Below, piece by piece: positions 1 to 64,000 of a DNA stretch of 64,000 bases. A model generated the notes under the pieces. The model was not told the origin of the DNA and did no database searches. It saw nothing but the letters and a program-made list of their open reading frames with translations. The stretch comes from Blautia sp. Lineage in GTDB: Bacteria; Bacillota; Clostridia; Lachnospirales; Lachnospiraceae. The DNA lies in assembly GCA_021772055.1 (NCBI GenBank), contig JAETNR010000016.1, positions 1 through 64,000 on the forward strand, written 5' to 3'. Both the position numbers and the translations under genes were made by a program. Position 1 is the first letter of the stretch. Each line of letters starts with the position of its first letter.

Positions 1-897
1 AAGGAAAGTGAAACAGTAACTGCAAACCGCACTTATAAGGCCAGTATGTTTGAGATGATATTCAGTAAAAAGAAGGAATTGCTGGAGTTGTATAATGCGA
101 TGAACGGAACTTGCTATGAAGACCCGGAGCTGTTGGAGATCAATACACTGAAAAATGCAATCTATATGTCTATGCATAACGATGTTTCCTTTATCATTGA
201 TCTGCGGCTGTATTTATATGAGCACCAGTCCACCTTCACCCCAAATCTTCCGCTGCGTGACCTGATGTATATCAGCGACATTTATTCTAACTATACGAAA
301 GATGAAAATCTGTATGGAACAAAACTTGTGAAGATCCCGACGCCCGGTTTTGTGATATTTTACAACGGGCAGGAGGAGCAGCCGGACAGGCAGGAGCTGA
401 AGCTCTCCGATATGTTTTCTGTACATACGGATGATCCGAATCTGGAATTGCGTGCTACCATGATCAATATCAATCGGGGACATAACCGGGAACTGCTGGA
501 TTCATGCAAGACATTGCGGGATTACGCAGAGTATACCGAGAGAGTCCGGAAGTATGCGAAGACAATGCCTTTGGAAGACGCGGTAGAGCGAGCCATTACA
601 GAGTGCATCCGGGAGGGGATATTAGCAGAATTTCTAAAGAAAAACAGAGCGGAGGCGAAAAAAGTGAGTATTTATGAATACGACGAAGAAAAGCACATGC
701 GCCAGACAAGAGAGGAAGGGTACGAGCAGGGACTTCAGGAAGGACTTCAGAAAGGGCAGGAAGCAGGAATCAGGGCTTTTGTTGAATTATGCTGTGAAAT
801 GGGCTTAACAGAAGGAGAGAGCTGCAATAAGATTATTGAGAAGTACCATTTACCGCAGGTACAGGCAATGGAATATACCAGGAAATACAGGAAGTGA
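1..897 (+). CDS. Rpn-family PD-(D/E)XK nuclease/putative transposase, 5' end outside window
   Basis: The reading frame is open back to the first base, so the gene begins upstream; the first ATG in the window (46) is internal, because the residues before it (NRTYKAS) continue the usual N-terminus of this family (...YK.S.F..lFs...elLeLYNA). The visible part runs from the FEMIFSKKKELLELYNAMNG block through the middle domain and ends in a Q/E/G-rich segment (EQGLQEGLQKGQEAG) typical of Rpn-type proteins. The family comprises recombination-promoting DNA nucleases related to PF04754 and often occurs in many copies in Lachnospiraceae; the cellular role is unsettled. A terminator follows at 973. Two more family members occur at 28573-29754 and 43060-43818 (the latter truncated). 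The family call is firm; the role is inferred. Confidence 0.8.
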   Translation, partial: KESETVTANRTYKASMFEMIFSKKKELLELYNAMNGTCYEDPELLEINTLKNAIYMSMHNDVSFIIDLRLYLYEHQSTFTPNLPLRDLMYISDIYSNYTKDENLYGTKLVKIPTPGFVIFYNGQEEQPDRQELKLSDMFSVHTDDPNLELRATMININRGHNRELLDSCKTLRDYAEYTERVRKYAKTMPLEDAVERAITECIREGILAEFLKKNRAEAKKVSIYEYDEEKHMRQTREEGYEQGLQEGLQKGQEAGIRAFVELCCEMGLTEGESCNKIIEKYHLPQVQAMEYTRKYRK

Positions 898-972
898 TCC
901 TGCTTTTTATCTATGGTGATGTCTGCGGCAGCAGACATGTCCGTTTAGGAATTAAAGAGAGAGAAAATCAAG

Positions 973-1013
973 AAAGAATCGGACAGTGGAAAATACCTGC
1001 CCGATTCTTTTTT
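973..1013 (+). terminator. Rho-independent terminator after the Rpn gene
   Basis: A perfect 10 bp stem (AAAGAATCGG at 973-982 with CCGATTCTTT at 1001-1010), extended inward by CAG/CTG across one mismatch, is followed by T residues to 1013. It separates the Rpn gene from the alpha-glucan operon. Confidence 0.85.
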
Positions 1014-1114
1014 ACGTATATGGCAGAAGATGTTTATGATTCTGTTCCCTATATGGAGCAGTGATTTGCACTTTATAAAATATCACAAAAAAATACAAAA
1101 TCCAGAAAAATATA

Positions 1115-1143
1115 TTGACAATATTACCAAATAATAGTATGAT
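1115..1143 (+). promoter_or_regulatory. Strong sigma-A promoter of the alpha-glucan operon
   Basis: TTGACA (1115-1120), a 17 bp spacer and TATGAT (1138-1143): a perfect -35 and a -10 one base from consensus. The predicted transcription start falls at about 1150, directly against the first LacI-type operator at 1151, which suits simple repression by blocking initiation. Confidence 0.85.
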
Positions 1144-1150
1144 TAATTTG

Positions 1151-1198
1151 TGCAAACGGTTGCACTAATTTTTTTATCGGTTTATGCAAACGGTTGCA
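1151..1198 (+). promoter_or_regulatory. Two identical LacI-family operators
   Basis: The 14-mer TGCAAACGGTTGCA occurs at 1151-1164 and again at 1185-1198, 34 bp apart (about three helical turns). TGCAA/TTGCA form the inverted half sites expected for MalR/LacI-type repressors. The first copy begins at the predicted transcription start; the second lies just before the ribosome binding site of the downstream lacI-family gene. The natural inference is autoregulation by that gene product, probably relieved by maltose or a maltodextrin. Confidence 0.8.
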
Positions 1199-1217
1199 TA
1201 AACGGGAGGTACTGAAA

Positions 1218-2243
1218 ATGGGAGCAACAATCAAAGATATTGCTAAAATGGTCGGTGTTTCGGCTTCCACGGTTTCCAGGGTGATAAACGGAAATGCTGC
1301 AATCTCGGAGGAAACCAGGACACGGATACAGGAAGCCATGAAAGAATTAAATTATCACCCCAATAGCCGGGCGCGGAATTTTGCAAACGGGATTACCAAT
1401 ACCATCGCCCTGGTGATCGATGCGGAGGATGAGAATACATTTGCCAATACATTTTTTAACCGAAGCGTTTATGCCATTGAAAGGGCAGCGCAAAAAAACG
1501 GATACAATCTGCTGATTACCAACGATATGGATGAAAAAGGTTCCTCTATCACTTCACTGGTATATGAAAAAAAGGTGGATGGCCTGATCCTTCCGTCTTC
1601 CAGCATCCGGAAAAAGCTGACCGACCTGCTGGAAAAGGAGCAGTTCCCTTTTGTGGTCCTGGGAGAGCCGGAGGTTTTTTCGGAAAAGCTGGACTGGGTT
1701 GATATCAATAACTATGAAGGCGGGAAAAAAGCAGTCTGCCATTTGCTGGAGCAGGGATACAAAAGGGTGGCTTTTGTTTCGGAAGAAGACAGGACGGTTT
1801 TTGCAAAGCGCAGGATCGCAGGCTTTCTGGACGGGTTCCGTGAAAAAAATATAGATCTGGACAGTGTAGAGGTATTGATCTGCGGGCAGGATTACCGGGG
1901 ATTGATAAACAATGTGAAAAGAGGAGTGGAGGAGAAACGCATAGACGCTGTGCTTTGCTCCAATAACATTCTTTCTTACCATATCCTGAAGGGGATGCGT
2001 GAAGCGAAAATTCCGGTTCCGGGAAAACTCGGCATGGTTACTTTTGACAATTATCCCCTTGCGGAATATATGGAACCGCCCCTTACGGCAGTGGATGTAG
2101 ACACCTACCGTCTTGGGGAAATCGCAGCTGATGGGCTGATACGGAAAATCAATAACAGGGAGGTGGAGCGAAGAAACGTTTTGATTGACACAGAACTGAT
2201 CAAGCGAGCATCATCCGAAAGAAGGGAGGAGCAGAGTGGATGA
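1218..2243 (+). CDS. LacI-family transcriptional repressor of the alpha-glucan operon (MalR-like)
   Basis: A 341-residue LacI/GalR protein. The N-terminal HTH (ATIKDIAKMVGVSASTVSRV) and hinge are followed by a periplasmic-binding-protein-like sensor domain containing VDGLILPSS and a C-terminal PLTAVDVDTYRLGEIAADGL block. I take the ATG at 1218 rather than the earlier in-frame ATG at 1194, because GGGAGG at 1204-1209 sits nine bases before it and the upstream codons overlap an operator. It overlaps the GH13 gene by ATGA, so it is the first gene of the operon it probably controls. The ligand is inferred from the neighbours (glucan hydrolase plus maltose-type transporter). Confidence 0.9.
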   Translation: MGATIKDIAKMVGVSASTVSRVINGNAAISEETRTRIQEAMKELNYHPNSRARNFANGITNTIALVIDAEDENTFANTFFNRSVYAIERAAQKNGYNLLITNDMDEKGSSITSLVYEKKVDGLILPSSSIRKKLTDLLEKEQFPFVVLGEPEVFSEKLDWVDINNYEGGKKAVCHLLEQGYKRVAFVSEEDRTVFAKRRIAGFLDGFREKNIDLDSVEVLICGQDYRGLINNVKRGVEEKRIDAVLCSNNILSYHILKGMREAKIPVPGKLGMVTFDNYPLAEYMEPPLTAVDVDTYRLGEIAADGLIRKINNREVERRNVLIDTELIKRASSERREEQSG

Positions 2244-4033
2244 ACAAGGAGGCAATCAGACATACAGGAACCTATCCTGACATTTATCTGAAAGACCGCC
2301 AAACTTTAGTTTTATGCCTGCGGACTGCAAAAAAGGACATGACCCAATGCAGGGTTGTCTGTTTTGCCCGCACAAACCCTGAAGAAAAGAAGTCTGTACC
2401 TATGGAATGTGTTCTGCGGGACGGCTTGTTTGACTATTACCGGGCAGAACTGAAATTCCGCCATCCGGCAAGATACCGGAAATATTACTTTGAATTGCAG
2501 GGGAAAACCGAGAGGGTTTATCTGTCGGCCTGGGGACTGGCCGAAGAAGCACCGGAAGATGGGATGTTTGAGTTCCTTTATGCAAATCAGACAGAGATAA
2601 TCCATACGCCCGAGTGGAGCAGAGGACAAATTTTCTATCAGATTTTTCCGGAAAGATTCTGTAACGGAACCCCGGCTTTGTCTCCGCCTGATTGTCAGGA
2701 ATGGGGAACCGTGCCCACGCGGGAAAATTACATGGGCGGGGATCTGCAGGGAATCATAGACCGTCTGGACTACCTGGAAAAGCTGGGTGTCCAATGCCTG
2801 TATCTGAATCCTGTTTTTTCCGCAGATTTTAACCACAAATACGCCACTATCGATTACCGGAATGTGGATAAGTGTTTTGGAGACAATGAAAAATTCCGGG
2901 AGCTTGTGGAAAAGGTTCATGAAAAGGGCATGAGGATTATCCTGGATGGCGTTTTCAATCATACAGGGACTCATTTCCCGCAGTTTGCAGACATTCTGAA
3001 AAATCAGGAGAATTCCGCATATAAAGACTGGTACCATATCACGAAATTTCCGGTGACGGTTTCCGATGCGTGCTATGAATGTGTGGGTGCCTATCCCTAT
3101 ATGCCAAAGCTGAATACGGGAAATGTAAGGGTCCGGGAGATGATTCTGGAAATTATGGAATACTGGATTTCAGAGTATGGGATTGATGGCTGGCGTCTGG
3201 ATGTGGCGGATGAGGTGGACGAGAGCGTATGGATTGAGGCGCGGATCCGTTTAAAAGAGAAATTTCCGGAGATTTTTCTTTTGGGAGAAACATGGGGAAC
3301 CGGGCTGCGGCTAATGGATGGTTTAAAGATGGATTCCATCATGAACTATACATTCCGTGACAGTGTGAGAGACTTTCTTGCATATGAAAAACTGGATGCG
3401 GAGCAGTTTGACAACCGAATCCAGAATATGCTTGCAAAATATCCGGAAGAGATGAACCAGGCTATGTTTTTGCCCCTTGATACTCATGATACGGAACGCT
3501 TCCTGTATTTCTGCCAGGGCCAAAAAGAGAAGCTGAAGCTAGGAGCCGCATTCCAGATGTGCTTTGTGGGCGCGCCATCCATTTATTATGGAGATGAGGT
3601 AGGAATGACCGGAGCAAACGATCCGGACTGCAGGCGGTGCATGATCTGGGAAGAAGAGAAACAGGACCGGGAGCTGTTGGAATATTACCGCTGGCTGGCT
3701 GGTATACGGAAGAGGGAGGCGTGTATAAGGACAGGCAAATATGCTGCAAATTTATGTGAAGGGAGGATGTATGGATTTATCCGTTTTGACCAGGAGGAAG
3801 AGATTTATGTTCTGATCAATGGGGAAAAGCAGGGAAAGACAGCAGATCTGCCGGTATTTTATAAAAAAAGATATTTTGATCTGGAAACAGGAAAGGAATA
3901 CGAGCTTTTGCCTGTTGGAAAAAGGGAGTTCAGGAATTCTGATATTTATCGTTATGAAGGAATGCTTACCGTTCCAATGGAGCCGCTCAGCGTAAAAATC
4001 TTAAAAGCAGATAAGGGAGGAAATGTCTTATGA
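2240..4033 (+). CDS. GH13 neopullulanase / cyclomaltodextrinase-type alpha-glycosidase
   Basis: Hydrolyses alpha-1,4 (and probably some alpha-1,6) links in imported maltodextrins. All four GH13 conserved regions are visible: I DGVFNHTG near residue 236, II GWRLDVADE with the nucleophile Asp near 320, III GETW with the acid/base Glu near 350, and IV LDTHDTERF near 415. About 120 residues precede the barrel and resemble the CBM34-like N-domain of neopullulanase/maltogenic amylases. The length (597 aa) fits that subfamily. There is no signal peptide, so it acts in the cytoplasm on oligosaccharides delivered by the downstream importer. The start ATG at 2240 overlaps the lacI stop (ATGA); the stop overlaps the next start. 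Exact product specificity cannot be read from the sequence. Confidence 0.92.
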   Translation: MNKEAIRHTGTYPDIYLKDRQTLVLCLRTAKKDMTQCRVVCFARTNPEEKKSVPMECVLRDGLFDYYRAELKFRHPARYRKYYFELQGKTERVYLSAWGLAEEAPEDGMFEFLYANQTEIIHTPEWSRGQIFYQIFPERFCNGTPALSPPDCQEWGTVPTRENYMGGDLQGIIDRLDYLEKLGVQCLYLNPVFSADFNHKYATIDYRNVDKCFGDNEKFRELVEKVHEKGMRIILDGVFNHTGTHFPQFADILKNQENSAYKDWYHITKFPVTVSDACYECVGAYPYMPKLNTGNVRVREMILEIMEYWISEYGIDGWRLDVADEVDESVWIEARIRLKEKFPEIFLLGETWGTGLRLMDGLKMDSIMNYTFRDSVRDFLAYEKLDAEQFDNRIQNMLAKYPEEMNQAMFLPLDTHDTERFLYFCQGQKEKLKLGAAFQMCFVGAPSIYYGDEVGMTGANDPDCRRCMIWEEEKQDRELLEYYRWLAGIRKREACIRTGKYAANLCEGRMYGFIRFDQEEEIYVLINGEKQGKTADLPVFYKKRYFDLETGKEYELLPVGKREFRNSDIYRYEGMLTVPMEPLSVKILKADKGGNVL

Positions 4034-5346
4034 AGAGATCTAAATTATTACCGATGCTTGCAGTGATCACAGCAATGAGTTTGGGAACCACGGCCGTTTA
4101 TGTGCAAGCATCAGCAGATTCTGAAGCCGGTTCTCAGGAAAGCCTGGACAGCAATGATGAGAACGGTGGTTCAGCAGAAGAAGTAACGCTTAATTTCTGG
4201 CATCACTACAGTGCGCAGTCGCCGGAAAATGAAACGCTGATGAATGTATTGATCCCGAAGTTTGAAGAAGAAAACCCGGGAATTACCGTAAATGCAGTAT
4301 CCCACGAATGGGCGGACCTGCATGATAAGATTCTGATCAATGCAAAAGCAGATACTCTGCCGGATGTGGCACGTCTGGACAGTGCCTGGATTCCGGAATT
4401 TGCAGCGGCGGGGATCCTGATGCCTCTGGAGGAAGAAATCGCCGATTTTCAGGAAACTGCGGACGGGCTTCTGGAAAGCGCCATGAGTACGGCACAGCTT
4501 GAAGGTCATTCCTACGGTCTTGCGCTGAATACTAATACGAAGATTCTGTTCTACAATAAAACCGCACTGGAGGAGGCCGGCCTGGAAGCTCCCGCAACCA
4601 TGGATGAATTTGTAGAAACAGCAAAAGCCCTTTCCGGCAATAATGAAAACGGACAGCAGGTATGGGGCTATGATGAGCCTGCACTTTCCGGATGGAATCT
4701 CTGCCCGTTTATCTGGAGCTGCGGCGGCGATATCCTGGATCCGGATCAGACCACAGCGGAAGGATACCTGAACGGCGAAAAAACAGTGGCAGCCATTCAG
4801 ATGCTTGCTGATCTTTATGGAGAAGGCGCGATGACCGGCTTTAACAGCGGTGATATTCCCATGACAGACGGCTTCGGAACAGGACGTTATATGATGCTGC
4901 TGGAAGGGCCATGGAAGATCAGCGAAATGGCAGGCGCATATCCGGATTTTCCATATGAAACAGCGGCAATGCCGCAGGGCGAGGGCGGTTCTGTTTCCGT
5001 TCTGGGCGGTGAGGATATCTCCATGTTTACATCCGCCCACAAGGAAGCTGCCTGGAAATTTATGCAGTTCATGACCAGTGAGTTTGCACAGGTGGAAATG
5101 TCCAAATGCGGACAGATTCCGGTAAATAAAGCCGCACTGGAAAATGAAACCGTAAAGGCAGCAGATTTCGCACCATTCCTGGAAGCAATCAAAACAGCAA
5201 AGAGCAGACCCACCGTATCCTGTTGGTCCGAAATCGACAGTGAACTGGCAACTGCAGCTACGGCTGTCATGAACGGTGATAAAACAGCACAGGATGCAAT
5301 GGATGAGCTGGTTGAAAAAGTGGATGCCCTGCTTGCAGAGGAATGA
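4030..5346 (+). CDS. Extracellular sugar-binding protein of ABC importer (maltodextrin-type, family 1)
   Basis: A 438-residue solute-binding protein. A Sec signal peptide (MKRSKLLPMLAVITAMSLG..., likely cleaved after VQA) is followed by an acidic/serine-rich linker and a family-1 binding fold (VTLNFWHHYSAQSPE, KFEEENPGITV, FMTSEFAQVEMSKCGQIPV). It delivers sugar to the two permeases downstream. No lipobox cysteine is present in the first 40 residues, unusual for a Gram-positive binding protein, which would need another way to stay at the membrane. Its start overlaps the GH13 stop. Maltodextrin as ligand is inferred from the GH13 and LacI neighbours. Confidence 0.9.
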   Translation: MKRSKLLPMLAVITAMSLGTTAVYVQASADSEAGSQESLDSNDENGGSAEEVTLNFWHHYSAQSPENETLMNVLIPKFEEENPGITVNAVSHEWADLHDKILINAKADTLPDVARLDSAWIPEFAAAGILMPLEEEIADFQETADGLLESAMSTAQLEGHSYGLALNTNTKILFYNKTALEEAGLEAPATMDEFVETAKALSGNNENGQQVWGYDEPALSGWNLCPFIWSCGGDILDPDQTTAEGYLNGEKTVAAIQMLADLYGEGAMTGFNSGDIPMTDGFGTGRYMMLLEGPWKISEMAGAYPDFPYETAAMPQGEGGSVSVLGGEDISMFTSAHKEAAWKFMQFMTSEFAQVEMSKCGQIPVNKAALENETVKAADFAPFLEAIKTAKSRPTVSCWSEIDSELATAATAVMNGDKTAQDAMDELVEKVDALLAEE

Positions 5347-5487
5347 TGACCGCAGCGCCCGTACACAAGGTATGCGGGCCGTCTCAACGTTACTATTATA
5401 TAGCAGAGAGATTACTTTCGTCAATGTAAAGTGAGCGAACAGCAGCTCATTTCAGTAACAAATAGTTCAGCCTGAGGCTAAAATGTT

Positions 5488-5521
5488 GCCGCCTGCAAAG
5501 CCGAAGAAGACTGCGGGCGGC
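5488..5521 (+). other. Intercistronic stem-loop between binding-protein and permease genes
   Basis: GCCGCCTGCA (5488-5497) pairs with TGCGGGCGGC (5512-5521): ten consecutive pairs with one G-U. There is no T-run, so it is not a classic terminator. A weaker hairpin (GCCCG...CGGGC, about 5355-5380) directly follows the binding-protein stop. In malEFG-like operons such structures protect the 5' message from 3' decay and lower permease expression relative to the binding protein; that role is inferred. Confidence 0.6.
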
Positions 5522-5539
5522 AGAAAGAGGAGGTGTGTA

Positions 5540-6427
5540 ATGAAGATAAGGCGCAAAAGCGGGATGCAGATCGCATTGCTGTTATTTCCGGGGATATTGA
5601 TATTTGGCGTCTTTACGCTCTATCCCATTGCAAAGCTTTTTGTCATGAGCTTCTTTAAATGGGACTTTGGCTCCATCCTGGAACAGCAGTTGATTGGTTT
5701 GAAAAACTATAAGGATGTATTTCAGGATCCTTATTTCCACACAGTTTTTGTAAATTCCATTGTTTATACGTTGATTACCGTACCTGCGCAGATGATACTG
5801 GGACTTCTGGTTGCGCTGTTTATTCATTCCATCAGCCATTGCCGGATCTTCTTCCGGGTCAGCTATTATCTGCCTGTGATCACAAGCTGGGTAATCGCCT
5901 CTCTGGTATTCAAATATGTGTTTAACACAGAAGGTATGCTGAATTATTTTCTGGTAAATGTTCTTGGTATCGTAAACCAGAATATCCGTTGGCTGGATAC
6001 AAGATGGGGTGGGATGACCATTGCCATGCTGCTGGGAATCTGGAAAGGAATCGGGTGGAATATGGTGGTCTTTCTGGCCGCTTTGCAGACGGTTTCCCAG
6101 GAATTGTATGAATCGGCTGCTTTGGACGGTGCAGGAAGTATTCGGAAGTTTTTCTCCGTGACCCTTCCAAGTATCCGGGGAACCGTGCTGTTTGCACTGG
6201 TTATGCTGACGATTGGAGGCTTTAATGTATTTACCTCCATCAAAATGATTACGGACGGCGCGCCTGGGCATCAAACGGATTCCATACTTACCTGGATGTA
6301 CTATAAAGCGTTCAGCACAGGCAAGTTCGGTTATTCGGCAGCCCTTTCCTTTATTACCGCACTGGTACTTGCAGCGCTTGCAGCTGTGCAGTTTCGTCTT
6401 ATGGAAAGTAAGGAGGAAGGACAATGA
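5540..6427 (+). CDS. ABC sugar permease, MalF/UgpA-type
   Basis: A 295-residue inner-membrane permease with six predicted helices and the EAA loop (LYESAALDGAG...FFSVTLP) near residue 190 that contacts the ATPase. The ATG at 5540 is chosen because GAGGAGGTG (5527-5535) precedes it; an upstream in-frame ATG at 5483 lies inside the intercistronic hairpin region. It overlaps the partner permease by ATGA. The operon encodes no ATPase, so a shared MsmK/MsiK-type ATPase from elsewhere is presumably used. Confidence 0.9.
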   Translation: MKIRRKSGMQIALLLFPGILIFGVFTLYPIAKLFVMSFFKWDFGSILEQQLIGLKNYKDVFQDPYFHTVFVNSIVYTLITVPAQMILGLLVALFIHSISHCRIFFRVSYYLPVITSWVIASLVFKYVFNTEGMLNYFLVNVLGIVNQNIRWLDTRWGGMTIAMLLGIWKGIGWNMVVFLAALQTVSQELYESAALDGAGSIRKFFSVTLPSIRGTVLFALVMLTIGGFNVFTSIKMITDGAPGHQTDSILTWMYYKAFSTGKFGYSAALSFITALVLAALAAVQFRLMESKEEGQ

Positions 6428-7269
6428 AATTAAAGAAAAAAAGCAGGATGCAGCTTCTGCTCTACCTATTGCTGGTCGGCGGACTGGTGATCGTTGTTCT
6501 TCCCATGATCTATATGGTCAGCACTTCGCTGAAGCCAAACGGGGCACTGTATGAGTATCCTCCCAGATTTTTTCCGGGCCTTGATGAAATCACGCCGGAA
6601 AATTACATCTATGTGCTGAATCAGGGAAAGTTTTACATCAATTTCCTGAACAGTGTGGCCGTTTCCGTGATCACGGTTGCCATTGCTGCGGCAGTAGCGT
6701 CGGCCCTTGGATTTTGCATTGCGCGGTTCCGGTTTCCGGGAAGAAATTTTATCTTTGTATTTATTATGCTGACGATGATCATTCCCGGGACTACGCTGAT
6801 CGTACCTCAGTATGAGCTGGCTGTGAAGCTGAGTCTGATCAACAATCTGTGGGGATTGATTCCGTTTTATGTGGCGTGGGTCATTCCATATTCCACATTT
6901 ATGATCAAAGGCTTTGTGGAAAATATTCCAAGGGAGCTGGATGAGGCGATCTATATGGATGGGGGAAGTGTGTTTGCTGTATTTTGCCATGTGGCGCTTC
7001 CGCTTTCCAAATCCGGGATCGCGTCTGTGTCCATCTTTAATTTTCTGACAGCCTGGGAGGAGTTTCCCTGGGCAAATACAGTGATCAATGACAATTTAAA
7101 AAGAACGCTGCCCATCGCCATTTCCGGCTTTTTCGGGCAGCATCAGTTTACACAGTGGGGATATGTATTTGCGTTGTCGGTATTGAGCCTGATTCCCGTA
7201 TTGCTGGTGTTTATTTTCTGCCAGAAGTTCTTTGTGGCAGGTCTGACAACGGGAAGCGTGAAGGGATGA
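6424..7269 (+). CDS. ABC sugar permease, MalG/UgpE-type
   Basis: A 281-residue permease partner of the preceding MalF-type protein. It has six hydrophobic helices, an N-terminal YMVSTSLKPNG segment and an EAA loop (ELDEAIYMDGGSVF...LPLS) near residue 175. Translation is coupled to the upstream gene by an ATGA overlap. It is the last gene of the operon; a hairpin terminator follows within 20 bp. Maltodextrin import is inferred from context. Confidence 0.9.
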   Translation: MKLKKKSRMQLLLYLLLVGGLVIVVLPMIYMVSTSLKPNGALYEYPPRFFPGLDEITPENYIYVLNQGKFYINFLNSVAVSVITVAIAAAVASALGFCIARFRFPGRNFIFVFIMLTMIIPGTTLIVPQYELAVKLSLINNLWGLIPFYVAWVIPYSTFMIKGFVENIPRELDEAIYMDGGSVFAVFCHVALPLSKSGIASVSIFNFLTAWEEFPWANTVINDNLKRTLPIAISGFFGQHQFTQWGYVFALSVLSLIPVLLVFIFCQKFFVAGLTTGSVKG

Positions 7270-7283
7270 GAAGCGTATAGCAT

Positions 7284-7317
7284 GCCTGGAAAACTTAGGT
7301 TTTCTGGGCTTTTCTCA
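7284..7317 (+). terminator. Terminator of the alpha-glucan operon
   Basis: GCCTGGAAAAC (7284-7294) pairs with GTTTTCTGGGC (7299-7309) over 11 bp including two G-U pairs, with a four-base loop, followed by TTTTTCTC. It lies between convergent genes. Confidence 0.75.
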
Positions 7318-7428
7318 TGTGCGGATAAGAATCCCCGGAAAAATTATGTCTGGCTGTCTTTTTTCCGAGCTCATTCGTTATATTCAGAGGATGCAGTGAA
7401 AAAGCTTCCGGATGAACTTTCTGAACGG

Positions 7429-8469
7429 CTATTTTTTCACTTCCGGAGTGTTCAAAGGTGCAGCAGTACTCTGCCGCTCTATGATCTCATATGGGAAAAG
7501 AACCTTAATATGTTTCTCATGTCCGCCTTCTATCCGGTCAATGAGTATCTTGGCTGCCATTCGTCCCATTTCCTCAAGAGGAATATGTACGGTTGTCAAC
7601 ATAGGCGTTAAGTACTGCGCCATGTCAATATCATCGATGCTGGCAAGGGATACGTCCCTGGGAATGTTCAGGCCGTGCTCCTGGATGGCCCTCATGGCTC
7701 CGATTGCAGTAAGGTCGTCTGCGCAGAAAAAAGCAGTAGCATCACAGTGGCTGTCCAGAAGGCGGCATGCGCCTTTATAGCCTTCTTCTGTGGATTGAGT
7801 GATATCGGCAATATATTTTTCCTCCACCGGGATTCCGGCATTGCTTAAAGCAGCGCAATAACCAAGATAACGATTTTCATTTACTGTTTCGCCTATATAG
7901 GCGATTTTTTTATGCCCCTGATTCAGAAGATAGGTGACAACATCGTAGCTGATCTGCTCTCCGTCACAGATGATCTGGTCGTATTTGGCGTCCGGATTGT
8001 TCAATCCTGTGTAGACTACATATTGAAAATGCTGTTTTAAAAATTTCAGCAGCGGTTTGCCGCAGCGCCCCAGAACTGCAATTCCGTCCACTTCATTGGT
8101 TGCAATCATCTGCAGGGTAACGGGATCATCAATATCAAAAGCAGAAAAAGTATATTTCAGCACATAGTTATGGCGGAACGCTTCCCTTTCAATGTTCCTG
8201 GCCAGAGTTGCGAAAAAATAGTCGGATTCTCCGTCCGGGACACGGGCAAACAGGCAGGCAATGGAATGGAGAGGCTCCGCAGAAGAAGGAACGGTTGATT
8301 CCCCGGGGGATTTTGATGAATTCTCTGGGATATAATTAGTCCGCTTGACGATTTCCCAGATGCGTTCCTGAACCTCTTTGCTTGCAGAACTTTTTGCGCT
8401 TTTATGAATGACGCGGGATACGGTAGAAATCGAGACTCCGGCTTCCGCTGCAATTTCTTTCAGCGTCAT
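7429..8469 (-). CDS. LacI-family regulator, divergent to the pfk-like/ABC/aldolase operon
   Basis: A 346-residue LacI/GalR regulator. The N-terminus MTLKEIAAEAGVSISTVSRV is a standard HTH; the sensor domain contains VDGIAVLGRCG and a C-terminal TPMLTTVHIPLEEMGRMAAK block. The start at 8469 is set by AAGGAGAG upstream; a longer reading from 8514 lacks a ribosome site. It is a clear paralogue of the regulator at 15706-16761 (shared MTLKEIA, EVQERIW, SVASIDD-type blocks), and both sit divergently beside operons of one apparent pathway. AACGTTTG sites in both promoter regions are the likely shared operators. The effector is unknown; a sugar phosphate or the imported substrate is plausible. Confidence 0.88.
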   Translation of the reverse strand: MTLKEIAAEAGVSISTVSRVIHKSAKSSASKEVQERIWEIVKRTNYIPENSSKSPGESTVPSSAEPLHSIACLFARVPDGESDYFFATLARNIEREAFRHNYVLKYTFSAFDIDDPVTLQMIATNEVDGIAVLGRCGKPLLKFLKQHFQYVVYTGLNNPDAKYDQIICDGEQISYDVVTYLLNQGHKKIAYIGETVNENRYLGYCAALSNAGIPVEEKYIADITQSTEEGYKGACRLLDSHCDATAFFCADDLTAIGAMRAIQEHGLNIPRDVSLASIDDIDMAQYLTPMLTTVHIPLEEMGRMAAKILIDRIEGGHEKHIKVLFPYEIIERQSTAAPLNTPEVKK

Positions 8470-8595
8470 ATAAAACTCTCCTTTCTTGGGATCCCAATTT
8501 AGATATGAGATCATACTATAAAGTTCATTGATTCAAGTATATCTGATTTTTTGCCAAAAATATAGATAGAACTTGCGAAAAGTAAAAAAATAATA

Positions 8596-8769
8596 GCCAA
8601 ACGTTTGCTCATCCGCCAGGGGACTTTTCAGTGGAAAATGAGTGTGCCGATGGCAGGATATATATGGAAAATGTACAAAAATGGCATGTGCAGATTATAC
8701 AAAATATATAGATAACGTTTGGGTTAATTTGACTTTTAATTTGACAAAAATATGTTAAGATTAAGATAC
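8596..8769 (+). promoter_or_regulatory. Divergent control region: two AACGTTTG operators and promoter
   Basis: The 385 bp between the divergent starts (8470-8854) holds a palindromic LacI-type site (AAACGTTT, 8599-8606, in GCCAAACGTTTGCT) and a second AACGTTTG at 8714-8721. Just downstream are TTGACT (8729-8734), 16 bp, TATGTT (8751-8756), or alternatively TTGACA (8741-8746) with a weak TAAGAT. The same AACGTTTG core occurs at 16843-16850 before the nag-like operon. Operator assignment rests on pattern and position. Confidence 0.6.
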
Positions 8770-8854
8770 AAAGTGAAATTAAACAAAACAAATGAAGAAA
8801 AACACGGGGATTATTAAAAGATGCACAAATAATTGCAGAAAGGAAAGTTGGAAC

Positions 8855-10021
8855 ATGTCACAGAATGTATTAGTAGTACATGGAGGCGGGCCCACAGCAG
8901 TCATCAATGCATCTCTTTATGGGGTGATTGAAGAGGCGAAGAGAAATCCGGAGGTGGGAAAAGTGTACGGAGCAATTGGCGGAACGGGCGCAATTTTTTC
9001 CGAAACTTTTTTGGATCTGACCTCTTTTGAAGAGGAAAAATTAAAACTTCTTTTACATACACCGGCTTCTGCTATTGGCTCTTCCAGATATCCTTTGTAT
9101 GAAAAGGACTACGAGAAAATGGCGGATATCTTTCGCAAATATGATATAAAATATGTTCTTCTCAATGGCGGAAACGGGACGATGGATGCATGCGGACATA
9201 TTTATGATGTTTGCAGAGATTTGGATATCAGGGTAGTAGGAATTCCTAAAACCATAGACAATGACATTGCAATGACGGATCATTCTCCGGGATATGGCAG
9301 TGCGGCAAGATTTATTGCTGCGGCTGCACAGGAAGTAGGAGAGGATGTAAAATCTCTTCCGATTCATGTGTGCATTATGGAGGCAATGGGAAGAAATGCG
9401 GGATGGATTACTGCTGCATCCGCACTGGCAAGAAGAAAGCAGGGAGATGCGCCGCATCTGATTTATCTGCCGGAGAGAAATTTTAATGAGGATGAGTTTC
9501 TGGAGGATGTATCCAGGCTTCAGAAAGAACATGGGGGAATTGTGGTAATGGTCAGTGAGGGCCTTCATGATGCGAATGGAGAGTCCATAGTTCCGCCCAT
9601 TTTTAAAACAGACAGGGCTGTTTATTATGGAGATGTAAGCGCCCATCTGGCGAACCTTGTGGTTAGAAAACTGGGAATCAAAGCGAGAAGTGAAAAGCCC
9701 GGATTATGCGGAAGAGCTTCTATAGCCCTTCAATCCCCGGTGGACAGAGAGGAGGCCAGGCTGGCAGGGGTACAGGCCCTTAGAAGTGCAGTGGATGGAT
9801 CCAGCGGGGTTATGGTAGGATTTGAACGTATCCCGGGCAGCTGCTACCAGGCAGATACAAAGCTGGTACCTATTAAAGAGGTAATGCTGTATGAGCGAAA
9901 GATGCCGGACAGCTTTATCAATAACAGAGGCAACGATGTAACACAGGAATTTGTGGAATGGTGCAGGCCGCTGATCGGAGGTGACCTTCCGGAATTTCTG
10001 AATTTCAAGGATTATGTTTAA
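8855..10021 (+). CDS. Phosphofructokinase-family enzyme, phosphoryl donor uncertain
   Basis: A 388-residue PFK-fold protein that would phosphorylate a ketose (or related sugar) phosphate. Seen: N-terminal GGGPTAVINASLYGV glycine loop, GGNGTMD where ATP-PFKs have GGDGS, PKTIDNDI with the catalytic Asp pair, and MGRNAGW. Lys in PKTIDND is the pyrophosphate-type residue, but the gatekeeper Gly in GGNG is ATP-type, and Asn replaces the usual Mg-binding Asp, so the donor and even the substrate are open. ATG 8855 is preferred (AGAAAGGAAAG before it) over 8792. It is the first gene of a seven-gene operon with a TIM homologue and an aldolase, so a ketose-phosphate kinase feeding an aldolase is the simplest role. 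Confidence 0.85.
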   Translation: MSQNVLVVHGGGPTAVINASLYGVIEEAKRNPEVGKVYGAIGGTGAIFSETFLDLTSFEEEKLKLLLHTPASAIGSSRYPLYEKDYEKMADIFRKYDIKYVLLNGGNGTMDACGHIYDVCRDLDIRVVGIPKTIDNDIAMTDHSPGYGSAARFIAAAAQEVGEDVKSLPIHVCIMEAMGRNAGWITAASALARRKQGDAPHLIYLPERNFNEDEFLEDVSRLQKEHGGIVVMVSEGLHDANGESIVPPIFKTDRAVYYGDVSAHLANLVVRKLGIKARSEKPGLCGRASIALQSPVDREEARLAGVQALRSAVDGSSGVMVGFERIPGSCYQADTKLVPIKEVMLYERKMPDSFINNRGNDVTQEFVEWCRPLIGGDLPEFLNFKDYV

Positions 10022-10038
10022 GAAGGGAGGGGAAAGGA

Positions 10039-10878
10039 ATGAAACATATTTATCTTAATCTGAAAAGATTTGATATTCCTTCAGAGTTTGGCGGTGTCAA
10101 CAGAATCGCCCCTGTTGATCGTTGGGGAAGATACATTGTAGAAAATATTCAGGAAGAGCTGGCTTCTTATGACAGCTCCAGGGTGGATTTTACCCTGTTC
10201 TTTCCGGAACTTCATCTGCTGGATGCCGTAAGGAGCTGTAAGGAAGGAAGCAGGCTGAAAATTGGAAGCCAAGGTGTTCATAGACAGGATACGTCAATTG
10301 GAGGAAACTTTGGAGCTTTTACATGCGGACGTACTGCCAATGCTATGAAAGCGGCGGGCTGCAAAGCGGTACTGATCGGACACTGTGAAGAAAGAAAAGA
10401 TAAGTTGGAGATCATGGAGGCAGCAGGTACAGGTGATACGGATGCAGTAAACCGTATTTTAAATCAGGAAGTAAAAGCAGCGATTGCTGCAGGGCTGGAG
10501 GTTCTCTACTGCATTGGAGAAAATGCTGAGGAACAGGATCGCTGGCAGGAGGTTCTGGAAAAACAGATCCGTATAGGACTGGATGGAGCAGATTTTCATA
10601 AGGTGACGATTGCTTATGAACCTATCTGGGCCATCGGCCCGGGTAAAATCCCGCCGGATGCACCGTATATTCAGAAAATTGCAGCTTATGTAAAGAAAAT
10701 AAGCGGCGGTCTGGATGTGGTATATGGAGGCGGCCTGAAAAAAGACAATGCGAAAATGCTTGCATCCATCCGGGAAATCGACGGCGGATTGATTGCGCTT
10801 ACCAGATTTTCGGGAGAAATCGGCTACTATCCGGATGAATATCTGGAAATTATTCGTACTTACATGGAAGAGTCATAA
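10039..10878 (+). CDS. Divergent triosephosphate isomerase family protein
   Basis: A 279-residue TIM-barrel protein of the triosephosphate isomerase family, interconverting aldose/ketose phosphates. The catalytic Lys (NLKRF), His (IGHCEER, near residue 115) and Glu (AYEPIWAIG, near 193) are all present, with the phosphate-binding YGGGL near the end. It departs from true TIM: Trp of NWK is Leu, Ser of GHSERR is Cys, the first Arg of that motif is Glu, and the protein is about 25 residues longer than usual. TIM paralogues that act on other substrates such as tetrulose phosphates are known, so the substrate should not be assumed to be glyceraldehyde 3-phosphate. GGGAGGGGAAAG precedes the start, 17 bp after the PFK-like gene. 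Confidence 0.82.
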   Translation: MKHIYLNLKRFDIPSEFGGVNRIAPVDRWGRYIVENIQEELASYDSSRVDFTLFFPELHLLDAVRSCKEGSRLKIGSQGVHRQDTSIGGNFGAFTCGRTANAMKAAGCKAVLIGHCEERKDKLEIMEAAGTGDTDAVNRILNQEVKAAIAAGLEVLYCIGENAEEQDRWQEVLEKQIRIGLDGADFHKVTIAYEPIWAIGPGKIPPDAPYIQKIAAYVKKISGGLDVVYGGGLKKDNAKMLASIREIDGGLIALTRFSGEIGYYPDEYLEIIRTYMEES

Positions 10879-10914
10879 GAAATAGGATTGTGTTCTCGTG
10901 AAAGGAGAGTAAAT

Positions 10915-11697
10915 ATGGAAAAAAAGAAAAAAAGTGTACTGCAGGCCATTCCGGGATGGGCATGGGTATTGATTTCCCTTGCAGCAGCGCTTCTGCTGTG
11001 GTTTGCATTATCAGTGAATCCGAAAACAGCACGAAGTTTCCCGTTTATTCCGTCTATTATTGACGCTGCCAAGAAGATGATCGAGAATGGTGCATTGGCA
11101 CAGGATTTCTGTAGCTCTATGATCTCAATTCTGGCAGGATTTGCACTTGGGTTTGTTACTGCAGTTCCGGTAGCATTTCTCATGGCATGGTATCTGCCTG
11201 TCAGAGGGGTACTGGAACCATGGATCCAGTTCATTCGTAATATTCCGCCGCTGGCATATGTACCGCTGGTGGTTATTACTGCAGGTGTAGGAAGAAAACC
11301 TCAGATCATTGTTATCTGGATCGCAACCTTCCTGATCATGACAGTTACTATTTATCAGGGTGTAAGGAACATTGACAACACGCTTGTGAAGGCCGCAAAA
11401 GTTCTGGGCGCAAAGGACAGGGATATTTTTATTAAAGTTATTTTTCCTGCAACCACTCCGTTTATTTTAACAGCCGTTCGTCTTGGTATTTCCGTTGCGT
11501 TAACAACGCTGATCGCCGCAGAAACCACAGGGGCTACTGCAGGCCTTGGAATGAGAATCCGCTCTCTGGCGAACAGCTTTGAGACTGCCGGAATGCTGAT
11601 GTATATCATTATTATTGGTATTATCGGCCTGGTTATGGAAAAAATTATTAAGTTCTTGGAAGGAAGGTTAACAGGATGGCAGGAAAAGAGAGAGTAA
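10915..11697 (+). CDS. ABC permease, nitrate/sulfonate/taurine type (SsuC-like)
   Basis: A 260-residue membrane protein of the BPD_transp_1 family. It has an N-terminal helix (WAWVLISLAAALLLWFAL), a further group of helices and the cytoplasmic EAA-type segment (KAAKVLGAKDRDIF) seen in SsuC/TauC. Start ATG 10915 follows AAAGGAGAG; an upstream in-frame ATG at 10888 lacks a site. It overlaps the ATPase gene by 22 bp. This importer class usually handles aliphatic sulfonates, nitrate, bicarbonate or thiamine precursors; its place within a sugar-phosphate operon is unusual. Confidence 0.88.
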   Translation: MEKKKKSVLQAIPGWAWVLISLAAALLLWFALSVNPKTARSFPFIPSIIDAAKKMIENGALAQDFCSSMISILAGFALGFVTAVPVAFLMAWYLPVRGVLEPWIQFIRNIPPLAYVPLVVITAGVGRKPQIIVIWIATFLIMTVTIYQGVRNIDNTLVKAAKVLGAKDRDIFIKVIFPATTPFILTAVRLGISVALTTLIAAETTGATAGLGMRIRSLANSFETAGMLMYIIIIGIIGLVMEKIIKFLEGRLTGWQEKRE

Positions 11698-12467
11698 CAA
11701 AGCTTAAGATCGACAATGTGAAAAAGGTTTTTCATACACGGAATGGTGAAATGACAGCCTTAAACGGAGTAAATCTGGACATTAAAGAGAACGAGTTTAT
11801 TTGTGTAGTAGGCCCCTCCGGATGCGGAAAATCCACATTATTGAATATTATTGCAGGACTGGACACCCCAAGCAGCGGCGCAGTATATATTGATGACAAA
11901 AAAATTGAAGGAACCGGAACAGAAAGAGGCGTGGTTTTCCAGCAATATGCCTTGTTCCCATGGCTGACAGTCCTGAAAAACGTAATGTTTGGCTTGAAGT
12001 TACAGGGAAAAAGCAATGAAGAAGCAAAAGAAATTGCTATGAAATACATAAAAATGGTACAGCTGGAGGATTTCGTAAATCATTATCCAAAGGAGCTGTC
12101 CGGCGGTATGAAGCAGAGAGTGGCCATTGCAAGAGCTTATGCAGTAAAACCGGAAGTGCTGCTGATGGACGAGCCTTTTGGAGCCCTGGACGCGCAGACA
12201 AGGACACAGCTTCAGACAGAACTTTTGAAAACCTGGGAAAGTGAAAGAAAGACATGTTTCTTTATTACCCATGACGTAGATGAAGCAATTATTCTTGCCC
12301 AGAGAGTCATTATTATGAGTGCAAGGCCGGGACGTATTAAAGAAATCGTAGACATAGATATTCCTTATCCACGTGACCAGGAAACAAAGATGAGTCCGCG
12401 ATTTATGGAACTTAAGAATCATATCTGGAGCCAGGTATATCAGGAGTATCTGGAAGTAAGAAAATAA
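11676..12467 (+). CDS. ABC transporter ATPase, nitrate/sulfonate/taurine type (SsuB-like)
   Basis: A 263-residue ABC ATPase with Walker A GPSGCGKST near residue 47, the Q-loop in VVFQQYALFPWLTV, signature LSGGMKQR, Walker B VLLMDEPFGALD and switch His FITHDVDEA. The FPWLTV after the Q-loop and the SARPGRI segment are typical of the SsuB/TauB group. The start lies inside the permease gene (22 bp overlap) with GGAAGG upstream, implying coupled translation. It energises the adjacent permease. Confidence 0.92.
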   Translation: MAGKERVTKLKIDNVKKVFHTRNGEMTALNGVNLDIKENEFICVVGPSGCGKSTLLNIIAGLDTPSSGAVYIDDKKIEGTGTERGVVFQQYALFPWLTVLKNVMFGLKLQGKSNEEAKEIAMKYIKMVQLEDFVNHYPKELSGGMKQRVAIARAYAVKPEVLLMDEPFGALDAQTRTQLQTELLKTWESERKTCFFITHDVDEAIILAQRVIIMSARPGRIKEIVDIDIPYPRDQETKMSPRFMELKNHIWSQVYQEYLEVRK

Positions 12468-12554
12468 TATTTTGACCGTCCGGAAGAAGGAGAGCGGCTC
12501 AGAACAGAGTGTAACAAGATGACACAGAATTTATGGATCAAATGAAAGGAAAGG

Positions 12555-13568
12555 ATGAAGAAAATGAAAAAAACATGGAAAAAGTTAGCAGCACTTGCGA
12601 TGACAGCAGCTATGACTGTATGCGGCGCATCGATTCCCGTAAGTGCAGAAGAGGAAGCGGAAAAAGTAACAATAAACGTAGCTTATATGCCTGATTATGC
12701 AAGCCTGAACGGTCTGATCTCCGCCATCCAGCTGGGATACTTTGAAGAGGAAAACCTGGATGTACAGCTTACGGAATTTGCAGATGGTCCTACCATTATC
12801 CAGGCAATGGAGTCAGGATCTATTGATGTGGGTTATGTCGGACAGGGAGCCCATAAACTCTGCATCAACGGAAAAGCATCAATCTTTGCCCTTGCACATG
12901 TATCCAACGGTGACGCTGTGATCGGAAGCAAAGAAAAAGGAACGGATACCATTGAGGGATTAAAAGGAAAAACCATTGCCTATTCATCAGGAACATCCAG
13001 CGAAGATATTCTGACGAAAACGCTGACAAAAGCAGGACTGACCATGGATGATATTACAGCTATGGATATGGATGCAACAAACATTGTAACTGCTATGCTT
13101 TCCGGAAGTGTTGATGCCTGCGCCACATGGGTACCGAACTCTTTGAAGATCCTTCAGGAAATGGGAGATGACGGTATTCAGCTTACGGACAACAAGACAT
13201 TTATTGACCAGACCGTATCTCTTGCAAGCTGGATTGCAATGCCTGCATATGCAGAGGAAAACCATGATCTTCTTGTGAGATTTGCAAGAGCCCTTTATAA
13301 AGGATTTGATTATCGTGCAGATCACAGCCATGACGATGAGGTGTGCGGATGGATCGCAGATAAGATTAAACTTGATAAGCAGACGCTCCTGGATCAGGTA
13401 AATGTTGCTGACTGGACTACAAGCGAATTTGTAAGAGATTATGCGGATGAAGTGAAGGGCTATTATGAACTTCAGCAGACCTCATTTGTGGAGAACGGAA
13501 GCTGCGAGGAAACACCGGTAGAGAACTATGTTCTCTTTGACATCATGGAAGAAGCCTGCAAAGAATGA
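12555..13568 (+). CDS. ABC substrate-binding protein, SsuA/TauA/NMT1-like
   Basis: A 337-residue secreted binding protein. A signal peptide ends at about PVSA/EEE; the mature part shows the SsuA/NMT1 pattern INVAYMPDYAS, IQLGYFEEENLDV, AMESGSIDVGYVG, LKGKTIAYSSGTSSEDIL and DACATWVP. The actual start may be ATG 12564, which sits nine bases after AAAGGAAAGG. A Cys occurs in the signal region (MTVCGAS) but in no acceptable lipobox. It presumably captures the substrate of the pathway; aliphatic sulfonates are the commonest ligands of the family, but family membership does not fix the ligand. Confidence 0.88.
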   Translation: MKKMKKTWKKLAALAMTAAMTVCGASIPVSAEEEAEKVTINVAYMPDYASLNGLISAIQLGYFEEENLDVQLTEFADGPTIIQAMESGSIDVGYVGQGAHKLCINGKASIFALAHVSNGDAVIGSKEKGTDTIEGLKGKTIAYSSGTSSEDILTKTLTKAGLTMDDITAMDMDATNIVTAMLSGSVDACATWVPNSLKILQEMGDDGIQLTDNKTFIDQTVSLASWIAMPAYAEENHDLLVRFARALYKGFDYRADHSHDDEVCGWIADKIKLDKQTLLDQVNVADWTTSEFVRDYADEVKGYYELQQTSFVENGSCEETPVENYVLFDIMEEACKE

Positions 13569-13653
13569 GAATGATCGGAGATTGCACAGGCAGAAATGTC
13601 TGTGTAATCTTTAAAGAGAAACCTGCATAAGGACAGGAGAAAGAAGTGAAAAG

Positions 13654-14505
13654 ATGTTAGTTACAAGCAAAGAGATGTTGGAAAAAGCCCGCAGAGAACA
13701 TTATGCAGTACCTGCCATGAACACCCAGGGAGGAAATTACGACATTATCTGGGCAATCTGCAGGGCTGCGGAAGAAATGCACTCCCCTGCCATTCTTGCC
13801 CATTATGTGACGACCGGTGCGTACTCCGGAGATGACTGGTTTGCGGAGGTCTGCAAATGGTGTGCCAAAAAAGTAAGTGTACCCATCGCGATCCATCTGG
13901 ATCATGGAGACAGTTTTGAGATCTGTATGAAGTCCCTGAAAAATGGATTTACCTCTTTAATGATCGACGGATCCACAAAACCGATAGAGGAAAATGCAGC
14001 ACTGACAAATGAGGTAATAAAAACAGCCAGGTGTTTCGGCGTCCCTGTAGAGGCAGAAATCGGGGAACTTTTGAGACTGGACAGCGACGGAGCTGCTCAG
14101 GAGAATAAAAATGTGGCAGATCCCAGGCAGGTTCGCCGCTTTCTGGAACTTTGCCATCCGGATTCCCTTGCAATTGGAATCGGAAATGCCCACGGATATT
14201 ACAGGGGAGAGCCGGATATCAGATTGGAGGTTCTGGAAGAAGCAGGGAAGTTTACGGATATTCCCTTTGTCCTTCATGGATGTACAGGAATGAAAGAAGA
14301 TATTATCAAAAAAGCGATTCAGCTTGGTGTGGCAAAGATTAATTTTGGCACGGAAATTCGCTATAAATATGTAGAACACTATCAGGAAGCATTAAGGACG
14401 AATCATCAGGGGCATTCCTGGAAGCTGTCACAGTATGCAAATGATGCCCTGACAGAGGACATTAAAAAGATCATCCGTCTGGCAGGTTCTGAAGGAAAAG
14501 CTTAA
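13654..14505 (+). CDS. Class II fructose/tagatose-bisphosphate-type aldolase (short form)
   Basis: A 283-residue zinc aldolase cleaving a ketose (bis)phosphate to dihydroxyacetone phosphate and an aldehyde. Zinc and catalytic motifs are visible: HLDHGDSFE near residue 80, EAEIGE near 131, GIGNAHGYY near 178 and LHGCTG near 208 (usually HGGSG or HGASG). The length matches GatY/KbaY rather than long FBA. It lies between the transporter and the SIS gene with AGGACAGGAGAAAG upstream. With the SIS and PFK-like genes this resembles the end of the galactosamine/tagatose-6-phosphate route, though the exact substrate is inferred. Confidence 0.88.
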   Translation: MLVTSKEMLEKARREHYAVPAMNTQGGNYDIIWAICRAAEEMHSPAILAHYVTTGAYSGDDWFAEVCKWCAKKVSVPIAIHLDHGDSFEICMKSLKNGFTSLMIDGSTKPIEENAALTNEVIKTARCFGVPVEAEIGELLRLDSDGAAQENKNVADPRQVRRFLELCHPDSLAIGIGNAHGYYRGEPDIRLEVLEEAGKFTDIPFVLHGCTGMKEDIIKKAIQLGVAKINFGTEIRYKYVEHYQEALRTNHQGHSWKLSQYANDALTEDIKKIIRLAGSEGKA

Positions 14506-14554
14506 CAATGAATGAGACCGGAGATATCCGTTTGACATAAGGAGGAAATGAAGA

Positions 14555-15613
14555 GTGAAAAAAAACAGTGAACTGACTTATCAAGAAATCTACCAGCAGC
14601 CGGCATCCTTTCAGGCAGTAAATGCTTCTCTGGATGATATTTTCAGAACTCTGGATCAGGTTTTCTTCAGCGGAAAAACCTATGAGGAACTGATCTTTAC
14701 AGGGTGCGGGACATCTTTATATCTGGCTCAGGCGTCCGCAGCTGCATTTTCCGCTTATACCGGAATCCCTGCAAAAGGAGTCCCCTGCTCGGAACTGTAT
14801 TATTTTCCGGAAAGCTATATAAAAGACAGAAATGTGCTGATTCTTCCTATTACCAGAAAAAGCTACACCACGGAAGTAAGGATGGCGATCGATAAAGTAC
14901 GTTCTTATCCGAAGGTTACCACTCTGGCGATTACCTGCGACAAAGACAGCGAAAAATATAATGATTACTTTATTCTCTCACCGGATACTGCAGAAGAAAG
15001 CGTAATTATGACCCGTTCTTTCACAAGTATGGTGTACATGGCCGTGATCATGGCCATGTATGTGGGAGGAAAAAGGGAAGAAATTACCCAGATGGCAGAT
15101 TATGCCCGGTTTTCTGAGAAAATATTGAAGGATATGGATGAACTGGCAAAAACAATACTGAAGGAACATGAGAACCTGAATCTTTTTATTACACTTGGCC
15201 AGGGCATTTACTATGGAATTGCAAATGAGTGCATGAATAAAATGAAAGAAATGGGGCTCAGTAACTCGGAGGGCTATTATGATCTGGAATACCGCCATGG
15301 ACCAATGAGCCTTGTAGATGAAAATACGCTGATTCTGTGTCTGAGCAATCAGGCCTGCAGAGAGGGCGACAAAACCCTTATGGAGCAGATGAAAAGTTAT
15401 GGCGCGGTTGTTGCTGTCCTGGGCGGAGAACTGGGAGATACCTTTGACCGGATCGCCGATTATACGTATTCCATGGAAGAGGGATGGAATGACATGCAGT
15501 ACAGTGCAGTCATCGGGTTTATCGGCCAGCTGCTGGGATATTACATTGCCGAAAGCAAAGGACTGGATGCAGATTCCCCGAGACATCTGACCCAGGCGAT
15601 CGTACTGAAATAG
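14555..15613 (+). CDS. Double-SIS-domain sugar isomerase/deaminase (AgaS/GlmS-C-like)
   Basis: A 352-residue protein with two SIS domains: the first has GCGTSLYLAQA near residue 50, TRKSYTTEV near 110 and MTRSFTSM; the second ends with LEYRHGPMSLVDE, the RHGP motif of AgaS, FrlB and the GlmS isomerase domain. Such proteins isomerise or deaminate amino-sugar phosphates, or cleave fructosamine phosphates. The start is GTG 14555, nine bases after GGAGG; the nearby ATG 14548 is out of frame and closes at once. It is the last gene of the operon; a hairpin follows. Given the NagA/NagB-like genes in the sister operon, an amino-sugar-phosphate step is likely. Confidence 0.82.
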   Translation: MKKNSELTYQEIYQQPASFQAVNASLDDIFRTLDQVFFSGKTYEELIFTGCGTSLYLAQASAAAFSAYTGIPAKGVPCSELYYFPESYIKDRNVLILPITRKSYTTEVRMAIDKVRSYPKVTTLAITCDKDSEKYNDYFILSPDTAEESVIMTRSFTSMVYMAVIMAMYVGGKREEITQMADYARFSEKILKDMDELAKTILKEHENLNLFITLGQGIYYGIANECMNKMKEMGLSNSEGYYDLEYRHGPMSLVDENTLILCLSNQACREGDKTLMEQMKSYGAVVAVLGGELGDTFDRIADYTYSMEEGWNDMQYSAVIGFIGQLLGYYIAESKGLDADSPRHLTQAIVLK

Positions 15614-15627
15614 CAGAGGATAATAAA

Positions 15628-15672
15628 AACAGGGCTTATGCAGCGGCAAAATCCGGTTGTATAAGCCCTGTT
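15628..15672. terminator. Bidirectional hairpin between convergent SIS and LacI genes
   Basis: AACAGGGCTTAT (15628-15639) pairs perfectly with ATAAGCCCTGTT (15661-15672). The run of A on its left (15625-15629) gives a U-run for minus-strand transcripts, so it best terminates the lacI gene, and may also stop the plus-strand operon. Confidence 0.7.
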
Positions 15673-15705
15673 GTGCTAAGAGCGATGATAAAAGCACAGG
15701 TAAAA

Positions 15706-16761
15706 TCATGATGTGAGATCAGCAAAGGTTCTGCGGTTTCTGCTTAGTTTGCAGCAGCTGTCTCTCTTGGCAATGTAAAAGGGAAGTATGGTCCGCATGG
15801 GAAGCCGGTGTCCCCCGTTAATACGGTCGATCAGGATCTTGGCTGTGATTCTGCCCAGATCCTCCAGAGGAATATGGACAGATGTGAGCATGGGAGACAG
15901 GTATTGGGCTGTTTCGATATCATCCACGCTGATGACAGAAATATCCTGGGGAATCCGGAAATTCTTTTCTTTCAGGGCATGGATTACACCAATGGCGGTG
16001 GTGTCATTTGCACAGAAGATGGCGGAAATATCAGCTTTATTGTGCATTAACGTATTTGCTCCCTTGTAGCCGCCGTCAGCAGAAAGCCGCACATTAGCCG
16101 CGTTTTTCTGAAAAAAGGGGAGTCCAAGTTTGGCAAGTGCTTCCTTGTAACCGCTGAAGCGCACCTCATTGTTCTGTTCTCCCACATAGCCGATCCTGGT
16201 ATGACCAAGCTCCGCCAGATAGGAGATGGCAGTATAGGAGATATCGCTTCCGTCGCATACAACCTGGTCATACTGATTCCCCATGGGATTCAGGCCGGTA
16301 TAGATGACATTTTTGTAGTTTTGCGTAAAAAAGTTCAGAAGTTTTCGCTCGTAACGCCCAAGAATTACCACGCCATCCACAGGAAACTGTGCAAGCTGCC
16401 TGGAAATGTCAGGATTGGCAATATCCATTGCAGTAAAGGAATGGCGGATGAAGTAGTTGCTCTTGAATGCCTCCTGTTCAATGGATTTGGCAATTTGTGA
16501 AAAAAAAGGATCGGAAACTGCAGAATTGCTTCTTGCGTAAATGCAGGCAATTGATTTGGGTACCGCGTCCTGAATTTGGGTATTTTTGCCAAACTTCAGA
16601 CTACGGGCTGTGGCATTTGGGGTATATCCGCTTTTTCGTACGATATCCCATATGCGTTCCTGGACTTCAGGACTTGCAGCCTTTGTATTTTTCTGGTTTA
16701 TTACTCTGGAAACCGTGGAAATAGAGACATTTGCTTCTTTGGCGATTTCTTTCAGCGTCAT
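15706..16761 (-). CDS. LacI-family regulator, divergent to the nag-like/LarA operon
   Basis: A 351-residue LacI/GalR regulator: HTH MTLKEIAKEANVSISTVSRV, sensor-domain blocks VDGVVILGRYER and SPMLTSVHIPLEDLGRITAK. It is closely similar to the regulator at 7429-8469 throughout and probably arose by duplication; each copy faces an operon of the same apparent pathway. The start at 16761 is supported by GCGAGG upstream. The shared AACGTTTG sites in both control regions suggest cross-recognition or a common ancestral operator. Effector unknown. Confidence 0.88.
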   Translation of the reverse strand: MTLKEIAKEANVSISTVSRVINQKNTKAASPEVQERIWDIVRKSGYTPNATARSLKFGKNTQIQDAVPKSIACIYARSNSAVSDPFFSQIAKSIEQEAFKSNYFIRHSFTAMDIANPDISRQLAQFPVDGVVILGRYERKLLNFFTQNYKNVIYTGLNPMGNQYDQVVCDGSDISYTAISYLAELGHTRIGYVGEQNNEVRFSGYKEALAKLGLPFFQKNAANVRLSADGGYKGANTLMHNKADISAIFCANDTTAIGVIHALKEKNFRIPQDISVISVDDIETAQYLSPMLTSVHIPLEDLGRITAKILIDRINGGHRLPMRTILPFYIAKRDSCCKLSRNRRTFADLTS

Positions 16762-16841
16762 AAAAAAAACCTCGCAATTCTTAAAAAATCTTTATAGACA
16801 ATTATACAGGAATTCCTGGAAAATTACAATAAAGATTAGGA

Positions 16842-16911
16842 AAACGTTTGCGTGATTTTAGGGCAAATTTGCGTTGATTTGGTTGAACAGAAACAGGGAA
16901 TCAACTATAAT
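16842..16911 (+). promoter_or_regulatory. Operators and strong promoter of the nag-like operon
   Basis: AAACGTTT (16842-16849, within AACGTTTGCG) and a perfect palindrome GCAAATTTGC (16863-16872) lie upstream of TTGAAC (16883-16888), a 17 bp spacer and consensus TATAAT (16906-16911). The operators sit upstream of the -35, so they may act on the divergent lacI promoter or through looping rather than by blocking this polymerase site. Confidence 0.72.
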
Positions 16912-16962
16912 GAAATTAGTAAAATTTAAGACAGTTTATAAAATCAGGGAGGGAAAAATGGT

Positions 16963-17784
16963 ATGGGACATAGCTATTACGGCTATACAAAGGAAGAACT
17001 GTTGGGGAATTCGCCTAAGCTTCCGGTGATCGTGATGGAGGACAATGAAGCGGTATTTCGTTCTATTGCAGAGGAAATGGCTGCAGAGATTAGGAAACAT
17101 AACGAAAAAGGAGAGAAGACAGTATTTATTTGTCCGGTAGGTCCTGTGGGGCAGTATCCTTTCTTTGTGAATCTGGTGAATGAACAGAACATCAGTCTTA
17201 AGAATGTATGGTTTATTAATATGGATGAGTATCTGGATGACGAGAAGCAGTGGATTTCCAAAGAACATCCCTTAAGCTTTCGAGGTTTTATGCAGCGTAC
17301 CGTCTATGATCGGATCCGCCCGGAGCTTGTCATGCCGGAAAACCAGAGAGTATTTCCGGACCCCGGACATCCGGAATACGTTCCTGAACTGATTGAAAAG
17401 CTTGGAGGCGTGGATATTTGTTTTGGGGGAATCGGGATTAACGGGCACGTGGCGTTCAATGAAGCAGACCCTGCTCTTACCTGCGAAGAGTTTCTGGCAC
17501 AAAAGACCCGTGTACTGGAGATTACAAAAGAAACCAGAACGGCTAATGCCATTGGTGATTTTAACGGTGCGTTAGAAGATATGCCTCGTTACTGTGTGAC
17601 GATCGGCATTTATGAGATCGCCCATGCAAGGAAAATCCGTCTGGGCTGTTTTCGGAACTGGCATCGTGCAGTGGTGCGGAGAACCGCATATGGAGAGGCC
17701 GCGTCTGATTTTCCGGTATCGCTGCTTACCTCACATCCGGATATCAACCTGAAGATCACAGAGTTTGTGGCAGCATTAAATTGA
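16963..17784 (+). CDS. nagB: Glucosamine-6-phosphate deaminase-family protein (NagB-like)
   Basis: A 273-residue NagB/6-phosphogluconolactonase-fold protein. Motifs: NMDEYL with the catalytic Asp near residue 86, GGIGINGHVAFNEADP with the active-site His near 163, and a C-terminal SLLTSHPDINLKITE. NagB converts glucosamine 6-phosphate to fructose 6-phosphate and ammonia. The start ATG 16963 follows AGGGAGGG; a nearer out-of-frame ATG at 16958 is discounted. It is first in the second operon, followed at once by the NagA-like gene. The pathway may use a different amino-sugar phosphate, because the segment after GIYEI (HARKIRLGCFRNWHRAVV) is not the commonest NagB form. Confidence 0.82.
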   Translation: MGHSYYGYTKEELLGNSPKLPVIVMEDNEAVFRSIAEEMAAEIRKHNEKGEKTVFICPVGPVGQYPFFVNLVNEQNISLKNVWFINMDEYLDDEKQWISKEHPLSFRGFMQRTVYDRIRPELVMPENQRVFPDPGHPEYVPELIEKLGGVDICFGGIGINGHVAFNEADPALTCEEFLAQKTRVLEITKETRTANAIGDFNGALEDMPRYCVTIGIYEIAHARKIRLGCFRNWHRAVVRRTAYGEAASDFPVSLLTSHPDINLKITEFVAALN

Positions 17785-17819
17785 GGAATCTGTCACTGTA
17801 CAGAGAAAGAAGGAAGAGC

Positions 17820-18971
17820 ATGAGCGTTCGGATTATCAATGGGAAAATATATAAAAAAGGGGCCTTTACAGAGGAAGACCTGCTCCTGGAAAATGGAAAG
17901 ATCATTTCGCCTGAAAGTGTGCATACAGAGGAAGTAATTTATGATGCAGGGGGAAATTATGTAGTACCTGGCTTTATTGATGTACACACACATGGAGGAG
18001 CCGGTATAGACGTAAATGCAGCAGACCGGAAGGGGTTTGAAAAAATCGGACATTTTTTTGCCAAACAGGGAACCACATCCTGGCTGTGTTCTATTTTGAC
18101 TGATACGAAAGAGCAGACTCTTAAAACAATCAAAGAAGCAGTGAAGCATCAAAAAGCACAGAAGAACGGGCATGAGAACTGTGCGGATCTTCTGGGAATC
18201 CATCTGGAAGGCCCCTTCCTGGCACCGGAATATAAAGGGGCAATGCCGGAGTACCTGCTGATTTCCCCGGACGTGGAGCTTCTGAAAGAATACCAGCAGG
18301 CAGCGGAAGGGACTATTCGCTATATGACTGTTTCACCGGAAGTGCCGGGTGTGCCGGAAGCAATAGGAGAAATGACAAAGCTTGGCATCAAAGCGGCCAT
18401 TGGCCATTCCGGCGCAGATTATGATACTTCATGGCGCTGTATTAAGGAAGGTGCGGTATCCGCAACCCATACCTTTAATGCAATGAAACTGCTCCATCAG
18501 CATTATCCTGCGATCATGGGAGCAGTTCTGGAGTCAGAGATTTACTGCGAGGCAATTTGTGACGGACGTCATCTTCACCCGGGAACAGTTCGTTTTCTTT
18601 TGAAAATGAAGGGAATGGATAAAGTGATTGCCATAACGGACTCCATTATGGCAGCGGGGCTTCCGGACGGAGAATATATGCTGGGAGTAAATGAAGTTGT
18701 GGTAAAAGACGGGGATGCGAAACTGAAATACGGAGATTCCAGAGCAGGAAGTACCCTTACAACAGGGCAGGCCCTGAAAAATCTGATTTCCTTTACAGGA
18801 AAGTCTCTGGAAGAGATTTTACCGCTTTTCACCAGTAATCCCGCCAGAATGCTGGGAGCCGAAGAACGGATCGGAAGTCTGGAAACAGGAAAAGACGCAG
18901 ATGTGGTAATTCTGGATCCGGCATATTCTGTTGTGGATACATTTGTAAAAGGAAGAAAAATACAATCATGA
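17820..18971 (+). CDS. nagA: N-acetylglucosamine-6-phosphate deacetylase (NagA-like)
   Basis: A 383-residue amidohydrolase removing acetyl from an N-acetyl amino-sugar phosphate. Metal and catalytic motifs in order: VHTHGGAGID near residue 58, HLEGPFLAPEYKGAM near 128, IGHSGADY near 195, ATHTFNAM near 216 and ITDSIMAAGLPDG with the catalytic Asp near 271. The ATG at 17820 with GAAGGAAGAGC upstream is preferred to a TTG at 17781 that overlaps the nagB stop. It pairs with NagB to give a ketose phosphate for the aldolases. GalNAc-6-phosphate (AgaA-type activity) is an equally possible substrate. Confidence 0.87.
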   Translation: MSVRIINGKIYKKGAFTEEDLLLENGKIISPESVHTEEVIYDAGGNYVVPGFIDVHTHGGAGIDVNAADRKGFEKIGHFFAKQGTTSWLCSILTDTKEQTLKTIKEAVKHQKAQKNGHENCADLLGIHLEGPFLAPEYKGAMPEYLLISPDVELLKEYQQAAEGTIRYMTVSPEVPGVPEAIGEMTKLGIKAAIGHSGADYDTSWRCIKEGAVSATHTFNAMKLLHQHYPAIMGAVLESEIYCEAICDGRHLHPGTVRFLLKMKGMDKVIAITDSIMAAGLPDGEYMLGVNEVVVKDGDAKLKYGDSRAGSTLTTGQALKNLISFTGKSLEEILPLFTSNPARMLGAEERIGSLETGKDADVVILDPAYSVVDTFVKGRKIQS

Positions 18972-18996
18972 TTGATGATACCAGGGAGGAGATCAT

Positions 18997-20172
18997 ATGC
19001 CTTTAATACCGTTAAGACCATTACTGGAAACTGTAGATAAGTATCATTTTGCCCAGGGAGCTTTTAATGTAAATGCAGCAGCTCAGGCAAAAGCAGCAAT
19101 CGAAGTTCATGAAATGTTCCGTTCAGCAGCAATCCTTCAGGGCGCAGATCTGGCAAACGGATTTATGGGAGGAAGAGCGGACTTCTTAAATGCTACACTG
19201 GAAGATAAGAAGATCGGCGCCAAAAATATTGCGGACGCAGTAAAAAAATATGCGGAGAAGTCTTCCATTCCGGTAGTACTTCATCTGGATCATGGCAAAA
19301 ATTTTGATTCCTGCAAAGCAGCGATTGAGGGCGGATATACCTCTGTTATGATTGATGGATCCAGCCTTCCTTTTGAGGAAAATGTGGAGCTTACCCGTGA
19401 AGTGGTGAAATATGCCCATGAAAGAGGTGTTTCTGTAGAGGGAGAGCTGGGGGTTCTTGCAGGTGTGGAAGACCATGTATTTTCCAGCACGTCTACTTAT
19501 ACAAATCCGTTAAAAGCGGTGGAATTTTTTAAAAAAACAGGCTGTGACGCACTGGCGATTTCCTATGGAACCATGCATGGTGCTTCCAAAGGCAGGAATG
19601 TAAAACTGAGAAAAGAGATTGCTGTTGCCATTAAGGAATGCCTGATGCATGAAGGGATTTTCGGCGTACTGGTATCTCATGGCTCCTCTACAGTACCGAA
19701 ATATATTGTTGACGAAATCAATGCACTTGGGGGAAATATACAGAATGCTTACGGAATTTCCATTGACGAACTGAAAGCAGCAATTCCGTGCGGTATCGGC
19801 AAGATTAACGTGGATACAGATATTCGTCTTGCAGTTACCAGAAATATGAAGGAATTTTTTGCAAAGCATCCGGAGAAAAGAGAGAGCCGATCCGTCGGAG
19901 GCGTGTACCGCCTTCTGGAAGCGAAAAAAGAGCAGTTTGATCCCAGGGTATTCCTGCCCCCCATTATGGATACGGTGATGTACGGGACGATTCCAGATGA
20001 AGATACAGCATCGTTGATGACAGTGATTGAAAATGGCGTAAAAGAAGCAATCGGCACTCTGATCGTGGAATTTGGCTCTTACGGAAAAGCACCGCTGGTA
20101 GAAATGGCAAGCCTGGAGGAAATGGCGGAACGTTATCGCAAGGGTCCCGGATCAGAGAGGATGGGCAGATGA
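18997..20172 (+). CDS. Class II ketose-bisphosphate aldolase (long form)
   Basis: A 391-residue zinc-dependent aldolase. Motifs: HLDHGKNFDSC near residue 95, SVEGELGVLAG near 147, SYGTMHGASKG near 190 and LVSHGSSTVP near 227, followed by an NVDTDIR block and about 90 C-terminal residues beyond the GatY-type length. It is a second class II aldolase of the same system, different from the 283-residue enzyme at 13654 in length and in the sequence around the last metal ligand (SHGSST versus LHGCTG), which suggests two different substrates or a two-step carbon-chain cleavage. GGGAGGAG precedes the start; it overlaps the next gene by ATGA. Confidence 0.88.
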   Translation: MPLIPLRPLLETVDKYHFAQGAFNVNAAAQAKAAIEVHEMFRSAAILQGADLANGFMGGRADFLNATLEDKKIGAKNIADAVKKYAEKSSIPVVLHLDHGKNFDSCKAAIEGGYTSVMIDGSSLPFEENVELTREVVKYAHERGVSVEGELGVLAGVEDHVFSSTSTYTNPLKAVEFFKKTGCDALAISYGTMHGASKGRNVKLRKEIAVAIKECLMHEGIFGVLVSHGSSTVPKYIVDEINALGGNIQNAYGISIDELKAAIPCGIGKINVDTDIRLAVTRNMKEFFAKHPEKRESRSVGGVYRLLEAKKEQFDPRVFLPPIMDTVMYGTIPDEDTASLMTVIENGVKEAIGTLIVEFGSYGKAPLVEMASLEEMAERYRKGPGSERMGR

Positions 20173-20885
20173 CTTTTGTACTGACTGCATTTGTTGCCAT
20201 AGCGGGGAGTTTTATACAGAGCTGCAGCGGCTTTGGGTATGCGATCATCTGTATGGCTTTGTGGCCCTTGTTTATGCCTTTTTATACGGCATCCATATTA
20301 GAGGCTATTGCAGCATTTTTTATGGTGGTTTATATTGCAGTGAAATTCCGGAAAGCTATTGACTGGAAACTCCTTCTTCCTGCTGTGCTTATGGCTGCGG
20401 TTACCAGCTTCCTGGGGGTGAATACCCTGATGGCACTGGATGAAGCTGTTTTATCAAAAATCATGGGAACGGTGCTTCTTGTACTGGCTGTGTATTTTAT
20501 CTTCTTTATGAATAAGGTGCATATGAGGGCGGGAATTATTTCCGGCCTGGCAGCAGGGGCAGTCAGCGGTTTCTGCGGAGGGCTGTTTAATATAGGAGGC
20601 CCTCCCATGGTGGCATATTTTCTCTCTGTAACAAAGGATAAGGAAAAATACAATGCCACTCTTCAGATGTTTTTTACGGTAAATACGGCATGTATTTTTT
20701 TGATCCATGTTTTTCAGGGACATGTATCTGCGTCTATGGTGCCGCTGATCGCGGCTGCCTTAGCGGGAACAGCAGCGGGGACTGCAGCAGGCATGGCAGT
20801 GTTTCGAAAACTGACGATGGAGGGAATCCGGAAAGCCGTATATATTTTTATGGTATGTGCCGGAATGTATCTTCTGTTGTCATGA
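20169..20885 (+). CDS. TauE/SafE-family membrane exporter
   Basis: A 238-residue membrane protein with about seven hydrophobic helices. The two internal family signatures are present: SCSGFGYAIICMALWPLF in the first half and FCGGLFNIGGPPMVAYFL in the second. TauE/SafE proteins export sulfite, sulfoacetate and other small organic anions released during sulfonate breakdown. Translation is coupled to the aldolase by ATGA. Together with the SsuABC-like importer it hints that the pathway releases a sulfur-containing or organic anion; that is inference. Confidence 0.85.
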   Translation: MTFVLTAFVAIAGSFIQSCSGFGYAIICMALWPLFMPFYTASILEAIAAFFMVVYIAVKFRKAIDWKLLLPAVLMAAVTSFLGVNTLMALDEAVLSKIMGTVLLVLAVYFIFFMNKVHMRAGIISGLAAGAVSGFCGGLFNIGGPPMVAYFLSVTKDKEKYNATLQMFFTVNTACIFLIHVFQGHVSASMVPLIAAALAGTAAGTAAGMAVFRKLTMEGIRKAVYIFMVCAGMYLLLS

Positions 20886-20944
20886 GAAATCATTCCGGAA
20901 GAGAACAGATACACCGGAAATAACAGAAAGCAGAGGAGAAGAAT

Positions 20945-21781
20945 ATGGGACAGACACTTTATTTGGAGTGCTGCAGCGGTATCAGCGGAGATATGACTGT
21001 GGCAGCACTGCTGGATCTGGGGGCTGATCCGGCAGTTTTGGAAAAAGGAATTGCAAGTCTTGGAATTGATGGATATAAACTTTGTATCTCCAGAGTGAAA
21101 AAGTCTGGAATAGATGCCTGTGATTTTGCAGTGCTTCTGGATCCGGAGCATGAGAATCACGATCATGATATGGAGTATCTGCATGGCTTCGGCCATGAAC
21201 ATGCACAGGAAAGTACACAGGAACATACGCATGAACATGCACACGAGCATATACAGGAACATACCCACAGAGGGCTTTGGGAGATTCTTGGAATTATTCA
21301 AAGTGCTGATATAACGGAAAAAGCCAAGGAAACGGCAGAACGGATTTTTCGGATTCTTGCTGAGGCGGAGGCAAAGGCTCATGGGACAGAAATAGAACAG
21401 GTACATTTTCATGAAGTGGGAGCCGTAGATTCCATTGTGGATATCGTAGGCGCAGCGATCTGCTTTGATAATCTCCAGGCAGACAGGATTATCGTAAAAG
21501 AACTGTATGAAGGACAGGGATGTATCCGATGCCAGCACGGAATCATTCCGGTGCCTGTACCTGCGGTTATAAATATTGTACAGCAGCAGAAGCTTTCTCT
21601 TCACATTACAAATGTACAGGGAGAACTTGTTACCCCTACAGGTGCGGCAATCGCGGCAGCAGTGCGTACTTCGGACAAGCTTCCGGACACCTTTACGGTA
21701 AAGAAGGTCGGGATCGGGGCTGGAAAGAGAGATTACGGGACTCCGGGATACCTGCGTGTCATGCTTATTTCAGAAGAATAA
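20945..21781 (+). CDS. larC: LarC N-terminal half (LarC1), nickel-pincer cofactor biosynthesis
   Basis: A 278-residue protein matching the first part of LarC, which inserts nickel into the pincer cofactor of LarA-type enzymes. Seen: LYLECCSGISGDM at the N-terminus, a histidine-rich nickel-binding stretch (residues ~62-108, many H-E-H and H-D-H), VHFHEVGAVDSIVDIVG, PVPVPAV and TPTGAAI. It stops after the GIGAGKRDYGTPGYLRVML segment, where full-length LarC (about 400 aa, with a CTP-binding C-terminal part) would continue. Only 43 bp lie between this stop and the LarA-like operon partner's leader, so LarC2 is not encoded here in any frame. Confidence 0.85.
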   Translation: MGQTLYLECCSGISGDMTVAALLDLGADPAVLEKGIASLGIDGYKLCISRVKKSGIDACDFAVLLDPEHENHDHDMEYLHGFGHEHAQESTQEHTHEHAHEHIQEHTHRGLWEILGIIQSADITEKAKETAERIFRILAEAEAKAHGTEIEQVHFHEVGAVDSIVDIVGAAICFDNLQADRIIVKELYEGQGCIRCQHGIIPVPVPAVINIVQQQKLSLHITNVQGELVTPTGAAIAAAVRTSDKLPDTFTVKKVGIGAGKRDYGTPGYLRVMLISEE

Positions 21782-21851
21782 AAAGAGATTTGGCGGAATC
21801 TGTAATGAGAATAAAAAATAAATAATGATATATAAGGAAGGGAGATTCACG

Positions 21852-23330
21852 ATGAAAATTGATTTTGAGTATGGACAGGGAACAATGGCAGCAGAGCTGC
21901 CGGATAGTACGGATATTTTCATTCCGGGTGAAACTGTAAAGGATCCGGCTTATATTCCGGAAGATCAGCTGGAAGCAGCTTATCTGGAAAGCCTGGCAAA
22001 TCCTATCGGAATGCCGACTTTGACAGAGCTGGCAGGAAAGGGAAAGACGGTTACGATTATTGTACCGGATCGTGTAAAAGGCGGTGAACAGGCCACCAGC
22101 CACAGAAAATTAAGCATTAAATATATATTGAAAGAGCTGTATGCAGCAGGTGTTGAGAAAAAGGATATCCTTTTTATTATTTCCAACGGGCTTCATCCCA
22201 GAAGCAAAGAATCTGATGCGAAAGCTATTTTCGGGGAAGAACTGTTTCATGAATTCTGGCATACAGGACAGATCATCAGCCACGACAGTGAAGATCAGGA
22301 ACATATGATATATCTGGGAACCACAAGAAGAGGCGATCCTGTTTACATGAATAAATATGTGTTTGAAAGTGATATTCCGATTCTGATCGGACATGTACAG
22401 GGGAACCCATACGGCGGATATTCAGGCGGATATAAACATAGTGCAACCGGTATTACAAACTGGAAATGCATTGCAAGCCATCATGTGCCGGCCGTGATGC
22501 ACAGAGCTGATTTTACCCCTGTAAACGGCGGAAGTCTCATGCGCAATAAATTCGATGAAATCAGTATGCATATGGAAGAGAAGATGGGACATCCCTTTTT
22601 CTGCTGTGATGCAGTACTGGATACACAGTCCAGACAGATCGCCATCTATTCCGGTTATGCGAAGGAAATGATGCCGGTAAGCTGGAAGCTTGCAGATAAG
22701 AGAACTTATGTACATTGGGCTGAAAAAAAATATGATGTTCTTGTTTTCGGAATGCCCCAGAAGTTCCATTATGGTGACGGAATGGGAACCAATCCCATTA
22801 TGATGATGCAGGCGCTAAGTGCACAGGTGCTTCGCTTTAAGAGAGTGATGAGTGACAACTGTGTCATTATCTGTTCATCCATCTGCAACGGATATTTCCA
22901 TGATGAATTATGGCCGTATCTGCGGGAATTGTACCATGCGTTCCAGCATGATTATATGAATACCCTGCCTGATATGAACCGGCTGGGTGAATATTTTGCA
23001 ACGAATGAGGAATATATCCGCAAGTACCGTTTTACTAACGCCTTCCATCCGTTCCATGGATTTTCCATGATGTCCTGCGGCCATATTGCAGAAATGAACA
23101 CCAGTGCAATTTATATCGTAGGCGCGCAGGAACCGGGATATGCAAGAGGCATGGGATTAAAAACGCGGGCTACATTTGAAGAAGCACTGGAAGATGCGAA
23201 GAAGAAATATGTCGGCAGGGAACCGAACATTCTGGCATTGCCTATGACCTTCAAGAAAGCGGCAGTACATCTCTGTATGAAAAATCCGGCAGAGGATTGT
23301 ATGGATGAATATGGACATTGCCATATGTAA
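21852..23330 (+). CDS. LarA-family nickel-pincer racemase/epimerase
   Basis: A 492-residue protein of the lactate-racemase family, which racemises or epimerises alpha-hydroxy acids using a nickel-pincer nucleotide. The IIVPDRVKG segment, SNGLHPRSK (His matching the first catalytic His), GYSGGYKHSATGIT (Lys matching the pincer-attached Lys) and IASHHVPAVM fit LarA, but the loop around the pincer Lys differs from the common GGRKSILPG form and the protein is 60-70 residues longer than classical LarA. The ATG at 21852 follows AAGGAAGGGAGA. As last gene of the operon, coupled with LarC1, it probably acts on an acidic intermediate of this pathway such as a sugar acid, rather than on lactate. Confidence 0.82.
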   Translation: MKIDFEYGQGTMAAELPDSTDIFIPGETVKDPAYIPEDQLEAAYLESLANPIGMPTLTELAGKGKTVTIIVPDRVKGGEQATSHRKLSIKYILKELYAAGVEKKDILFIISNGLHPRSKESDAKAIFGEELFHEFWHTGQIISHDSEDQEHMIYLGTTRRGDPVYMNKYVFESDIPILIGHVQGNPYGGYSGGYKHSATGITNWKCIASHHVPAVMHRADFTPVNGGSLMRNKFDEISMHMEEKMGHPFFCCDAVLDTQSRQIAIYSGYAKEMMPVSWKLADKRTYVHWAEKKYDVLVFGMPQKFHYGDGMGTNPIMMMQALSAQVLRFKRVMSDNCVIICSSICNGYFHDELWPYLRELYHAFQHDYMNTLPDMNRLGEYFATNEEYIRKYRFTNAFHPFHGFSMMSCGHIAEMNTSAIYIVGAQEPGYARGMGLKTRATFEEALEDAKKKYVGREPNILALPMTFKKAAVHLCMKNPAEDCMDEYGHCHM

Positions 23331-23763
23331 ACCGAGTGGTTGTGATAGATATGAGTGGTGTACGAAAGAAGGCAGCTATTACATTTTCAAATCGCCAGTT
23401 TAGAAATAACGCAGAACATTCTGGAGATAGAAACTGGCTGCAGATTGATGGAGGAGCTGCATTTAAAACGGTTCAAGAGCTTTTGGAGCAGTTAACTTGT
23501 AAAAAATAATATGGATACATACGGCATCTGTTAAAATGACAGGTGCCATTTTTATAATCAGAAAACTGGTATTTATATTTATTCACAGGTCTTTGGGGCG
23601 GCGTAATAATTAATTTCATTCCTCACCGCTGGTATCATAGCATTTTTATGGTGAAGTGTTCAAATTTATGCTATACTATAAAAAGTTATCGGTATCAGAT
23701 ATTTATGATAAGGGAACGAAGATTAGAAATGCGGCAATATTTTAAGCGAAAGGATAGTCGCGT
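23331..23763. other. 433 bp spacer after the LarA operon; no convincing gene
   Basis: It holds a short open frame (23351-23509) without family resemblance, the operon terminator at 23523, and an AT-rich stretch with a TATACT (23672-23677) that could serve the following gene. Composition and a downstream ATPase remnant suggest decayed sequence. Confidence 0.5.
23523..23553 (+). terminator. Terminator of the nag-like/LarA operon
   Basis: GGCATCTGT (23523-23531) pairs with ACAGGTGCC (23539-23547), nine bp with one G-U, followed by ATTTTTAT. Confidence 0.85.
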
Positions 23764-24156
23764 ATGAATCATTATATTACTCAGATTGAAATTGAGGAAT
23801 TACGACACCTGTCAGATATATGTATTGATTTAAAGCCGGATGTGCGGACCAATTTGCTTCTGACAGGTAAAAACGGATCCGGGAAAACTACGGTTTTGCA
23901 GGCATTATTCCAGGAAGGAAAGTATATTTTGGCGTTGCATATTGGATTGCAGAAAACGATATTGCCTTTTTTGACAAGCTTTTTTCCAAAAATACAATTT
24001 ATTGTTTCTACACATTCACCTTATATTTTAAATTCTATAGAGAATTGTGTGATCTATGATCTTGAAAAAAAGATTCGTATGGAGGATATGTTACGATACT
24101 CCGCTGAAGGAATAGGAGAAGGTTATTATGGAAGAGAAAATTACATTATGCGGTGA
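23764..24156 (+). pseudogene. AAA-type ATPase remnant with large in-frame internal deletion
   Basis: The 130-residue product starts like an SMC/OLD-type AAA ATPase (ITQIEIEELRHLSDICIDL; Walker A LTGKNGSGKTTVL near residue 35) and ends like one (HIGLQKTILPFLTSFFPKIQ then FIVSTHSPYILNSIEN). The whole middle of the family, including Walker B (usually LIDEIE just before the HIGLQK block), is missing; the joint lies near residue 58 (GKYILALHIGLQK). Intact relatives are about three times longer. It cannot hydrolyse ATP as written. The frame is intact, so the deletion is recent or tolerated. Confidence 0.75.
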
Positions 24157-24505
24157 TAATTGTAGTGAATGCCCAAGATATCAGGCTCAAAGCGAAGCGG
24201 AATTGAAGAAAACGGCGGAACTTTGGTACAGGGTGGGATGGAGGGACTGTATTGTGTCCAATGAGGAAATCAGATGCACGGGCTGTTCCTCTCATAAAGA
24301 ATGTACATATCACCTGGTAGAATGCACCAGAGAGCATAAAGTAGAAAAATGCAGTCAATGCGGGGAGTTTCCCTGCGAAAGGATCAGGAACATGCTGCGG
24401 CGTTCCGGGGAATATCAGAAGAGGTGTACGGAAGTATGCTCACAGGAGGAATATCAGAAATTGGAAAGGGCTTTTTTTAATAAAGAGAATAACCTTAGAA
24501 AATAG
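24128..24505 (+). CDS. Cysteine-rich DUF3795-type protein
   Basis: A 125-residue small protein with six or more paired cysteines: LCGDNCSECPRY at the N-terminus, RCTGCSSHKEC in the middle, and VEKCSQCGEFPCERI. The pattern matches the DUF3795 family of presumed metal-binding proteins found widely in anaerobes; function unknown. Its start overlaps the end of the ATPase remnant by 29 bp, with GGAGAAGG upstream. A terminator follows. Confidence 0.75.
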   Translation: MEEKITLCGDNCSECPRYQAQSEAELKKTAELWYRVGWRDCIVSNEEIRCTGCSSHKECTYHLVECTREHKVEKCSQCGEFPCERIRNMLRRSGEYQKRCTEVCSQEEYQKLERAFFNKENNLRK

Positions 24506-24511
24506 AAATTT

Positions 24512-24543
24512 TGCAGTCCGTGAAAAAGGGCTGCATATTTTTT
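24512..24543 (+). terminator. Terminator after the DUF3795-type gene
   Basis: TGCAGTCC (24512-24519) pairs with GGGCTGCA (24528-24535), with one G-U, followed by TATTTTTTGC. Confidence 0.75.
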
Positions 24544-24608
24544 GCTTTTTTGTGACGAAAGTCTATTTGGTGCGTCATATAAGCAGAAGGAGGTGAAGGG
24601 CACCGGAA

Positions 24609-25097
24609 ATGGATATAGAGGAATTGTATCATCGATATTTTACGGCTGTTTACAAATATTTATTTTCCATTTCCCAGGATAAACATATTGCAGAGGAACT
24701 GACACAGGAAACGTTTTTTAAAGCGCTGCAGAAAATTGACGATTTTCGGGGGCAGTGCGATGTGAGGGTGTGGCTGTGCCAGATTGGAAAACATGCATAT
24801 TATGATTATTTGAGAAAAAAAGGGCGGCTGTTTTCCATAGAAGAGGAACAGGAATCTATCCAGGAACGAAGCCTGGAACAGGATCTTGAGATAAAGGAAA
24901 GCGTTTGGGGGCTTCACAGAATTTTACATGATCTGAAGGAACCGTATAAGGAAGTATTTTACCTTCGTACTTTTGGTGAAATGCCATTCCGGGAGATCAG
25001 CAGTCTGTTTGGGAAAAGCGAGAGTTGGGCGAAAATGACCTACTTAAGGGCAAAAAAGAAAATAAGGGAGGCAATGAAAAGTGAAGATTACATGTGA
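24609..25097 (+). CDS. ECF-type RNA polymerase sigma factor
   Basis: A 162-residue sigma-70 family ECF factor. Region 2 spans about residues 8-75 (YRYFTAVYKYLFSISQDKH, AEELTQETFFKAL, VWLCQIGKHAYYDYLR), region 4 about 100-155 (YKEVFYLRTFGEMPFREISS, SWAKMTYLRAKKKIRE). AAGGAGGTG lies 13 bases before the ATG, rather far. It overlaps the anti-sigma gene by 17 bp, the normal arrangement for a sigma/anti-sigma pair. Since the anti-sigma gene appears broken, this factor may be uncontrolled or itself dispensable. Confidence 0.92.
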   Translation: MDIEELYHRYFTAVYKYLFSISQDKHIAEELTQETFFKALQKIDDFRGQCDVRVWLCQIGKHAYYDYLRKKGRLFSIEEEQESIQERSLEQDLEIKESVWGLHRILHDLKEPYKEVFYLRTFGEMPFREISSLFGKSESWAKMTYLRAKKKIREAMKSEDYM

Positions 25098-25335
25098 AGT
25101 GATCCGGGATCTGCTGCCATTATATGTAGATCAGATGTTAAGCTCTGACAGTTTAAAGCTGGTGGAGGAACACCTGGAAGTCTGTGAATCCTGCAGAAAG
25201 TTTTTGGAAGAGCTGCAAAAAGAATCGAATTATCCGGATATGCTGCACAAGGATAAGGAGATAGAGGAAGATGCCAGGGCGGCCTTTCGGGGGATACGCC
25301 GCACTCTTTTGAAAAAGAGGATTCTGGCGGTATGA
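25081..25335 (+). CDS. Zinc-finger anti-sigma factor, N-terminal part only
   Basis: An 84-residue product with the zf-HC2 anti-sigma domain: CEVIRDLLPLYVDQMLS followed by EEHLEVCESCRK (HxxxCxxC zinc site). It stops at KKRILAV, exactly where family members enter their transmembrane helix, so the membrane anchor and outer domain are missing. GTG 25081 with GGGAGG upstream is the start. The next open frame (25332) resembles the missing C-terminal domain, so a deletion/frameshift has probably split one gene. Confidence 0.8.
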   Translation: MKITCEVIRDLLPLYVDQMLSSDSLKLVEEHLEVCESCRKFLEELQKESNYPDMLHKDKEIEEDARAAFRGIRRTLLKKRILAV

Positions 25336-25667
25336 AAACGTATTACGGAAGGATATCTTCCATTGTTTCTCCAAATCAGAAGGTGCAGTTTCTGCGTGTC
25401 CTGGAAACTGCGGAAGTGAGGAAGAGGTATCCCTCTGAGGAATGCTTTATGCTGGTTACGGATTATGGAAACCAGATTGCCCCTGAAAAGCGGACAATAC
25501 TTGATGAGGACAAACTTAGCGGAATCGAAAAGGTATATTATCTGAATGAGGAGGATGTGAATTTTCATTTTGATTATGAAAATGAGGAGATTGGAGAACA
25601 GCAGACCAGGGAATTGGAAGAAAAATCTATTCTGCTGTGGGACGCTGCGGCGGATGAAAAAGAATGA
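25332..25667 (+). pseudogene. Probable C-terminal domain of the split anti-sigma gene
   Basis: A 111-residue frame overlapping the preceding stop by ATGA, in another frame. It has no signal peptide or helix. Its end (KVYYLNEEDVN...EEKSILLWD) resembles the C-terminus of membrane-anchored zf-HC2 anti-sigma proteins of Lachnospiraceae, which often end in VYY... and LLWE-like segments. I read it as the outer domain left after loss of the transmembrane part. A small independent protein is the alternative. Confidence 0.5.
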
Positions 25668-25681
25668 ACAGGAGGAAGATT

Positions 25682-26014
25682 GTGAGCAGAAGAAAATTGG
25701 CAGGAGTGTGTATGGTACTTTTAATTGCAGCGCTGACAGGATGCGGAAGCGAGGCATCTGTGCGGAAAGAAGATAAAATGATGCTGCCGGAAAACGCGAA
25801 AGCTATGGAAAATGCAGTTGGCCAGGGCTTTACGCCCCAGGAAGGTTCCCATATTGACAAGAAGGGCAATATTGTGGACAAGGAGGGAAATACCTTTAAT
25901 AAAGAAGGCAAATGGCAGATTCCCGAGGGCGGCCGCGTAGACTCCAAAGGCCGGATTATTGACAAAAACGGCCGTGTGATGGGCGGCGGAGCCACCGTAG
26001 GTTCTGTAGGATAA
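25682..26014 (+). CDS. Small secreted lipoprotein with seven-residue repeats
   Basis: A 110-residue protein with a lipoprotein signal peptide (LLIAALTGCGSE; Cys of LTGC is the lipidation site). The mature part carries consecutive seven-residue units of the form [IVF][DN][KS]xG[NKR]x: IDKKGNI, VDKEGNT, FNKEGKW, a degenerate unit, VDSKGRI and IDKNGRV, then a Gly-rich tail. GTG 25682 is preferred because AGGAGG lies about seven bases before it; ATG 25664 has no such site. Function unknown. The 3' end abuts a beta-galactosidase fragment, so the natural C-terminus might have been lost. Confidence 0.65.
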   Translation: MSRRKLAGVCMVLLIAALTGCGSEASVRKEDKMMLPENAKAMENAVGQGFTPQEGSHIDKKGNIVDKEGNTFNKEGKWQIPEGGRVDSKGRIIDKNGRVMGGGATVGSVG

Positions 26015-26016
26015 AA

Positions 26017-26929
26017 TACAAAGATACTTTTCCCGGGAGCCATGGATTTGTAACCAGAGAGACGAACTGGAGTTATGATACGGACGGAATCTGGCCCGCA
26101 AAAAATCCTGCCTGGAGAGAAGCTTTTCAGGATCGTGCAGCCAGGCTTTATGAGAGGGATAAAAATCATACCTGTGTGGTGATGTTCAGCCTTGGAAATG
26201 AAAGCAATTATGGAGATAATTTTGCTGCCATGAGCAATTATATCAGGGAGCGGGAAGGGGTAAGAACCGGATTCCGCAGGCTGATTCATTATGAAAATAC
26301 TTATAATAATAATCCGCAGAAAAAAGACCCGGATACAGTGGATGTAGTCAGCCGGATGTACTGGACTCCCGGAGAAATGCAGAACTATCATGATAGATTC
26401 CGGAGAGCCGGTATGGCACTTATCTTCGTCTTTCCATGTGGAATCATGATGGAAAAGAAATCGCGTTTGAGCAGATAGAACTTGGCACACCGCAGCTGCA
26501 GGAGAATGGAAAGGGCAGTGCACAGATTAAAGAAAAGGGAGAGTTTGCCCTGATCAAAGGAGAAGATTTCTGTTATCGCTTCAATCTGCACTACGGCTGG
26601 CTGGAAATGAGAGCAATGCCCAAAAGGAATATGTACCATATGTCAAGCCCCAGGAACACGGAAGCCACTATAATACCAAATACCTGAAGATCGGAAAATA
26701 TGCTTTTGTATCACGTCAGGGCTTTTCCTGCAATGTATCAGAGTATACATCACAGGAGCTGACGGAAAAAGCCCATGGATTTGAACTTTCAAAAGATGAA
26801 TACACCAATGTGAGGATTGACTATAAAGTCAGCGGCATCGGTTCCGCAAGCTGCGGTCCGGAACTTATGGATAAATATAGAATGAATGACGGGCATGTGC
26901 ATTTTGCATTTTCCATTATTCGGGAGTGA
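26017..26929 (+). pseudogene. GH2 beta-galactosidase remnant (frameshifted, 5'-truncated)
   Basis: Three frames together recover pieces of a large GH2 beta-galactosidase. Frame one (26017-26478) gives GFVTRETNW..., WREAFQDRAARLYERDKNH and VVMFSLGNESNYGDN, the last holding the acid/base Glu of the GH2 signature. It breaks near 26400-26440; a second frame (26436-26687) gives DGKEIAFEQIELG; a third (to 26929) gives KPQEHGSHYNTKYLKIG and SGIGSASCGPELMDKYR, the domain-5 C-terminus. The N-terminal domains and a stretch between pieces are absent. It is not functional. Confidence 0.85.
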
Positions 26930-26946
26930 TAGGGCAAACATAAAAG

Positions 26947-26974
26947 TTGACTTTAGGAATCAGATGTATATACT
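26947..26974 (+). promoter_or_regulatory. Promoter of the C69 dipeptidase gene
   Basis: TTGACT (26947-26952), 16 bp, TATACT (26969-26974), 40 bp before the start codon. Confidence 0.65.
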
Positions 26975-27015
26975 GAAATAAGAGCAGAATACGAAAGACA
27001 AAGGAGATTAAAAAA

Positions 27016-28500
27016 ATGGCGTGTACAACAATGCTTGTTGGAAAAAAAGCAACTTATGACGGATCTACAATGATCGCAAGAAATGACGATTCCTGTTCCG
27101 GACGTTTTACCCCGAAGAAGTTTGTGGTAGTTCATCCGGAAGAACAGCCTGTACTTTATAAATCTGTCATTTCCCACGTGGAGATCGCGCTCCCGGAAAA
27201 TCCCATGCGATATACCTCTATGCCAAATGCTTTGAAGGGGGAGGGAATCTGGGCAGGAAGCGGAGTCAATGAGGCGCAGGTAGGGATTACCGCGACCGAG
27301 ACGATCACCTCCAATCCCCGGGTACTGGGAGCAGATCCCCTGGTGGTTTACCAGCCGGCAAAAGACGGAAACGAAGAAGTCCCGGGAGGAATTGGGGAAG
27401 AGGATATTGTTTCCATAGTTCTTCCTTATATTCACAGTGCCAGAGAAGGCGTGCAGAGACTGGGAAGCCTTCTGGAAAAGTACGGTACATATGAAATGAA
27501 TGGAATTGCCTTTCAGGATAAAGATGAAATATGGTGGCTGGAAACCATTGGCGGACATCATTGGATCGCAAGGCGTGTTCCGGATGATGCTTACGTGGTA
27601 ATGCCAAATCAGCTTGGACTGGATCAGTTTGACCTGGAGGATGCACTGAATGAACAGAAAGAATATATGTGTTCTTCGGATATGCGGGAATTTATAGAGA
27701 AAAATCATCTTGACCTTTCCCTTGATGGAAAACTGAATCCCAGAGATGCTTTTGGAAGTCATGATGACTCGGATCATGTATATAACACACCCCGTGCATG
27801 GTATATGCTGCGCTGCATGAATCCCCGGACAAAAATATGGGACGGGTCTAATGCGGAATATTCTCCCATTTCAGATGATCTGCCCTGGTGCATGGTTCCG
27901 GAGAAAAAGATTACCGCAGAAGATGTAAAGTATGTGCTTTCCTCCCATTATCAGGGAACGCCCTATGATCCGTACGGATCCTATGGGGACAATTCCATGC
28001 AGGGAGCCTATCGTTCCATCGGAATCAACAGGAATGATTTTATTTCTCTGATCCAGATGCGGCCGGAACACGAGAAGGACAGCAGAACCATTGAGTGGGT
28101 TGCCTATGCTTCCAATGCCTTTAATGCCATGGTTCCATTTTATGCGGATGTAGAAGAGACACCGGAGTATCTTTCCAATACTACGGGAGCGGTTTCCACA
28201 GATAATTTTTATTGGACAAGCAGAATGATTGCTGCCATGGCGGATGCTTCCTACAAAAGCTCTGTTTTCCATGTGGAGCGCTATCAGGAGTATGTGGCTT
28301 CCAAAGGGCATGAACTGATCTGCCGCTATGATGCATTGCTGGAACAGGAGAAAGATGCAGAAAAGCGCATGGCCTTGAAAAAAGAAGCAAATGAGGAAAT
28401 CGCAAAGATGCTGAAGGAGACTTCCCTGGATACGCTGGATAAAGTCTTATATGAACTGAGCTGCCAGATGAAAAATGCATATTCAAGGTCGGATGCGTGA
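27016..28500 (+). CDS. C69-family dipeptidase (PepD-like)
   Basis: A 494-residue Ntn-hydrolase fold peptidase cleaving dipeptides. MACTTMLVGKKATYDGS begins with the catalytic Cys at position 3, exposed after short processing; ARNDDS, YTSMPNALKGEGIWAGSGVNE and TATETI follow in family order. The length matches PepD/PepDA. No signal peptide, so it is cytoplasmic. It stands alone behind its own promoter and faces the Rpn gene. ACAAAGGAG precedes the start. Confidence 0.9.
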   Translation: MACTTMLVGKKATYDGSTMIARNDDSCSGRFTPKKFVVVHPEEQPVLYKSVISHVEIALPENPMRYTSMPNALKGEGIWAGSGVNEAQVGITATETITSNPRVLGADPLVVYQPAKDGNEEVPGGIGEEDIVSIVLPYIHSAREGVQRLGSLLEKYGTYEMNGIAFQDKDEIWWLETIGGHHWIARRVPDDAYVVMPNQLGLDQFDLEDALNEQKEYMCSSDMREFIEKNHLDLSLDGKLNPRDAFGSHDDSDHVYNTPRAWYMLRCMNPRTKIWDGSNAEYSPISDDLPWCMVPEKKITAEDVKYVLSSHYQGTPYDPYGSYGDNSMQGAYRSIGINRNDFISLIQMRPEHEKDSRTIEWVAYASNAFNAMVPFYADVEETPEYLSNTTGAVSTDNFYWTSRMIAAMADASYKSSVFHVERYQEYVASKGHELICRYDALLEQEKDAEKRMALKKEANEEIAKMLKETSLDTLDKVLYELSCQMKNAYSRSDA

Positions 28501-28529
28501 GAGAGTGAGCGCATATCTGTAAACCCCTC

Positions 28530-28549
28530 GCCCCTCAGGATTGAGGGGC
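28530..28549. terminator. Hairpin between convergent pepD and Rpn genes
   Basis: GCCCCTC (28530-28536) pairs with GAGGGGC (28543-28549) around a six-base loop. No T-run on either strand, so termination strength is doubtful. Confidence 0.4.
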
Positions 28550-28572
28550 ATGGGTGAGATAATTTGTTACGG

Positions 28573-29754
28573 TTATTTCCAATAAAGTTCCAACAGTTTT
28601 TCTGCATCTGCCTCTTCCAGGGTATATTTTTCCATGATATGCTGTATGGCACTTTTACGGTCAGGAAGGAATTTCTGAAGGAGTTCAATATAATCAGCGG
28701 TCATCTGTTGTTTCATAGCCTTTGCTGCATCGGCTTCTGCTTTTGCTGCATCAGTTTCTGCTTTCGATGCCTTAAGCTGCTCCAGAGCATCCTGGAGTTC
28801 TTTCCGGGCTTCAGCCGTTTGCTTCCGTTCCCACTGGATGTCCATTTTTTCCATATTTTCAAATAGATACCCCATTTTCTTTTCACTCCTTATCTTACTG
28901 ATGTAAGTATCTGATTCCTCTTCCGGTACGTTCAGCCTTCGGCAAAGACTCGCGGTAATTCTGGCAATGACATCGACGGCACTTTGGGGAGTATCCGCCA
29001 AAATGGAGTCTACCTTATCCGGATCGATATCATGCAGTTCCCGGAAGTCTGCTGCTTCCTGCACTTTGTTCAGTATCATCAGAAGGGACATACCATCGCC
29101 CTGTTCCAGGAGGGCCTGGTTTGTATAATCCCGAACGCGGATGACCCGGTAGGCAAAATCCGGGATGTATTTGTCCAATGCTTCCCCCATATCCGTCACG
29201 CGGCTTTTGAGGTTCAGATCTGCAGTCCAGGCTCCCTTTCCTTCATAGTACACCAGAGGGAAGATGAAGGGATAGCGGAAGTCTTTGTTGTGACAGTTCC
29301 ATCCATACTTGCTTTTGATCTCTTTTTCCCAGTCTTTCCAGATACACACCATATAGGTGAGAAGCTGCATGGACACGTTGTGGTCTACAGAGCTTTTGTG
29401 GTCAATGAGCGGGACGATGTAAATGGGCAGTTCATTCGTCCCCGGGTTCTGCCTGATGCGTACCACTGTGTCTGAATTCAGCTCCACTTCATCAAAAGTA
29501 TGGTAGCGCAGGGAAACCGTTTCAATATCCTCCGGCTGCACATTCTGAAATTGCGGCAGGCCGGAAAAATCGCGAAGAAACTGGGCACAGAGTATAGGAT
29601 TCTCAAAAATGCGCTTGCTGTTTACGTCTGCGTTTTGGAAAGTGCTGCTGTCCGTTTCTGAAGGAGAAACCGGCTGTTTCTCTGCTGCTTTTATGGCAGA
29701 ACTTTTTACGTTGTTGGCTTTGATACGGCGTTTGTTTTTGTTGTTTTTCCTCAT
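28573..29754 (-). CDS. Rpn-family PD-(D/E)XK nuclease/putative transposase
   Basis: A 393-residue protein with a basic N-terminus (MRKNNKNKRRIK), then the nuclease core (IFENPILCAQFLRDF, YIVPLIDHKSSVDHNVSMQL, YPFIFPLVYYEGKGAWT) and a C-terminal coiled region with AEADAAKAEADAAKA-like repeats ending in LLQKFLPDRKSAIQHIMEKY. The start at 29754 has AAAGGAGGATCT before it; a longer reading to 29853 has none. Second of three family members in the window. The family is linked to PF04754; the role is unproven. Confidence 0.8.
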   Translation of the reverse strand: MRKNNKNKRRIKANNVKSSAIKAAEKQPVSPSETDSSTFQNADVNSKRIFENPILCAQFLRDFSGLPQFQNVQPEDIETVSLRYHTFDEVELNSDTVVRIRQNPGTNELPIYIVPLIDHKSSVDHNVSMQLLTYMVCIWKDWEKEIKSKYGWNCHNKDFRYPFIFPLVYYEGKGAWTADLNLKSRVTDMGEALDKYIPDFAYRVIRVRDYTNQALLEQGDGMSLLMILNKVQEAADFRELHDIDPDKVDSILADTPQSAVDVIARITASLCRRLNVPEEESDTYISKIRSEKKMGYLFENMEKMDIQWERKQTAEARKELQDALEQLKASKAETDAAKAEADAAKAMKQQMTADYIELLQKFLPDRKSAIQHIMEKYTLEEADAEKLLELYWK

Positions 29755-30005
29755 AGATCCTCCTTTGATAATAGGGATACAGGAGGAAAAATGCTTTCCG
29801 CCTGCATTGTGGGTAATATTGGAATAATTTGGCGAAAAGCCTGAAATATTCATCTGCGGCAGGAGGAAACCTGCACGAAAAAGATGAAGTTCTCTTATGT
29901 AGGAGACATCTTAAGTTGTTAATTATATCTGAACATATTGTACTATGAAATCGATTTGGATGCAACTACTTTATAATTATTTAATAAAAAAACTGCGTTA
30001 GCGTG

Positions 30006-30264
30006 TTACATTTCATGGGGTGGAGAAGGGAGGAACGGACGCCTGACTATGTGGGATGCGGTTTCGGAGCACAAGAAACAGTAAGTTCCCTATACTTCTG
30101 CTAAAAACGTTCAGAAAATCCGTGAACTCGCCTAACGGCTCAGACAGCACAGATTTTCTGAACAACGCAAAAGTACTGGAAACAAACTGTTTCTAAGGCT
30201 CCTGCAAGTGCATCCCACATAGTCAGGCGTCCGTTCCTCCCTTCCCCACCCCATGAAATGTAAG
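30006..30264. repeat. 259 bp nested inverted repeat (possible MITE-like element or structured RNA)
   Basis: The gene-free 605 bp at 29755-30359 contains a near-perfect 54 bp inverted repeat: 30006-30059 against 30211-30264, with one mismatch. Inside are two further nested pairs: AGAAACAGT (30074-30082) with ACTGTTTCT (30187-30195), and GTTCAGAAAATCCGTG (30109-30124) with CACAGATTTTCTGAAC (30148-30163, one mismatch). The whole could fold into one long, three-tier hairpin in either strand's RNA. No coding frame or clear target-site duplication is seen (only GTG on both sides). A non-autonomous mobile element is likely; a structural RNA or strong bidirectional barrier is possible. Confidence 0.8.
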
Positions 30265-30359
30265 TGGTGTTATTGGTTTACTGAAAAAAGCCGGGATATT
30301 TTGCTGGAGTATTCTGGAAGATTGTGTTAGAATTTCCGTAATGAAAGGATGACCATATT

Positions 30360-31493
30360 ATGAAACCAATGGAAGAATACATACAGGAAAATCAGGAGAC
30401 GGCAGTGGAGCTTCTTCGGGAGCTCTGCCGGATTCCCGCCCCCAGTCATCACGAGGAACGCAGGGCTGAGTTCATCAAAGACTGGCTTTGTGCTCAGGGG
30501 GCAGAGGGCGTTTTTATTGATGAGGCAAAGAATGTAATTTATCCGTACGAATGGGAGGAAGGCCGTCCTGTGGCGTTGTTTATGGCACATACGGACACTG
30601 TATTTCCGGATACGGAGTCCATGGGAGTCTTTGAAAAGGATGGAAAGATGTTTTCTCCCGGAGTGGGAGACGATACTGCCAATGTGGCAATTCTTATGAT
30701 GGTGGCAGGATATGTGGCCCAGTATCACCCCAAAGCAAAATGCAGCGTGGTTTTTGCAGCAAACTCCTGCGAAGAAGGGCTTGGCAACCTGAAAGGCTCC
30801 AAGGCACTGATAAAACGTTACGGGGACAATTTATGCCAGGTAATTTCCTTTGACGGCTATATGGATGAAGTATGTAACTGTGCTGTGGGATCCATGCGCT
30901 ACAGGGTGGAAGTAAAAACAGAAGGAGGACATTCCTACGCTGATTTCGGAAACAGGAACGCTCTTGCAGAGCTTGCGGCTGTGATTCAAAAGCTGTACCA
31001 GTATCAGGTACCCGCAGACGGCAGCAAAACCACCTACAATGTGGGTCTGGTAAAAGGAGGAACCTCAGTAAATACCATTGCACAGCAGGCAGAGATGCTC
31101 TATGAATTCCGTTCAGACAATCTGGAAAGCATGAATCAGGTAAAGGAATATTTTGAAGAAGTCATTAATGCTTTCCGGGCTGATGGGCTTGAAGTGAACG
31201 TGGAGCTTATCGGAGAACGCCCATGCGGCAGAAAAAGTGACAAGGATCCCAGGCAGGAATCGCTTTCTGCTTTCTGCAGGGATGTGATTTATGAAAAGAC
31301 AGGGAAAATGCCGGGTTTTACTTCTTCATCCACAGACTGCAATATTCCGTTTTCCCTGGGAATCCCTGCGGCGACCCTTGGCCTTTGCCTGGGGGAGAAA
31401 CCTCACACCAGAGAGGAATGGATCTATGTGGACAGCCTGAAAACGGGATTTGCCATCGGGGCGGCTTTGGTTCTGGAGCGTTTTGAGGTTTGA
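30360..31493 (+). CDS. M20-family metallopeptidase (PepT/ArgE-like)
   Basis: A 377-residue zinc peptidase/deacylase. Ligands visible in order: MAHTDTVFP (His) near residue 78, GVGDDTANVA (bridging Asp) near 103, NSCEEGLGNLKG (catalytic Glu and Glu ligand) near 140, SFDGY (Asp) and a C-terminal KPHTREEW (His) near 351. The dimerisation lid (RYRVEVKTEGGHSYADFGNRNA) lies between. Substrate not determinable; tripeptides or acylated amino acids are typical. ATG 30360 sits 13 bases after AAAGGATG. Confidence 0.88.
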   Translation: MKPMEEYIQENQETAVELLRELCRIPAPSHHEERRAEFIKDWLCAQGAEGVFIDEAKNVIYPYEWEEGRPVALFMAHTDTVFPDTESMGVFEKDGKMFSPGVGDDTANVAILMMVAGYVAQYHPKAKCSVVFAANSCEEGLGNLKGSKALIKRYGDNLCQVISFDGYMDEVCNCAVGSMRYRVEVKTEGGHSYADFGNRNALAELAAVIQKLYQYQVPADGSKTTYNVGLVKGGTSVNTIAQQAEMLYEFRSDNLESMNQVKEYFEEVINAFRADGLEVNVELIGERPCGRKSDKDPRQESLSAFCRDVIYEKTGKMPGFTSSSTDCNIPFSLGIPAATLGLCLGEKPHTREEWIYVDSLKTGFAIGAALVLERFEV

Positions 31494-31518
31494 TGGCGTG
31501 CATTTTCTTGGAAAAGGC

Positions 31519-31548
31519 TTGACTTTCCTATATCTGCTGTGTTAAAAT
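31519..31548 (+). promoter_or_regulatory. Promoter of the rpmG-secE-nusG-rplK-rplA operon
   Basis: TTGACT (31519-31524) and TAAAAT (31543-31548), spacer 18 bp (or TTAAAA with 17). It lies just upstream of the ribosomal genes. Confidence 0.65.
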
Positions 31549-31656
31549 GTACAAGCGACATGGAAGTTAGGTCTTTTTTTTATGCCCGAAAATGAAACGG
31601 ATACATTTTCTGCAGATGAGAAGACTGTGCAAATGAAAACACTGGAGGTGGAAGTT

Positions 31657-31806
31657 GTGCGCGTTAAGATTACTTTAGCATGTACTGAGTGCAAGCAGCG
31701 TAACTACAATATGACTAAGGAAAAGAAGAACCATCCTGAGAGATTGGAAACGAAGAAATATTGTAAGTTTTGTCACAGACACACAATGCACAAGGAAACA
31801 AAATAA
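31657..31806 (+). CDS. rpmG: Ribosomal protein bL33
   Basis: A 49-residue large-subunit ribosomal protein, the zinc-ribbon form with [12 protein letters not shown] and [10 protein letters not shown] Cys pairs. GTG 31657 is the start: GGAGGTGG ends six bases before it and the length then matches bL33; the longer frame from 31582 is not credible. It heads the conserved rpmG-secE-nusG string. Confidence 0.95.
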
Positions 31807-31859
31807 TCCCAAAGTAACTATGATTGGATAGTTGCTCACGAGAATTGTGAGGTCACGCA

Positions 31860-32069
31860 ATGCAAGAAAAGGAAAAATCTGCTGGCAAAGGCCAGAAGAA
31901 AAATTGGTTTCAGGGACTTCAATCAGAATTTAAAAAGATTGTTTGGACAGACAGAGACACCCTGGTAAAACAGACTGTTGCAGTAGTTGTGATTACTGTG
32001 ATTCTGGGGGCACTCATCAGTATTATGGATGCAGGTATTCTGGAAGTCATTAATCTTTTAATGAAATAA
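31860..32069 (+). CDS. secE: Preprotein translocase subunit SecE
   Basis: A 69-residue single-span protein: a basic, Lys-rich N-terminus, the family block EFKKIVWTDRDTLVKQT, then one hydrophobic helix (VAVVVITVILGALISIMDAG). It stabilises SecY in the export channel. It sits between rpmG and nusG as in most Firmicutes; GAGGT lies upstream. No tRNA-Trp gene is present in the 53 bp gap before it. Confidence 0.95.
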   Translation: MQEKEKSAGKGQKKNWFQGLQSEFKKIVWTDRDTLVKQTVAVVVITVILGALISIMDAGILEVINLLMK

Positions 32070-32085
32070 GGACAAAGGTGATTGT

Positions 32086-32601
32086 ATGTCAGAAGCAAAA
32101 TGGTACGTTGTCCATACCTATTCCGGGTATGAGAACAAAGTAAAAGCCAACATTGAAAAGACGATCGAAAACCGACACCTGGAAGACCAGATCCTGGAAG
32201 TCCGTGTTCCTCTTGAGGAAGTCATTGAGATGAAAAATGGAATGGCCAAGCAGGTTCAGAAGAAATTGTTTCCTGGATATGTGCTGCTCAACATGATCAT
32301 GAATGACGATACATGGTACGTTGTCCGTAATACCAGAGGCGTTACAGGTTTCGTAGGACCGGGATCCAAGCCGGTAGCATTGCCGGAGGAGGAAATCCTT
32401 CACTTTGGCATTAAGAGTGAACCGGTAACTGTAGATTTCGCAGAGGGAGACCAGGTGGTCGTAACCGGCGGAGTATGGAAGGATACCGCAGGCGTTATTG
32501 CAGCGATCAACATGCAGAAACAGGTTGTTACTATTAATGTTGAGCTTTTCGGCCGCGAGACGCCGGTAGAAATAAGTTTCGCAGAAGTCAAGAAATTATA
32601 A
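32086..32601 (+). CDS. nusG: Transcription termination/antitermination factor NusG
   Basis: A 171-residue protein with the NGN domain (WYVVHTYSGYENKVKANIEK, FPGYVLLNMIM, VRNTRGVTGFVGPG) and the C-terminal KOW domain (EGDQVVVTGGVWKDTAGVIAAIN). It binds RNA polymerase and influences pausing and termination. Length and location are typical. Confidence 0.97.
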   Translation: MSEAKWYVVHTYSGYENKVKANIEKTIENRHLEDQILEVRVPLEEVIEMKNGMAKQVQKKLFPGYVLLNMIMNDDTWYVVRNTRGVTGFVGPGSKPVALPEEEILHFGIKSEPVTVDFAEGDQVVVTGGVWKDTAGVIAAINMQKQVVTINVELFGRETPVEISFAEVKKL

Positions 32602-32616
32602 CAGGTTATCATTATA

Positions 32617-32646
32617 GTGGGAGGGACATACCCCCGCCAATACCAC
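32617..32646 (+). promoter_or_regulatory. Leader stem motif before rplK, first copy (putative L1 site)
   Basis: GTGGGAGGG, a short loop and CCCCCGCC followed by AATACCAC form a compact structure; GTGG and CCAC close it. Almost the same sequence recurs at 33101-33128 before rplA. L1 is known to repress the L11-L1 message in other bacteria by binding a leader that resembles its rRNA site, so this is the likely role. Confidence 0.6.
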
Positions 32647-32662
32647 ATAGGAGGTGCCGAAA

Positions 32663-33088
32663 ATGGCAAAGAAAGTAACAGGATATATCAAATTACAGAT
32701 TCCGGCTGGTAAAGCAACTCCAGCACCGCCAGTTGGTCCGGCTCTTGGACAGCATGGTGTAAACATTGTTCAGTTTACAAAAGAGTTCAATGCAAGAACA
32801 GCAGATCAGGAAGGTATGATCATTCCGGTTGTTATCACTGTTTATGCAGACAGAAGTTTCAGCTTCATAACCAAGACTCCGCCGGCAGCCGTTCTTCTGA
32901 AGAAAGCCGCTAATATCAAATCCGGTTCCGGTGCTCCGAACAAAACGAAAGTTGCAAAAGTAACCAGAGCTCAGCTTCAGGAAATCGCAGAACTGAAAAT
33001 GAAAGACCTGAATGCAGCATCTGTTGAGGCAGCTGCAAGCATGATCGCAGGTACTGCAAGAAGTATGGGAATCGAAGTAGTAGACTAA
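32663..33088 (+). CDS. rplK: Ribosomal protein uL11
   Basis: A 141-residue ribosomal stalk-base protein: [35 protein letters not shown] and [18 protein letters not shown] in normal order, ending [15 protein letters not shown] 32663 follows AGGAGGTG at ideal spacing; the in-frame GTG at 32654 lies inside that site. Confidence 0.97.
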
Positions 33089-33100
33089 TACAAATAGGAA

Positions 33101-33128
33101 GTGGGAGGGAAATCCCCGCCAATACCAC
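33101..33128 (+). promoter_or_regulatory. Leader stem motif before rplA, second copy (putative L1 site)
   Basis: GTGGGAGGG...CCCCGCCAATACCAC, a near copy of the motif at 32617-32646, ends directly at the rplA ribosome binding site, so a folded or L1-bound form would hide it. The two copies differ mainly by two bases in the loop region. Confidence 0.6.
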
Positions 33129-33142
33129 AGGAGGTTATAGAA

Positions 33143-33835
33143 ATGAAACGAGGAAAGAAATACGTGGAAGCTGCAAAAGCAGTAGACCGCGCAACATTAT
33201 ATGATACCGCAGAAGCTATCAGCTTAGCGAAAAAGACTGCAGTTGCTAAATTTGATGAGACTATCGAAGCTCATATCCGTACAGGCTGCGATGGCCGTCA
33301 TGCAGATCAGCAGATCCGTGGTGCAGTAGTACTGCCTCATGGAACAGGTAAAACCGTTCGTGTTTTAGTATTTGCAAAAGATGCAAAAGCTGAGGAAGCA
33401 AAGGCAGCAGGCGCTGAATTCGTTGGAGCAGAAGAACTGATCCCGAGAATCCAGCATGATGGATGGCTGGATTTTGACGTTGTTGTTGCAACTCCAGATA
33501 TGATGGGGGTTGTAGGACGTCTGGGCCGTGTCCTTGGACCGAAAGGTTTAATGCCAAACCCGAAAGCTGGTACTGTAACTATGGACGTTACAAAAGCGGT
33601 TCATGATATTAAAGCTGGTAAGATTGAGTACCGTCTTGATAAAACCAATATTATCCATGTTCCGATCGGTAAAGCTTCCTTTACTGAGGAACAGTTAAGC
33701 GACAACTTCCAGACGCTGATTGAAGCCATCATTAAGGCCAGACCGAGCACATTGAAGGGACAGTTCCTGAAGAGCGTTGTAATTGCGCCGACAATGGGTC
33801 CTGGTGTGAAGATCAACCCAATGAAATTAGGCTAA
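33143..33835 (+). CDS. rplA: Ribosomal protein uL1
   Basis: A 230-residue L1: [16 protein letters not shown] start, [46 protein letters not shown] and the C-terminal [21 protein letters not shown] at 33131-33135 sets the ATG at 33143; the longer frame from 33101 runs through the leader motif. It is the last gene: a strong terminator follows, and rplJ/rplL are not present downstream as they usually are. Confidence 0.97.
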
Positions 33836-33852
33836 TAGATTTTGAAAGACAA

Positions 33853-33886
33853 GGGACATTCCTGATGGGATGTCCCACTTTTTTTT
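33853..33886 (+). terminator. Strong terminator after rplA
   Basis: GGGACATTCC (33853-33862) pairs with GGGATGTCCC (33867-33876), ten bp with one G-U and a TGAT loop, then ACTTTTTTTT. Confidence 0.93.
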
Positions 33887-33914
33887 AGAGTCAGAAAAGT
33901 AAGAGGCGAAAAAT

Positions 33915-34886
33915 ATGGCGGGACACAAGCGGAAAAAGAAGAGGGTAAATAAGACGAAGCTGTTGATGTGCCTGATGGTAGAGCTGATGGTGATTTTTGT
34001 TTTAGGGACTATGATCGGGTGGAGATATGGAGTGAAGGATTGGATTCTGGAGGTGACAAGGCCGGCGGTAAGAGAGGTGGATCTGAGTGGACTCAACAGT
34101 TCCTGTGCTGTGCTGATGACGGCCAGGGGAGGTAAGGTGCTTGGAGAGATTCAGGGAGAGGAGCGGATGTATCCGGCTTCTTTGACCAAGATGATGACGG
34201 CAATTGTGGCTATTGAGGAACTGGATGACCTGGAAATGGGGATTACGCTGGATGAGGGGATTTTTCCTGCACTTTATGCAGGGGATGCTACCCAGGCGGG
34301 ATTTCAGGCCGGGGAGACAGTAAGAGCCATTGATCTGTTATATGGAGCAATCCTGCCTTCCGGAGGTGAGTGCTGTCTTGGCCTGGCGCAGGAGATCGCA
34401 GGGTCTGAGGAAGAATTTGTAAAGCTCATGAACAGGAAAGCACAGAAACTTGGGATGGACGGGACGCATTTTTGTGACTCAACAGGGCTGCATGATCCGG
34501 ATCATTACAGTACGGTGCGCGATATGGCAGTGCTTCTGAAATATGGGCTCAGGAACGATACTTTTCGGGAAATCATGGAGAGTGCCCGGCATTCTACCGG
34601 GATCACCAATGTTCATCCGGATGGGATTACATATTATAGCACGATGTTTAAAAATCTGAATGATCCCAATGTTACAGGAGGGCGGATCCTGGGCGGAAAG
34701 ACCGGGTTTACCAATGAAGCAGGGCTTTGTCTGGCAAGCTTTGCAGAGATTGAAGGACGGGAGTATATTCTTGTAACCGCCGGGGCACCGGGAACAACCG
34801 GGGAGCCTTTGCATGTCTATGATGCAGTAACTGTGTATAACCGCCTTGGGGAGGAAGCGCTGGCTCTTGAAAATGAAGAAGGCTGA
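33915..34886 (+). CDS. D-alanyl-D-alanine carboxypeptidase (DacF-like, S11)
   Basis: A 323-residue penicillin-binding-protein-type carboxypeptidase that trims cell-wall pentapeptides. A basic N-terminus and one membrane helix (LLMCLMVELMVIFVLGTMIG) anchor it outside. Active-site motifs: YPASLTKM (SxxK, near residue 91), PSGGEC (SxN position, here SGG) and GGKTGFTNEAG (KTG, near 262). It lacks the long C-terminal domain of PBP5-like enzymes. AGAGGCG lies upstream. It stands between the ribosomal operon and a convergent AraC gene. Confidence 0.9.
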   Translation: MAGHKRKKKRVNKTKLLMCLMVELMVIFVLGTMIGWRYGVKDWILEVTRPAVREVDLSGLNSSCAVLMTARGGKVLGEIQGEERMYPASLTKMMTAIVAIEELDDLEMGITLDEGIFPALYAGDATQAGFQAGETVRAIDLLYGAILPSGGECCLGLAQEIAGSEEEFVKLMNRKAQKLGMDGTHFCDSTGLHDPDHYSTVRDMAVLLKYGLRNDTFREIMESARHSTGITNVHPDGITYYSTMFKNLNDPNVTGGRILGGKTGFTNEAGLCLASFAEIEGREYILVTAGAPGTTGEPLHVYDAVTVYNRLGEEALALENEEG

Positions 34887-34912
34887 GGTGCTGTCCGGCG
34901 GATAGGTGTGCC

Positions 34913-35791
34913 TTACTGCGGAAGCCTGGATTTATAATACAAGGGGGAAATTCCATAATATTTTTTGAAAAGCTTACTGAAGTGATAAGCATCTTCATAT
35001 CCTACAGCCGCGGCAACGGATTGGATGGATTTTTCCGGATCCAGATCCAGGAGTTCTTTGGCCTTTTGCATGCGCAGGCTGATAAGATAATTAATAGGGG
35101 TATCTCCTGTTTCGCTTTTAAAAAGCTTGGATATATAAAAAGAGCTTAGATACATGTTTGCCGCAATTTGATCCAGGGAAATCTTTTCCTGGTAATGCTC
35201 CTCCATATATTTTGTAATCTGCTGAATGACATATTTTTTATTAAAAGATTTGAACTCGTATCTGGGGTTCATTTCTTTTTTTTGTGCATCTTCCCGCTCC
35301 TGCTTCTGGAAACGTGCCAAAAGACAGAGAATCTGGATCAGATAGGCCTTCAGGATAAAATAGCGACCGGTCTCGGCAGATTTGGATTCTTCTGCAATGG
35401 AATTGCATAAATGGAAAATTTCTTTTTTCCATGCTTCCGGCAATTTTGTAATCAGTTTATAGCCGTGGAACAGGGGGAAAAAGTTTTTCGGGCAGTTGAT
35501 AAATTCCACATCTGTAAATGCAAGGTAACATTCCGTGAAGGCTGTAGAAGATTCTTCATCCGGAATGCTTTTGTGGTAGGTTCCCGGATTCAGGAGGATA
35601 ATATTTCCTTCGGAGGCAGGATACTCCTTTCCGTTAATGAGAAAATGCCCTTTTCCTTTCAGGATGATTACCAGTTCAATGTAATCATGGCAGTGATAGT
35701 TGGTTTCCTCTTCTTTTCGCTGCCGGATATAGGAAAAGAGAAACTTGGGATTCAGATCCGTATAAGTGATGTCGTAAGATGTATTGCACAT
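34913..35791 (-). CDS. AraC-family regulator with N-terminal cupin
   Basis: A 292-residue regulator: an N-terminal sugar-sensing cupin (NYHCHDYIELVIILKGKG, EGNIILLNPGTYHKS) and two C-terminal HTH motifs (ISLDQIAANMYLSSFYISK and SIQSVAAAVGYEDAYHFSKL). It is likely to control a sugar gene, but the target is not evident: the adjacent divergent gene is a MATE exporter and the convergent one a carboxypeptidase. The start is supported by AAAGGGCTGC upstream. Confidence 0.9.
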   Translation of the reverse strand: MCNTSYDITYTDLNPKFLFSYIRQRKEEETNYHCHDYIELVIILKGKGHFLINGKEYPASEGNIILLNPGTYHKSIPDEESSTAFTECYLAFTDVEFINCPKNFFPLFHGYKLITKLPEAWKKEIFHLCNSIAEESKSAETGRYFILKAYLIQILCLLARFQKQEREDAQKKEMNPRYEFKSFNKKYVIQQITKYMEEHYQEKISLDQIAANMYLSSFYISKLFKSETGDTPINYLISLRMQKAKELLDLDPEKSIQSVAAAVGYEDAYHFSKLFKKYYGISPLYYKSRLPQ

Positions 35792-36048
35792 AAGCAGCCC
35801 TTTCTTTTCTGACAGGATTTTTTATCCGTTTTCTGGTCGGGATTTTGTATAGCGATTATACCATAGATGGTAAAGAACGGGAATAGAAAAATGTGTGGAA
35901 TTACTGCCTGACAAAATTACAACATAAGACATCCAAAGTACAAGAAATTACATTCCACTTTTTATAATAAATTCTATAATGGGGGTTACAAGAATACATT
36001 GCTAAGGTGTTGTGTTAAATTGGATGAACCGAAAAGGGAGGTAATGAA

Positions 36049-37443
36049 ATGACGAAAAGAATGACTACAGGGAATCCGGCAAAATTAATTCTGATGTTTG
36101 CGCTTCCCTTAATTGTGGGGAACATTTTTCAGCAGTTTTACAGCATGGCAGATACCGTGATCGTGGGAAGAACCATAGGGGTAAATGCACTTGCGGCAGT
36201 GGGATGTACGGGGAGTATTTCCTTTTTTATCCTGGGCTTTGTAAATGGATTTACCACCGGTCTGTCCATTATCACAGCACAGAAATTCGGCGCCCAGGAT
36301 ACGGAGGGGATTAAGCGCAGCTTTGCGGTCAGTATTCTCCTCAGTGCGGCGGTAACCGTGGTCATGACTGCACTTTCCCTGGTGTTGGTTCGCTCAATCC
36401 TGGAGGTACTTCATACACCTCCGGAAATCATTGATGATGCGGCTTCGTATCTGTTCATTATTTTCTGCGGTACCGGAGCTTCGGTGCTGTATAACCTGTC
36501 ATCGAATATGCTTCGGGCTTTGGGAGATGCCAAAACGCCGCTGTATTTTTTGGTTCTTGCCTGCTGTACCAATATTGTTCTGGACCTGGTGTTTATCCTG
36601 GTATTTCACATGGGAGTATCCGGGGCCGGACTGGCGACGATCCTGTCCCAGCTGTTTTCCGGGATTTGTTGTTTTATCTTTATTAAAAAAAGGATGCCGC
36701 TGCTCTGGGTGGAAAAACGTCACTTTGCAGAATGTCTGGGAGAAATGAGAAGGCACCTGGTTACTGCACTTCCCATGGCATTTCAGATGTCTATCATTGC
36801 GGTGGGGGCTTTGATTCTGCAGTTTGCGCTGAACGGTTTAGGGGCGGTTTCTGTTGCAGCCTATACAGCAGCCCAGAAAATCGACAGCATTGCTACCATG
36901 CCCGTGAATTCTCTGGGAGCAACGATGGCCACCTATGCAGCCCAGAACTATGGAGCCGGCAAACCGGAGAGAATCCGGAAAGGTGTTTTCCAGTGTATCC
37001 TGATTTCCGTAAGCTTCAGTATTCTGATGGGCCTTATTAATATTTTTGCAGGCAGCAGTCTGGCGGCTGTCTTTGTTGGAAAAGGTGAGAAAGAGGTACT
37101 CTATCTTGCCCGGATCTATCTGGGAATCAACGGAGCTTTTTATCCGGTGCTTGCGCTTTTATTTATCTACCGGTTTACTTTGCAGGGGCTGGGAAAATCT
37201 ATGATTCCTACGGTTGCAGGGGCTATGGAGTTGATCATGAGAGCCCTGGCAGCAGTACTTCTGGTAAATTCCCTGGGATTTGCAGGCGCCTGTGCAGCCA
37301 ATCCTCTGGCCTGGCTGGGAGCATGTATCCCTCTTGCGGCAGCTTATTACATTACCGTGAACAAGATTGCACCTGCAGAAAACTTTAAAAATGAAAAAAC
37401 GCGATTCAGACTGAGCCGTAAAGGCCGAATGGCGAGAATTTAA
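36049..37443 (+). CDS. MATE-family multidrug/metabolite exporter
   Basis: A 464-residue membrane protein with about twelve helices in two similar halves. MTTGNPAKLILMFALPLIVG opens the first and FQQFYSMADTVIVGRTIGVNALAAVG is the typical MATE helix 1-2 region; the second half has SVAAYTAAQKIDSIA and LGATMATYAAQNYGAG. It exports cationic compounds by Na+ or H+ antiport. GGGAGGTAATGAA precedes the start; the gene is transcribed alone. Substrate unknown. Confidence 0.92.
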   Translation: MTKRMTTGNPAKLILMFALPLIVGNIFQQFYSMADTVIVGRTIGVNALAAVGCTGSISFFILGFVNGFTTGLSIITAQKFGAQDTEGIKRSFAVSILLSAAVTVVMTALSLVLVRSILEVLHTPPEIIDDAASYLFIIFCGTGASVLYNLSSNMLRALGDAKTPLYFLVLACCTNIVLDLVFILVFHMGVSGAGLATILSQLFSGICCFIFIKKRMPLLWVEKRHFAECLGEMRRHLVTALPMAFQMSIIAVGALILQFALNGLGAVSVAAYTAAQKIDSIATMPVNSLGATMATYAAQNYGAGKPERIRKGVFQCILISVSFSILMGLINIFAGSSLAAVFVGKGEKEVLYLARIYLGINGAFYPVLALLFIYRFTLQGLGKSMIPTVAGAMELIMRALAAVLLVNSLGFAGACAANPLAWLGACIPLAAAYYITVNKIAPAENFKNEKTRFRLSRKGRMARI

Positions 37444-37471
37444 AAGAATCACAGTAAACGTGTCTGATAGA

Positions 37472-37510
37472 AGCCCTCTTTGTATGCGCAGATACAAAGG
37501 GGGCTTTGCA
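37472..37510 (+). terminator. Terminator hairpin after the MATE gene
   Basis: AGCCCTCTTTGTAT (37472-37485) pairs over 14 bp with ATACAAAGGGGGCT (37492-37505), one G-U; only a weak TTTGC follows. Confidence 0.65.
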
Positions 37511-37530
37511 GAATTGTAGAAATTTTTTGC

Positions 37531-37559
37531 TTGTACTTTTATAAGCTTTATAGTATAAT
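37531..37559 (+). promoter_or_regulatory. Promoter of the thiamine-precursor operon
   Basis: TTGTAC (37531-37536), 17 bp, TATAAT (37554-37559). The start of transcription would fall just before the riboswitch. Confidence 0.8.
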
Positions 37560-37569
37560 GAACCACATA

Positions 37570-37668
37570 AAAACGGGGAGGCCTGGGGCCTGAGAGTAAA
37601 CCATCCGGTTTTGACCCTTTGAACCTGATACAGATAATGCTGGCGCAGGAAAATAGGACGAAGACAGT
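37570..37668 (+). ncRNA. TPP riboswitch (THI element)
   Basis: The conserved TPP aptamer blocks are present in order: GGGGAGGC then GGGGCCTGAGAG near the 5' side, and ACCCTTTGAACCTGATACAG followed by AATGCTGGCGCAGGAA. It precedes an intrinsic terminator (37705-37729) and the ThiXYZ-like genes, so thiamine pyrophosphate binding should switch the operon off by promoting termination. Confidence 0.97.
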
Positions 37669-37704
37669 GCTTTTTCTTTGCAGTGCCTGAATTTGTTTTG
37701 GTGT

Positions 37705-37729
37705 GCCGGTATATTACCGGCCTTTTTTT
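37705..37729 (+). terminator. Riboswitch-controlled terminator
   Basis: GCCGGTA (37705-37711) pairs with TACCGGC (37715-37721) followed by CTTTTTTTA. It lies between the TPP aptamer and the first gene and is presumably the expression platform. Confidence 0.9.
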
Positions 37730-37781
37730 ATATCATGGGAAAGGTTAGATTCCGTTTTTTTACAGAAAGAGAGGAAGGCAA

Positions 37782-38540
37782 ATGAGAAAGAAGCTTTCAA
37801 AAACAGCACCTGTTCTTGTGATACTTGGGCTGTTGGTTTTTTGGGAACTGATCGTGCAGATCGCGGGAATTCCGCTGTATGTACTGCCTGCACCCAGTGA
37901 TATGCTTGGGACATTTGTGAAAGACTTGCCTGCGCTCCTTGGCCACGCGGCCGTGACAGTGATGGAGGCACTGACCGGAATGGGAATTTCTATTGTAATA
38001 GGAATCCTTATGGGGATATTGATCGATGCAATGCCCACATTTAAAAAATGTATTTATCCCATTCTGGTGGTAACACAGACGGTTCCGGTGATTGTACTGG
38101 CACCAATCTTTATTATTTATATGGGCTTTGGATATGCACCCAAGATCCTGACGGTGGTACTGATGTGCTTTTTCCCCATTGTGGTGAGTTTCAGCGATGG
38201 ACTGGGGGAGATGGATGAAGGGTATTTGAATCTGGTGAAGACTTACGGCGGTTCCAGGCTTCAGATCTACAGGATCGTGAAAATTCCGATGGCTATGATT
38301 TCTTTGTTATCAGGCCTTAAAGTGGCAGCCACCTACAGTATCAGCGGCGCAGTTGTGGGAGAGTGGATCGCCTCCCAGAGCGGTCTTGGATATTATATTC
38401 TCCGGGCCAAAAACGGCTACATGCTGGATAAGGTATTTGCCTGTGTGCTGATGATTATTTTGCTCAGCCTGTTAATGAATGGGATGGTGAAGCTTTTGGG
38501 ATATGCAGTGCTTCCCATGAAACGGCGGAGACGGCGGTAA
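37782..38540 (+). CDS. thiX: ABC permease of thiamine-precursor importer (ThiX-like)
   Basis: A 252-residue SsuC/ThiX-type permease with about six helices and a C-terminal basic tail. The segment LVKTYGGSRLQIYRIVKIPMA is the EAA-type ATPase contact. Regulated by the TPP riboswitch 100 bp upstream, hence the assignment to pyrimidine (HMP or formylaminopyrimidine) uptake rather than sulfonates. AGAGAGGAAGGC precedes the ATG. Confidence 0.87.
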   Translation: MRKKLSKTAPVLVILGLLVFWELIVQIAGIPLYVLPAPSDMLGTFVKDLPALLGHAAVTVMEALTGMGISIVIGILMGILIDAMPTFKKCIYPILVVTQTVPVIVLAPIFIIYMGFGYAPKILTVVLMCFFPIVVSFSDGLGEMDEGYLNLVKTYGGSRLQIYRIVKIPMAMISLLSGLKVAATYSISGAVVGEWIASQSGLGYYILRAKNGYMLDKVFACVLMIILLSLLMNGMVKLLGYAVLPMKRRRRR

Positions 38541-38625
38541 AGCCGGAAGTGATGTACATACGTATCTTTTCAGAGGACGATATCTGCGATGGTACGAATA
38601 TATAAATAAAAGAAAAGAGGAAAAC

Positions 38626-39627
38626 ATGATGAAAAAAGGATGGAGAAAAATTGTTTCGATGATGGCCGTGCCTGCACTGGTGATGGGAATGCCGGTCAGT
38701 ACATTTGCAGAGGAAGACGGGCAGGATCTGAAAAAAGTAACGGTGATTCTGGACTATGTGCCTAACACAAACCATACGGGGATGTATGTTGCCCTGGATA
38801 AAGGATACTATAAAGAGGCCGGGCTGGATGTAGAAATAATCGAGCCTACAGATGGCGCAACAGCAACTTTGATCGCACAGCAAAAAGGGACTTTTGGAAT
38901 CAGCTACCAGGAGGATGTGACCATTGCATTGACCGCAGAGGATCCTCTTCCTATTAAAGCAGTCGCCGCGATCATTCAGCATAATACCTCCGGTTTTGTA
39001 AGCCTGGCAGACAGCGGAATTGAGTCACCTGCTGATTTTGAGGGAAAAACCTATGCAGGCTGGGGCGGCCCGGGAGAAGCTGCGGTGCTTGAAGCCTGCA
39101 TGACACAAAGTGGAAAGGACTTTTCGAAACTGAATATGGTGATCTCCGACGGCGGCGGTTTTGAGACACTGGGAAAAAGCTGCGATCTGATGTGGTTTTT
39201 TGAAGGCTGGGACTGCGTTATGGCGGAAATGAACGGCTGCGAGCTAAATTACATGGAATGCCGTGAACTGGATGAGCGCCTGGATTATTATACTCCTGTC
39301 ATCATTTCCAGCAATGCAGTGCTCGAGGAAGACCCGGAGATGGTTTCTGCTTTTCTTGAGGCTACGGCAAAAGGATATGCGGATACCATTGCCGATCCGG
39401 ATGCTGCGGCAGAAATTCTGTTTTCCCATGCACCGGATTATAATCTGGATATGCTGAAGAAATCTCAGGAATACCTTGCAGATAAGTTTATGGAAGATAC
39501 GGAAACCTGGGGAATGATGAAAGACGAAGTATGGAACAACTATTCTGCATTTTTGCAGGAATATGGAGTTATTGAAGAGGCGCTTCCGGCATCAGACTGC
39601 TATACCAATGAGTTTCTTGCACAGTAA
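38626..39627 (+). CDS. thiY: Thiamine-precursor binding protein (ThiY/NMT1-like)
   Basis: A 333-residue secreted binding protein. Signal peptide to about STFA/EED, then the NMT1/THI5 pattern: VTVILDYVPNTNHTGMYVAL, KGYYKEAGLDVEIIEP and GGPGEAAVLEACM. It would bind a pyrimidine precursor of thiamine. The signal peptide carries no lipobox Cys. Two adjacent ATGs (38626, 38629) are possible starts after AAAAGAGGAAAAC. Confidence 0.88.
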   Translation: MMKKGWRKIVSMMAVPALVMGMPVSTFAEEDGQDLKKVTVILDYVPNTNHTGMYVALDKGYYKEAGLDVEIIEPTDGATATLIAQQKGTFGISYQEDVTIALTAEDPLPIKAVAAIIQHNTSGFVSLADSGIESPADFEGKTYAGWGGPGEAAVLEACMTQSGKDFSKLNMVISDGGGFETLGKSCDLMWFFEGWDCVMAEMNGCELNYMECRELDERLDYYTPVIISSNAVLEEDPEMVSAFLEATAKGYADTIADPDAAAEILFSHAPDYNLDMLKKSQEYLADKFMEDTETWGMMKDEVWNNYSAFLQEYGVIEEALPASDCYTNEFLAQ

Positions 39628-39632
39628 ACAGG

Positions 39633-40373
39633 ATGGAAAAAATGAAGCTGAATGTAGAGAATCTGAGTTTTTCATATGAGGATCAGGCAATTGTCCGGAA
39701 TCTTTCATTTTCTGTGAAGGATGGGGAATTTATCGGCATTCTGGGACCTTCCGGCTGTGGGAAATCTACTTTGCTGAATGTGCTTGCGGGAATTTTGAAG
39801 CCCCAAAGCGGCAGGATACTGATCGACGGGAAAGAAATCAGGGGCAGCAGCCCACAATTTGCATACATGCCTCAGAATGATCTGCTTTTTCCATGGAAAA
39901 CAATTCTGGATAATGTATGTTTGTATGGAGAAATTCATCATTGCAAAGAAGCGATGGTGGAGAAAGCCCGTTCTCAGATGGCCCGCTTCGGACTGGGCGG
40001 ATGTGAAAGCAAATTTCCGGAAGAACTGTCCGGAGGAATGCGGCAGAGAGCAGCTTTTTTGCGGACGGCTCTTTGTGAGGCGGGAATTTTTCTTTTGGAT
40101 GAGCCTTTCGGTGCTCTTGATGTCATTACAAGGAGTGACATGCAGGATTGGCTTCGGGAACTGTGCACCAATTTGCAGAGGACAATTTTGCTGGTTACTC
40201 ACGATACAGACGAGGCCATTTATCTGTCAGACCGTATTCTGGTAATGGGAGCACCCGGGGAGGGAATCCGGAGGGAAATCGCGATTACCGAACAAAACCG
40301 TACCCGGGAGTGGCTGTATGAACAGGGGGCGCTGCGGGGAAAGATACACAAGCTTATAAAGGGAATACAGTGA
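39633..40373 (+). CDS. thiZ: ATPase of thiamine-precursor importer (ThiZ-like)
   Basis: A 246-residue ABC ATPase: Walker A GPSGCGKST near residue 42, LSGGMRQR signature, LLDEPFGALD Walker B and VTHDTDEA switch. FPWKTILDN after the Q-loop fits the SsuB/ThiZ group. ATG 39642 (nine bases on) may be the real start, since the weak AGGATGG lies just before it. It overlaps the TatD-like gene. Confidence 0.88.
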   Translation: MEKMKLNVENLSFSYEDQAIVRNLSFSVKDGEFIGILGPSGCGKSTLLNVLAGILKPQSGRILIDGKEIRGSSPQFAYMPQNDLLFPWKTILDNVCLYGEIHHCKEAMVEKARSQMARFGLGGCESKFPEELSGGMRQRAAFLRTALCEAGIFLLDEPFGALDVITRSDMQDWLRELCTNLQRTILLVTHDTDEAIYLSDRILVMGAPGEGIRREIAITEQNRTREWLYEQGALRGKIHKLIKGIQ

Positions 40374-41260
40374 TGGAAAAACGGAAGGAATACGAAGATC
40401 ATCATAGAAAAGTGTGCGTGCCGGATATGCACGCACATTTATCATGCCTGACAGAAGAATATGGAAAAGGTTTGTCAATGGAACAGGCAAGGGCACTGGG
40501 AGAAAAGGAACTTGAGATTCGTACAAGACATGGAATTATTACTTTTTTTAGCTGCGGGACACCCGGGGAGTGGGAATTTATGCAAAAGTACAGATTCCCG
40601 GGATCCGGAGAAGAAAAAGAGCGGGATATTTTATTGAGTTTCGGAATCCATCCCTGGCATGCGGATCAGTATCAGCCGGAGGATTTTATAGAGTACTTTC
40701 GGAAATGTGACGCAGTTGGGGAAATAGGAATGGATTCGGTCTGGTGTGATGTACCGCTGCCTGTACAAAGAAGGTCTTTTGAACAGCAGCTTCAGATTGC
40801 GGCAGATCTTCACAAGCCGATCGTACTGCATACAAAAGGCCAGGAAGAGCTGATCGGAGAAATGATCCGGGGATTTCCGGAGAATATCTGCGTCCACTGG
40901 TATTCGGGAGATAGGAAAGTATTTGATAAATTTCTGGATCTTGGATGTTATTTTACCTGCGGACCGGATATGGCAGATGCCTGTGTAAAACCGGGTATGG
41001 AACCCAGGAGTCATGTGCAGCAGGAGACAGCAGAGCTTTATCGACATATGCTGAAAGCGATTCCATTGGATCATTTGTTTATTGAAACCGATGGAATCTC
41101 GGCAGTCGCCTGGGCAAAGGGTACGGAATATCTGGAGCCGGAGGAGATTCCGTTAGTCCTGGGAGAGAATCTGGAATATGCGGCAAACCAGAAAGAGCAA
41201 TCAGGGGAGGAAATGGCAAACCAGATGCTCCATAATCTGCATTGTTTTCTAAAGAGATGA
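40373..41260 (+). CDS. TatD-like metal-dependent hydrolase in the thiamine operon
   Basis: A 295-residue TIM-barrel hydrolase of the TatD family. Metal ligands: DMHAHL (HxH), GEIGMD (Glu), VLHTKGQ (His), CVHWYSG (His) and ETDG (Asp). The family is known for DNA exonuclease-type activity, but here it is the fourth gene of a TPP-riboswitch operon and overlaps the ATPase gene, which suggests a hydrolytic step on an imported thiamine precursor. Start ATG 40373 or the GTG three bases earlier. A strong hairpin ends the operon. Confidence 0.8.
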   Translation: MEKRKEYEDHHRKVCVPDMHAHLSCLTEEYGKGLSMEQARALGEKELEIRTRHGIITFFSCGTPGEWEFMQKYRFPGSGEEKERDILLSFGIHPWHADQYQPEDFIEYFRKCDAVGEIGMDSVWCDVPLPVQRRSFEQQLQIAADLHKPIVLHTKGQEELIGEMIRGFPENICVHWYSGDRKVFDKFLDLGCYFTCGPDMADACVKPGMEPRSHVQQETAELYRHMLKAIPLDHLFIETDGISAVAWAKGTEYLEPEEIPLVLGENLEYAANQKEQSGEEMANQMLHNLHCFLKR

Positions 41261-41263
41261 TAA

Positions 41264-41293
41264 ACGCTCCCGAAGCGGCTGCTTCGGGAGCGT
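41264..41293. terminator. Bidirectional hairpin between thiamine operon and rubrerythrin
   Basis: ACGCTCCCGAAGC (41264-41276) pairs perfectly with GCTTCGGGAGCGT (41281-41293) around GGCT. No T-run follows, but it lies between convergent genes. Confidence 0.65.
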
Positions 41294-41311
41294 GGTCGTT
41301 ATAATGCGCAA

Positions 41312-41848
41312 TTAATAGTTTTCTACTTTTCTTTCAAAATAAGCCTTGGGGTGTGCGCAAACGGGGCATACTTCAGGAGCTTCATCAGCCATGTGAACAT
41401 ATCCGCAGTTGCGGCATTTCCAGCCCAGGGGAGCGTCCCCCTTAAAGGTCTTATCAGCTTTGTAGGATTCCAGAAGTTTTTTATAGCGCTGTTCATGAGC
41501 GGCTTCCACTCTGGCAACTCCTTCAAATTTCAGCGCAAGTTCTTCGAAGCCTTCTTCCCTTGCCTCCCGTGCCATGCGGGCATACATATCCGTCCACTCA
41601 AAGTTTTCGCCTGCTGCGGCATCTTCCAGGTTGGCGGCAATATCATGGATGCCGTGGAATTCCTTGAACCACATTTTCGCATGTTCTTTTTCCTGGTCTG
41701 CAGTTTCCAGATAAAGAGCGGCAAGCTGTTCATAGCCGGCTTTTTTTGCTGCGGAAGCATAGTATGTATATTTATTCCTTGCCTGGGATTCTCCTGCAAA
41801 TGCGTCCATTAAGTTTTGTTCTGTTTTGGTTCCAGTGTATTTCGACAT
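41312..41848 (-). CDS. rbr: Rubrerythrin (ferritin-like domain then rubredoxin)
   Basis: A 178-residue peroxide-scavenging protein of anaerobes. The N-terminal four-helix diiron domain shows [16 protein letters not shown] and [27 protein letters not shown] supplies the second half of the ligands; the C-terminal rubredoxin domain has [10 protein letters not shown] and [11 protein letters not shown]. It reduces hydrogen peroxide to water. Separately transcribed from the second rubrerythrin (a terminator lies between). Confidence 0.95.
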
Positions 41849-41877
41849 GATTTGACCTCCTTTGGAATATTGGTTTT

Positions 41878-41907
41878 AAAAAAGGATCTGAGATTGCTCC
41901 CAGATCC
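41878..41907 (-). terminator. Minus-strand terminator after the reverse-type rubrerythrin
   Basis: GGATCTG (41901-41907 on the minus strand) pairs with CAGATCC (41884-41890) and a run of U follows from 41883 to 41878. It separates the two rubrerythrin genes. Confidence 0.8.
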
Positions 41908-41962
41908 CTATAGTATTGTCAAGCTGTATAGAATTCAGAATTTTAGCAAGTCTCGCTTATTT

Positions 41963-42505
41963 TTAACCGAAATATCTCTTCAGCAGGCCGGCGAATGCTT
42001 TTCCGTGTCTTGCCTCGTCTTTTGCCATTTCATGAACAGTGTCATGGATTGCGTCAAGATTTGCTTCTTTTGCACGTTTTGCAAGATCAAATTTACCGGC
42101 GGTAGCACCGTTTTCTGCTGCAACACGCATTTCAAGATTCTTCTTAGTACTGTCTGTAACAACTTCTCCAAGGAGTTCAGCAAATTTTGCTGCATGCTCT
42201 GCTTCTTCGTAAGCAGCCTTTTCCCAGTATAAGCCGATCTCAGGATAGCCTTCTCTGTGAGCTACTCTTGCCATTGCAAGGTACATACCAACCTCGGAGC
42301 ATTCTCCTTCGAAGTTTGCTCTTAAGTCAGCAAGAATATCTTCGCTGACGCCCTTAGCGATTCCTACAACGTGCTCTGCTGCCCAGGAAAGTTCAGAATC
42401 CTGTTTGGAAAATTTTTCAGCAGGTGCTTTACAGATAGGACATGCTTCCGGTGCAGTGTCTCCTTCATGAACATAACCACAAACATTACATACCCATTTT
42501 GCCAT
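41963..42505 (-). CDS. Reverse rubrerythrin (rubredoxin then ferritin-like domain)
   Basis: A 180-residue protein with domain order opposite to the neighbour: rubredoxin first ([13 protein letters not shown] and [13 protein letters not shown]), then a four-helix diiron domain ([43 protein letters not shown]). Reverse rubrerythrins act as NADH-dependent peroxide and oxygen reductases in clostridia. A PerR-type palindrome lies 43 bp upstream. Confidence 0.95.
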
Positions 42506-42547
42506 AGTTGTATCTCCTTTTCTTTATTTTATATTTTTTATTTTAAT

Positions 42548-42566
42548 AATAGTAATTATTACTATT
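42548..42566 (-). promoter_or_regulatory. PerR/Fur-type box before the reverse rubrerythrin
   Basis: AATAGTAATTATTACTATT is a perfect 19 bp palindrome. Its core GTAATnATTAC is the same as in the box before the PerR gene (43026-43040), which suggests control by that regulator. Confidence 0.78.
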
Positions 42567-42607
42567 TTAATTTAACATAGAAAATTGGACTTGTCAAGGG
42601 TGATTTT

Positions 42608-43000
42608 TTAATTTTTTTTCTTTTGCATACACTCTTCACAAATTCCGAAAAATCCGGCGCTGTAGCCTGTGATCTTTCCGCTGAAATGTTCTTCTGCCTT
42701 ATGAAGAATATCTGTTGCCTGAATATCCAGATCCATCACAGAACCGCATTCCGTACACATGAAATGGCAGTGAGGATTAGTGCGGGCATCGTAGCGATCC
42801 GGCCCGCTAAGGCTTGACAGTTTCTGGATTTCCCCAAGGTCAGTGAGGAGGGAGAGGTTGCGGTATACGGTTCCCAGACTGATCTTTGGGTAAATTTGCT
42901 TCATATTTTCATATACCACATCTGCTGTTGGATGTGTGGTCTGTCCCATGAGGAATTCTTTGATAGATTCCCTCTGGCGGCTATGTTTCAATGCAGCCAT
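42608..43000 (-). CDS. perR: Fur-family regulator, PerR-like
   Basis: A 130-residue Fur-family repressor. N-terminal winged helix (RQRESIKEFLMG, TTHPTADVVYENMKQI, SLGTVYRNLSLL), then the metal-sensing NPHCHFMCTECGSVMDLD and CEECMQKK, giving the structural CxxC pair twice. With two rubrerythrins nearby and a matching palindrome before its own gene, a peroxide-sensing PerR role is more likely than iron or zinc control. Confidence 0.88.
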   Translation of the reverse strand: MAALKHSRQRESIKEFLMGQTTHPTADVVYENMKQIYPKISLGTVYRNLSLLTDLGEIQKLSSLSGPDRYDARTNPHCHFMCTECGSVMDLDIQATDILHKAEEHFSGKITGYSAGFFGICEECMQKKKN

Positions 43001-43025
43001 GAAACTTCTCCTTTCTCTTTAGTAA

Positions 43026-43040
43026 CAGTAATGATTACTG
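43026..43040 (-). promoter_or_regulatory. PerR box before perR (autoregulation)
   Basis: CAGTAATGATTACTG, a perfect palindrome, with core GTAATnATTAC shared with the site at 42548-42566. Confidence 0.75.
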
Positions 43041-43059
43041 ATATCTATAATATATAATA

Positions 43060-43818
43060 CTAACCTTGTTTTGTCAAGATATATTTTCCATAAAAGGGAA
43101 GCGCGCTTTCACTATGCATTTCATCAATCATTAGCTGGACGGTATTTTTGTCTAATTCCTTCAACTCTTTTGAAAACATCCCCATCACCTTCTCTATATT
43201 CTGACAGATATCATAAATGTGTGCATACATGGCCTTAAACGACGGATACTGCTGGATAATAAGAGAAATCGTTTCCGGATCATCACTGCAGAGAAAAGCC
43301 AGCCATGCATCAAGTTTGTTTTTGATACCTTTATTGTGCAGGTTCTCGTAAAATATGTCAAGGGGGATAAAGAGATATTTCTGAAGAAGCTCCAGCTGAA
43401 GGCCTGTGTCAGATTTCTGTTGGAATGCATGCAAATAATTGTCCGGAAATTCATGAAATATCTTGGAACTGTTTTCAAAAAAGACAATGGTATAAACTGT
43501 AGAAATACTTTTATAAGAGAAGCGCTTTTTCTTCTTTTCCCGGATTGTTTTATACTGGCGCAGCAAAAGGTCGGCTGAATAGCAGGCGCTTCGCTGACCG
43601 GGAAAGAAATATCCAATCTTCTGAATCTCAACATTTACAATCGTGCCGTCGCTTAACTGCACCACAATATCCATGATTACCAGTGAAGACTCATCCCCAA
43701 GGCGTGAATTATCCGTGGGCAAAACATAAAGGATCCGAACTTCTTTTCCCAAAAGAAGGGAAAGCAGATCATTCAGACGTTCCGGAACCGCTTCAGGATT
43801 CAGGATTTTATTGCCATA
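43060..43818 (-). pseudogene. 5'-truncated PD-(D/E)XK nuclease-family transposase
   Basis: An open frame of 252 codons ending at 43060. A TAA lies directly before its first codon (43819-43821) and no start with a ribosome site exists; the first TTG is internal. The remaining part shows VPERLNDLLSLLLGKEVRI, then the family core IMDIVVQLSDGTIVNVEIQ, PGQRSACYSADLLLRQY, and a C-terminal helical part. Relatives have about 60 more residues at the N-terminus, so the gene has lost its 5' end. Confidence 0.75.
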
Positions 43819-43966
43819 TTAAGCATAACACAAAACCCGGAATCTGCCAAAGAAAATCGTTCGACAAATTTCGCTCTTAATAAAAGGAAAATAAGCGCAG
43901 TGCTTCCATGTTGATTTTTGTGACAAAATAGTATATTCTGTTGAGAACAAAAAAGGATGGCAAACA

Positions 43967-43986
43967 TAAGAAAATCTTAAGATTTT
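43967..43986 (+). promoter_or_regulatory. Probable binding site of the adjacent response regulator
   Basis: TAAG occurs at 43967-43970 and 43978-43981, 11 bp apart in direct orientation, as OmpR-family regulators prefer; the second half lies in a perfect palindrome AAAATCTTAAGATTTT (43971-43986). A weak promoter (TTGATT 43993-43998; TATTCT 44014-44019) follows directly. Autoregulation is inferred. Confidence 0.5.
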
Positions 43987-44046
43987 ACCCCTTTGATTTT
44001 AAAATTTCTTTGCTATTCTGATATCAGCAAGAGGGAGGTAAGTATA

Positions 44047-44745
44047 ATGGCAAACATTCTGGTTTGTGATGATGATAAGGACATCGTGGAGGCAATTGAC
44101 ATCTATCTTACGCAGGAAGGTTATCATACGTTGAAAGCCTATGACGGAGAGGAGGCGTTGAGGCAGCTTAAGGAACATCCCGTAGATCTTTTGATCATTG
44201 ATGTGATGATGCCGAAGCTGGACGGTATCCGGGCAACTCTGAAGATACGGGAAGAAAATCCGCTTCCCATTATTATTCTTTCTGCAAAGTCGGAAGATGC
44301 GGATAAGATTCTGGGGCTGAATGTGGGAGCTGACGATTATGTGACGAAACCCTTCAATCCCTTAGAGCTGGTAGCCCGGGTAAAATCCCAGCTCCGCAGA
44401 TACACAAGGCTTGGCGCGGCGGTGAAGAAAAATGGGGACGAGCATATTTATGAAACAGGCGGACTTTCTGTGAATGATGACCTGAAGGAAGTCTGCGTGG
44501 ACGGAGAACCGGTGAAGCTGACGCCTATAGAGTATAACATTTTGCTTTTACTGATAAAAAATAAAGGGAGGGTTTTTTCCATCAATCAGATTTACGAAAA
44601 TATCTGGAATGAGGAGGCTATTGCAGCGGATAATACGGTGGCTGTGCATATCCGCCATATCCGGGAAAAAATTGAGATCAATCCCAAGGAACCCCGTTAT
44701 CTGAAAGTAGTGTGGGGCCTTGGATATAAGGTGGAAAAGCTGTAG
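44047..44745 (+). CDS. OmpR/VanR-type response regulator
   Basis: A 232-residue two-component regulator: receiver domain with DDD acid pocket, phosphoacceptor Asp52 in LLIIDVMMPK, the conserved Lys in YVTKPFNPLE, and a C-terminal winged helix (LTPIEYNILLLLIKNKGRVF, VAVHIRHIREKIE, GLGYKVEKL). ATG 44047 has GAGGGAGGTAAG before it; a longer frame begins upstream in the promoter region. It precedes the kinase by 24 bp. Confidence 0.95.
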   Translation: MANILVCDDDKDIVEAIDIYLTQEGYHTLKAYDGEEALRQLKEHPVDLLIIDVMMPKLDGIRATLKIREENPLPIIILSAKSEDADKILGLNVGADDYVTKPFNPLELVARVKSQLRRYTRLGAAVKKNGDEHIYETGGLSVNDDLKEVCVDGEPVKLTPIEYNILLLLIKNKGRVFSINQIYENIWNEEAIAADNTVAVHIRHIREKIEINPKEPRYLKVVWGLGYKVEKL

Positions 44746-44769
44746 ACATACAGGCGAAAGGGGTAAGTC

Positions 44770-47352
44770 ATGAAGAAGAAATGGTATAGAAGCAATTGGT
44801 TAAAATGCATTTTGGTTATCGTTTTATTAAGCTCCGTGGCGGTTGGGGCAGTTTGCGGTACTCTGGCACTTGCAATGGCAAAGCAGGGGTACTTTGTATG
44901 GGAAGAGGACGGAGATACTTATATTAAGTCAGAGGGGCTCACAAGCAATGTATTTACGGATGTGCACAGGATACTGAATGGGCTGGAAGCAGAGCGCATC
45001 TTATCCTCTGAGGAAAACGGAGAACCGGACAAGGTGATCGATCTGCAGGAAGTTTATGAGGATAAGGATTTCACCTTCCGGAACACCTCAGGACTTGCAT
45101 ACTCTATGAATGATCTGAAAGATTGGTCCGGATCCTTTGAAAGTGAAGATAGAGACGAAAAAAACGTAGTTGTCTGTGTATCCACAGAGAGGAATGAAAA
45201 AGATTACTACTATTATTATGATGAGTTCTGCAATATGGTGCGGAAGGGAGATATTGCGCTTGAGCTGGAAGAACTGGAACTGGATGGAGGAACAGAAGAA
45301 GATGCTGTAAATGAAATTCTTGAGATATTGCAGTACGCAGAGATTTATAATACGGATTTTGCTTTAAGGTCTATAAAAGATCAAACCAGGAATAAGGAAT
45401 ATGCGTGCATTTTTACGCTGGGGGATGAGTTTATTGCAGAAGAGTATTCTCCTGTAGGGGCAGATAACCTTTTGGATGTTCTTAATGAGAATCCGAACTG
45501 GCAGGGAAGAATCATAGATGCCTATGTTGCTCTGGAACAAATATTGGCGAGATTATCGGGCATGTCCGAAGATGCAGACCTATTTCAGGCAAATTATCAG
45601 GAGGGAGATACCAACATTACCTACTTCTATGCAGATCCGGATGAGAGGACAGTCTATACAAACAGGAGTGCACTTGCCGAAAAGGCCTACGGCTCAGGAA
45701 ACTATGAGGAGTGCCTGCAGGAAATTTCGAAGATGGATGCGTTTACGATTATAAAGCCCAAACTTGGCGAGTGCGTATCCAATATGAATTTCGGGGAAGA
45801 ACAGGGACTTATGATATGGCAGCATACATTGGAGCAGGAAGGATTTCTTGATAATTATATTTTTGCTGTGGCTGTGGATGGGGAATTCCCTATTGAAGAT
45901 TCTTATGCAAGTATTAATAGAAATTATGATAAATACGTAATGCTGAAAAGACCTGTGATGACCTGGCTTATTTTGGCAGTGGCGCTGTTTCTCATAAGTC
46001 TGGTATGGCTGACCGTGATCACAGGAAGACGAGCAGCGGATGAAGATATTTACCTGAATGGATTTGACCGGATCTGTACGGAAATTGTTGCTGTGATTTT
46101 GGCGGGATGCGTGTTGCCTGCTCTGGAAGTTGTCCGGCTGGTAAGCTATAAAATATCATCAACGGATAAAGCCTTTCTCGCCCTGGTGACGGGAATGGGA
46201 ATTTATACGGCTGCAGTATGTCTTGTGGGATATCTAAGTTTCATAAAAAGGGTAAAAGCACGAACTCTCTGGAAAAACAGTGTTTTGAGGCGCATTCTGA
46301 AAATAGGAAAAGAGTTGTTCAGGAAAATAGGGAAGGTGCTGGAATTTTATTCCCGCAATACCCTCAGCAAAATCAAGCTGACCCTGCTTGGGGGCGTGTT
46401 CCTTTTGCTTCAGTTCGCCATCTGCGGTTTTGCATTTGCGGGCAGTGCTGCCTGGCTTTTGCTTTTACTGCTGATCGACTGTCTGGCACTGCTTTATATT
46501 TTATGGAAGGCAGATGGAACGGATAAGATCCTGGAAGGCTTAAAGCGAATCTCCAATGGAGAACTTCAGTACAAGATCCCCACAGAACGGTTAAGAGGGA
46601 ATCAGAAGGCTATGGCGGAATATATTAATAACATCGGAGGCGGACTTGATGCGGCAGTGGAAAACAGCCTGAAAAACGAGCGTATGAAAACAGAGCTGAT
46701 CACCAATGTTTCTCATGACATAAAAACTCCCCTGACTTCCATCATCAACTATGTGGATCTATTAAAAAGAGAGAATTTTACAGATCCTAAAATCTGCGGT
46801 TATCTGGATGTCCTGGAGGCAAAGGCCCAAAGACTGAAGGTTCTCACAGAGGATGTGGTGGAAGCGTCAAAAGCCAGCTCCGGCACCCTTAAGCTGGAGA
46901 TGATGAATCTGAACTTTTCAGAAATGCTGTATCAGGTGATGGGAGAGTTTGAAGAACGGTTTGAGCAGCGGAATTTAACGCTGATGGTACATCTCACGGA
47001 GACCCCGGTGACTATTTGTGCAGACGGGCAGCGCCTGTGGCGTGTTCTGGAAAATGTGTTTAATAATGTGGTGAAATATGCATTGGAAGGAACCAGGGTT
47101 TACGTGCAGACCACACCGGAGAAGGGCAGGGTCGTCTTTTCTCTGAAGAATATTTCCGCCCAGCCCCTGAATTTTTCCGCAGATGAGCTTACAGAGCGCT
47201 TCATCCGCGGAGATGTTTCCAGAAACACAGAGGGCAGCGGTCTGGGGCTTTCCATCGCCAAAAGCCTGACGGAGCTTCAGGGCGGCGATTTCCGGCTGTA
47301 CCTGGACGGTGATCTGTTTAAGGTGATCATTACATTTCCTCTGGTAAAATAA
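44770..47352 (+). CDS. Membrane sensor histidine kinase
   Basis: An 860-residue kinase. One N-terminal helix (CILVIVLLSSVAVGAVCG), a large outer domain of about 350 residues, then four to five helices near residues 395-580, the HisKA box NVSHDIKTPLTSIINYVDLL with the phosphoacceptor His near 648, an N-box (NVFNNVVKYA) and the ATP-binding GSGLGLSIAKSL. Such large sensors with several membrane helices often respond to cell-envelope stress; the signal is unknown. A fossil of a related kinase C-terminus lies at 57320. Confidence 0.93.
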   Translation: MKKKWYRSNWLKCILVIVLLSSVAVGAVCGTLALAMAKQGYFVWEEDGDTYIKSEGLTSNVFTDVHRILNGLEAERILSSEENGEPDKVIDLQEVYEDKDFTFRNTSGLAYSMNDLKDWSGSFESEDRDEKNVVVCVSTERNEKDYYYYYDEFCNMVRKGDIALELEELELDGGTEEDAVNEILEILQYAEIYNTDFALRSIKDQTRNKEYACIFTLGDEFIAEEYSPVGADNLLDVLNENPNWQGRIIDAYVALEQILARLSGMSEDADLFQANYQEGDTNITYFYADPDERTVYTNRSALAEKAYGSGNYEECLQEISKMDAFTIIKPKLGECVSNMNFGEEQGLMIWQHTLEQEGFLDNYIFAVAVDGEFPIEDSYASINRNYDKYVMLKRPVMTWLILAVALFLISLVWLTVITGRRAADEDIYLNGFDRICTEIVAVILAGCVLPALEVVRLVSYKISSTDKAFLALVTGMGIYTAAVCLVGYLSFIKRVKARTLWKNSVLRRILKIGKELFRKIGKVLEFYSRNTLSKIKLTLLGGVFLLLQFAICGFAFAGSAAWLLLLLLIDCLALLYILWKADGTDKILEGLKRISNGELQYKIPTERLRGNQKAMAEYINNIGGGLDAAVENSLKNERMKTELITNVSHDIKTPLTSIINYVDLLKRENFTDPKICGYLDVLEAKAQRLKVLTEDVVEASKASSGTLKLEMMNLNFSEMLYQVMGEFEERFEQRNLTLMVHLTETPVTICADGQRLWRVLENVFNNVVKYALEGTRVYVQTTPEKGRVVFSLKNISAQPLNFSADELTERFIRGDVSRNTEGSGLGLSIAKSLTELQGGDFRLYLDGDLFKVIITFPLVK

Positions 47353-47384
47353 TCAGCGGAGCTTCTGCTCCACAAATGACCGGC

Positions 47385-47425
47385 AGAGCCAGACATGAGA
47401 GGTGATCTTGTGCCTGGCTCTTTTT
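47385..47425 (+). terminator. Terminator after the histidine kinase
   Basis: AGAGCCAG (47385-47392) pairs with CTGGCTCT (47414-47421) followed by TTTTTC. A close copy of this 35 bp element recurs at 57466-57500. Confidence 0.85.
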
Positions 47426-49188
47426 CAGGAATGAACAGGCAGTAAAAAGGAAACGCATGTACAGACCCCTTTCTTGCTTCGGATGTGCAGGGCACACTGG
47501 GAGCCGTATTGAAGAATGAGTCTTCGGTTTACATTGGTTAGTCCGATATTTTTACTTGTCTCATCGTTGATCATTTGATAGAGATCTTGTATTTCATTTT
47601 TGTCCAGTCCGATTCCATTATCGGTGACGGAAAAATGAATCATGTTTTCTTTTGGAAAAATACGTACTTTGATGTAACCGGTTCTGTCTAAAGCAGCAAT
47701 ACCATGGCTGATGCTGTTTTCTACTAACGGCTGCAGGAGAAGTCGGGGAATGGGAAAATTCCGCAGCTCTTCTTCAATCTCAAAATAGATGATAAACTGC
47801 TCTCCGTACCGCTGTTTCTGAATTTCTATATATTTTTTCAGATAAGTAAGCTCATCCTGCAGGGAAACCATGGTACTGGGATCCTGCAAAGAATATTTCA
47901 GAATATCCGAAAGATTCTGGATCGTACGGTTCAGCGTCCCCGGACGGCCTGTGATCTGCAGTGCTTGAAAATCAAGGGTCTGGAGAGTATTAAAAAGAAA
48001 ATGCGGATTGATCTGAAGCTGGAGCGCAGTTTTTTCCGCCAATTGCTGCTGATATTGCTTTTCTGTCAGCTGACGCTGAAGGTAGGAGGACTTCAGGTAT
48101 ACCTGAATGACATTGTCCAGGATCACATCGTATTCATCCTCCACTACAGGTGTATGCATTTCCGGAATGTTACCTTTTTCGGCAGCATCGAAGGTTTGAA
48201 TGAGATCGCCAATTTTCTGGAAGTTACGTTCTGTAATGCGGTAGGATAAAAATAGCATGATCATACAATAGCATAAAAAGATACTGAGCAGGATCAGCAT
48301 GGTAAAATACTGCTGTTTTATGACAGTAGAAAAGGGAATCAATGCACAGTATGAAATATCATAATCACTGTTGCTGCGTAATTCCATATAGTATTTTTGC
48401 CCCGCTATTGTGATCCAGGTATTATTCAATTTGGCTAAGGAATCAGCATTATCTATGTATGTCTTCAGATAGTCCTGAAATTGCCGGTTCATTTGCTTGC
48501 CGGATGCGTTGAAAGCCAAGAACTGAAGCTTTTGGTCAAGGATATAGAGATACTCATTATTTGTGGAGGTACTGTTGTTTAAGGTACGTTCAAAATCCGC
48601 AATATCAATATTCAGGATGATTACTCCGGAAATATTGCTCATACGCTGGAAGGCTGTGATGTACTGGGTCGGGGGAATATAGGAGTATTCTTCAAATTCC
48701 CGGTGCGTGATCCAGAGTTTTTTGTTTTTATCCATCTGTTGGTAAGTGGGAAACCAGTCCTGGTCCGTAAAGGATGAAATACTTTGAAAACCGGAAGTAG
48801 TAGAAAAGAAATCATCAAATCCGTCCAGATATAGATAGATAGATGAAATATAGTCGTGGGACCGGGCAACACTTCCCAGCATGACACGTATACTGTTGAG
48901 AAGGACGACATCCGAATAAGTAAAGGTGTCATGCTGGAAGAATCTTTTCAGGGAGAGGACAAGGCGGGGATTATAGGTAAGAAGTTCATACTGGTAAGCG
49001 GAAGAACCTACCACGTTTGTAATATTATCATCTACACGGACAAGTGTATTGCTGGATTCTGCTGTCATGGTTTTCATGGAACTTTTAAACTGGAAGAGGA
49101 GAAAAACCGCAGAAAGCAGCAGGGTTGGAATCAATGTGATCAATAAAAACTGTTTAAAACGTTTCAGAAAGAATTTACGCATCATCAT
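47425..49188 (-). CDS. YesM-type sensor histidine kinase
   Basis: A 587-residue sensor. TM1 (FLLITLIPTLLLSAVFLLF), an outer sensing domain of about 240 residues, TM2 (MLILLSIFLCYCMIMLFLS), a HAMP-like stretch, the His_kinase core (QINPHFLFNTLQTLDFQAL, His near 400) and an ATPase domain (PRLLLQPLVENSISHGIA, VTDNGIGLD). YesM kinases pair with YesN regulators and sense extracellular sugars or their binding protein. The yesN-like gene directly precedes it in the operon (8 bp gap). Confidence 0.92.
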   Translation of the reverse strand: MMMRKFFLKRFKQFLLITLIPTLLLSAVFLLFQFKSSMKTMTAESSNTLVRVDDNITNVVGSSAYQYELLTYNPRLVLSLKRFFQHDTFTYSDVVLLNSIRVMLGSVARSHDYISSIYLYLDGFDDFFSTTSGFQSISSFTDQDWFPTYQQMDKNKKLWITHREFEEYSYIPPTQYITAFQRMSNISGVIILNIDIADFERTLNNSTSTNNEYLYILDQKLQFLAFNASGKQMNRQFQDYLKTYIDNADSLAKLNNTWITIAGQKYYMELRSNSDYDISYCALIPFSTVIKQQYFTMLILLSIFLCYCMIMLFLSYRITERNFQKIGDLIQTFDAAEKGNIPEMHTPVVEDEYDVILDNVIQVYLKSSYLQRQLTEKQYQQQLAEKTALQLQINPHFLFNTLQTLDFQALQITGRPGTLNRTIQNLSDILKYSLQDPSTMVSLQDELTYLKKYIEIQKQRYGEQFIIYFEIEEELRNFPIPRLLLQPLVENSISHGIAALDRTGYIKVRIFPKENMIHFSVTDNGIGLDKNEIQDLYQMINDETSKNIGLTNVNRRLILQYGSQCALHIRSKKGVCTCVSFLLPVHS

Positions 49189-49196
49189 AATGGGTA

Positions 49197-49946
49197 TTAC
49201 TCCTTTGCTCCAAGTTTTTTTTCACGGAATTCTCTTGGTGTTACATGATAATATTGCTTGAATGCCCGTGAAAAGTTCTTCGGGTTGTCATAGCCGATAC
49301 GATCAGCGATCTCATAATGCTTATTGGAAATGTCAAGCAGCAGTTCGGCTGCTTTTTCCATGCGGACACGATTCAGAAATTCGGAAAATCCAAGCCCTGA
49401 TTTTTCTTTGAATATTTTTGACAGATAATTGGGGCTCAGATTTACGATTGCTGCGGCTTCTTCCAGTGTTGCAGAGCGATAATTCGTCTTCAGATACGCC
49501 TGTACTTTGTAAATGATCTGACCATAATAAGAGGAATCCACGGCAGGTTCAGGCGAGGATACATGATATTTTTTATCCAGCTTTTGGCGGACATTTTCCA
49601 TACAGGTGAATAATTCATCATATTTAATGGGTTTTAATAAGTAGTCCTCTGCATGATTGAGAATTGCCGTGTGCATATAATGAAAGTCCTGATATCCTGT
49701 GAGGAATACATGAATGGTATCAGGAAATTCTGCTGCGATATGAGAACTTAAGTCCAGACCGTTCATGACCGGCATCTGGATATCGGTCATAACTACATCG
49801 GTATGGTTTTTACGCAGATATTCCAAAGCCTGCTTTCCATTAGAAAAAAGCCCTTTTATTTCGAAACCGTTCTGCGTCCAAGGAAATAAATTGGCAATGC
49901 CTTCGCGTATTTTTCGTTCATCATCTACAATAATCAGAGAATACAT
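49197..49946 (-). CDS. YesN-type response regulator with AraC domain (short)
   Basis: A 249-residue regulator: receiver domain with phosphoacceptor Asp55 (VVMTDIQMPVMNG) and two AraC-type HTH motifs (ATLEEAAAIVNLSPNYLSK and YEIADRIGYDNPKNFSR) directly after a short linker. It lacks the middle domain of full-size YesN proteins (about 500 aa). It should activate the divergent glycan operon starting at 50174. GGAAGGAG precedes the start. Confidence 0.92.
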   Translation of the reverse strand: MYSLIIVDDERKIREGIANLFPWTQNGFEIKGLFSNGKQALEYLRKNHTDVVMTDIQMPVMNGLDLSSHIAAEFPDTIHVFLTGYQDFHYMHTAILNHAEDYLLKPIKYDELFTCMENVRQKLDKKYHVSSPEPAVDSSYYGQIIYKVQAYLKTNYRSATLEEAAAIVNLSPNYLSKIFKEKSGLGFSEFLNRVRMEKAAELLLDISNKHYEIADRIGYDNPKNFSRAFKQYYHVTPREFREKKLGAKE

Positions 49947-50096
49947 AATAAACTCCTTCCGAATAATCCTGAGATAATTATATATTGGAATTTGTTTTTC
50001 GTAAATAAAAGCTTAAGAAATGAATCCTTTTCGTAATTTGAGAATCGTTTTGCAGATGAATTGTAAAAAATGAGGAATATTCCATAATGAATGAGG

Positions 50097-50124
50097 TTGG
50101 ATAAAAAAGAAAATCTGATAGAAT
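50097..50124 (+). promoter_or_regulatory. Promoter of the GH95/GH43 operon
   Basis: TTGGAT (50097-50102), 16 bp, TAGAAT (50119-50124). It lies in the divergent region facing the yesN gene, where the AraC-type regulator would bind upstream. Confidence 0.65.
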
Positions 50125-50173
50125 AAAAGCATCTTAAAACTATCTGGAAGATAAAAAAAAGGAGGATATTTCA

Positions 50174-51472
50174 ATGAAAAAGAAAATGGCGGTATTGCTT
50201 GCAGGAGCACTGGCTGTTTCAACATTTACAGGCCCTGCAATGGTTATGGCTGAGGAAGAGGAGCACGAGCCTGTAACCCTTCGCTTTATGTGGTGGGGCG
50301 GAGACGAAAGAAACGAGGCAACAGTAGAAGTAATTAACATGTTCCAGGAAAAATATCCGTGGATCACTATTGAGCCGGAATTCAGCGGAAGTGACGGATA
50401 TCAGGAAAAGCTGTCAACAGCACTGGCAGGAGGACAGGCAGCGGATATTATCCAGAATGGTCCGGGATGGATGCCGGAATTCCTGGGCAAAGGAGATTTC
50501 TTTATTGACTTCAATGAGTATACCGATTATATCGACCTTAGCGGATTTGATGCGGAATACCTTGAAAATGTAGCTACTTATGACGGCAAGATCGTAGGAC
50601 TTCCAAGCGGTATCGGAGTTCAGGCACTGTTGGTCAATAAGACGCTTGCAGATGAGATCGGGCTGGAAATTCCTGAAACATTGACATGGGAAGATTTTAT
50701 TACTCTTGGAAAGCAGGTGCAGGAATATGACAGTAATCTGTATTTCCTGAACATGGATACAGAACTGCTGAATACTCACGTATTCAGGCCATATTATATG
50801 CAGCTCTCCGGAAAGCCATTTATTGACGATGAGACAAAAGCAATGAGCGGCGATGAGGAAATTTTAAAACAGGTACTGAACTACGTGCAGTCCTTGTATG
50901 ACGAAAAAGTGGTACAGCCTGCAGGCGACAGTGCAACATTTGTGGGAGCTACCCAGACAAATCCGAAATGGATCAACGGGGAATTTGTATGTGCATTTAC
51001 CAATTCTTCTCAGATTGATATTATGACATCTGCAAATCCTGAAGCAGAATATGCAGTGCTTCCGCTTCCTCATGTGGAAGACGCAAAGGATGACGGATTT
51101 TATGCTGCTCCTCCACAGCTGATGTGCGTAAACAAAGCAAGCGAACATATTGAGGAAGCGGTAATGTTCTATGATTATTTCTTCAATGATCCGGAAGCAG
51201 CAGTGGTATTAAAGGATCTCCGCTCTGTACCGTCAACCAGCTATGCTCGTGAGGCATGCGAAGAAAACAGTCTGATCAGCGATCTGGTGAATTCTGCAGT
51301 AGAGTACGGACTGACTCAGACCGGAACGAATGAAATGGGCCTTACAACAGATTCAGAAGTGGAATCCTGTATTAAAACGATGCTGGAAAGCATTATGTAC
51401 GGAGAACATACCGTAGATGAGGCAGCAGCAGAAGGTATGTCAACACTGGAATTTGTCCTTTCAGAGAAATAA
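50174..51472 (+). CDS. Extracellular oligosaccharide-binding protein of ABC importer
   Basis: A 432-residue family-1 binding protein. Signal peptide cleaved at about VMA/EEE, then VTLRFMWWGGDERNEAT, MFQEKYPWITIEPEF, KLSTALAGGQAADIIQNGP. No lipobox Cys. AAAAGGAGG precedes the ATG. It is the first gene of the operon and is followed by a hairpin, then two permeases and two glycosidases; the ligand is probably an oligosaccharide carrying L-fucose/L-galactose-like and xylose or arabinose residues. Confidence 0.9.
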   Translation: MKKKMAVLLAGALAVSTFTGPAMVMAEEEEHEPVTLRFMWWGGDERNEATVEVINMFQEKYPWITIEPEFSGSDGYQEKLSTALAGGQAADIIQNGPGWMPEFLGKGDFFIDFNEYTDYIDLSGFDAEYLENVATYDGKIVGLPSGIGVQALLVNKTLADEIGLEIPETLTWEDFITLGKQVQEYDSNLYFLNMDTELLNTHVFRPYYMQLSGKPFIDDETKAMSGDEEILKQVLNYVQSLYDEKVVQPAGDSATFVGATQTNPKWINGEFVCAFTNSSQIDIMTSANPEAEYAVLPLPHVEDAKDDGFYAAPPQLMCVNKASEHIEEAVMFYDYFFNDPEAAVVLKDLRSVPSTSYAREACEENSLISDLVNSAVEYGLTQTGTNEMGLTTDSEVESCIKTMLESIMYGEHTVDEAAAEGMSTLEFVLSEK

Positions 51473-51504
51473 GCGGGACATAACAGTGAAAACAGGGAGA
51501 ACGA

Positions 51505-51531
51505 AAAACGGGGTACACACTACCCCGTTTT
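51505..51531 (+). other. Intercistronic hairpin between binding protein and permeases
   Basis: AAAACGGGGT (51505-51514) pairs perfectly with ACCCCGTTTT (51522-51531), then CTTTAT. It could be a leaky terminator or decay barrier giving more binding protein than permease, as at 5488-5521. Confidence 0.65.
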
Positions 51532-51562
51532 CTTTATAGAAAAACAGGAAGGAGAGGTTTTA

Positions 51563-52468
51563 GTGAAAAAATCAAAAATAAGAAAATATCGGAAAAGGGA
51601 TTACATGGGCCTGGTATATATTGCTCCATGGATCATAGGATTTTTGCTGCTGCAGCTAAATCCCTTTGTTACCTCTTTTGTGTATTCATTTACAGACTAT
51701 AAATTTTTTAATGATCCTGCATTTATCGGTTTGAAAAATTATATCCGATTATTTCAGATGGATCCTGAGTTTTATAATTCCCTGAAGGTAACGATTGTGT
51801 ATACCTTGTTTACCGTTCCGGGAAAGCTTTTGATGGCGTTATTTATCGCCTGCCTTTTGAATCGGGACATGAAGGGAATCGGAGTGATCCGTACGGTATA
51901 CTATCTTCCGTCTCTGTTTGGAGGAAGCGTTGCGGTAGCGATTTTGTGGAAAATCCTCTTTATGAGCGACGGAGCGATCAACCATATTCTGGAAGCGGTT
52001 CATCTTCCTACGGTACAATGGCTGGGAGATAGGAATACAGCATTGGTGACCATATGCCTGTTGGAAATCTGGCAGTTTGGCTCATCTATGGTAATGTTTC
52101 TGGCAGCCTTGAAGCAGGTTCCTGCAAATTTATATGAGGCAGCCTCTATTGACGGTGCGGGAGCAGTGAAAAAATTTTTTTCCATTACGCTGCCGCAGAT
52201 CTCACCGATTATTTTCTTTAACCTGATCATGCAGACGATCACAGCGCTTCAGAACTTCACCTCCGCGTTTGTCGTAACAGGAGGAGGGCCGAATAAGGGA
52301 ACCTATGTACTTGGAATGAAGCTGTATACGGATGCTTTTGGCTATTATAAAATGGGCTATGCATGTGCAACTTCCTGGGTGATCTTTGCAATGATCATGG
52401 TAGTAACTTTACTGTTGTTCCGTTTTTCTTCAGGAAAAATGTATTACGAAGACGGCGGAGATTTTTAA
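51563..52468 (+). CDS. ABC sugar permease (LplB/MalF-type)
   Basis: A 301-residue permease: six helices, EAA loop LYEAASIDGAGAVKKFF near residue 195. GTG start at 51563, after GGAAGGAGAGG. Its partner follows 18 bp later. As in the alpha-glucan operon, no ATPase is encoded. Confidence 0.9.
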   Translation: MKKSKIRKYRKRDYMGLVYIAPWIIGFLLLQLNPFVTSFVYSFTDYKFFNDPAFIGLKNYIRLFQMDPEFYNSLKVTIVYTLFTVPGKLLMALFIACLLNRDMKGIGVIRTVYYLPSLFGGSVAVAILWKILFMSDGAINHILEAVHLPTVQWLGDRNTALVTICLLEIWQFGSSMVMFLAALKQVPANLYEAASIDGAGAVKKFFSITLPQISPIIFFNLIMQTITALQNFTSAFVVTGGGPNKGTYVLGMKLYTDAFGYYKMGYACATSWVIFAMIMVVTLLLFRFSSGKMYYEDGGDF

Positions 52469-52486
52469 GAGAGGAGGCAAAGATCT

Positions 52487-53329
52487 ATGAAAAGAAAGAA
52501 AATAGCAGGAAGAATCCTATTGTACATTCTGATCGGTCTGGTGGGAATCGTGATGCTGTATCCTCTGGTGTGGATGTTTTTTGCTACATTTAAAAGTAAT
52601 AATGAAATTTTCGGAACCCTGAAGCTTCTTCCAAAAGCTTTTGGCCTTGATGCGTATATAGAAGGATGGAAGGGCGTTGGAAAGTATAATTATTCCAGAT
52701 ACTTTATTAATACGTTCCTGATCGTAATTCCTACGACTTTATTTACTTTGCTGTCCTGTTCCATCGTTGCTTATGGATTTGCCAGATTTCGCTTTCCTAT
52801 GAAGAAGCTGCTGTTTGCGATCCTGATCGGAACATTGATGCTTCCGAATACGGTGATTATTATTCCGCGTTATATGATGTTTAATAAAGTGGGATGGCTG
52901 AATACCTATATGCCTTTTTATGCACCGGCAATTCTGGCATGCTATCCGTTTTTCATTTATATGCTGATGCAGTTTATCAGGGGACTTCCGAGAGAACTGG
53001 ATGAATCTGCTTATATTGACGGCTGTGGGACTTTTCAGTGCTTTACCAGTATTTTGCTGCCCCTTTTGAAACCGGCATTGTTTTCGGCGGGACTTTTTCA
53101 ATTCATGTGGACATACAATGATTTTATGAATTCTTTGATCTTTATTAACAGTGTGGAAAAATATCCGATCGCACTGGCGCTCCGTACAGCAATAGACTCA
53201 GAAGCGAATATTCAGTGGAATGAGATTATGGCGATGGCATTTTTGTCGGTACTGCCGCTGATCATCCTGTTTTTTGCAGGACAGAAATATTTTGTACAGG
53301 GAATAGCCACAAGCGGAATGAAAGGATAA
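52487..53329 (+). CDS. ABC sugar permease (LplC/MalG-type)
   Basis: A 280-residue permease with six helices and the EAA loop ELDESAYIDGCGTFQ near residue 177. GAGAGGAGGCAAAG precedes the ATG. The GH95 gene begins two bases after its stop, so the importer and enzymes are one unit. Confidence 0.9.
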   Translation: MKRKKIAGRILLYILIGLVGIVMLYPLVWMFFATFKSNNEIFGTLKLLPKAFGLDAYIEGWKGVGKYNYSRYFINTFLIVIPTTLFTLLSCSIVAYGFARFRFPMKKLLFAILIGTLMLPNTVIIIPRYMMFNKVGWLNTYMPFYAPAILACYPFFIYMLMQFIRGLPRELDESAYIDGCGTFQCFTSILLPLLKPALFSAGLFQFMWTYNDFMNSLIFINSVEKYPIALALRTAIDSEANIQWNEIMAMAFLSVLPLIILFFAGQKYFVQGIATSGMKG

Positions 53330-53331
53330 AT

Positions 53332-55581
53332 ATGTTAAGACAATTGATCGTTCAAAATAAAAAAGGATATCGGCTTCCTTATCCGGCGGCATGCTGGGAG
53401 GAAGGGATGCTTCTGGGAAACGGATACCAGGGGGCTGTTGTGTGGGGCGATGGGGCGCATGAAAAAATCACACTAAGTGAAGAAACGCTGTTTGCCCCTG
53501 TAGATGAGGGACTTACCCCAATAGAAATGGCAGGCCATTTGCCGGAAATCAGAAATCTTTTGCGGAAAGGCAAAAGCAGGGATGCATCTCAATTGATCGT
53601 GGATATGTTCCGGGAAAAAGAGGGATTGGATGAGAAAATCTGGACAAATCCCTTCTTTCCCGCAGGAGATATCCATATTCTGACGGAAAACACAGAGATT
53701 TATGAGAATTATGAAAGAAGCCTTACCTTTGCAAATGGGGAAGGGCAGGTTACATATACTGCACGGGGCAAGGCTTTTCTTCGGAAATATTTTTTGTCCA
53801 GGACAGAGAACTGCCTGGTGATGGAACTGAAAAGCGAAGAGCCGGCAGACTATCAGATTTATTTATCCCGGACACCATATACGAAAAACGGAATGCATGT
53901 AAATAAAAAAATGTTTCCCGCCAGCGGCGGTACAGAATTCTTTAAGCCCCGGATTTTGCAAAAGGATGGGGGAATCTGGTACCAGTGCGCTTATGAAGGA
54001 AAAGAAAAAGGTTACGGGATTGTACTGGAAATTGCAAAGACAGACGGGAATGTCTGCTTTGCGGGACAGAAGATGCGGATTACAGGGGGCAGGAATACAC
54101 TGCTTCTTGTAAGGGTTTTTCCCGTGGAGAATTCCGGTGAAGAAGAAAGCTGGTGCAGGCACCAGGAACAACTTCGGGGGATGATAAATCCAAAAAGGAA
54201 TGCGGAAGAGAATTACCAGGCCCTTCTAAAGCATCATGAAACAAGCCATAGAAGACGTTTTGAACAAATAGATCTGGAATTGGAAAATAAGCATCTGGAA
54301 GCCATTTTTCATGCAGGACGGTATGAGATCCTATCCTCCAGCGGAAAGCTTCCGCCAAATCTGCAGGGAGTATGGACCGGCACGTACGACACGCCGTGGA
54401 GCAGCGATTATACCCAGAATGGAAATCTCCAGACTGCAATTATGGGAATGCTTCCCTGCGGGGACTTTGTGGGGATGGAGAGCTATTTCTCATATCAGGA
54501 AAGCCTGGTTGAGGATTACCGGAAAAACAGCAGTATTTTGTACGGATGCAGGGGAATCCATATTCCAAGCAGGACTTCCGACTGTGGGATCGACTTTCAT
54601 TTTGATATTACCTGGCCTATGGTATTCTGGACAGCGGGAGCTGCATGGGTATCCCACTTCTACTATGATTACTGGCTTTATACAGGAGACGATGAGTTCT
54701 TCAAAAACAGGGCGCTTCCGTTTATGAAAGAGGCGGCACTTTTTTACGAGGACTACCTGTATGAAGACGAAAGAGGGTATTGGGAGTTTTCCCCTTCCTA
54801 TTCTCCGGAAAATACACCGGCAAACAGGGATAACGCAGCATGTATCAATGCAACAATGGATATTTCTGTGGCAACAGAATTGTTCCGGAATCTGATTACA
54901 GGATGCCGTACACTGGGTATTGAAGAAGAAAATGTCCGGAGGTGGAAATGGTATCTGAAAAAAATGCCGCCCTACCTGATCAATGAGGAAGGGGCATTAA
55001 AAGAATGGGCAAAAGAAGACCTCTATGACAGATATGACCACCGCCATTCGTCACATTTGTATATGCTGTATTATGATGTGCCGAAGGAAACGCCGGAGGT
55101 GTTAAGTGCTGCACGAAAAGCCTATGAGATTAAAATGGAGCGAAAAAAAGAGGAGCAGGGAACCATGGCTTTCGGCCTTGTGCAGGCAGGAATGGCAGCA
55201 GCCCATCTTGGTGACAGTGAGATGGCAGGGGTTATGATAAAAAGTATGAGTGAGAATAACTATTACCGTACCTATGCCAGTTCCCATGACTATGGTCCAA
55301 GCATTTTCAATGCCGACATCAGCGGGGGAATGCCCGCCCTGATGCTGGAATGCCTGGTACAGTGCTCTGCACTGACAGATGAGGGAGACAGGATCTGCGA
55401 GTATGAAATAAGGCTTTTGCCTGCTCTTCCCCAAATGATGAAAAGCGGCCGGCTGAAAGGGATGCACCTGCGGGGCGGATTTTTGATCGATCTGGAATGG
55501 AAGGAAGGACAGTTGGTTACATGGAACCTGGAAAATCCCCAAAACAGAAAATACCATGTAGTGGGAGGGCAGCATGAATAA
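53332..55581 (+). CDS. GH95-type alpha-L-fucosidase/alpha-L-galactosidase
   Basis: A 749-residue enzyme with the GH95 pattern: an N-terminal beta-domain (LPYPAACWEEGMLLGNGYQG) and an (alpha/alpha) barrel with HAGRYEILSSSGKLPPNLQG, NGNLQ (the Asn pair near 363-365), PSYSPENTPANRDNA (catalytic Glu near 490) and YDHRHSSHLYML. Family enzymes remove alpha-1,2-linked L-fucose or L-galactose. There is no signal peptide, so it acts inside the cell on imported oligosaccharides. Compared with typical members the NINLQMNYW segment is altered to NGNLQTAIMGM, so specificity may differ. Confidence 0.87.
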   Translation: MLRQLIVQNKKGYRLPYPAACWEEGMLLGNGYQGAVVWGDGAHEKITLSEETLFAPVDEGLTPIEMAGHLPEIRNLLRKGKSRDASQLIVDMFREKEGLDEKIWTNPFFPAGDIHILTENTEIYENYERSLTFANGEGQVTYTARGKAFLRKYFLSRTENCLVMELKSEEPADYQIYLSRTPYTKNGMHVNKKMFPASGGTEFFKPRILQKDGGIWYQCAYEGKEKGYGIVLEIAKTDGNVCFAGQKMRITGGRNTLLLVRVFPVENSGEEESWCRHQEQLRGMINPKRNAEENYQALLKHHETSHRRRFEQIDLELENKHLEAIFHAGRYEILSSSGKLPPNLQGVWTGTYDTPWSSDYTQNGNLQTAIMGMLPCGDFVGMESYFSYQESLVEDYRKNSSILYGCRGIHIPSRTSDCGIDFHFDITWPMVFWTAGAAWVSHFYYDYWLYTGDDEFFKNRALPFMKEAALFYEDYLYEDERGYWEFSPSYSPENTPANRDNAACINATMDISVATELFRNLITGCRTLGIEEENVRRWKWYLKKMPPYLINEEGALKEWAKEDLYDRYDHRHSSHLYMLYYDVPKETPEVLSAARKAYEIKMERKKEEQGTMAFGLVQAGMAAAHLGDSEMAGVMIKSMSENNYYRTYASSHDYGPSIFNADISGGMPALMLECLVQCSALTDEGDRICEYEIRLLPALPQMMKSGRLKGMHLRGGFLIDLEWKEGQLVTWNLENPQNRKYHVVGGQHE

Positions 55582-57139
55582 AAGAAATATCAGGAATATG
55601 TGGACTGCGGATCAGGGAGACGGAACCTACCGAAATCCTGTTTTGTATACGGATTATTCCGACCCGGATGTGATTCGTGTGGGTGATGATTACTTCATGG
55701 TCGCTTCCAGCTTTTGCAATTCTCCGGCAGTGCCTGTACTGCATTCCAAAGATCTGGTAAACTGGAAATTGATCAATTATGTAATGGAAAAGCTGCCCTT
55801 TGCACGTTATGACAGGCCGGTTTACGGATGCGGGGCATGGGCGCCTTCTATTCGTTATCATAATCATGTCTTTTATGTATTTGTACCGTTTCCGGATGAA
55901 GGAATTATGATGTGCTGTACAGAGGATCCGTGGAAAGAATGGAGTAAACCTGCTTTTGTGAAAAGGGCCATAGGATGGATAGATCCCTGTCCTTTCTGGG
56001 ATGAAGATGGAAAGGCTTATATGGTGAATGCTTTTGCAAAAAGCAGGATTGGTTTTAAAAGTATGCTTTATATCAGCGAAATGGATCCTATGTGCGGGGA
56101 AATTTTGGAGGACGGAAAGTTTGTGTATGACGGACATGAGACCCAGCCTACCATTGAAGGTCCGAAGCTATATAAACGAAATGGATGGTATTATATTTTT
56201 GCTCCGGCAGGCGGCGTTTCCACAGGCTGGCAGACAGTTTTGCGCTCTCGGAATATTTACGGCCCATATGAAGAAAGGATTGTTCTCCATCAGGGCGGGA
56301 GCTCTGTAAATGGCCCCCATCAGGGAGGATGGGTAGAAACACAGACAGGAGAAAGCTGGTTTCTGCATTTTCAGGATGTGGGAAATGCAGGCCGGATCAT
56401 TCACCTGCAGCCCATGCACTGGGAGGATGACTGGCCGGTGATAGGTGAGGACAGAGAGCATAAAGGCTGCGGCACGCCTGTTATGCAGTGGAAGAAACCG
56501 GACGTAGGTGCGGAATACCCAATCTGCAGTCCTTCAGAGAGTGATTTTTTTGACGGCGGCTGCCTGGGAATGCAATGGCAGTGGAATGCAAATGTACAGA
56601 AGAAATGGTATGAAATGTCCAGAAGAGGGCTGAAGCTGTTTGCACAGAAAAAGGAATCGGGACAAGTTCTTTGTGATATGCCGAATCTTCTGTTCCAGAA
56701 GTGGCCTGCGCCGGAATTTCAGATTACGGTCTGTCTGTATCTTAAGGAAATGCAGGAGGATGATGTATGCGGCCTGATTTCTTTTGGGGGCAAATATGCT
56801 GCGCTGTGCGTGATCAGAAAGAAGGAAAAATTTGTTCTGCAGCTGCGGGAAGGCGATTGTGAAAAACGGGAAGAAACAGGGAAGGAGATTCCGATCATTT
56901 CGGAGATCCGTGACAAGGTGTATTTGCGAATGAGGGTGGAAAAGGAGAAGCAGATTTCGTTTTTTGTAAGTGCAGATAATGAGAATTTTTTGCCGGCAGG
57001 GGTAAGGATGGAAGCTGTACCGGGAAAATGGACAGGTGCAAAAGCCGGGTTGTTTGCTGTAAATGAATCAGAATTCGATGAAAACGGAACAGGCTGTGTT
57101 GAAGCGCTGTATTTCGTATTTGAACCACTGGGACAGTAG
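55574..57139 (+). CDS. GH43-family glycosidase (beta-xylosidase/alpha-L-arabinofuranosidase)
   Basis: A 521-residue enzyme. The five-bladed propeller carries the GH43 acids: Asp30 in YSDPDVI (base), Asp near 137 in IDPCPFWDEDG and Glu near 195 in IEGPKLYKRNGWYY (acid). The C-terminal part (about 350-521) is a beta-sandwich as in GH43_12-type enzymes. Eight-base overlap with GH95. No signal peptide, so cytoplasmic. With GH95 it suggests fucosylated or galactosylated xylan/xyloglucan- or arabinan-derived oligosaccharides. Confidence 0.9.
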   Translation: MNKRNIRNMWTADQGDGTYRNPVLYTDYSDPDVIRVGDDYFMVASSFCNSPAVPVLHSKDLVNWKLINYVMEKLPFARYDRPVYGCGAWAPSIRYHNHVFYVFVPFPDEGIMMCCTEDPWKEWSKPAFVKRAIGWIDPCPFWDEDGKAYMVNAFAKSRIGFKSMLYISEMDPMCGEILEDGKFVYDGHETQPTIEGPKLYKRNGWYYIFAPAGGVSTGWQTVLRSRNIYGPYEERIVLHQGGSSVNGPHQGGWVETQTGESWFLHFQDVGNAGRIIHLQPMHWEDDWPVIGEDREHKGCGTPVMQWKKPDVGAEYPICSPSESDFFDGGCLGMQWQWNANVQKKWYEMSRRGLKLFAQKKESGQVLCDMPNLLFQKWPAPEFQITVCLYLKEMQEDDVCGLISFGGKYAALCVIRKKEKFVLQLREGDCEKREETGKEIPIISEIRDKVYLRMRVEKEKQISFFVSADNENFLPAGVRMEAVPGKWTGAKAGLFAVNESEFDENGTGCVEALYFVFEPLGQ

Positions 57140-57181
57140 GTGCCGGAGTTTGGCAGACAACATAAAAGTCAATCATGAGAG

Positions 57182-57218
57182 GGGAATGCTTAATGCTGCG
57201 GCATGGGCATTCCCTTTT
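57182..57218 (+). terminator. Terminator of the GH95/GH43 operon
   Basis: GGGAATGC (57182-57189) pairs with GCATTCCC (57207-57214), followed by TTTTC; the loop holds a small TGC/GCA stem. Confidence 0.78.
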
Positions 57219-57319
57219 CTAAATTGAATGTATCCTTCTAAGGGAATCTTTGTGCAGTGACCGGAATGGTTATGTGAGAAAAAGAGCAGATTGACCGTAG
57301 CAGATACTTGTTGTACAAC

Positions 57320-57500
57320 GGCTGTACCTGGACGGTGATCTGTTTAAAGTAATTATTACATTTCCTTTGGTAAAACCGAGGAGGATTTTAAAAGGCATTT
57401 GGAATGATTCGCGAACACCCTCAGGAGGTATTAAAGGCAGTACTTACATTTTAATAAAAAGCAGGGAGCCAGGCATGAGAGGTGATCTTGTGCCTGGCTT
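57320..57500 (+). pseudogene. Fossil of a histidine-kinase 3' end and its terminator
   Basis: 57320-57375 is nearly identical to the last codons of the kinase gene at 44770 (47294-47349): four differences in 56 bases, all at synonymous positions (Lys, Val, Ile, Leu codons), and the stop codon has become CCG. 57466-57500 copies that kinase's terminator (47386-47420) with two changes. Between them are about 90 bases with no match, and nothing upstream matches. The spacer 57140-57626 otherwise holds only the GH43 operon terminator. Confidence 0.85.
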
Positions 57501-57626
57501 TGTCGTGCATTTTTAGGCTTTCTTCAGGCACTACTGACGCCGCCGGCAGAGTTGACTTTTAAATAGTGCAGAGCTATAATGAAGAGGCAAAAAATCCCAT
57601 ATTTTAGGGAAAAAATGGAGGAAGGC

Positions 57627-59540
57627 ATGAAAAAGAAAATACTATCCATGGTACTTGCTTTGGCCATGACAGCGGGATCGTTGTCATTGGTTTATGGTGC
57701 GGAATTTTCCAGTGGATCGGATGAAATTCTGTTTGCGGAAGAGTTCCGGACAGAACAGCTGGAAGAGTTTGGGGAAGAACAGCTGCAGGAACCGCAGACA
57801 GAGCAAAACCAGTCTGAGAGTGATTTTCCGGAAGATCTTTCGGTTGTCTGGGGAGAGAACGAAAACAGCGATTATGAGGAGCCTGCAGATCTGGAAGTGA
57901 TTGATGACGCGGTTCATGAGGACGATGCAGAAGTTTTTACCTCCGGAGCAGATGCGGCGGATACGGCAGACGAGACAGAGACGGAGGGGGACGAGGATCC
58001 TATAGAGAAAACGGACATCGCCGTATGTACTATTTCCATGGCTGAAAAGGTCCTCTGCACAGGGGACGCTTTGACTCCGACAGTGGAAGTGAAGAATGGC
58101 GAACAGGTACTGGTGCCTTTCCAGGATTATAATCTGGAGTACAGGGACAATATAATGCCGGGGACAGGGACTGTTGTGATTACGGGTACCGGTGCTTACC
58201 AGGGGACTGTGGAGAAAACATTTGCAATCACTCTGGCTGCGCCGAAGATAGTTTCGGCAAAATCCGCCAGCTACCGTTCCATAAAGATGACCTGGAATGC
58301 AGTTCCAGGGGCGGAGTCCTATACCATCTACTATAAAGGGGATACGATTAAATCCTGGAGAAAACTGAAGACCGGAGTTGCCGGAACCAGTTTTGTCCAT
58401 ACTTCCTCAAAGACATATCCTCTTGTAACCGGGAAAAAATATACTTATATTGTAAAAGCCGTTTCCGGAAAAACAATCAGCCCTTATGATAAAACCGGAA
58501 AAAGTGCAGTGCCGGTTCTTGGCACCGTAAAATTAGGCAAAGTACAGTCAGCAGCCTATAATAAGCTCAAAATTACCTGGTCAAAGGTGGACGGAGCCAG
58601 TGGTTATTATATTTACAGAAAATCAGGAAATTCCTGGAAAAGGGTGGGAACAGCGGCAGGAACGTCCTTTATCCACACAAACAGCAGCAAGTTCCCTGTA
58701 AAAACAGGCGTTACCTATACCTATTCAGTGAAAGCATACCGTAAAACAGGAAAGACCACTGTTTTAGGCGGAGGCAGCAAGACCGGGATCAGGGGAAAAG
58801 CCATTCCCGGAAAACCGGTTCTGGTCAGTGCAGAATGTGTAGATGCGGGAAAAATCACCATTCGCTGGAAGAAAGTGCCGGGAGCAACCAATTATCTTAT
58901 TTACCGCAAGGATGCAAAGGGTAAATGGCAGCAGGTGGCGAATATTAAAGGCGCCAATATGATCGGCTATACCCAGGTATCTTCCAAAAAATTTCCTATT
59001 GTCACAGGAAAAACATACACCTATACAGTTCGTTCCTATACTTCTGCCGGAAATACAAAAGGCGGTTACGACACCAAAGGGAAAAAGGTAAAGGCTGTAT
59101 CAGCAAGTGCAGCAGCAGGGGCAGCTGCGCTGAAGAATGCAAAACAGGTTGTGAATAAAGTCACAACGCCTCAAATGAGTAGCAGCCAGAAACTGAAAGC
59201 ATGTTTTGACTGGGTGATTTCCAAACCGTATGTTACCAGAAGAAAATTTGTCAATTCTCCTGGATGGCCTGCAGTATTCGCAAATGATCATTTTGTACTG
59301 GGAGGAGGAAACTGCCACTCAGACGCGTCTGCATTTGCGTATCTTGCAAAAGCTCTGGGATATAAGAACGTATATGTTTGTACGGATTCTGACGGCACCA
59401 GGGGAACACCCCATAGCTGGACAGAAATCAACGGCCTTGTCTATGATCCGCTTTTTGCAGAAGCAAAGAGCTATTACAGGTATTATGGAGTATCATACAA
59501 GACCTATGAACTGGACGCAATTCTTCGTATTGCAATATAG
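57627..59540 (+). CDS. Secreted transglutaminase-like protein with fibronectin-type repeats
   Basis: A 637-residue exported protein. Signal peptide (KKKILSMVLALAMTAGSLSLVYG), then the mature N-terminus AEFSSG, an acidic Glu/Asp-rich stretch with a second VFTSG, a beta-domain (CTISMAEKVLCTGDALTPTV...GTVVITGTGAYQGTVEKTF), three fibronectin III-like repeats (ITWSKVDGASGYYIYRK and similar) and a C-terminal transglutaminase-like domain with Cys in GGGNCHSDA (near 563), His in GTPHSWTE (near 596) and Asp in LVYDPLF. ATG 57627 follows GGAGGAAGG. It probably acts at the cell surface as a cysteine protease or cross-linker. Followed by the MBOAT gene. Confidence 0.88.
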   Translation: MKKKILSMVLALAMTAGSLSLVYGAEFSSGSDEILFAEEFRTEQLEEFGEEQLQEPQTEQNQSESDFPEDLSVVWGENENSDYEEPADLEVIDDAVHEDDAEVFTSGADAADTADETETEGDEDPIEKTDIAVCTISMAEKVLCTGDALTPTVEVKNGEQVLVPFQDYNLEYRDNIMPGTGTVVITGTGAYQGTVEKTFAITLAAPKIVSAKSASYRSIKMTWNAVPGAESYTIYYKGDTIKSWRKLKTGVAGTSFVHTSSKTYPLVTGKKYTYIVKAVSGKTISPYDKTGKSAVPVLGTVKLGKVQSAAYNKLKITWSKVDGASGYYIYRKSGNSWKRVGTAAGTSFIHTNSSKFPVKTGVTYTYSVKAYRKTGKTTVLGGGSKTGIRGKAIPGKPVLVSAECVDAGKITIRWKKVPGATNYLIYRKDAKGKWQQVANIKGANMIGYTQVSSKKFPIVTGKTYTYTVRSYTSAGNTKGGYDTKGKKVKAVSASAAAGAAALKNAKQVVNKVTTPQMSSSQKLKACFDWVISKPYVTRRKFVNSPGWPAVFANDHFVLGGGNCHSDASAFAYLAKALGYKNVYVCTDSDGTRGTPHSWTEINGLVYDPLFAEAKSYYRYYGVSYKTYELDAILRIAI

Positions 59541-59589
59541 CAGCATCGTGTTAGATATATATAATTAAGAAATAAGGATTTCAGGAATC

Positions 59590-60984
59590 ATGGTATTTAG
59601 TTCAATGGTTTTTCTATGCGTTTTTCTCCCGGCAGTATTCGGACTGCATTGGATCCTTCCGGGAATCCGGGCAAAAAACGCTTTATTGATTATTGCAAGC
59701 TTACTGTTTTATGCTTATGGGGAGCCGGTGTATGTGCTTCTTTTGATTGTGTCGGCATTGTTTAATTATGCGTGCGCAGGTGCTGTCAGTGCCTGGCCGA
59801 AGGGGAAGAAGCTGGTGCTGGCGCTTACCATAGCAGGGAATCTGGGTGTGCTGATTTTTTATAAATATGCAGGCTTTCTGACGGAATCATGGAATCTTAT
59901 GTCCGGAATGTCCGTTCCCGTGCCGGAAGTTAGAATGCCCATTGGAATTTCCTTTTTTACCTTTCAGGCAATGTCCTATGTAGTGGATGTTTACCGGAAA
60001 GTAACAGATTGTCAGAAGAGCTTCTGGAAGGTTTTATTATACATCTCTTTTTTTCCGCAGCTGATCGCCGGACCTATTGTGAAATACCATGATGTGGAGC
60101 AGGAGATTCATAAGAGAACCCAGACTTTGGACGGGGTAACGAAAGGAATTCGTCGTTTTGCCGCGGGGCTCAGCAAAAAAGTGTTACTAGCCAATACCCT
60201 GGGGCTTACTGCGGACGTTTTATTTGCTGCAAAGGAATCAGAGGTAAACTGGCTGTTGGCATGGATCGCAAATCTTTCTTATGTGTTTCAGATTTATTTT
60301 GACTTCAGCGGCTACAGCGATATGGCTATTGGAATGGGATGGATGTTTGGTTTCCATTTTAAAGAGAATTTTAACTATCCGTACATATCAGGGAGTATCA
60401 AGGAATTCTGGCGCAGATGGCATATGTCTCTTTCCGGTTGGTTTAGGGAATATCTCTATATTCCGCTTGGCGGCAATCGTAAGGGAAAATTCCGGACTGT
60501 GGTGAATAAGATGATCGTTTTTCTGTGTACAGGCATCTGGCACGGAGCATCCTGGAACTTTGTTTTCTGGGGTGTTTACCATGGATGTTTTTTGCTTCTG
60601 GAAGAATATATTCCGGTCATCGGGCGTAAGGGAAATAAGGCAAAAAGCTGTTTGCAGCGAATTTATACAATGCTGGTGGTTGGCGTGGGATTTGTCTTTT
60701 TCCGCACAGAAACTATGGGGAAAGGCTTTTTCTGGCTGAAGATGATGTTTACGGGATTTGGCAAAAACAGGGCAGCGATGTCCCTTGTCTGGCAGCAGCT
60801 GACTCCTTTGTATATTGTAACACTTTTGGCAGCAGTGATCGCTTCTATGCCGGTAAAAGAGCTGGTCAGGAAGAAGCGGGGATATGAGCCTGCATCTTAT
60901 CTTTTAAGTTTCGCAGGTTTGATTCTTTGCATGTTTTATCTTGCAGGCGGAACGTATAATCCCTTTATTTATTTCCGGTTTTAG
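59590..60984 (+). CDS. MBOAT-family O-acyltransferase (AlgI/DltB-like)
   Basis: A 464-residue polytopic membrane protein, about ten helices. The family signatures are present: MPIGISFFTFQAMSYVVDVY, FPQLIAGPIVKYHD, FYFDFSGYSDMAIGMG-like segment (YFDFSGYSDMAIGMG) and WHGASWNFVFWGVYHG with the catalytic His near residue 318. Such proteins move acetyl groups from the cytoplasm to an exported sugar polymer or glycoprotein. The DHHW gene follows immediately, the usual AlgI-AlgJ/X arrangement. Confidence 0.92.
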   Translation: MVFSSMVFLCVFLPAVFGLHWILPGIRAKNALLIIASLLFYAYGEPVYVLLLIVSALFNYACAGAVSAWPKGKKLVLALTIAGNLGVLIFYKYAGFLTESWNLMSGMSVPVPEVRMPIGISFFTFQAMSYVVDVYRKVTDCQKSFWKVLLYISFFPQLIAGPIVKYHDVEQEIHKRTQTLDGVTKGIRRFAAGLSKKVLLANTLGLTADVLFAAKESEVNWLLAWIANLSYVFQIYFDFSGYSDMAIGMGWMFGFHFKENFNYPYISGSIKEFWRRWHMSLSGWFREYLYIPLGGNRKGKFRTVVNKMIVFLCTGIWHGASWNFVFWGVYHGCFLLLEEYIPVIGRKGNKAKSCLQRIYTMLVVGVGFVFFRTETMGKGFFWLKMMFTGFGKNRAAMSLVWQQLTPLYIVTLLAAVIASMPVKELVRKKRGYEPASYLLSFAGLILCMFYLAGGTYNPFIYFRF

Positions 60985-60997
60985 GAGGAAAGAGTGC

Positions 60998-62416
60998 ATG
61001 AAAAAATGGAGATTACTTTATTGCACCTGCTTTTTTGCGGTCTGCCTGTGTCCGTTTGTCGGGATGCTTCTTAACCAGGAGGGAGAGACGGAGGCAGAAA
61101 ACCGAAGGCTGGCAGAGTTTCCGGCAATCCGGACGGAAGAAGGGGACATTAACAGAGAATGGCTTTCAGAGGCAGGAGAGTATTTTCAGGATCATTTTGC
61201 ATTCCGAAGCAAAATGGTCACGGCAAATGCATTGGTACAGGGAAAACTCTTAGGGGTATCCACTGCTTCCGGTGTCATTCAGGGAGAGGATGGATGGCTT
61301 TATTATAAAGATTCCCTGAATGACTATCTGGGAACGGAGCTCCTTCCTGAGAGAAGTCTGTTTAATATTGCACATACCCTGGGAATCATGCAAAGAAATC
61401 TGGAGCAGCGCGGCATAGACTTTGTATTTGCAGTCGCCCCAAATAAAAATTCCTTATATGGGGAGCATATGCCCTATTATGACCAATGCAAAGTGACAGA
61501 TGAAAATAATCTGAAGAGACTGAAGCCTTATCTGGAGCAGGAGGGCGTGAATTATACAGACCTTTATGAATGCTTTCAGGAACAGACGGAAGTTTTGTAT
61601 CACAGCAGGGATTCCCACTGGAATAATAAAGGCGCAGCTTTGGCAAGTGACAGGATTCTGAGCGCATTGGAAAAAGAACATATCTCCTATGAAGGAGAGC
61701 CTTATGAAGTGAGAGAGGACTTTGTCGGAGACCTTGACAAAATGCTTTATCCTGAGGCGCTGACTCTGGAAGAGGAAGTGTATTATGAGCACGCGCCGGA
61801 GTTTGCTTATGTGGAGGAAGTGGAAAGCAATTTTGCTCCGCGCATCAGTACTGTAAGTCCTGAGAAGGAGGGAAGCCTGGTAATGTACCGGGATTCTTTT
61901 GGAAATACACTTCTTCCATTTATGGCAGAAGCGTACGGAAAGGCTTATTTTTCCAGAGGTGTGCCGTATCAGCTAAGCGATGCGGACACTTATCAGGCAG
62001 ATGCAGTGGTGGTGGAACGGGCAGAACGTTTTTTGCCGGAGATGGCGGCGGCGCCGCCTGTACTGGAGGCGAGTCCTGTTATTTGGGAAAAGGAAATTGC
62101 TGAAAAGTCGGACAACGGCACTTCATGGATCACTATGAAACCGCAGGGAGTCATTATGCAGATTACCGGGAGAATTTTGCCGGAGTATCTGAAGACAGAT
62201 TCTGAGATTTATCTGCGGATAAACGGGGCTTCTATTTATGAAGCGTTCCCTATGAGCATAGAAACCGGGGACAATGTGGACAGCGGAGGCTTTTGCCTGT
62301 ATGTGGGGGTGGAAAAGCTTCAGGAAGGTCCAGACTTTATTGAGATTATGGTGCGAAATGACCATACTATGGAAATTATATCAAAACAACAGGTTGAGGA
62401 GGAAATGAACAAATGA
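60998..62416 (+). CDS. DHHW/AlgX-AlgJ-like extracellular acetyltransferase partner
   Basis: A 472-residue protein with an N-terminal signal anchor (LLYCTCFFAVCLCPFVGMLL). The SGNH-like catalytic residues are visible: RDSHWNNKGA (Asp-His pair, near residues 203-205; the SHW of the family) and MYRDSFGNT (nucleophile Ser near 298). ATG 60998 with AGGAGGAAAG upstream; an earlier start at 60941 would lie inside the MBOAT gene. It should take acetyl from the MBOAT protein and attach it to the extracellular target. Overlaps the SH3 gene by ATGA. Confidence 0.88.
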   Translation: MKKWRLLYCTCFFAVCLCPFVGMLLNQEGETEAENRRLAEFPAIRTEEGDINREWLSEAGEYFQDHFAFRSKMVTANALVQGKLLGVSTASGVIQGEDGWLYYKDSLNDYLGTELLPERSLFNIAHTLGIMQRNLEQRGIDFVFAVAPNKNSLYGEHMPYYDQCKVTDENNLKRLKPYLEQEGVNYTDLYECFQEQTEVLYHSRDSHWNNKGAALASDRILSALEKEHISYEGEPYEVREDFVGDLDKMLYPEALTLEEEVYYEHAPEFAYVEEVESNFAPRISTVSPEKEGSLVMYRDSFGNTLLPFMAEAYGKAYFSRGVPYQLSDADTYQADAVVVERAERFLPEMAAAPPVLEASPVIWEKEIAEKSDNGTSWITMKPQGVIMQITGRILPEYLKTDSEIYLRINGASIYEAFPMSIETGDNVDSGGFCLYVGVEKLQEGPDFIEIMVRNDHTMEIISKQQVEEEMNK

Positions 62417-63312
62417 AGAAAAAACTGGTAGGAATCTTATTGGCGGCAGCGGTAATGACAGGAAGTGTAATGGCAGTTCCGGCTGCAGAAACGGAGAGTA
62501 CAGAGGCAGTTAGTGCAGAAACAGCGGAAACAGAGGTGATCGAGGATGTAAAAATCACCCTGGAGTCAGGCGAAGTACTTCTGAAGAATGAGACAAAAAC
62601 AAATTACACTGCTGAGTACAAAAAAGCAGAAGAAAAGGCTGAAAATGAAGCTGCAGCAACAGAAACCTGGAATCTGATCCTAACGGATAAAGAAGGTACT
62701 TCCCATACATTTGAGAATGCAGCTGCAGATCAGTGGACAGAGCCGTCCCTGACAGAGGAGTATGGTTTTCTTTATATAAAATACAAGGATGCCGGCGGAA
62801 AAGAACAGGAAGTGCTTGAAAAAGCGGAAGAAAAAGCTTTTGAGAAAGAGCTTGCAATGTATGCAACAACAGAAGTAAATGTTAGAAAAGAAGCCTCAAA
62901 GGATTCCCAGTCACTGAAGGTAGCATCTCTTGGCTCAGAGTGGAAAGCCGTAGCCAGTGTTCCGGGATGGATCAAGGTTGAGAGTGACGGCATCAGCGGT
63001 TACGTTTTCCACAGCTATATTACAGAGGATAAAGCAAAGGTGGATGCGCTCGTACAGGAAAGAAAGGCAGCCGCAGAAGCAGCGGCACAGGCGGCAGCAC
63101 AGGCAGCAGCACAGGCAGCGCAGGAACAGACTTATTATGAAGAGCCGTCTGCACAGGAGCCGGCCCCACAGGAACCCGTCGCTCAGGAACCGGAACAGCC
63201 ATCAGCACCGGTGGAGGTAAGCAGACAGGCATTTGATGACTGCGATGGTTCAGGACATGGTTATTATGAAATCACATACTCTGACGGAAGCGTGGCATAC
63301 GAAGAGTATTAA
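62413..63312 (+). CDS. Secreted SH3-domain protein
   Basis: A 299-residue exported protein. Signal peptide (KKKLVGILLAAAVMTGSVMAVPA), an acidic N-terminal domain (about 30-150), a bacterial SH3 domain (VNVRKEASKDSQSLKVASLG...GYVFHSYI, about 154-212), then an alanine/glutamine-rich spacer (AAAQAAAQAAAQ) and a Pro/Glu/Gln tail with repeated QEP units, ending with DCDGSGHGYYEITYSDGS. SH3 domains bind peptidoglycan peptides. Part of the same surface operon. Confidence 0.87.
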   Translation: MKKKLVGILLAAAVMTGSVMAVPAAETESTEAVSAETAETEVIEDVKITLESGEVLLKNETKTNYTAEYKKAEEKAENEAAATETWNLILTDKEGTSHTFENAAADQWTEPSLTEEYGFLYIKYKDAGGKEQEVLEKAEEKAFEKELAMYATTEVNVRKEASKDSQSLKVASLGSEWKAVASVPGWIKVESDGISGYVFHSYITEDKAKVDALVQERKAAAEAAAQAAAQAAAQAAQEQTYYEEPSAQEPAPQEPVAQEPEQPSAPVEVSRQAFDDCDGSGHGYYEITYSDGSVAYEEY

Positions 63313-63326
63313 ACTGGAGAATGGTT

Positions 63327-64000
63327 ATGAAAAGGAAAATAGTGAAAAAGCAGATTGCCTTTTTCCTTGCTGCGATGATGGCGGTTATTCCTGCTTCTTC
63401 TGTCCAAGGCGCGGAGTTTTCCAGCGGCGGGGCAGAATATGACAGTGGGAGCAGCCTGCCGGAGATGGTCTTTGGCAGCGGAGAAATCGGTGATTATGAG
63501 ATTCCGGGCGAAGTCATCCAGGACAGTAATACAGAGAAGGGGATTTCTGAGGAGTTTGAGGGCAGCGGGATACAGATACCAGATGAAGACACTTTGGATG
63601 AAAATGCGGAGAACAGTACTGCAGAACAGGAAGGCGATGCTGCTGACGCAGAGATTTTCACCCAGAATCAGGATGGTGCAGCTGAAAATGCAGCAGGCGG
63701 GGATAAAACGAATGGGCTGATTCAGGAAGTTGAAGAAGCAAGTGATACCCGAATAACGCCGGAAGAAAAAACGGATATTTCTACGTGTAAGATTACCGTG
63801 AAAGCCTCTGTAACTTATACAGGTACCGCCCTTACCCCGGAGGTTACTGTAAATGGAGAAAAGGGTGCATTGGCTGCAGAAAGAGACTATAAGCTGGAAT
63901 ATGTGAATAATACGGAAATTGGCTTAGCAACTGTAAGAATCACAGGCACAGGTGCATATGAAGGGACTATTGAGAAGAATTTCAAGATTCTTCCACAGGC
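63327..64000 (+). CDS. Second AEFSSG-type secreted protein, 3' end outside window
   Basis: ATG 63327 (GGAGA seven bases upstream) opens a frame that continues to the window end. Signal peptide KKQIAFFLAAMMAVIPASSVQG, then AEFSSG as in the protein at 57627, an acidic low-complexity stretch with EYDSG, VFGSG and EFEGSG variants, and from about residue 150 the same beta-domain as in the other protein (TDISTCKITVKASVTYTGTALTPEV...TGTGAYEGTIEKNF). It is a paralogue by architecture, so repeats and possibly a transglutaminase-like domain are expected beyond the window. Confidence 0.85.
   Translation, partial: MKRKIVKKQIAFFLAAMMAVIPASSVQGAEFSSGGAEYDSGSSLPEMVFGSGEIGDYEIPGEVIQDSNTEKGISEEFEGSGIQIPDEDTLDENAENSTAEQEGDAADAEIFTQNQDGAAENAAGGDKTNGLIQEVEEASDTRITPEEKTDISTCKITVKASVTYTGTALTPEVTVNGEKGALAAERDYKLEYVNNTEIGLATVRITGTGAYEGTIEKNFKILPQ

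Follow-up and report, generated by a model that had tools for sequence, protein, structure and literature searches.

A two-operon locus of Blautia sp. and a possible glycolysis-like route for 6-sulfated amino sugars

In the sulfo-EMP2 pathway (SqvD, SqiK, and SqiA), a ketohexose bearing a sulfur anion on C6 is processed by a PfkA-family kinase (PF00365) and a class II aldolase (PF01116), with dihydroxyacetone phosphate and a C3 sulfur aldehyde as products (PMC9594981). Nag/Aga catabolism combines a deacetylase, a deaminase/isomerase, a kinase, and a class II aldolase. The sulfo-Entner-Doudoroff pathway uses a PF03328 aldolase (PMC12421959). Structures of a single-histidine LarA subfamily (LarA_Bw and LarA_Sp) appeared in 2025 with the reaction not named (PMC12611868).

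The locus described here shares features with each of these systems. As in sulfo-EMP2, a PF00365 kinase is linked with a PF01116 aldolase, both in the window (the whole stretch analysed, 64,000 nucleotides of Blautia sp.) and in relatives. However, the SqvD front end is replaced by NagA with NagB or a SIS enzyme (in relatives, by a PGI-like or ManA-like enzyme), and a TIM-like enzyme and LarA are present, with no SLA dehydrogenase or reductase among the 15 genes. The enzyme types of the Nag/Aga routes are also present, but import is of the ABC type, neither a C6 sugar kinase nor a PTS is found among the 15 operon genes, and the presumed phosphate ligands are replaced. Likeness to sulfo-Entner-Doudoroff is confined to LarA clusters of relatives, outside the window: an SDR and an SGL lactonase occur in locus L095 and an IlvD/Edd dehydratase in L098, whereas the aldolase there is of the DHDPS family and is accompanied by TctA and TctC. 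The LarA protein is very close to LarA_Bw (PDB 9q3j) and shares with the LarA_Bw/LarA_Sp subfamily the His and Asn and similar gene neighbours (PMC12611868); the TIM-like pairing, the exchange of front ends, and the residue pattern are added here.

Layout and linkage of the two operons

A preliminary description had named 15 genes in 7429-23330, in two operons with two paralogous LacI genes. All were found intact and in that order:

7429..8514, minus strand: LacI-type repressor 1; start probably the methionine of MTLKEIA, 8469
8599..8608, plus strand: putative operator AAACGTTTGC in the LacI1/PFK gap
8855..10021, plus strand: PFK family kinase (PRK14072-like); ORF from 8792, ATG at 8855 better by eye
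10039..10878, plus strand: TIM-like isomerase, loop-8 GGAS changed to ALTR
10888..11697, plus strand: SsuC/TauC-like ABC permease
11676..12467, plus strand: SsuB-like ABC ATPase
12555..13568, plus strand: SsuA/NMT1-like substrate-binding protein
13654..14505, plus strand: short class II aldolase (probably tagatose-type branch)
14555..15613, plus strand: SIS-domain isomerase/deaminase, GlmD/AgaS-like; SRSGET loop of relatives changed to TRKSYT
15706..16761, minus strand: LacI-type repressor 2
16842..16851, plus strand: putative operator AAACGTTTGC in the LacI2/NagB gap
16963..17784, plus strand: NagB-like deaminase, phosphate loop shortened
17820..18971, plus strand: NagA-like deacetylase, conserved Arg changed to His; ORF from 17781 (TTG), ATG at 17820 better by eye
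18997..20172, plus strand: long class II aldolase, proposed ketose-1-phosphate-6-X aldolase
20169..20885, plus strand: TauE/SafE exporter (PF01925)
20945..21781, plus strand: LarC1-only protein (nickel insertion family, N-terminal part)
21852..23330, plus strand: LarA-like enzyme, His-to-Asn subfamily; ORF from 21825, ATG at 21852 corresponds to the first residue of 9q2u
23523..23547, plus strand: terminator-like hairpin 3' of LarA

The NCBIfam and Pfam matches give the family order LacI, PFK, TIM-like, SsuC, SsuB, SsuA, class II aldolase, and SIS, followed by LacI, NagB-like, NagA, class II aldolase, TauE, LarC1, and LarA. With the preferred starts, gaps within the operons are -22 to 87 bases. 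The LacI pair is 49% identical over 336 residues, and the two class II aldolases are 33% identical over 217 residues.

The idea that the two operons form a single system is supported by a shared 10-mer and by linkage in relatives. The window contains just two exact copies of AAACGTTTGC, at 8599 and 16842, each inside a LacI-divergent gap; shuffled sequence held 0.18 copies on average, and two or more in 4 of 100 shuffles. In relatives, AAACGTTT was found in 24 of 36 LacI-divergent gaps versus 84 of 3641 windows of 400 bp. Both LacI proteins would use one common operator.

Relatives were surveyed in 80 loci located by the long aldolase (58 of them long) and in 30 regions located by LarA. Other module genes were present in 57 of the 58 long loci, which had been picked by the long aldolase. 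At least three of PFK, TIM, SsuC, SsuB, and SsuA together with at least two of NagB, NagA, and LarA were found in 38/58, contrary to the case in which the operons never co-occur, named beforehand as refuting a single system. In the regions picked by LarA alone (n = 30), the TIM-like gene was found in 30, PFK in 22, NagB in 18, NagA in 17, and the long aldolase in 15; SsuB was present in 13, all of which had NagB. Because the gene set recurs jointly across many genera, the arrangement is more than chance adjacency. The PGI-like enzyme occurs in 34 and SIS in 4 of the 80 long-aldolase loci. On that count, the short aldolase together with SIS is an accessory branch. Parts of the module are split in some loci, with about 7-10 kb between them in L030 and L042.

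Residues at the presumed phosphate sites

The positions compared below in the TIM-like, NagB, SIS, PGI-like, and PFK enzymes are those which we take to be phosphate ligands; those of NagA come from a published study. In the TIM-like enzyme (n = 66), Ser212 was replaced by Gly and Gly233-Gly234 by Ala-Leu in all sequences, and Ser236 was Arg in 61, Lys in 4, and Gln in 1, with the catalytic His95 and Glu167 retained in 66/66. In NagB (n = 58), Gly43 and Thr44 were deleted throughout, Arg172 was changed to Gly in 54, and Lys208 to His in 56 (2 gaps); Asp72, His143, and Glu148 were retained in 58/58. Ser207 and Thr209 of the PGI-like enzyme of relatives were Ala and Asn, respectively, in 34/34. 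The SIS loop reads SRSGET in archaeal relatives, and TRKSYT in the window and in 4/4 loci. The counts of catalytic residues refer to enzymes other than PGI-like and SIS.

In NagA (n = 45), Arg227 was replaced by His in 44 with one gap, and Asn219, Ala220, and His251 were retained in 44/45, again with one gap. Arg243 and Arg252 of PFK were retained in 57/57. It should be mentioned that NagB Asp141 was Asn in 49 and Thr in 9 of 58, and NagA His143 was Met in 45/45. The solved B. subtilis relatives also differ at these positions, with Asn and Gln, respectively, so these changes carry no weight and nothing was read from them.

No NCBIfam cut-off was reached by the TIM-like, NagB, or SIS enzymes; the TIM-like one scored 94.1 versus 293 bits and 71 versus 130.6 against the equivalog cut-offs. 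Assignment as the housekeeping TIM was rejected, a canonical TIM being located on contig C38 of the same genome. NCBI cut-offs for phosphate enzymes were passed by NagA, PFK, and the PGI-like protein of L071 (the last as glucose-6-phosphate isomerase). Mycobacterial NagA accepts GlcNAc-6-sulfate as a substrate and is inactivated when its invariant arginine is mutated; in the M. smegmatis NagA ligand structure, the conserved Arg faces away and a neighbouring Arg binds phosphate (PMC6016474).

Judged from the alignments, the phosphate grips seem to have been replaced in a conserved fashion in the TIM-like, NagB, and SIS enzymes and in the PGI-like enzyme of relatives, and changed partly in NagA and PFK. 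Given this conserved replacement of what were presumably phosphate grips, the C6 group is probably an anion other than phosphate. NagA and PFK alone are compatible with phosphate, since Asn219, Ala220, and His251 of the former and Arg243 and Arg252 of the latter are kept. The locus looks like a second sugar-splitting enzyme set rebuilt for an acidic C6 group other than phosphate, perhaps sulfate.

LarA and the transport genes

LarA matched PF09861 (133.7 bits) and 9q3j (1101 bits), and missed the NCBIfam LarAH14/15/16 equivalog cut-off (161.5 versus 740 bits). His124 and Asn194 were present in 66/66 module LarAs; this means that Asn replaces the second catalytic histidine. LarA_Sp, the Streptococcus member, which has been prepared in cofactor-loaded form, showed no racemisation of lactate (PMC12611868). 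With these two observations, the earlier proposal that LarA epimerises a hydroxy acid is not supported. A role as lactate racemase for N-acetylmuramate-derived lactate was also rejected, as the SIS enzyme is GlmD/AgaS-like and the second His is absent. The same genome encodes LarB and a full LarC on contig C175, and LarE on contig C192; the operon protein is the LarC1 half only, which corrects its reading as LarC.

Among 397 sampled genomes of the family, 31 carried this LarA type (E 1e-100), and among 398 of the phylum, 8 did (E 1e-60); both counts include the own genome. In 2/8 LarA genomes the module TIM is missing and LarA has a YihU-like protein as its neighbour. Pairing with the TIM-like enzyme persists under both EMP-type and ED-type front ends, which points to a C3 cleavage product of the hexose-6-X as the LarA substrate. 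The locus would thereby narrow the likely substrate of an orphan LarA subfamily, and offers a likely setting for a nickel-cofactor enzyme with a known structure and no reported job.

The importer and exporter had been described as sulfonate-type, and the family matches place them among sulfonate/sulfite types. SsuA relatives cover several ligands. TauE is the sole PF01925 match of the genome. By BLAST it was present in at least 20/80 loci and at least 12/30 LarA regions, three TauE found by Pfam having been missed.

Proposed route and alternatives

Together, the two operons may encode a single catabolic pathway, a second Embden-Meyerhof route in parallel to the usual one, for hexosamines with a non-phosphate anion (X) at C6, most likely O-sulfate; we put this reading at slightly short of an even chance. 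The N-acetylated sugar with an acidic part proposed earlier agrees with it, an N-acetylhexosamine with an anionic group being the best fit. The best reading of the substrates is 6-O-sulfated GlcNAc and GalNAc from host glycans, handled in a sulfo-EMP-like manner, with a sulfonate as a close rival and a uronate as a weaker one. SsuABC would take up the intact monosaccharide, if the presumed transport direction is correct, and NagA would strip acetate. NagB (GlcN type) or SIS (GalN type) would remove ammonia to give the ketose-6-X, which PFK would phosphorylate at C1. The long aldolase would split the ketose-1-phosphate-6-X into dihydroxyacetone phosphate and glyceraldehyde-3-X, and the short aldolase would do the same for the tagatose form. 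More speculatively, the TIM-like enzyme and LarA would process glyceraldehyde-3-X, the former by forming an enediol and losing X or by isomerisation, and the latter by one-histidine nickel-cofactor hydride transfer to a lactate-level product. TauE would export the sulfur anion. The identity of X and each reaction are inferred.

The O-sulfate reading is supported by the conserved linkage, the grip replacement, the sulfo-EMP2 and NagA precedents, and the lone genomic TauE. Against it, variants having PGI-like and GH3 genes with no NagA or NagB in the locus (L054, L069, and L070) are a poor fit to glucose-6-sulfate. Two matches to PF00884, a sulfatase family, occur in the genome. In its widest form, which we regard as unlikely, gut Firmicutes and Actinobacteria would break down 6-sulfated amino sugars of the host by a glycolysis that needs no sulfatase. 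Removal of the C3 sulfur aldehyde would involve no dehydrogenase and would run through a TIM-like enediol that expels or isomerises and an intramolecular nickel-pincer hydride transfer in the single-histidine LarA, with no racemisation. If true, this would add a reaction class to those of the nickel-pincer cofactor and give sulfoglycolysis-like pathways a novel ending.

The utilisation of sulfated mucin sugars is generally associated with sulfatases. Bifidobacterium bifidum releases GlcNAc-6-sulfate without assimilating it (PMC11186840), and the operon is a concrete candidate consumer of this sugar in gut genera. No title or abstract found in searches of the open-access literature deals with the breakdown of GlcNAc-6-sulfate via sulfated ketose or triose intermediates, and none of the best 12 of 52 matching papers links LarA to sulfosugars.

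Alternatively, X might be a C6-sulfonate, which would make the system a novel branch of sulfoglycolysis acting on sulfoquinovose-type sugars, N-acetylated (sulfoquinovosamine-like) ones among them; the TIM-like enzyme and LarA would take sulfolactaldehyde, and TauE would export sulfite or a C3 sulfonate. This is a serious but rather doubtful alternative. The enzyme families are those of sulfo-EMP2 (PMC9594981), and the SsuABC and TauE transporter types, the PGI-like enzyme in 34/80 loci, and the YihU-like gene next to LarA in the two genomes lacking the module TIM also suit it. The LarA/TIM-like cluster of L095 (SDR, SGL lactonase, and two DHDPS) and the IlvD/Edd dehydratase and DHDPS adjoining LarA in L098 resemble sulfo-Entner-Doudoroff families. 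However, YihO-YihV were unmatched in the window (tblastn, E 1e-4), and in the relatives' loci (E 1e-12, 40% coverage) the search picked up a single GH31, YihO/YihP-like transporters at two of the loci, and the YihU-like proteins found in two genomes, which are equally close to GarR and YihU. Moreover, we know of no natural C6-sulfonated GlcNAc, and a single search of the open-access literature for such names gave no sulfoquinovosamine paper. The GH31 protein of L069 was rejected as a sulfoquinovosidase: it is 25% identical to YihQ, and what we take to be the sulfonate-binding residues are absent in a weak pairwise alignment.

A carboxylate as X appears improbable. Cleavage of a hexuronate or N-acetylhexosaminuronate would yield tartronate semialdehyde, a 2-hydroxy acid, to be converted to hydroxypyruvate by the TIM-like enzyme and acted on by LarA. 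The YihU-like neighbour in L099 scores best with tartronate semialdehyde reductase, below the cut-off (194 versus 340.75 bits), but the Ser-Gly-Gly motif, presumably the carboxylate grip of such reductases, is altered in L098 and L099. The genes of L095 (TctA, TctC, SDR, lactonase, and DHDPS) and L098 (TctA, TctC, DHDPS, and IlvD/Edd) also fit oxidised sugar-acid routes. Known LarA enzymes use 2-hydroxy acids (PMC11770544), yet LarA_Sp is no lactate racemase (PMC12611868). A sulfite-type exporter would be superfluous for such a product, and TauE recurs.

Ordinary GlcNAc/GalNAc 6-phosphate catabolism by diverged paralogs is very unlikely. The enzyme names are those of the textbook route, the cut-offs passed by NagA, PFK, and the L071 PGI-like protein agree with it, and PFK retains two phosphate arginines. 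Against this stand the absence of a C6 sugar kinase and a PTS from the 15 operon genes, the conserved grip replacement in NagB, TIM-like, PGI-like, and SIS, and the presence elsewhere in the genome of the canonical TIM, four other PFKs, and seven other class II aldolases. That the two operons are unrelated neighbours, as the split modules of L030 and L042 might suggest, is hardly credible, given the linkage that recurs in relatives and the 10-mer common to both.

Layout and linkage of the two operons

All 15 genes of the module (7429-23330) are intact and in the order given in the preliminary description, as judged from gene calls and from profile assignment of the families. Operon 1 consists of the genes for PFK, TIM-like, SsuC, SsuB, SsuA, short aldolase and SIS, and operon 2 of those for NagB, NagA, long aldolase, TauE, LarC1 and LarA. 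Each is headed by a LacI gene and transcribed away from it; the two LacI proteins share 49% identity. The exact 10-mer AAACGTTTGC, a putative operator, occurs in the window solely at 8599 and 16842, in both LacI-divergent gaps (0.18 copies expected by chance; at least two copies in 4 of 100 shuffles). In relatives, AAACGTTT was found in 24 of 36 LacI-divergent gaps and was absent from 12, compared with 84 of 3641 400-bp windows from the same loci. Module loci of relatives, among them L011, L021, L025, L036, L056, L058 and L080, repeatedly carry a histidine kinase paired with a response regulator (clusters c13 and c12), often directly 3' of SsuA and with a LacI gene present or absent.

Two neighboring stretches should be mentioned.
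2240-7269: immediately upstream of LacI1, a gene resembling glycoside hydrolases (GH13, by eye) together with an ABC importer for sugars; these look like a system apart from the module.
23764-24156: a 130-aa AAA/AbiEii-like protein, matched by family models at its start and end only; perhaps an internally shortened ATPase.

The proposal that the two operons form one system was supported, as the module genes recur together both in loci chosen by the long aldolase and in regions chosen by LarA. The long aldolase query gave 93 relatives; the best 80 of these were kept as loci, 58 of them at least 18 kb long. By BLAST thresholds, the 58 long loci contain PFK in 46, TIM-like in 46, LarA in 49, NagB in 49, NagA in 37, SsuB in 42, PGI-like in 27 and TauE in 16. 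Of the six genes PFK, TIM-like, LarA, NagB, NagA and SsuB, one or more occurred in 57; L038 was the sole long locus in which BLAST found none of the six. SsuB was always accompanied by NagB in the long loci (42/42); among the shorter, cut loci, L027 and L073 were exceptions, with SsuB but no NagB.

LarA by itself served as a second, independent query: of 397 genomes of the family, 31 have it, own genome included. The regions of about 20 kb around LarA in the other 30 (two were shorter; six have exact sequence in common with the long-aldolase set) contain TIM-like in 30, PFK in 22, NagB in 18, NagA in 17, long aldolase in 15, SsuB in 13 (all with NagB), TauE in 12 and PGI-like in 5. The TauE numbers from BLAST are minimum values, because Pfam found TauE directly 3' of LarA in L094 and one gene further on in L096 and L097, all three missed by BLAST. 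In a phylum sample, LarA was present in 8 of 398 genomes, own included; TIM-like adjoins it in five of the seven others, and in genomes G390 and G141 the module TIM is absent and a YihU-like protein lies beside LarA instead.

The closest named loci are from Blautia (L001 and L002; long aldolase 92%), so the window probably comes from Blautia or a close relative of it. Elsewhere the genome has a canonical TIM, four further PFKs, seven further class II aldolases, LarB with full LarC, LarE, and two sulfatase-family matches, and the operon copy is its sole TauE match.

Residues at the presumed C6-group sites

The module families were compared with E. coli references, and TIM, PFK and aldolase also with the genome's own paralogs. 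Except for NagA, the phosphate-ligand and catalytic roles of the compared residues are our assumption. If the substrates were phosphates, conserved phosphate-binding residues would be expected.

In TIM-like, the catalytic His and Glu are kept (66/66) and a simple pattern match found the N-x-K motif in 61 of 66. Ser212 is replaced by Gly and Gly233-Gly234 by Ala-Leu in all 66, and Ser236 by Arg (61), Lys (4) or Gln (1); the canonical TIM of the genome retains GGAS. NagB keeps Asp72, His143 and Glu148 (58/58), with Asp141 replaced by Asn or Thr; Gly43 and Thr44 are deleted (58/58), Arg172 is Gly in 54 of 58, and Lys208 is His in 56 of 58, within a conserved R-x-W-H-R. Ser207 and Thr209 of PGI-like are changed to Ala and Asn (34/34), and SRSGET of archaeal SIS relatives is TRKSYT in the window and in 4/4 loci. 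Phosphate-site residues thus appear clearly replaced in these four families.

In NagA and PFK they seem partly altered. NagA has Glu131 and His195 in 45 of 45, His216 and Asp273 in 44 of 45, and retains Asn219, Ala220 and His251; Arg227 is His in 44 of 45, with one gap. According to PMC6016474, this invariant arginine is essential in the M. marinum enzyme, and in that of M. smegmatis it faces away from the ligand, the preceding residue binding phosphate; that preceding residue is Gln in 43 of 45 module NagAs. Arg162 of PFK is His in 55 and Phe in 2 of 57, and Lys in two own paralogs; His249 is lost in the module and likewise in those two paralogs, and Arg243 and Arg252 are retained (57/57).

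The replacing residues include Arg, His, Trp, Gln and Lys; 6-sulfo-GlcNAcases bind sulfate through similar residues (Gln, Trp, Arg, Asn, Cys and Tyr), according to PMC11659886. TIM-like, NagB and SIS reached no NCBIfam cut-off; NagA, PFK and the PGI-like protein of L071 passed theirs.

Nature of the presumed anion

The C6 group (X) is probably an anion other than phosphate; this and the following gradings are our judgements. Sulfur is suggested by the SsuABC and TauE types, TauE being unique in the genome, and by the precedent of sulfo-EMP2, where a PF00365 kinase is paired with a PF01116 aldolase (PMC9594981). The O-sulfate is our leading candidate, held tentatively; it is favored over sulfonate because NagA, NagB and SIS imply GlcNAc and GalNAc. 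The 6-O-sulfates of both are common parts of host glycans. GlcNAc-6-sulfate is deacetylated by the mycobacterial NagA, at a 7-fold higher Km, and GlcNAc is no substrate of that enzyme (PMC6016474); B. bifidum sets GlcNAc-6-sulfate free but does not assimilate it (PMC11186840).

A sulfonate is the nearest competitor, though less likely than the O-sulfate; in its favor are the variants with PGI-like and with GH3, whose natural substrate candidate is sulfoquinovose. A carboxylate is improbable. In its favor, the YihU-like neighbor in L099, a LarA cluster, scored highest, under the cut-off, as tartronate semialdehyde reductase, and the YihU-like pair is equally near GarR (33% and 31%) and YihU (35% and 31%); TauE speaks against a carboxylate.

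In how the pathway would work, the module resembles sulfo-EMP2; it differs in having a hexosamine front end and in including no gene for a sulfolactaldehyde dehydrogenase or reductase. A review on sulfoquinovose degradation from January 2026 (PMC12890257) gave no hit in a term search for LarA, racemase or triose, and among the open-access papers listed none described, by title or abstract, GlcNAc-6-sulfate breakdown via sulfated intermediates.

Front ends, the C3 fragment and LarA

The front end is interchangeable among relatives: a common trunk would be fed by NagA with NagB, by a PGI-like isomerase (34 of the 80 loci), by a ManA-like isomerase (2 at the BLAST threshold; 6 in a looser cluster) or by SIS (4), or with the help of a GH3 (5) and a ROK protein. 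Other LarA clusters differ further. In L095, LarA and TIM-like occur with SDR, SGL lactonase, two DHDPS proteins and TctA/TctC pairs, and in L098 an IlvD/Edd dehydratase, DHDPS, TctA and TctC adjoin LarA. The C3 fragment (carbons 4 to 6) is the sole intermediate common to EMP-type and ED-type cleavage, and for this reason TIM-like and LarA would be placed at that fragment. The L095 cluster also has an arylsulfotransferase-family protein (5284-6726), a hint of sulfate-ester chemistry. Near the LarA/TIM-like/TauE group of L096 are an aldehyde dehydrogenase and an aldehyde ferredoxin oxidoreductase (13479-17020); the former is closest to lactaldehyde dehydrogenase and SafD, under cut-offs.

Two solved members of a His-to-Asn subfamily, for which no reaction is named (PMC12611868), match the window LarA: LarA_Bw very closely (9q3j; 1101 bits) and LarA_Sp closely (9q2u; 824 bits). 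His124 and Asn194 are invariant in the module LarAs (66/66). A racemase requires bases on both faces, whereas an intramolecular hydride shift could do with one. The earlier assignment of LarA as a hydroxy-acid epimerase was thus not borne out, and for the same reason LarA might catalyze a non-racemizing reaction, on the C3-X product or on what TIM-like makes from it.

The LarC of the window (20945-21781) is the LarC1 part alone, with LarA immediately downstream. Short forms also occur in Blautia L001-L003 and L005 (271-296 aa) and in L063 (250 aa), and longer ones of 428-525 aa in L064, L072, L074 and L077.
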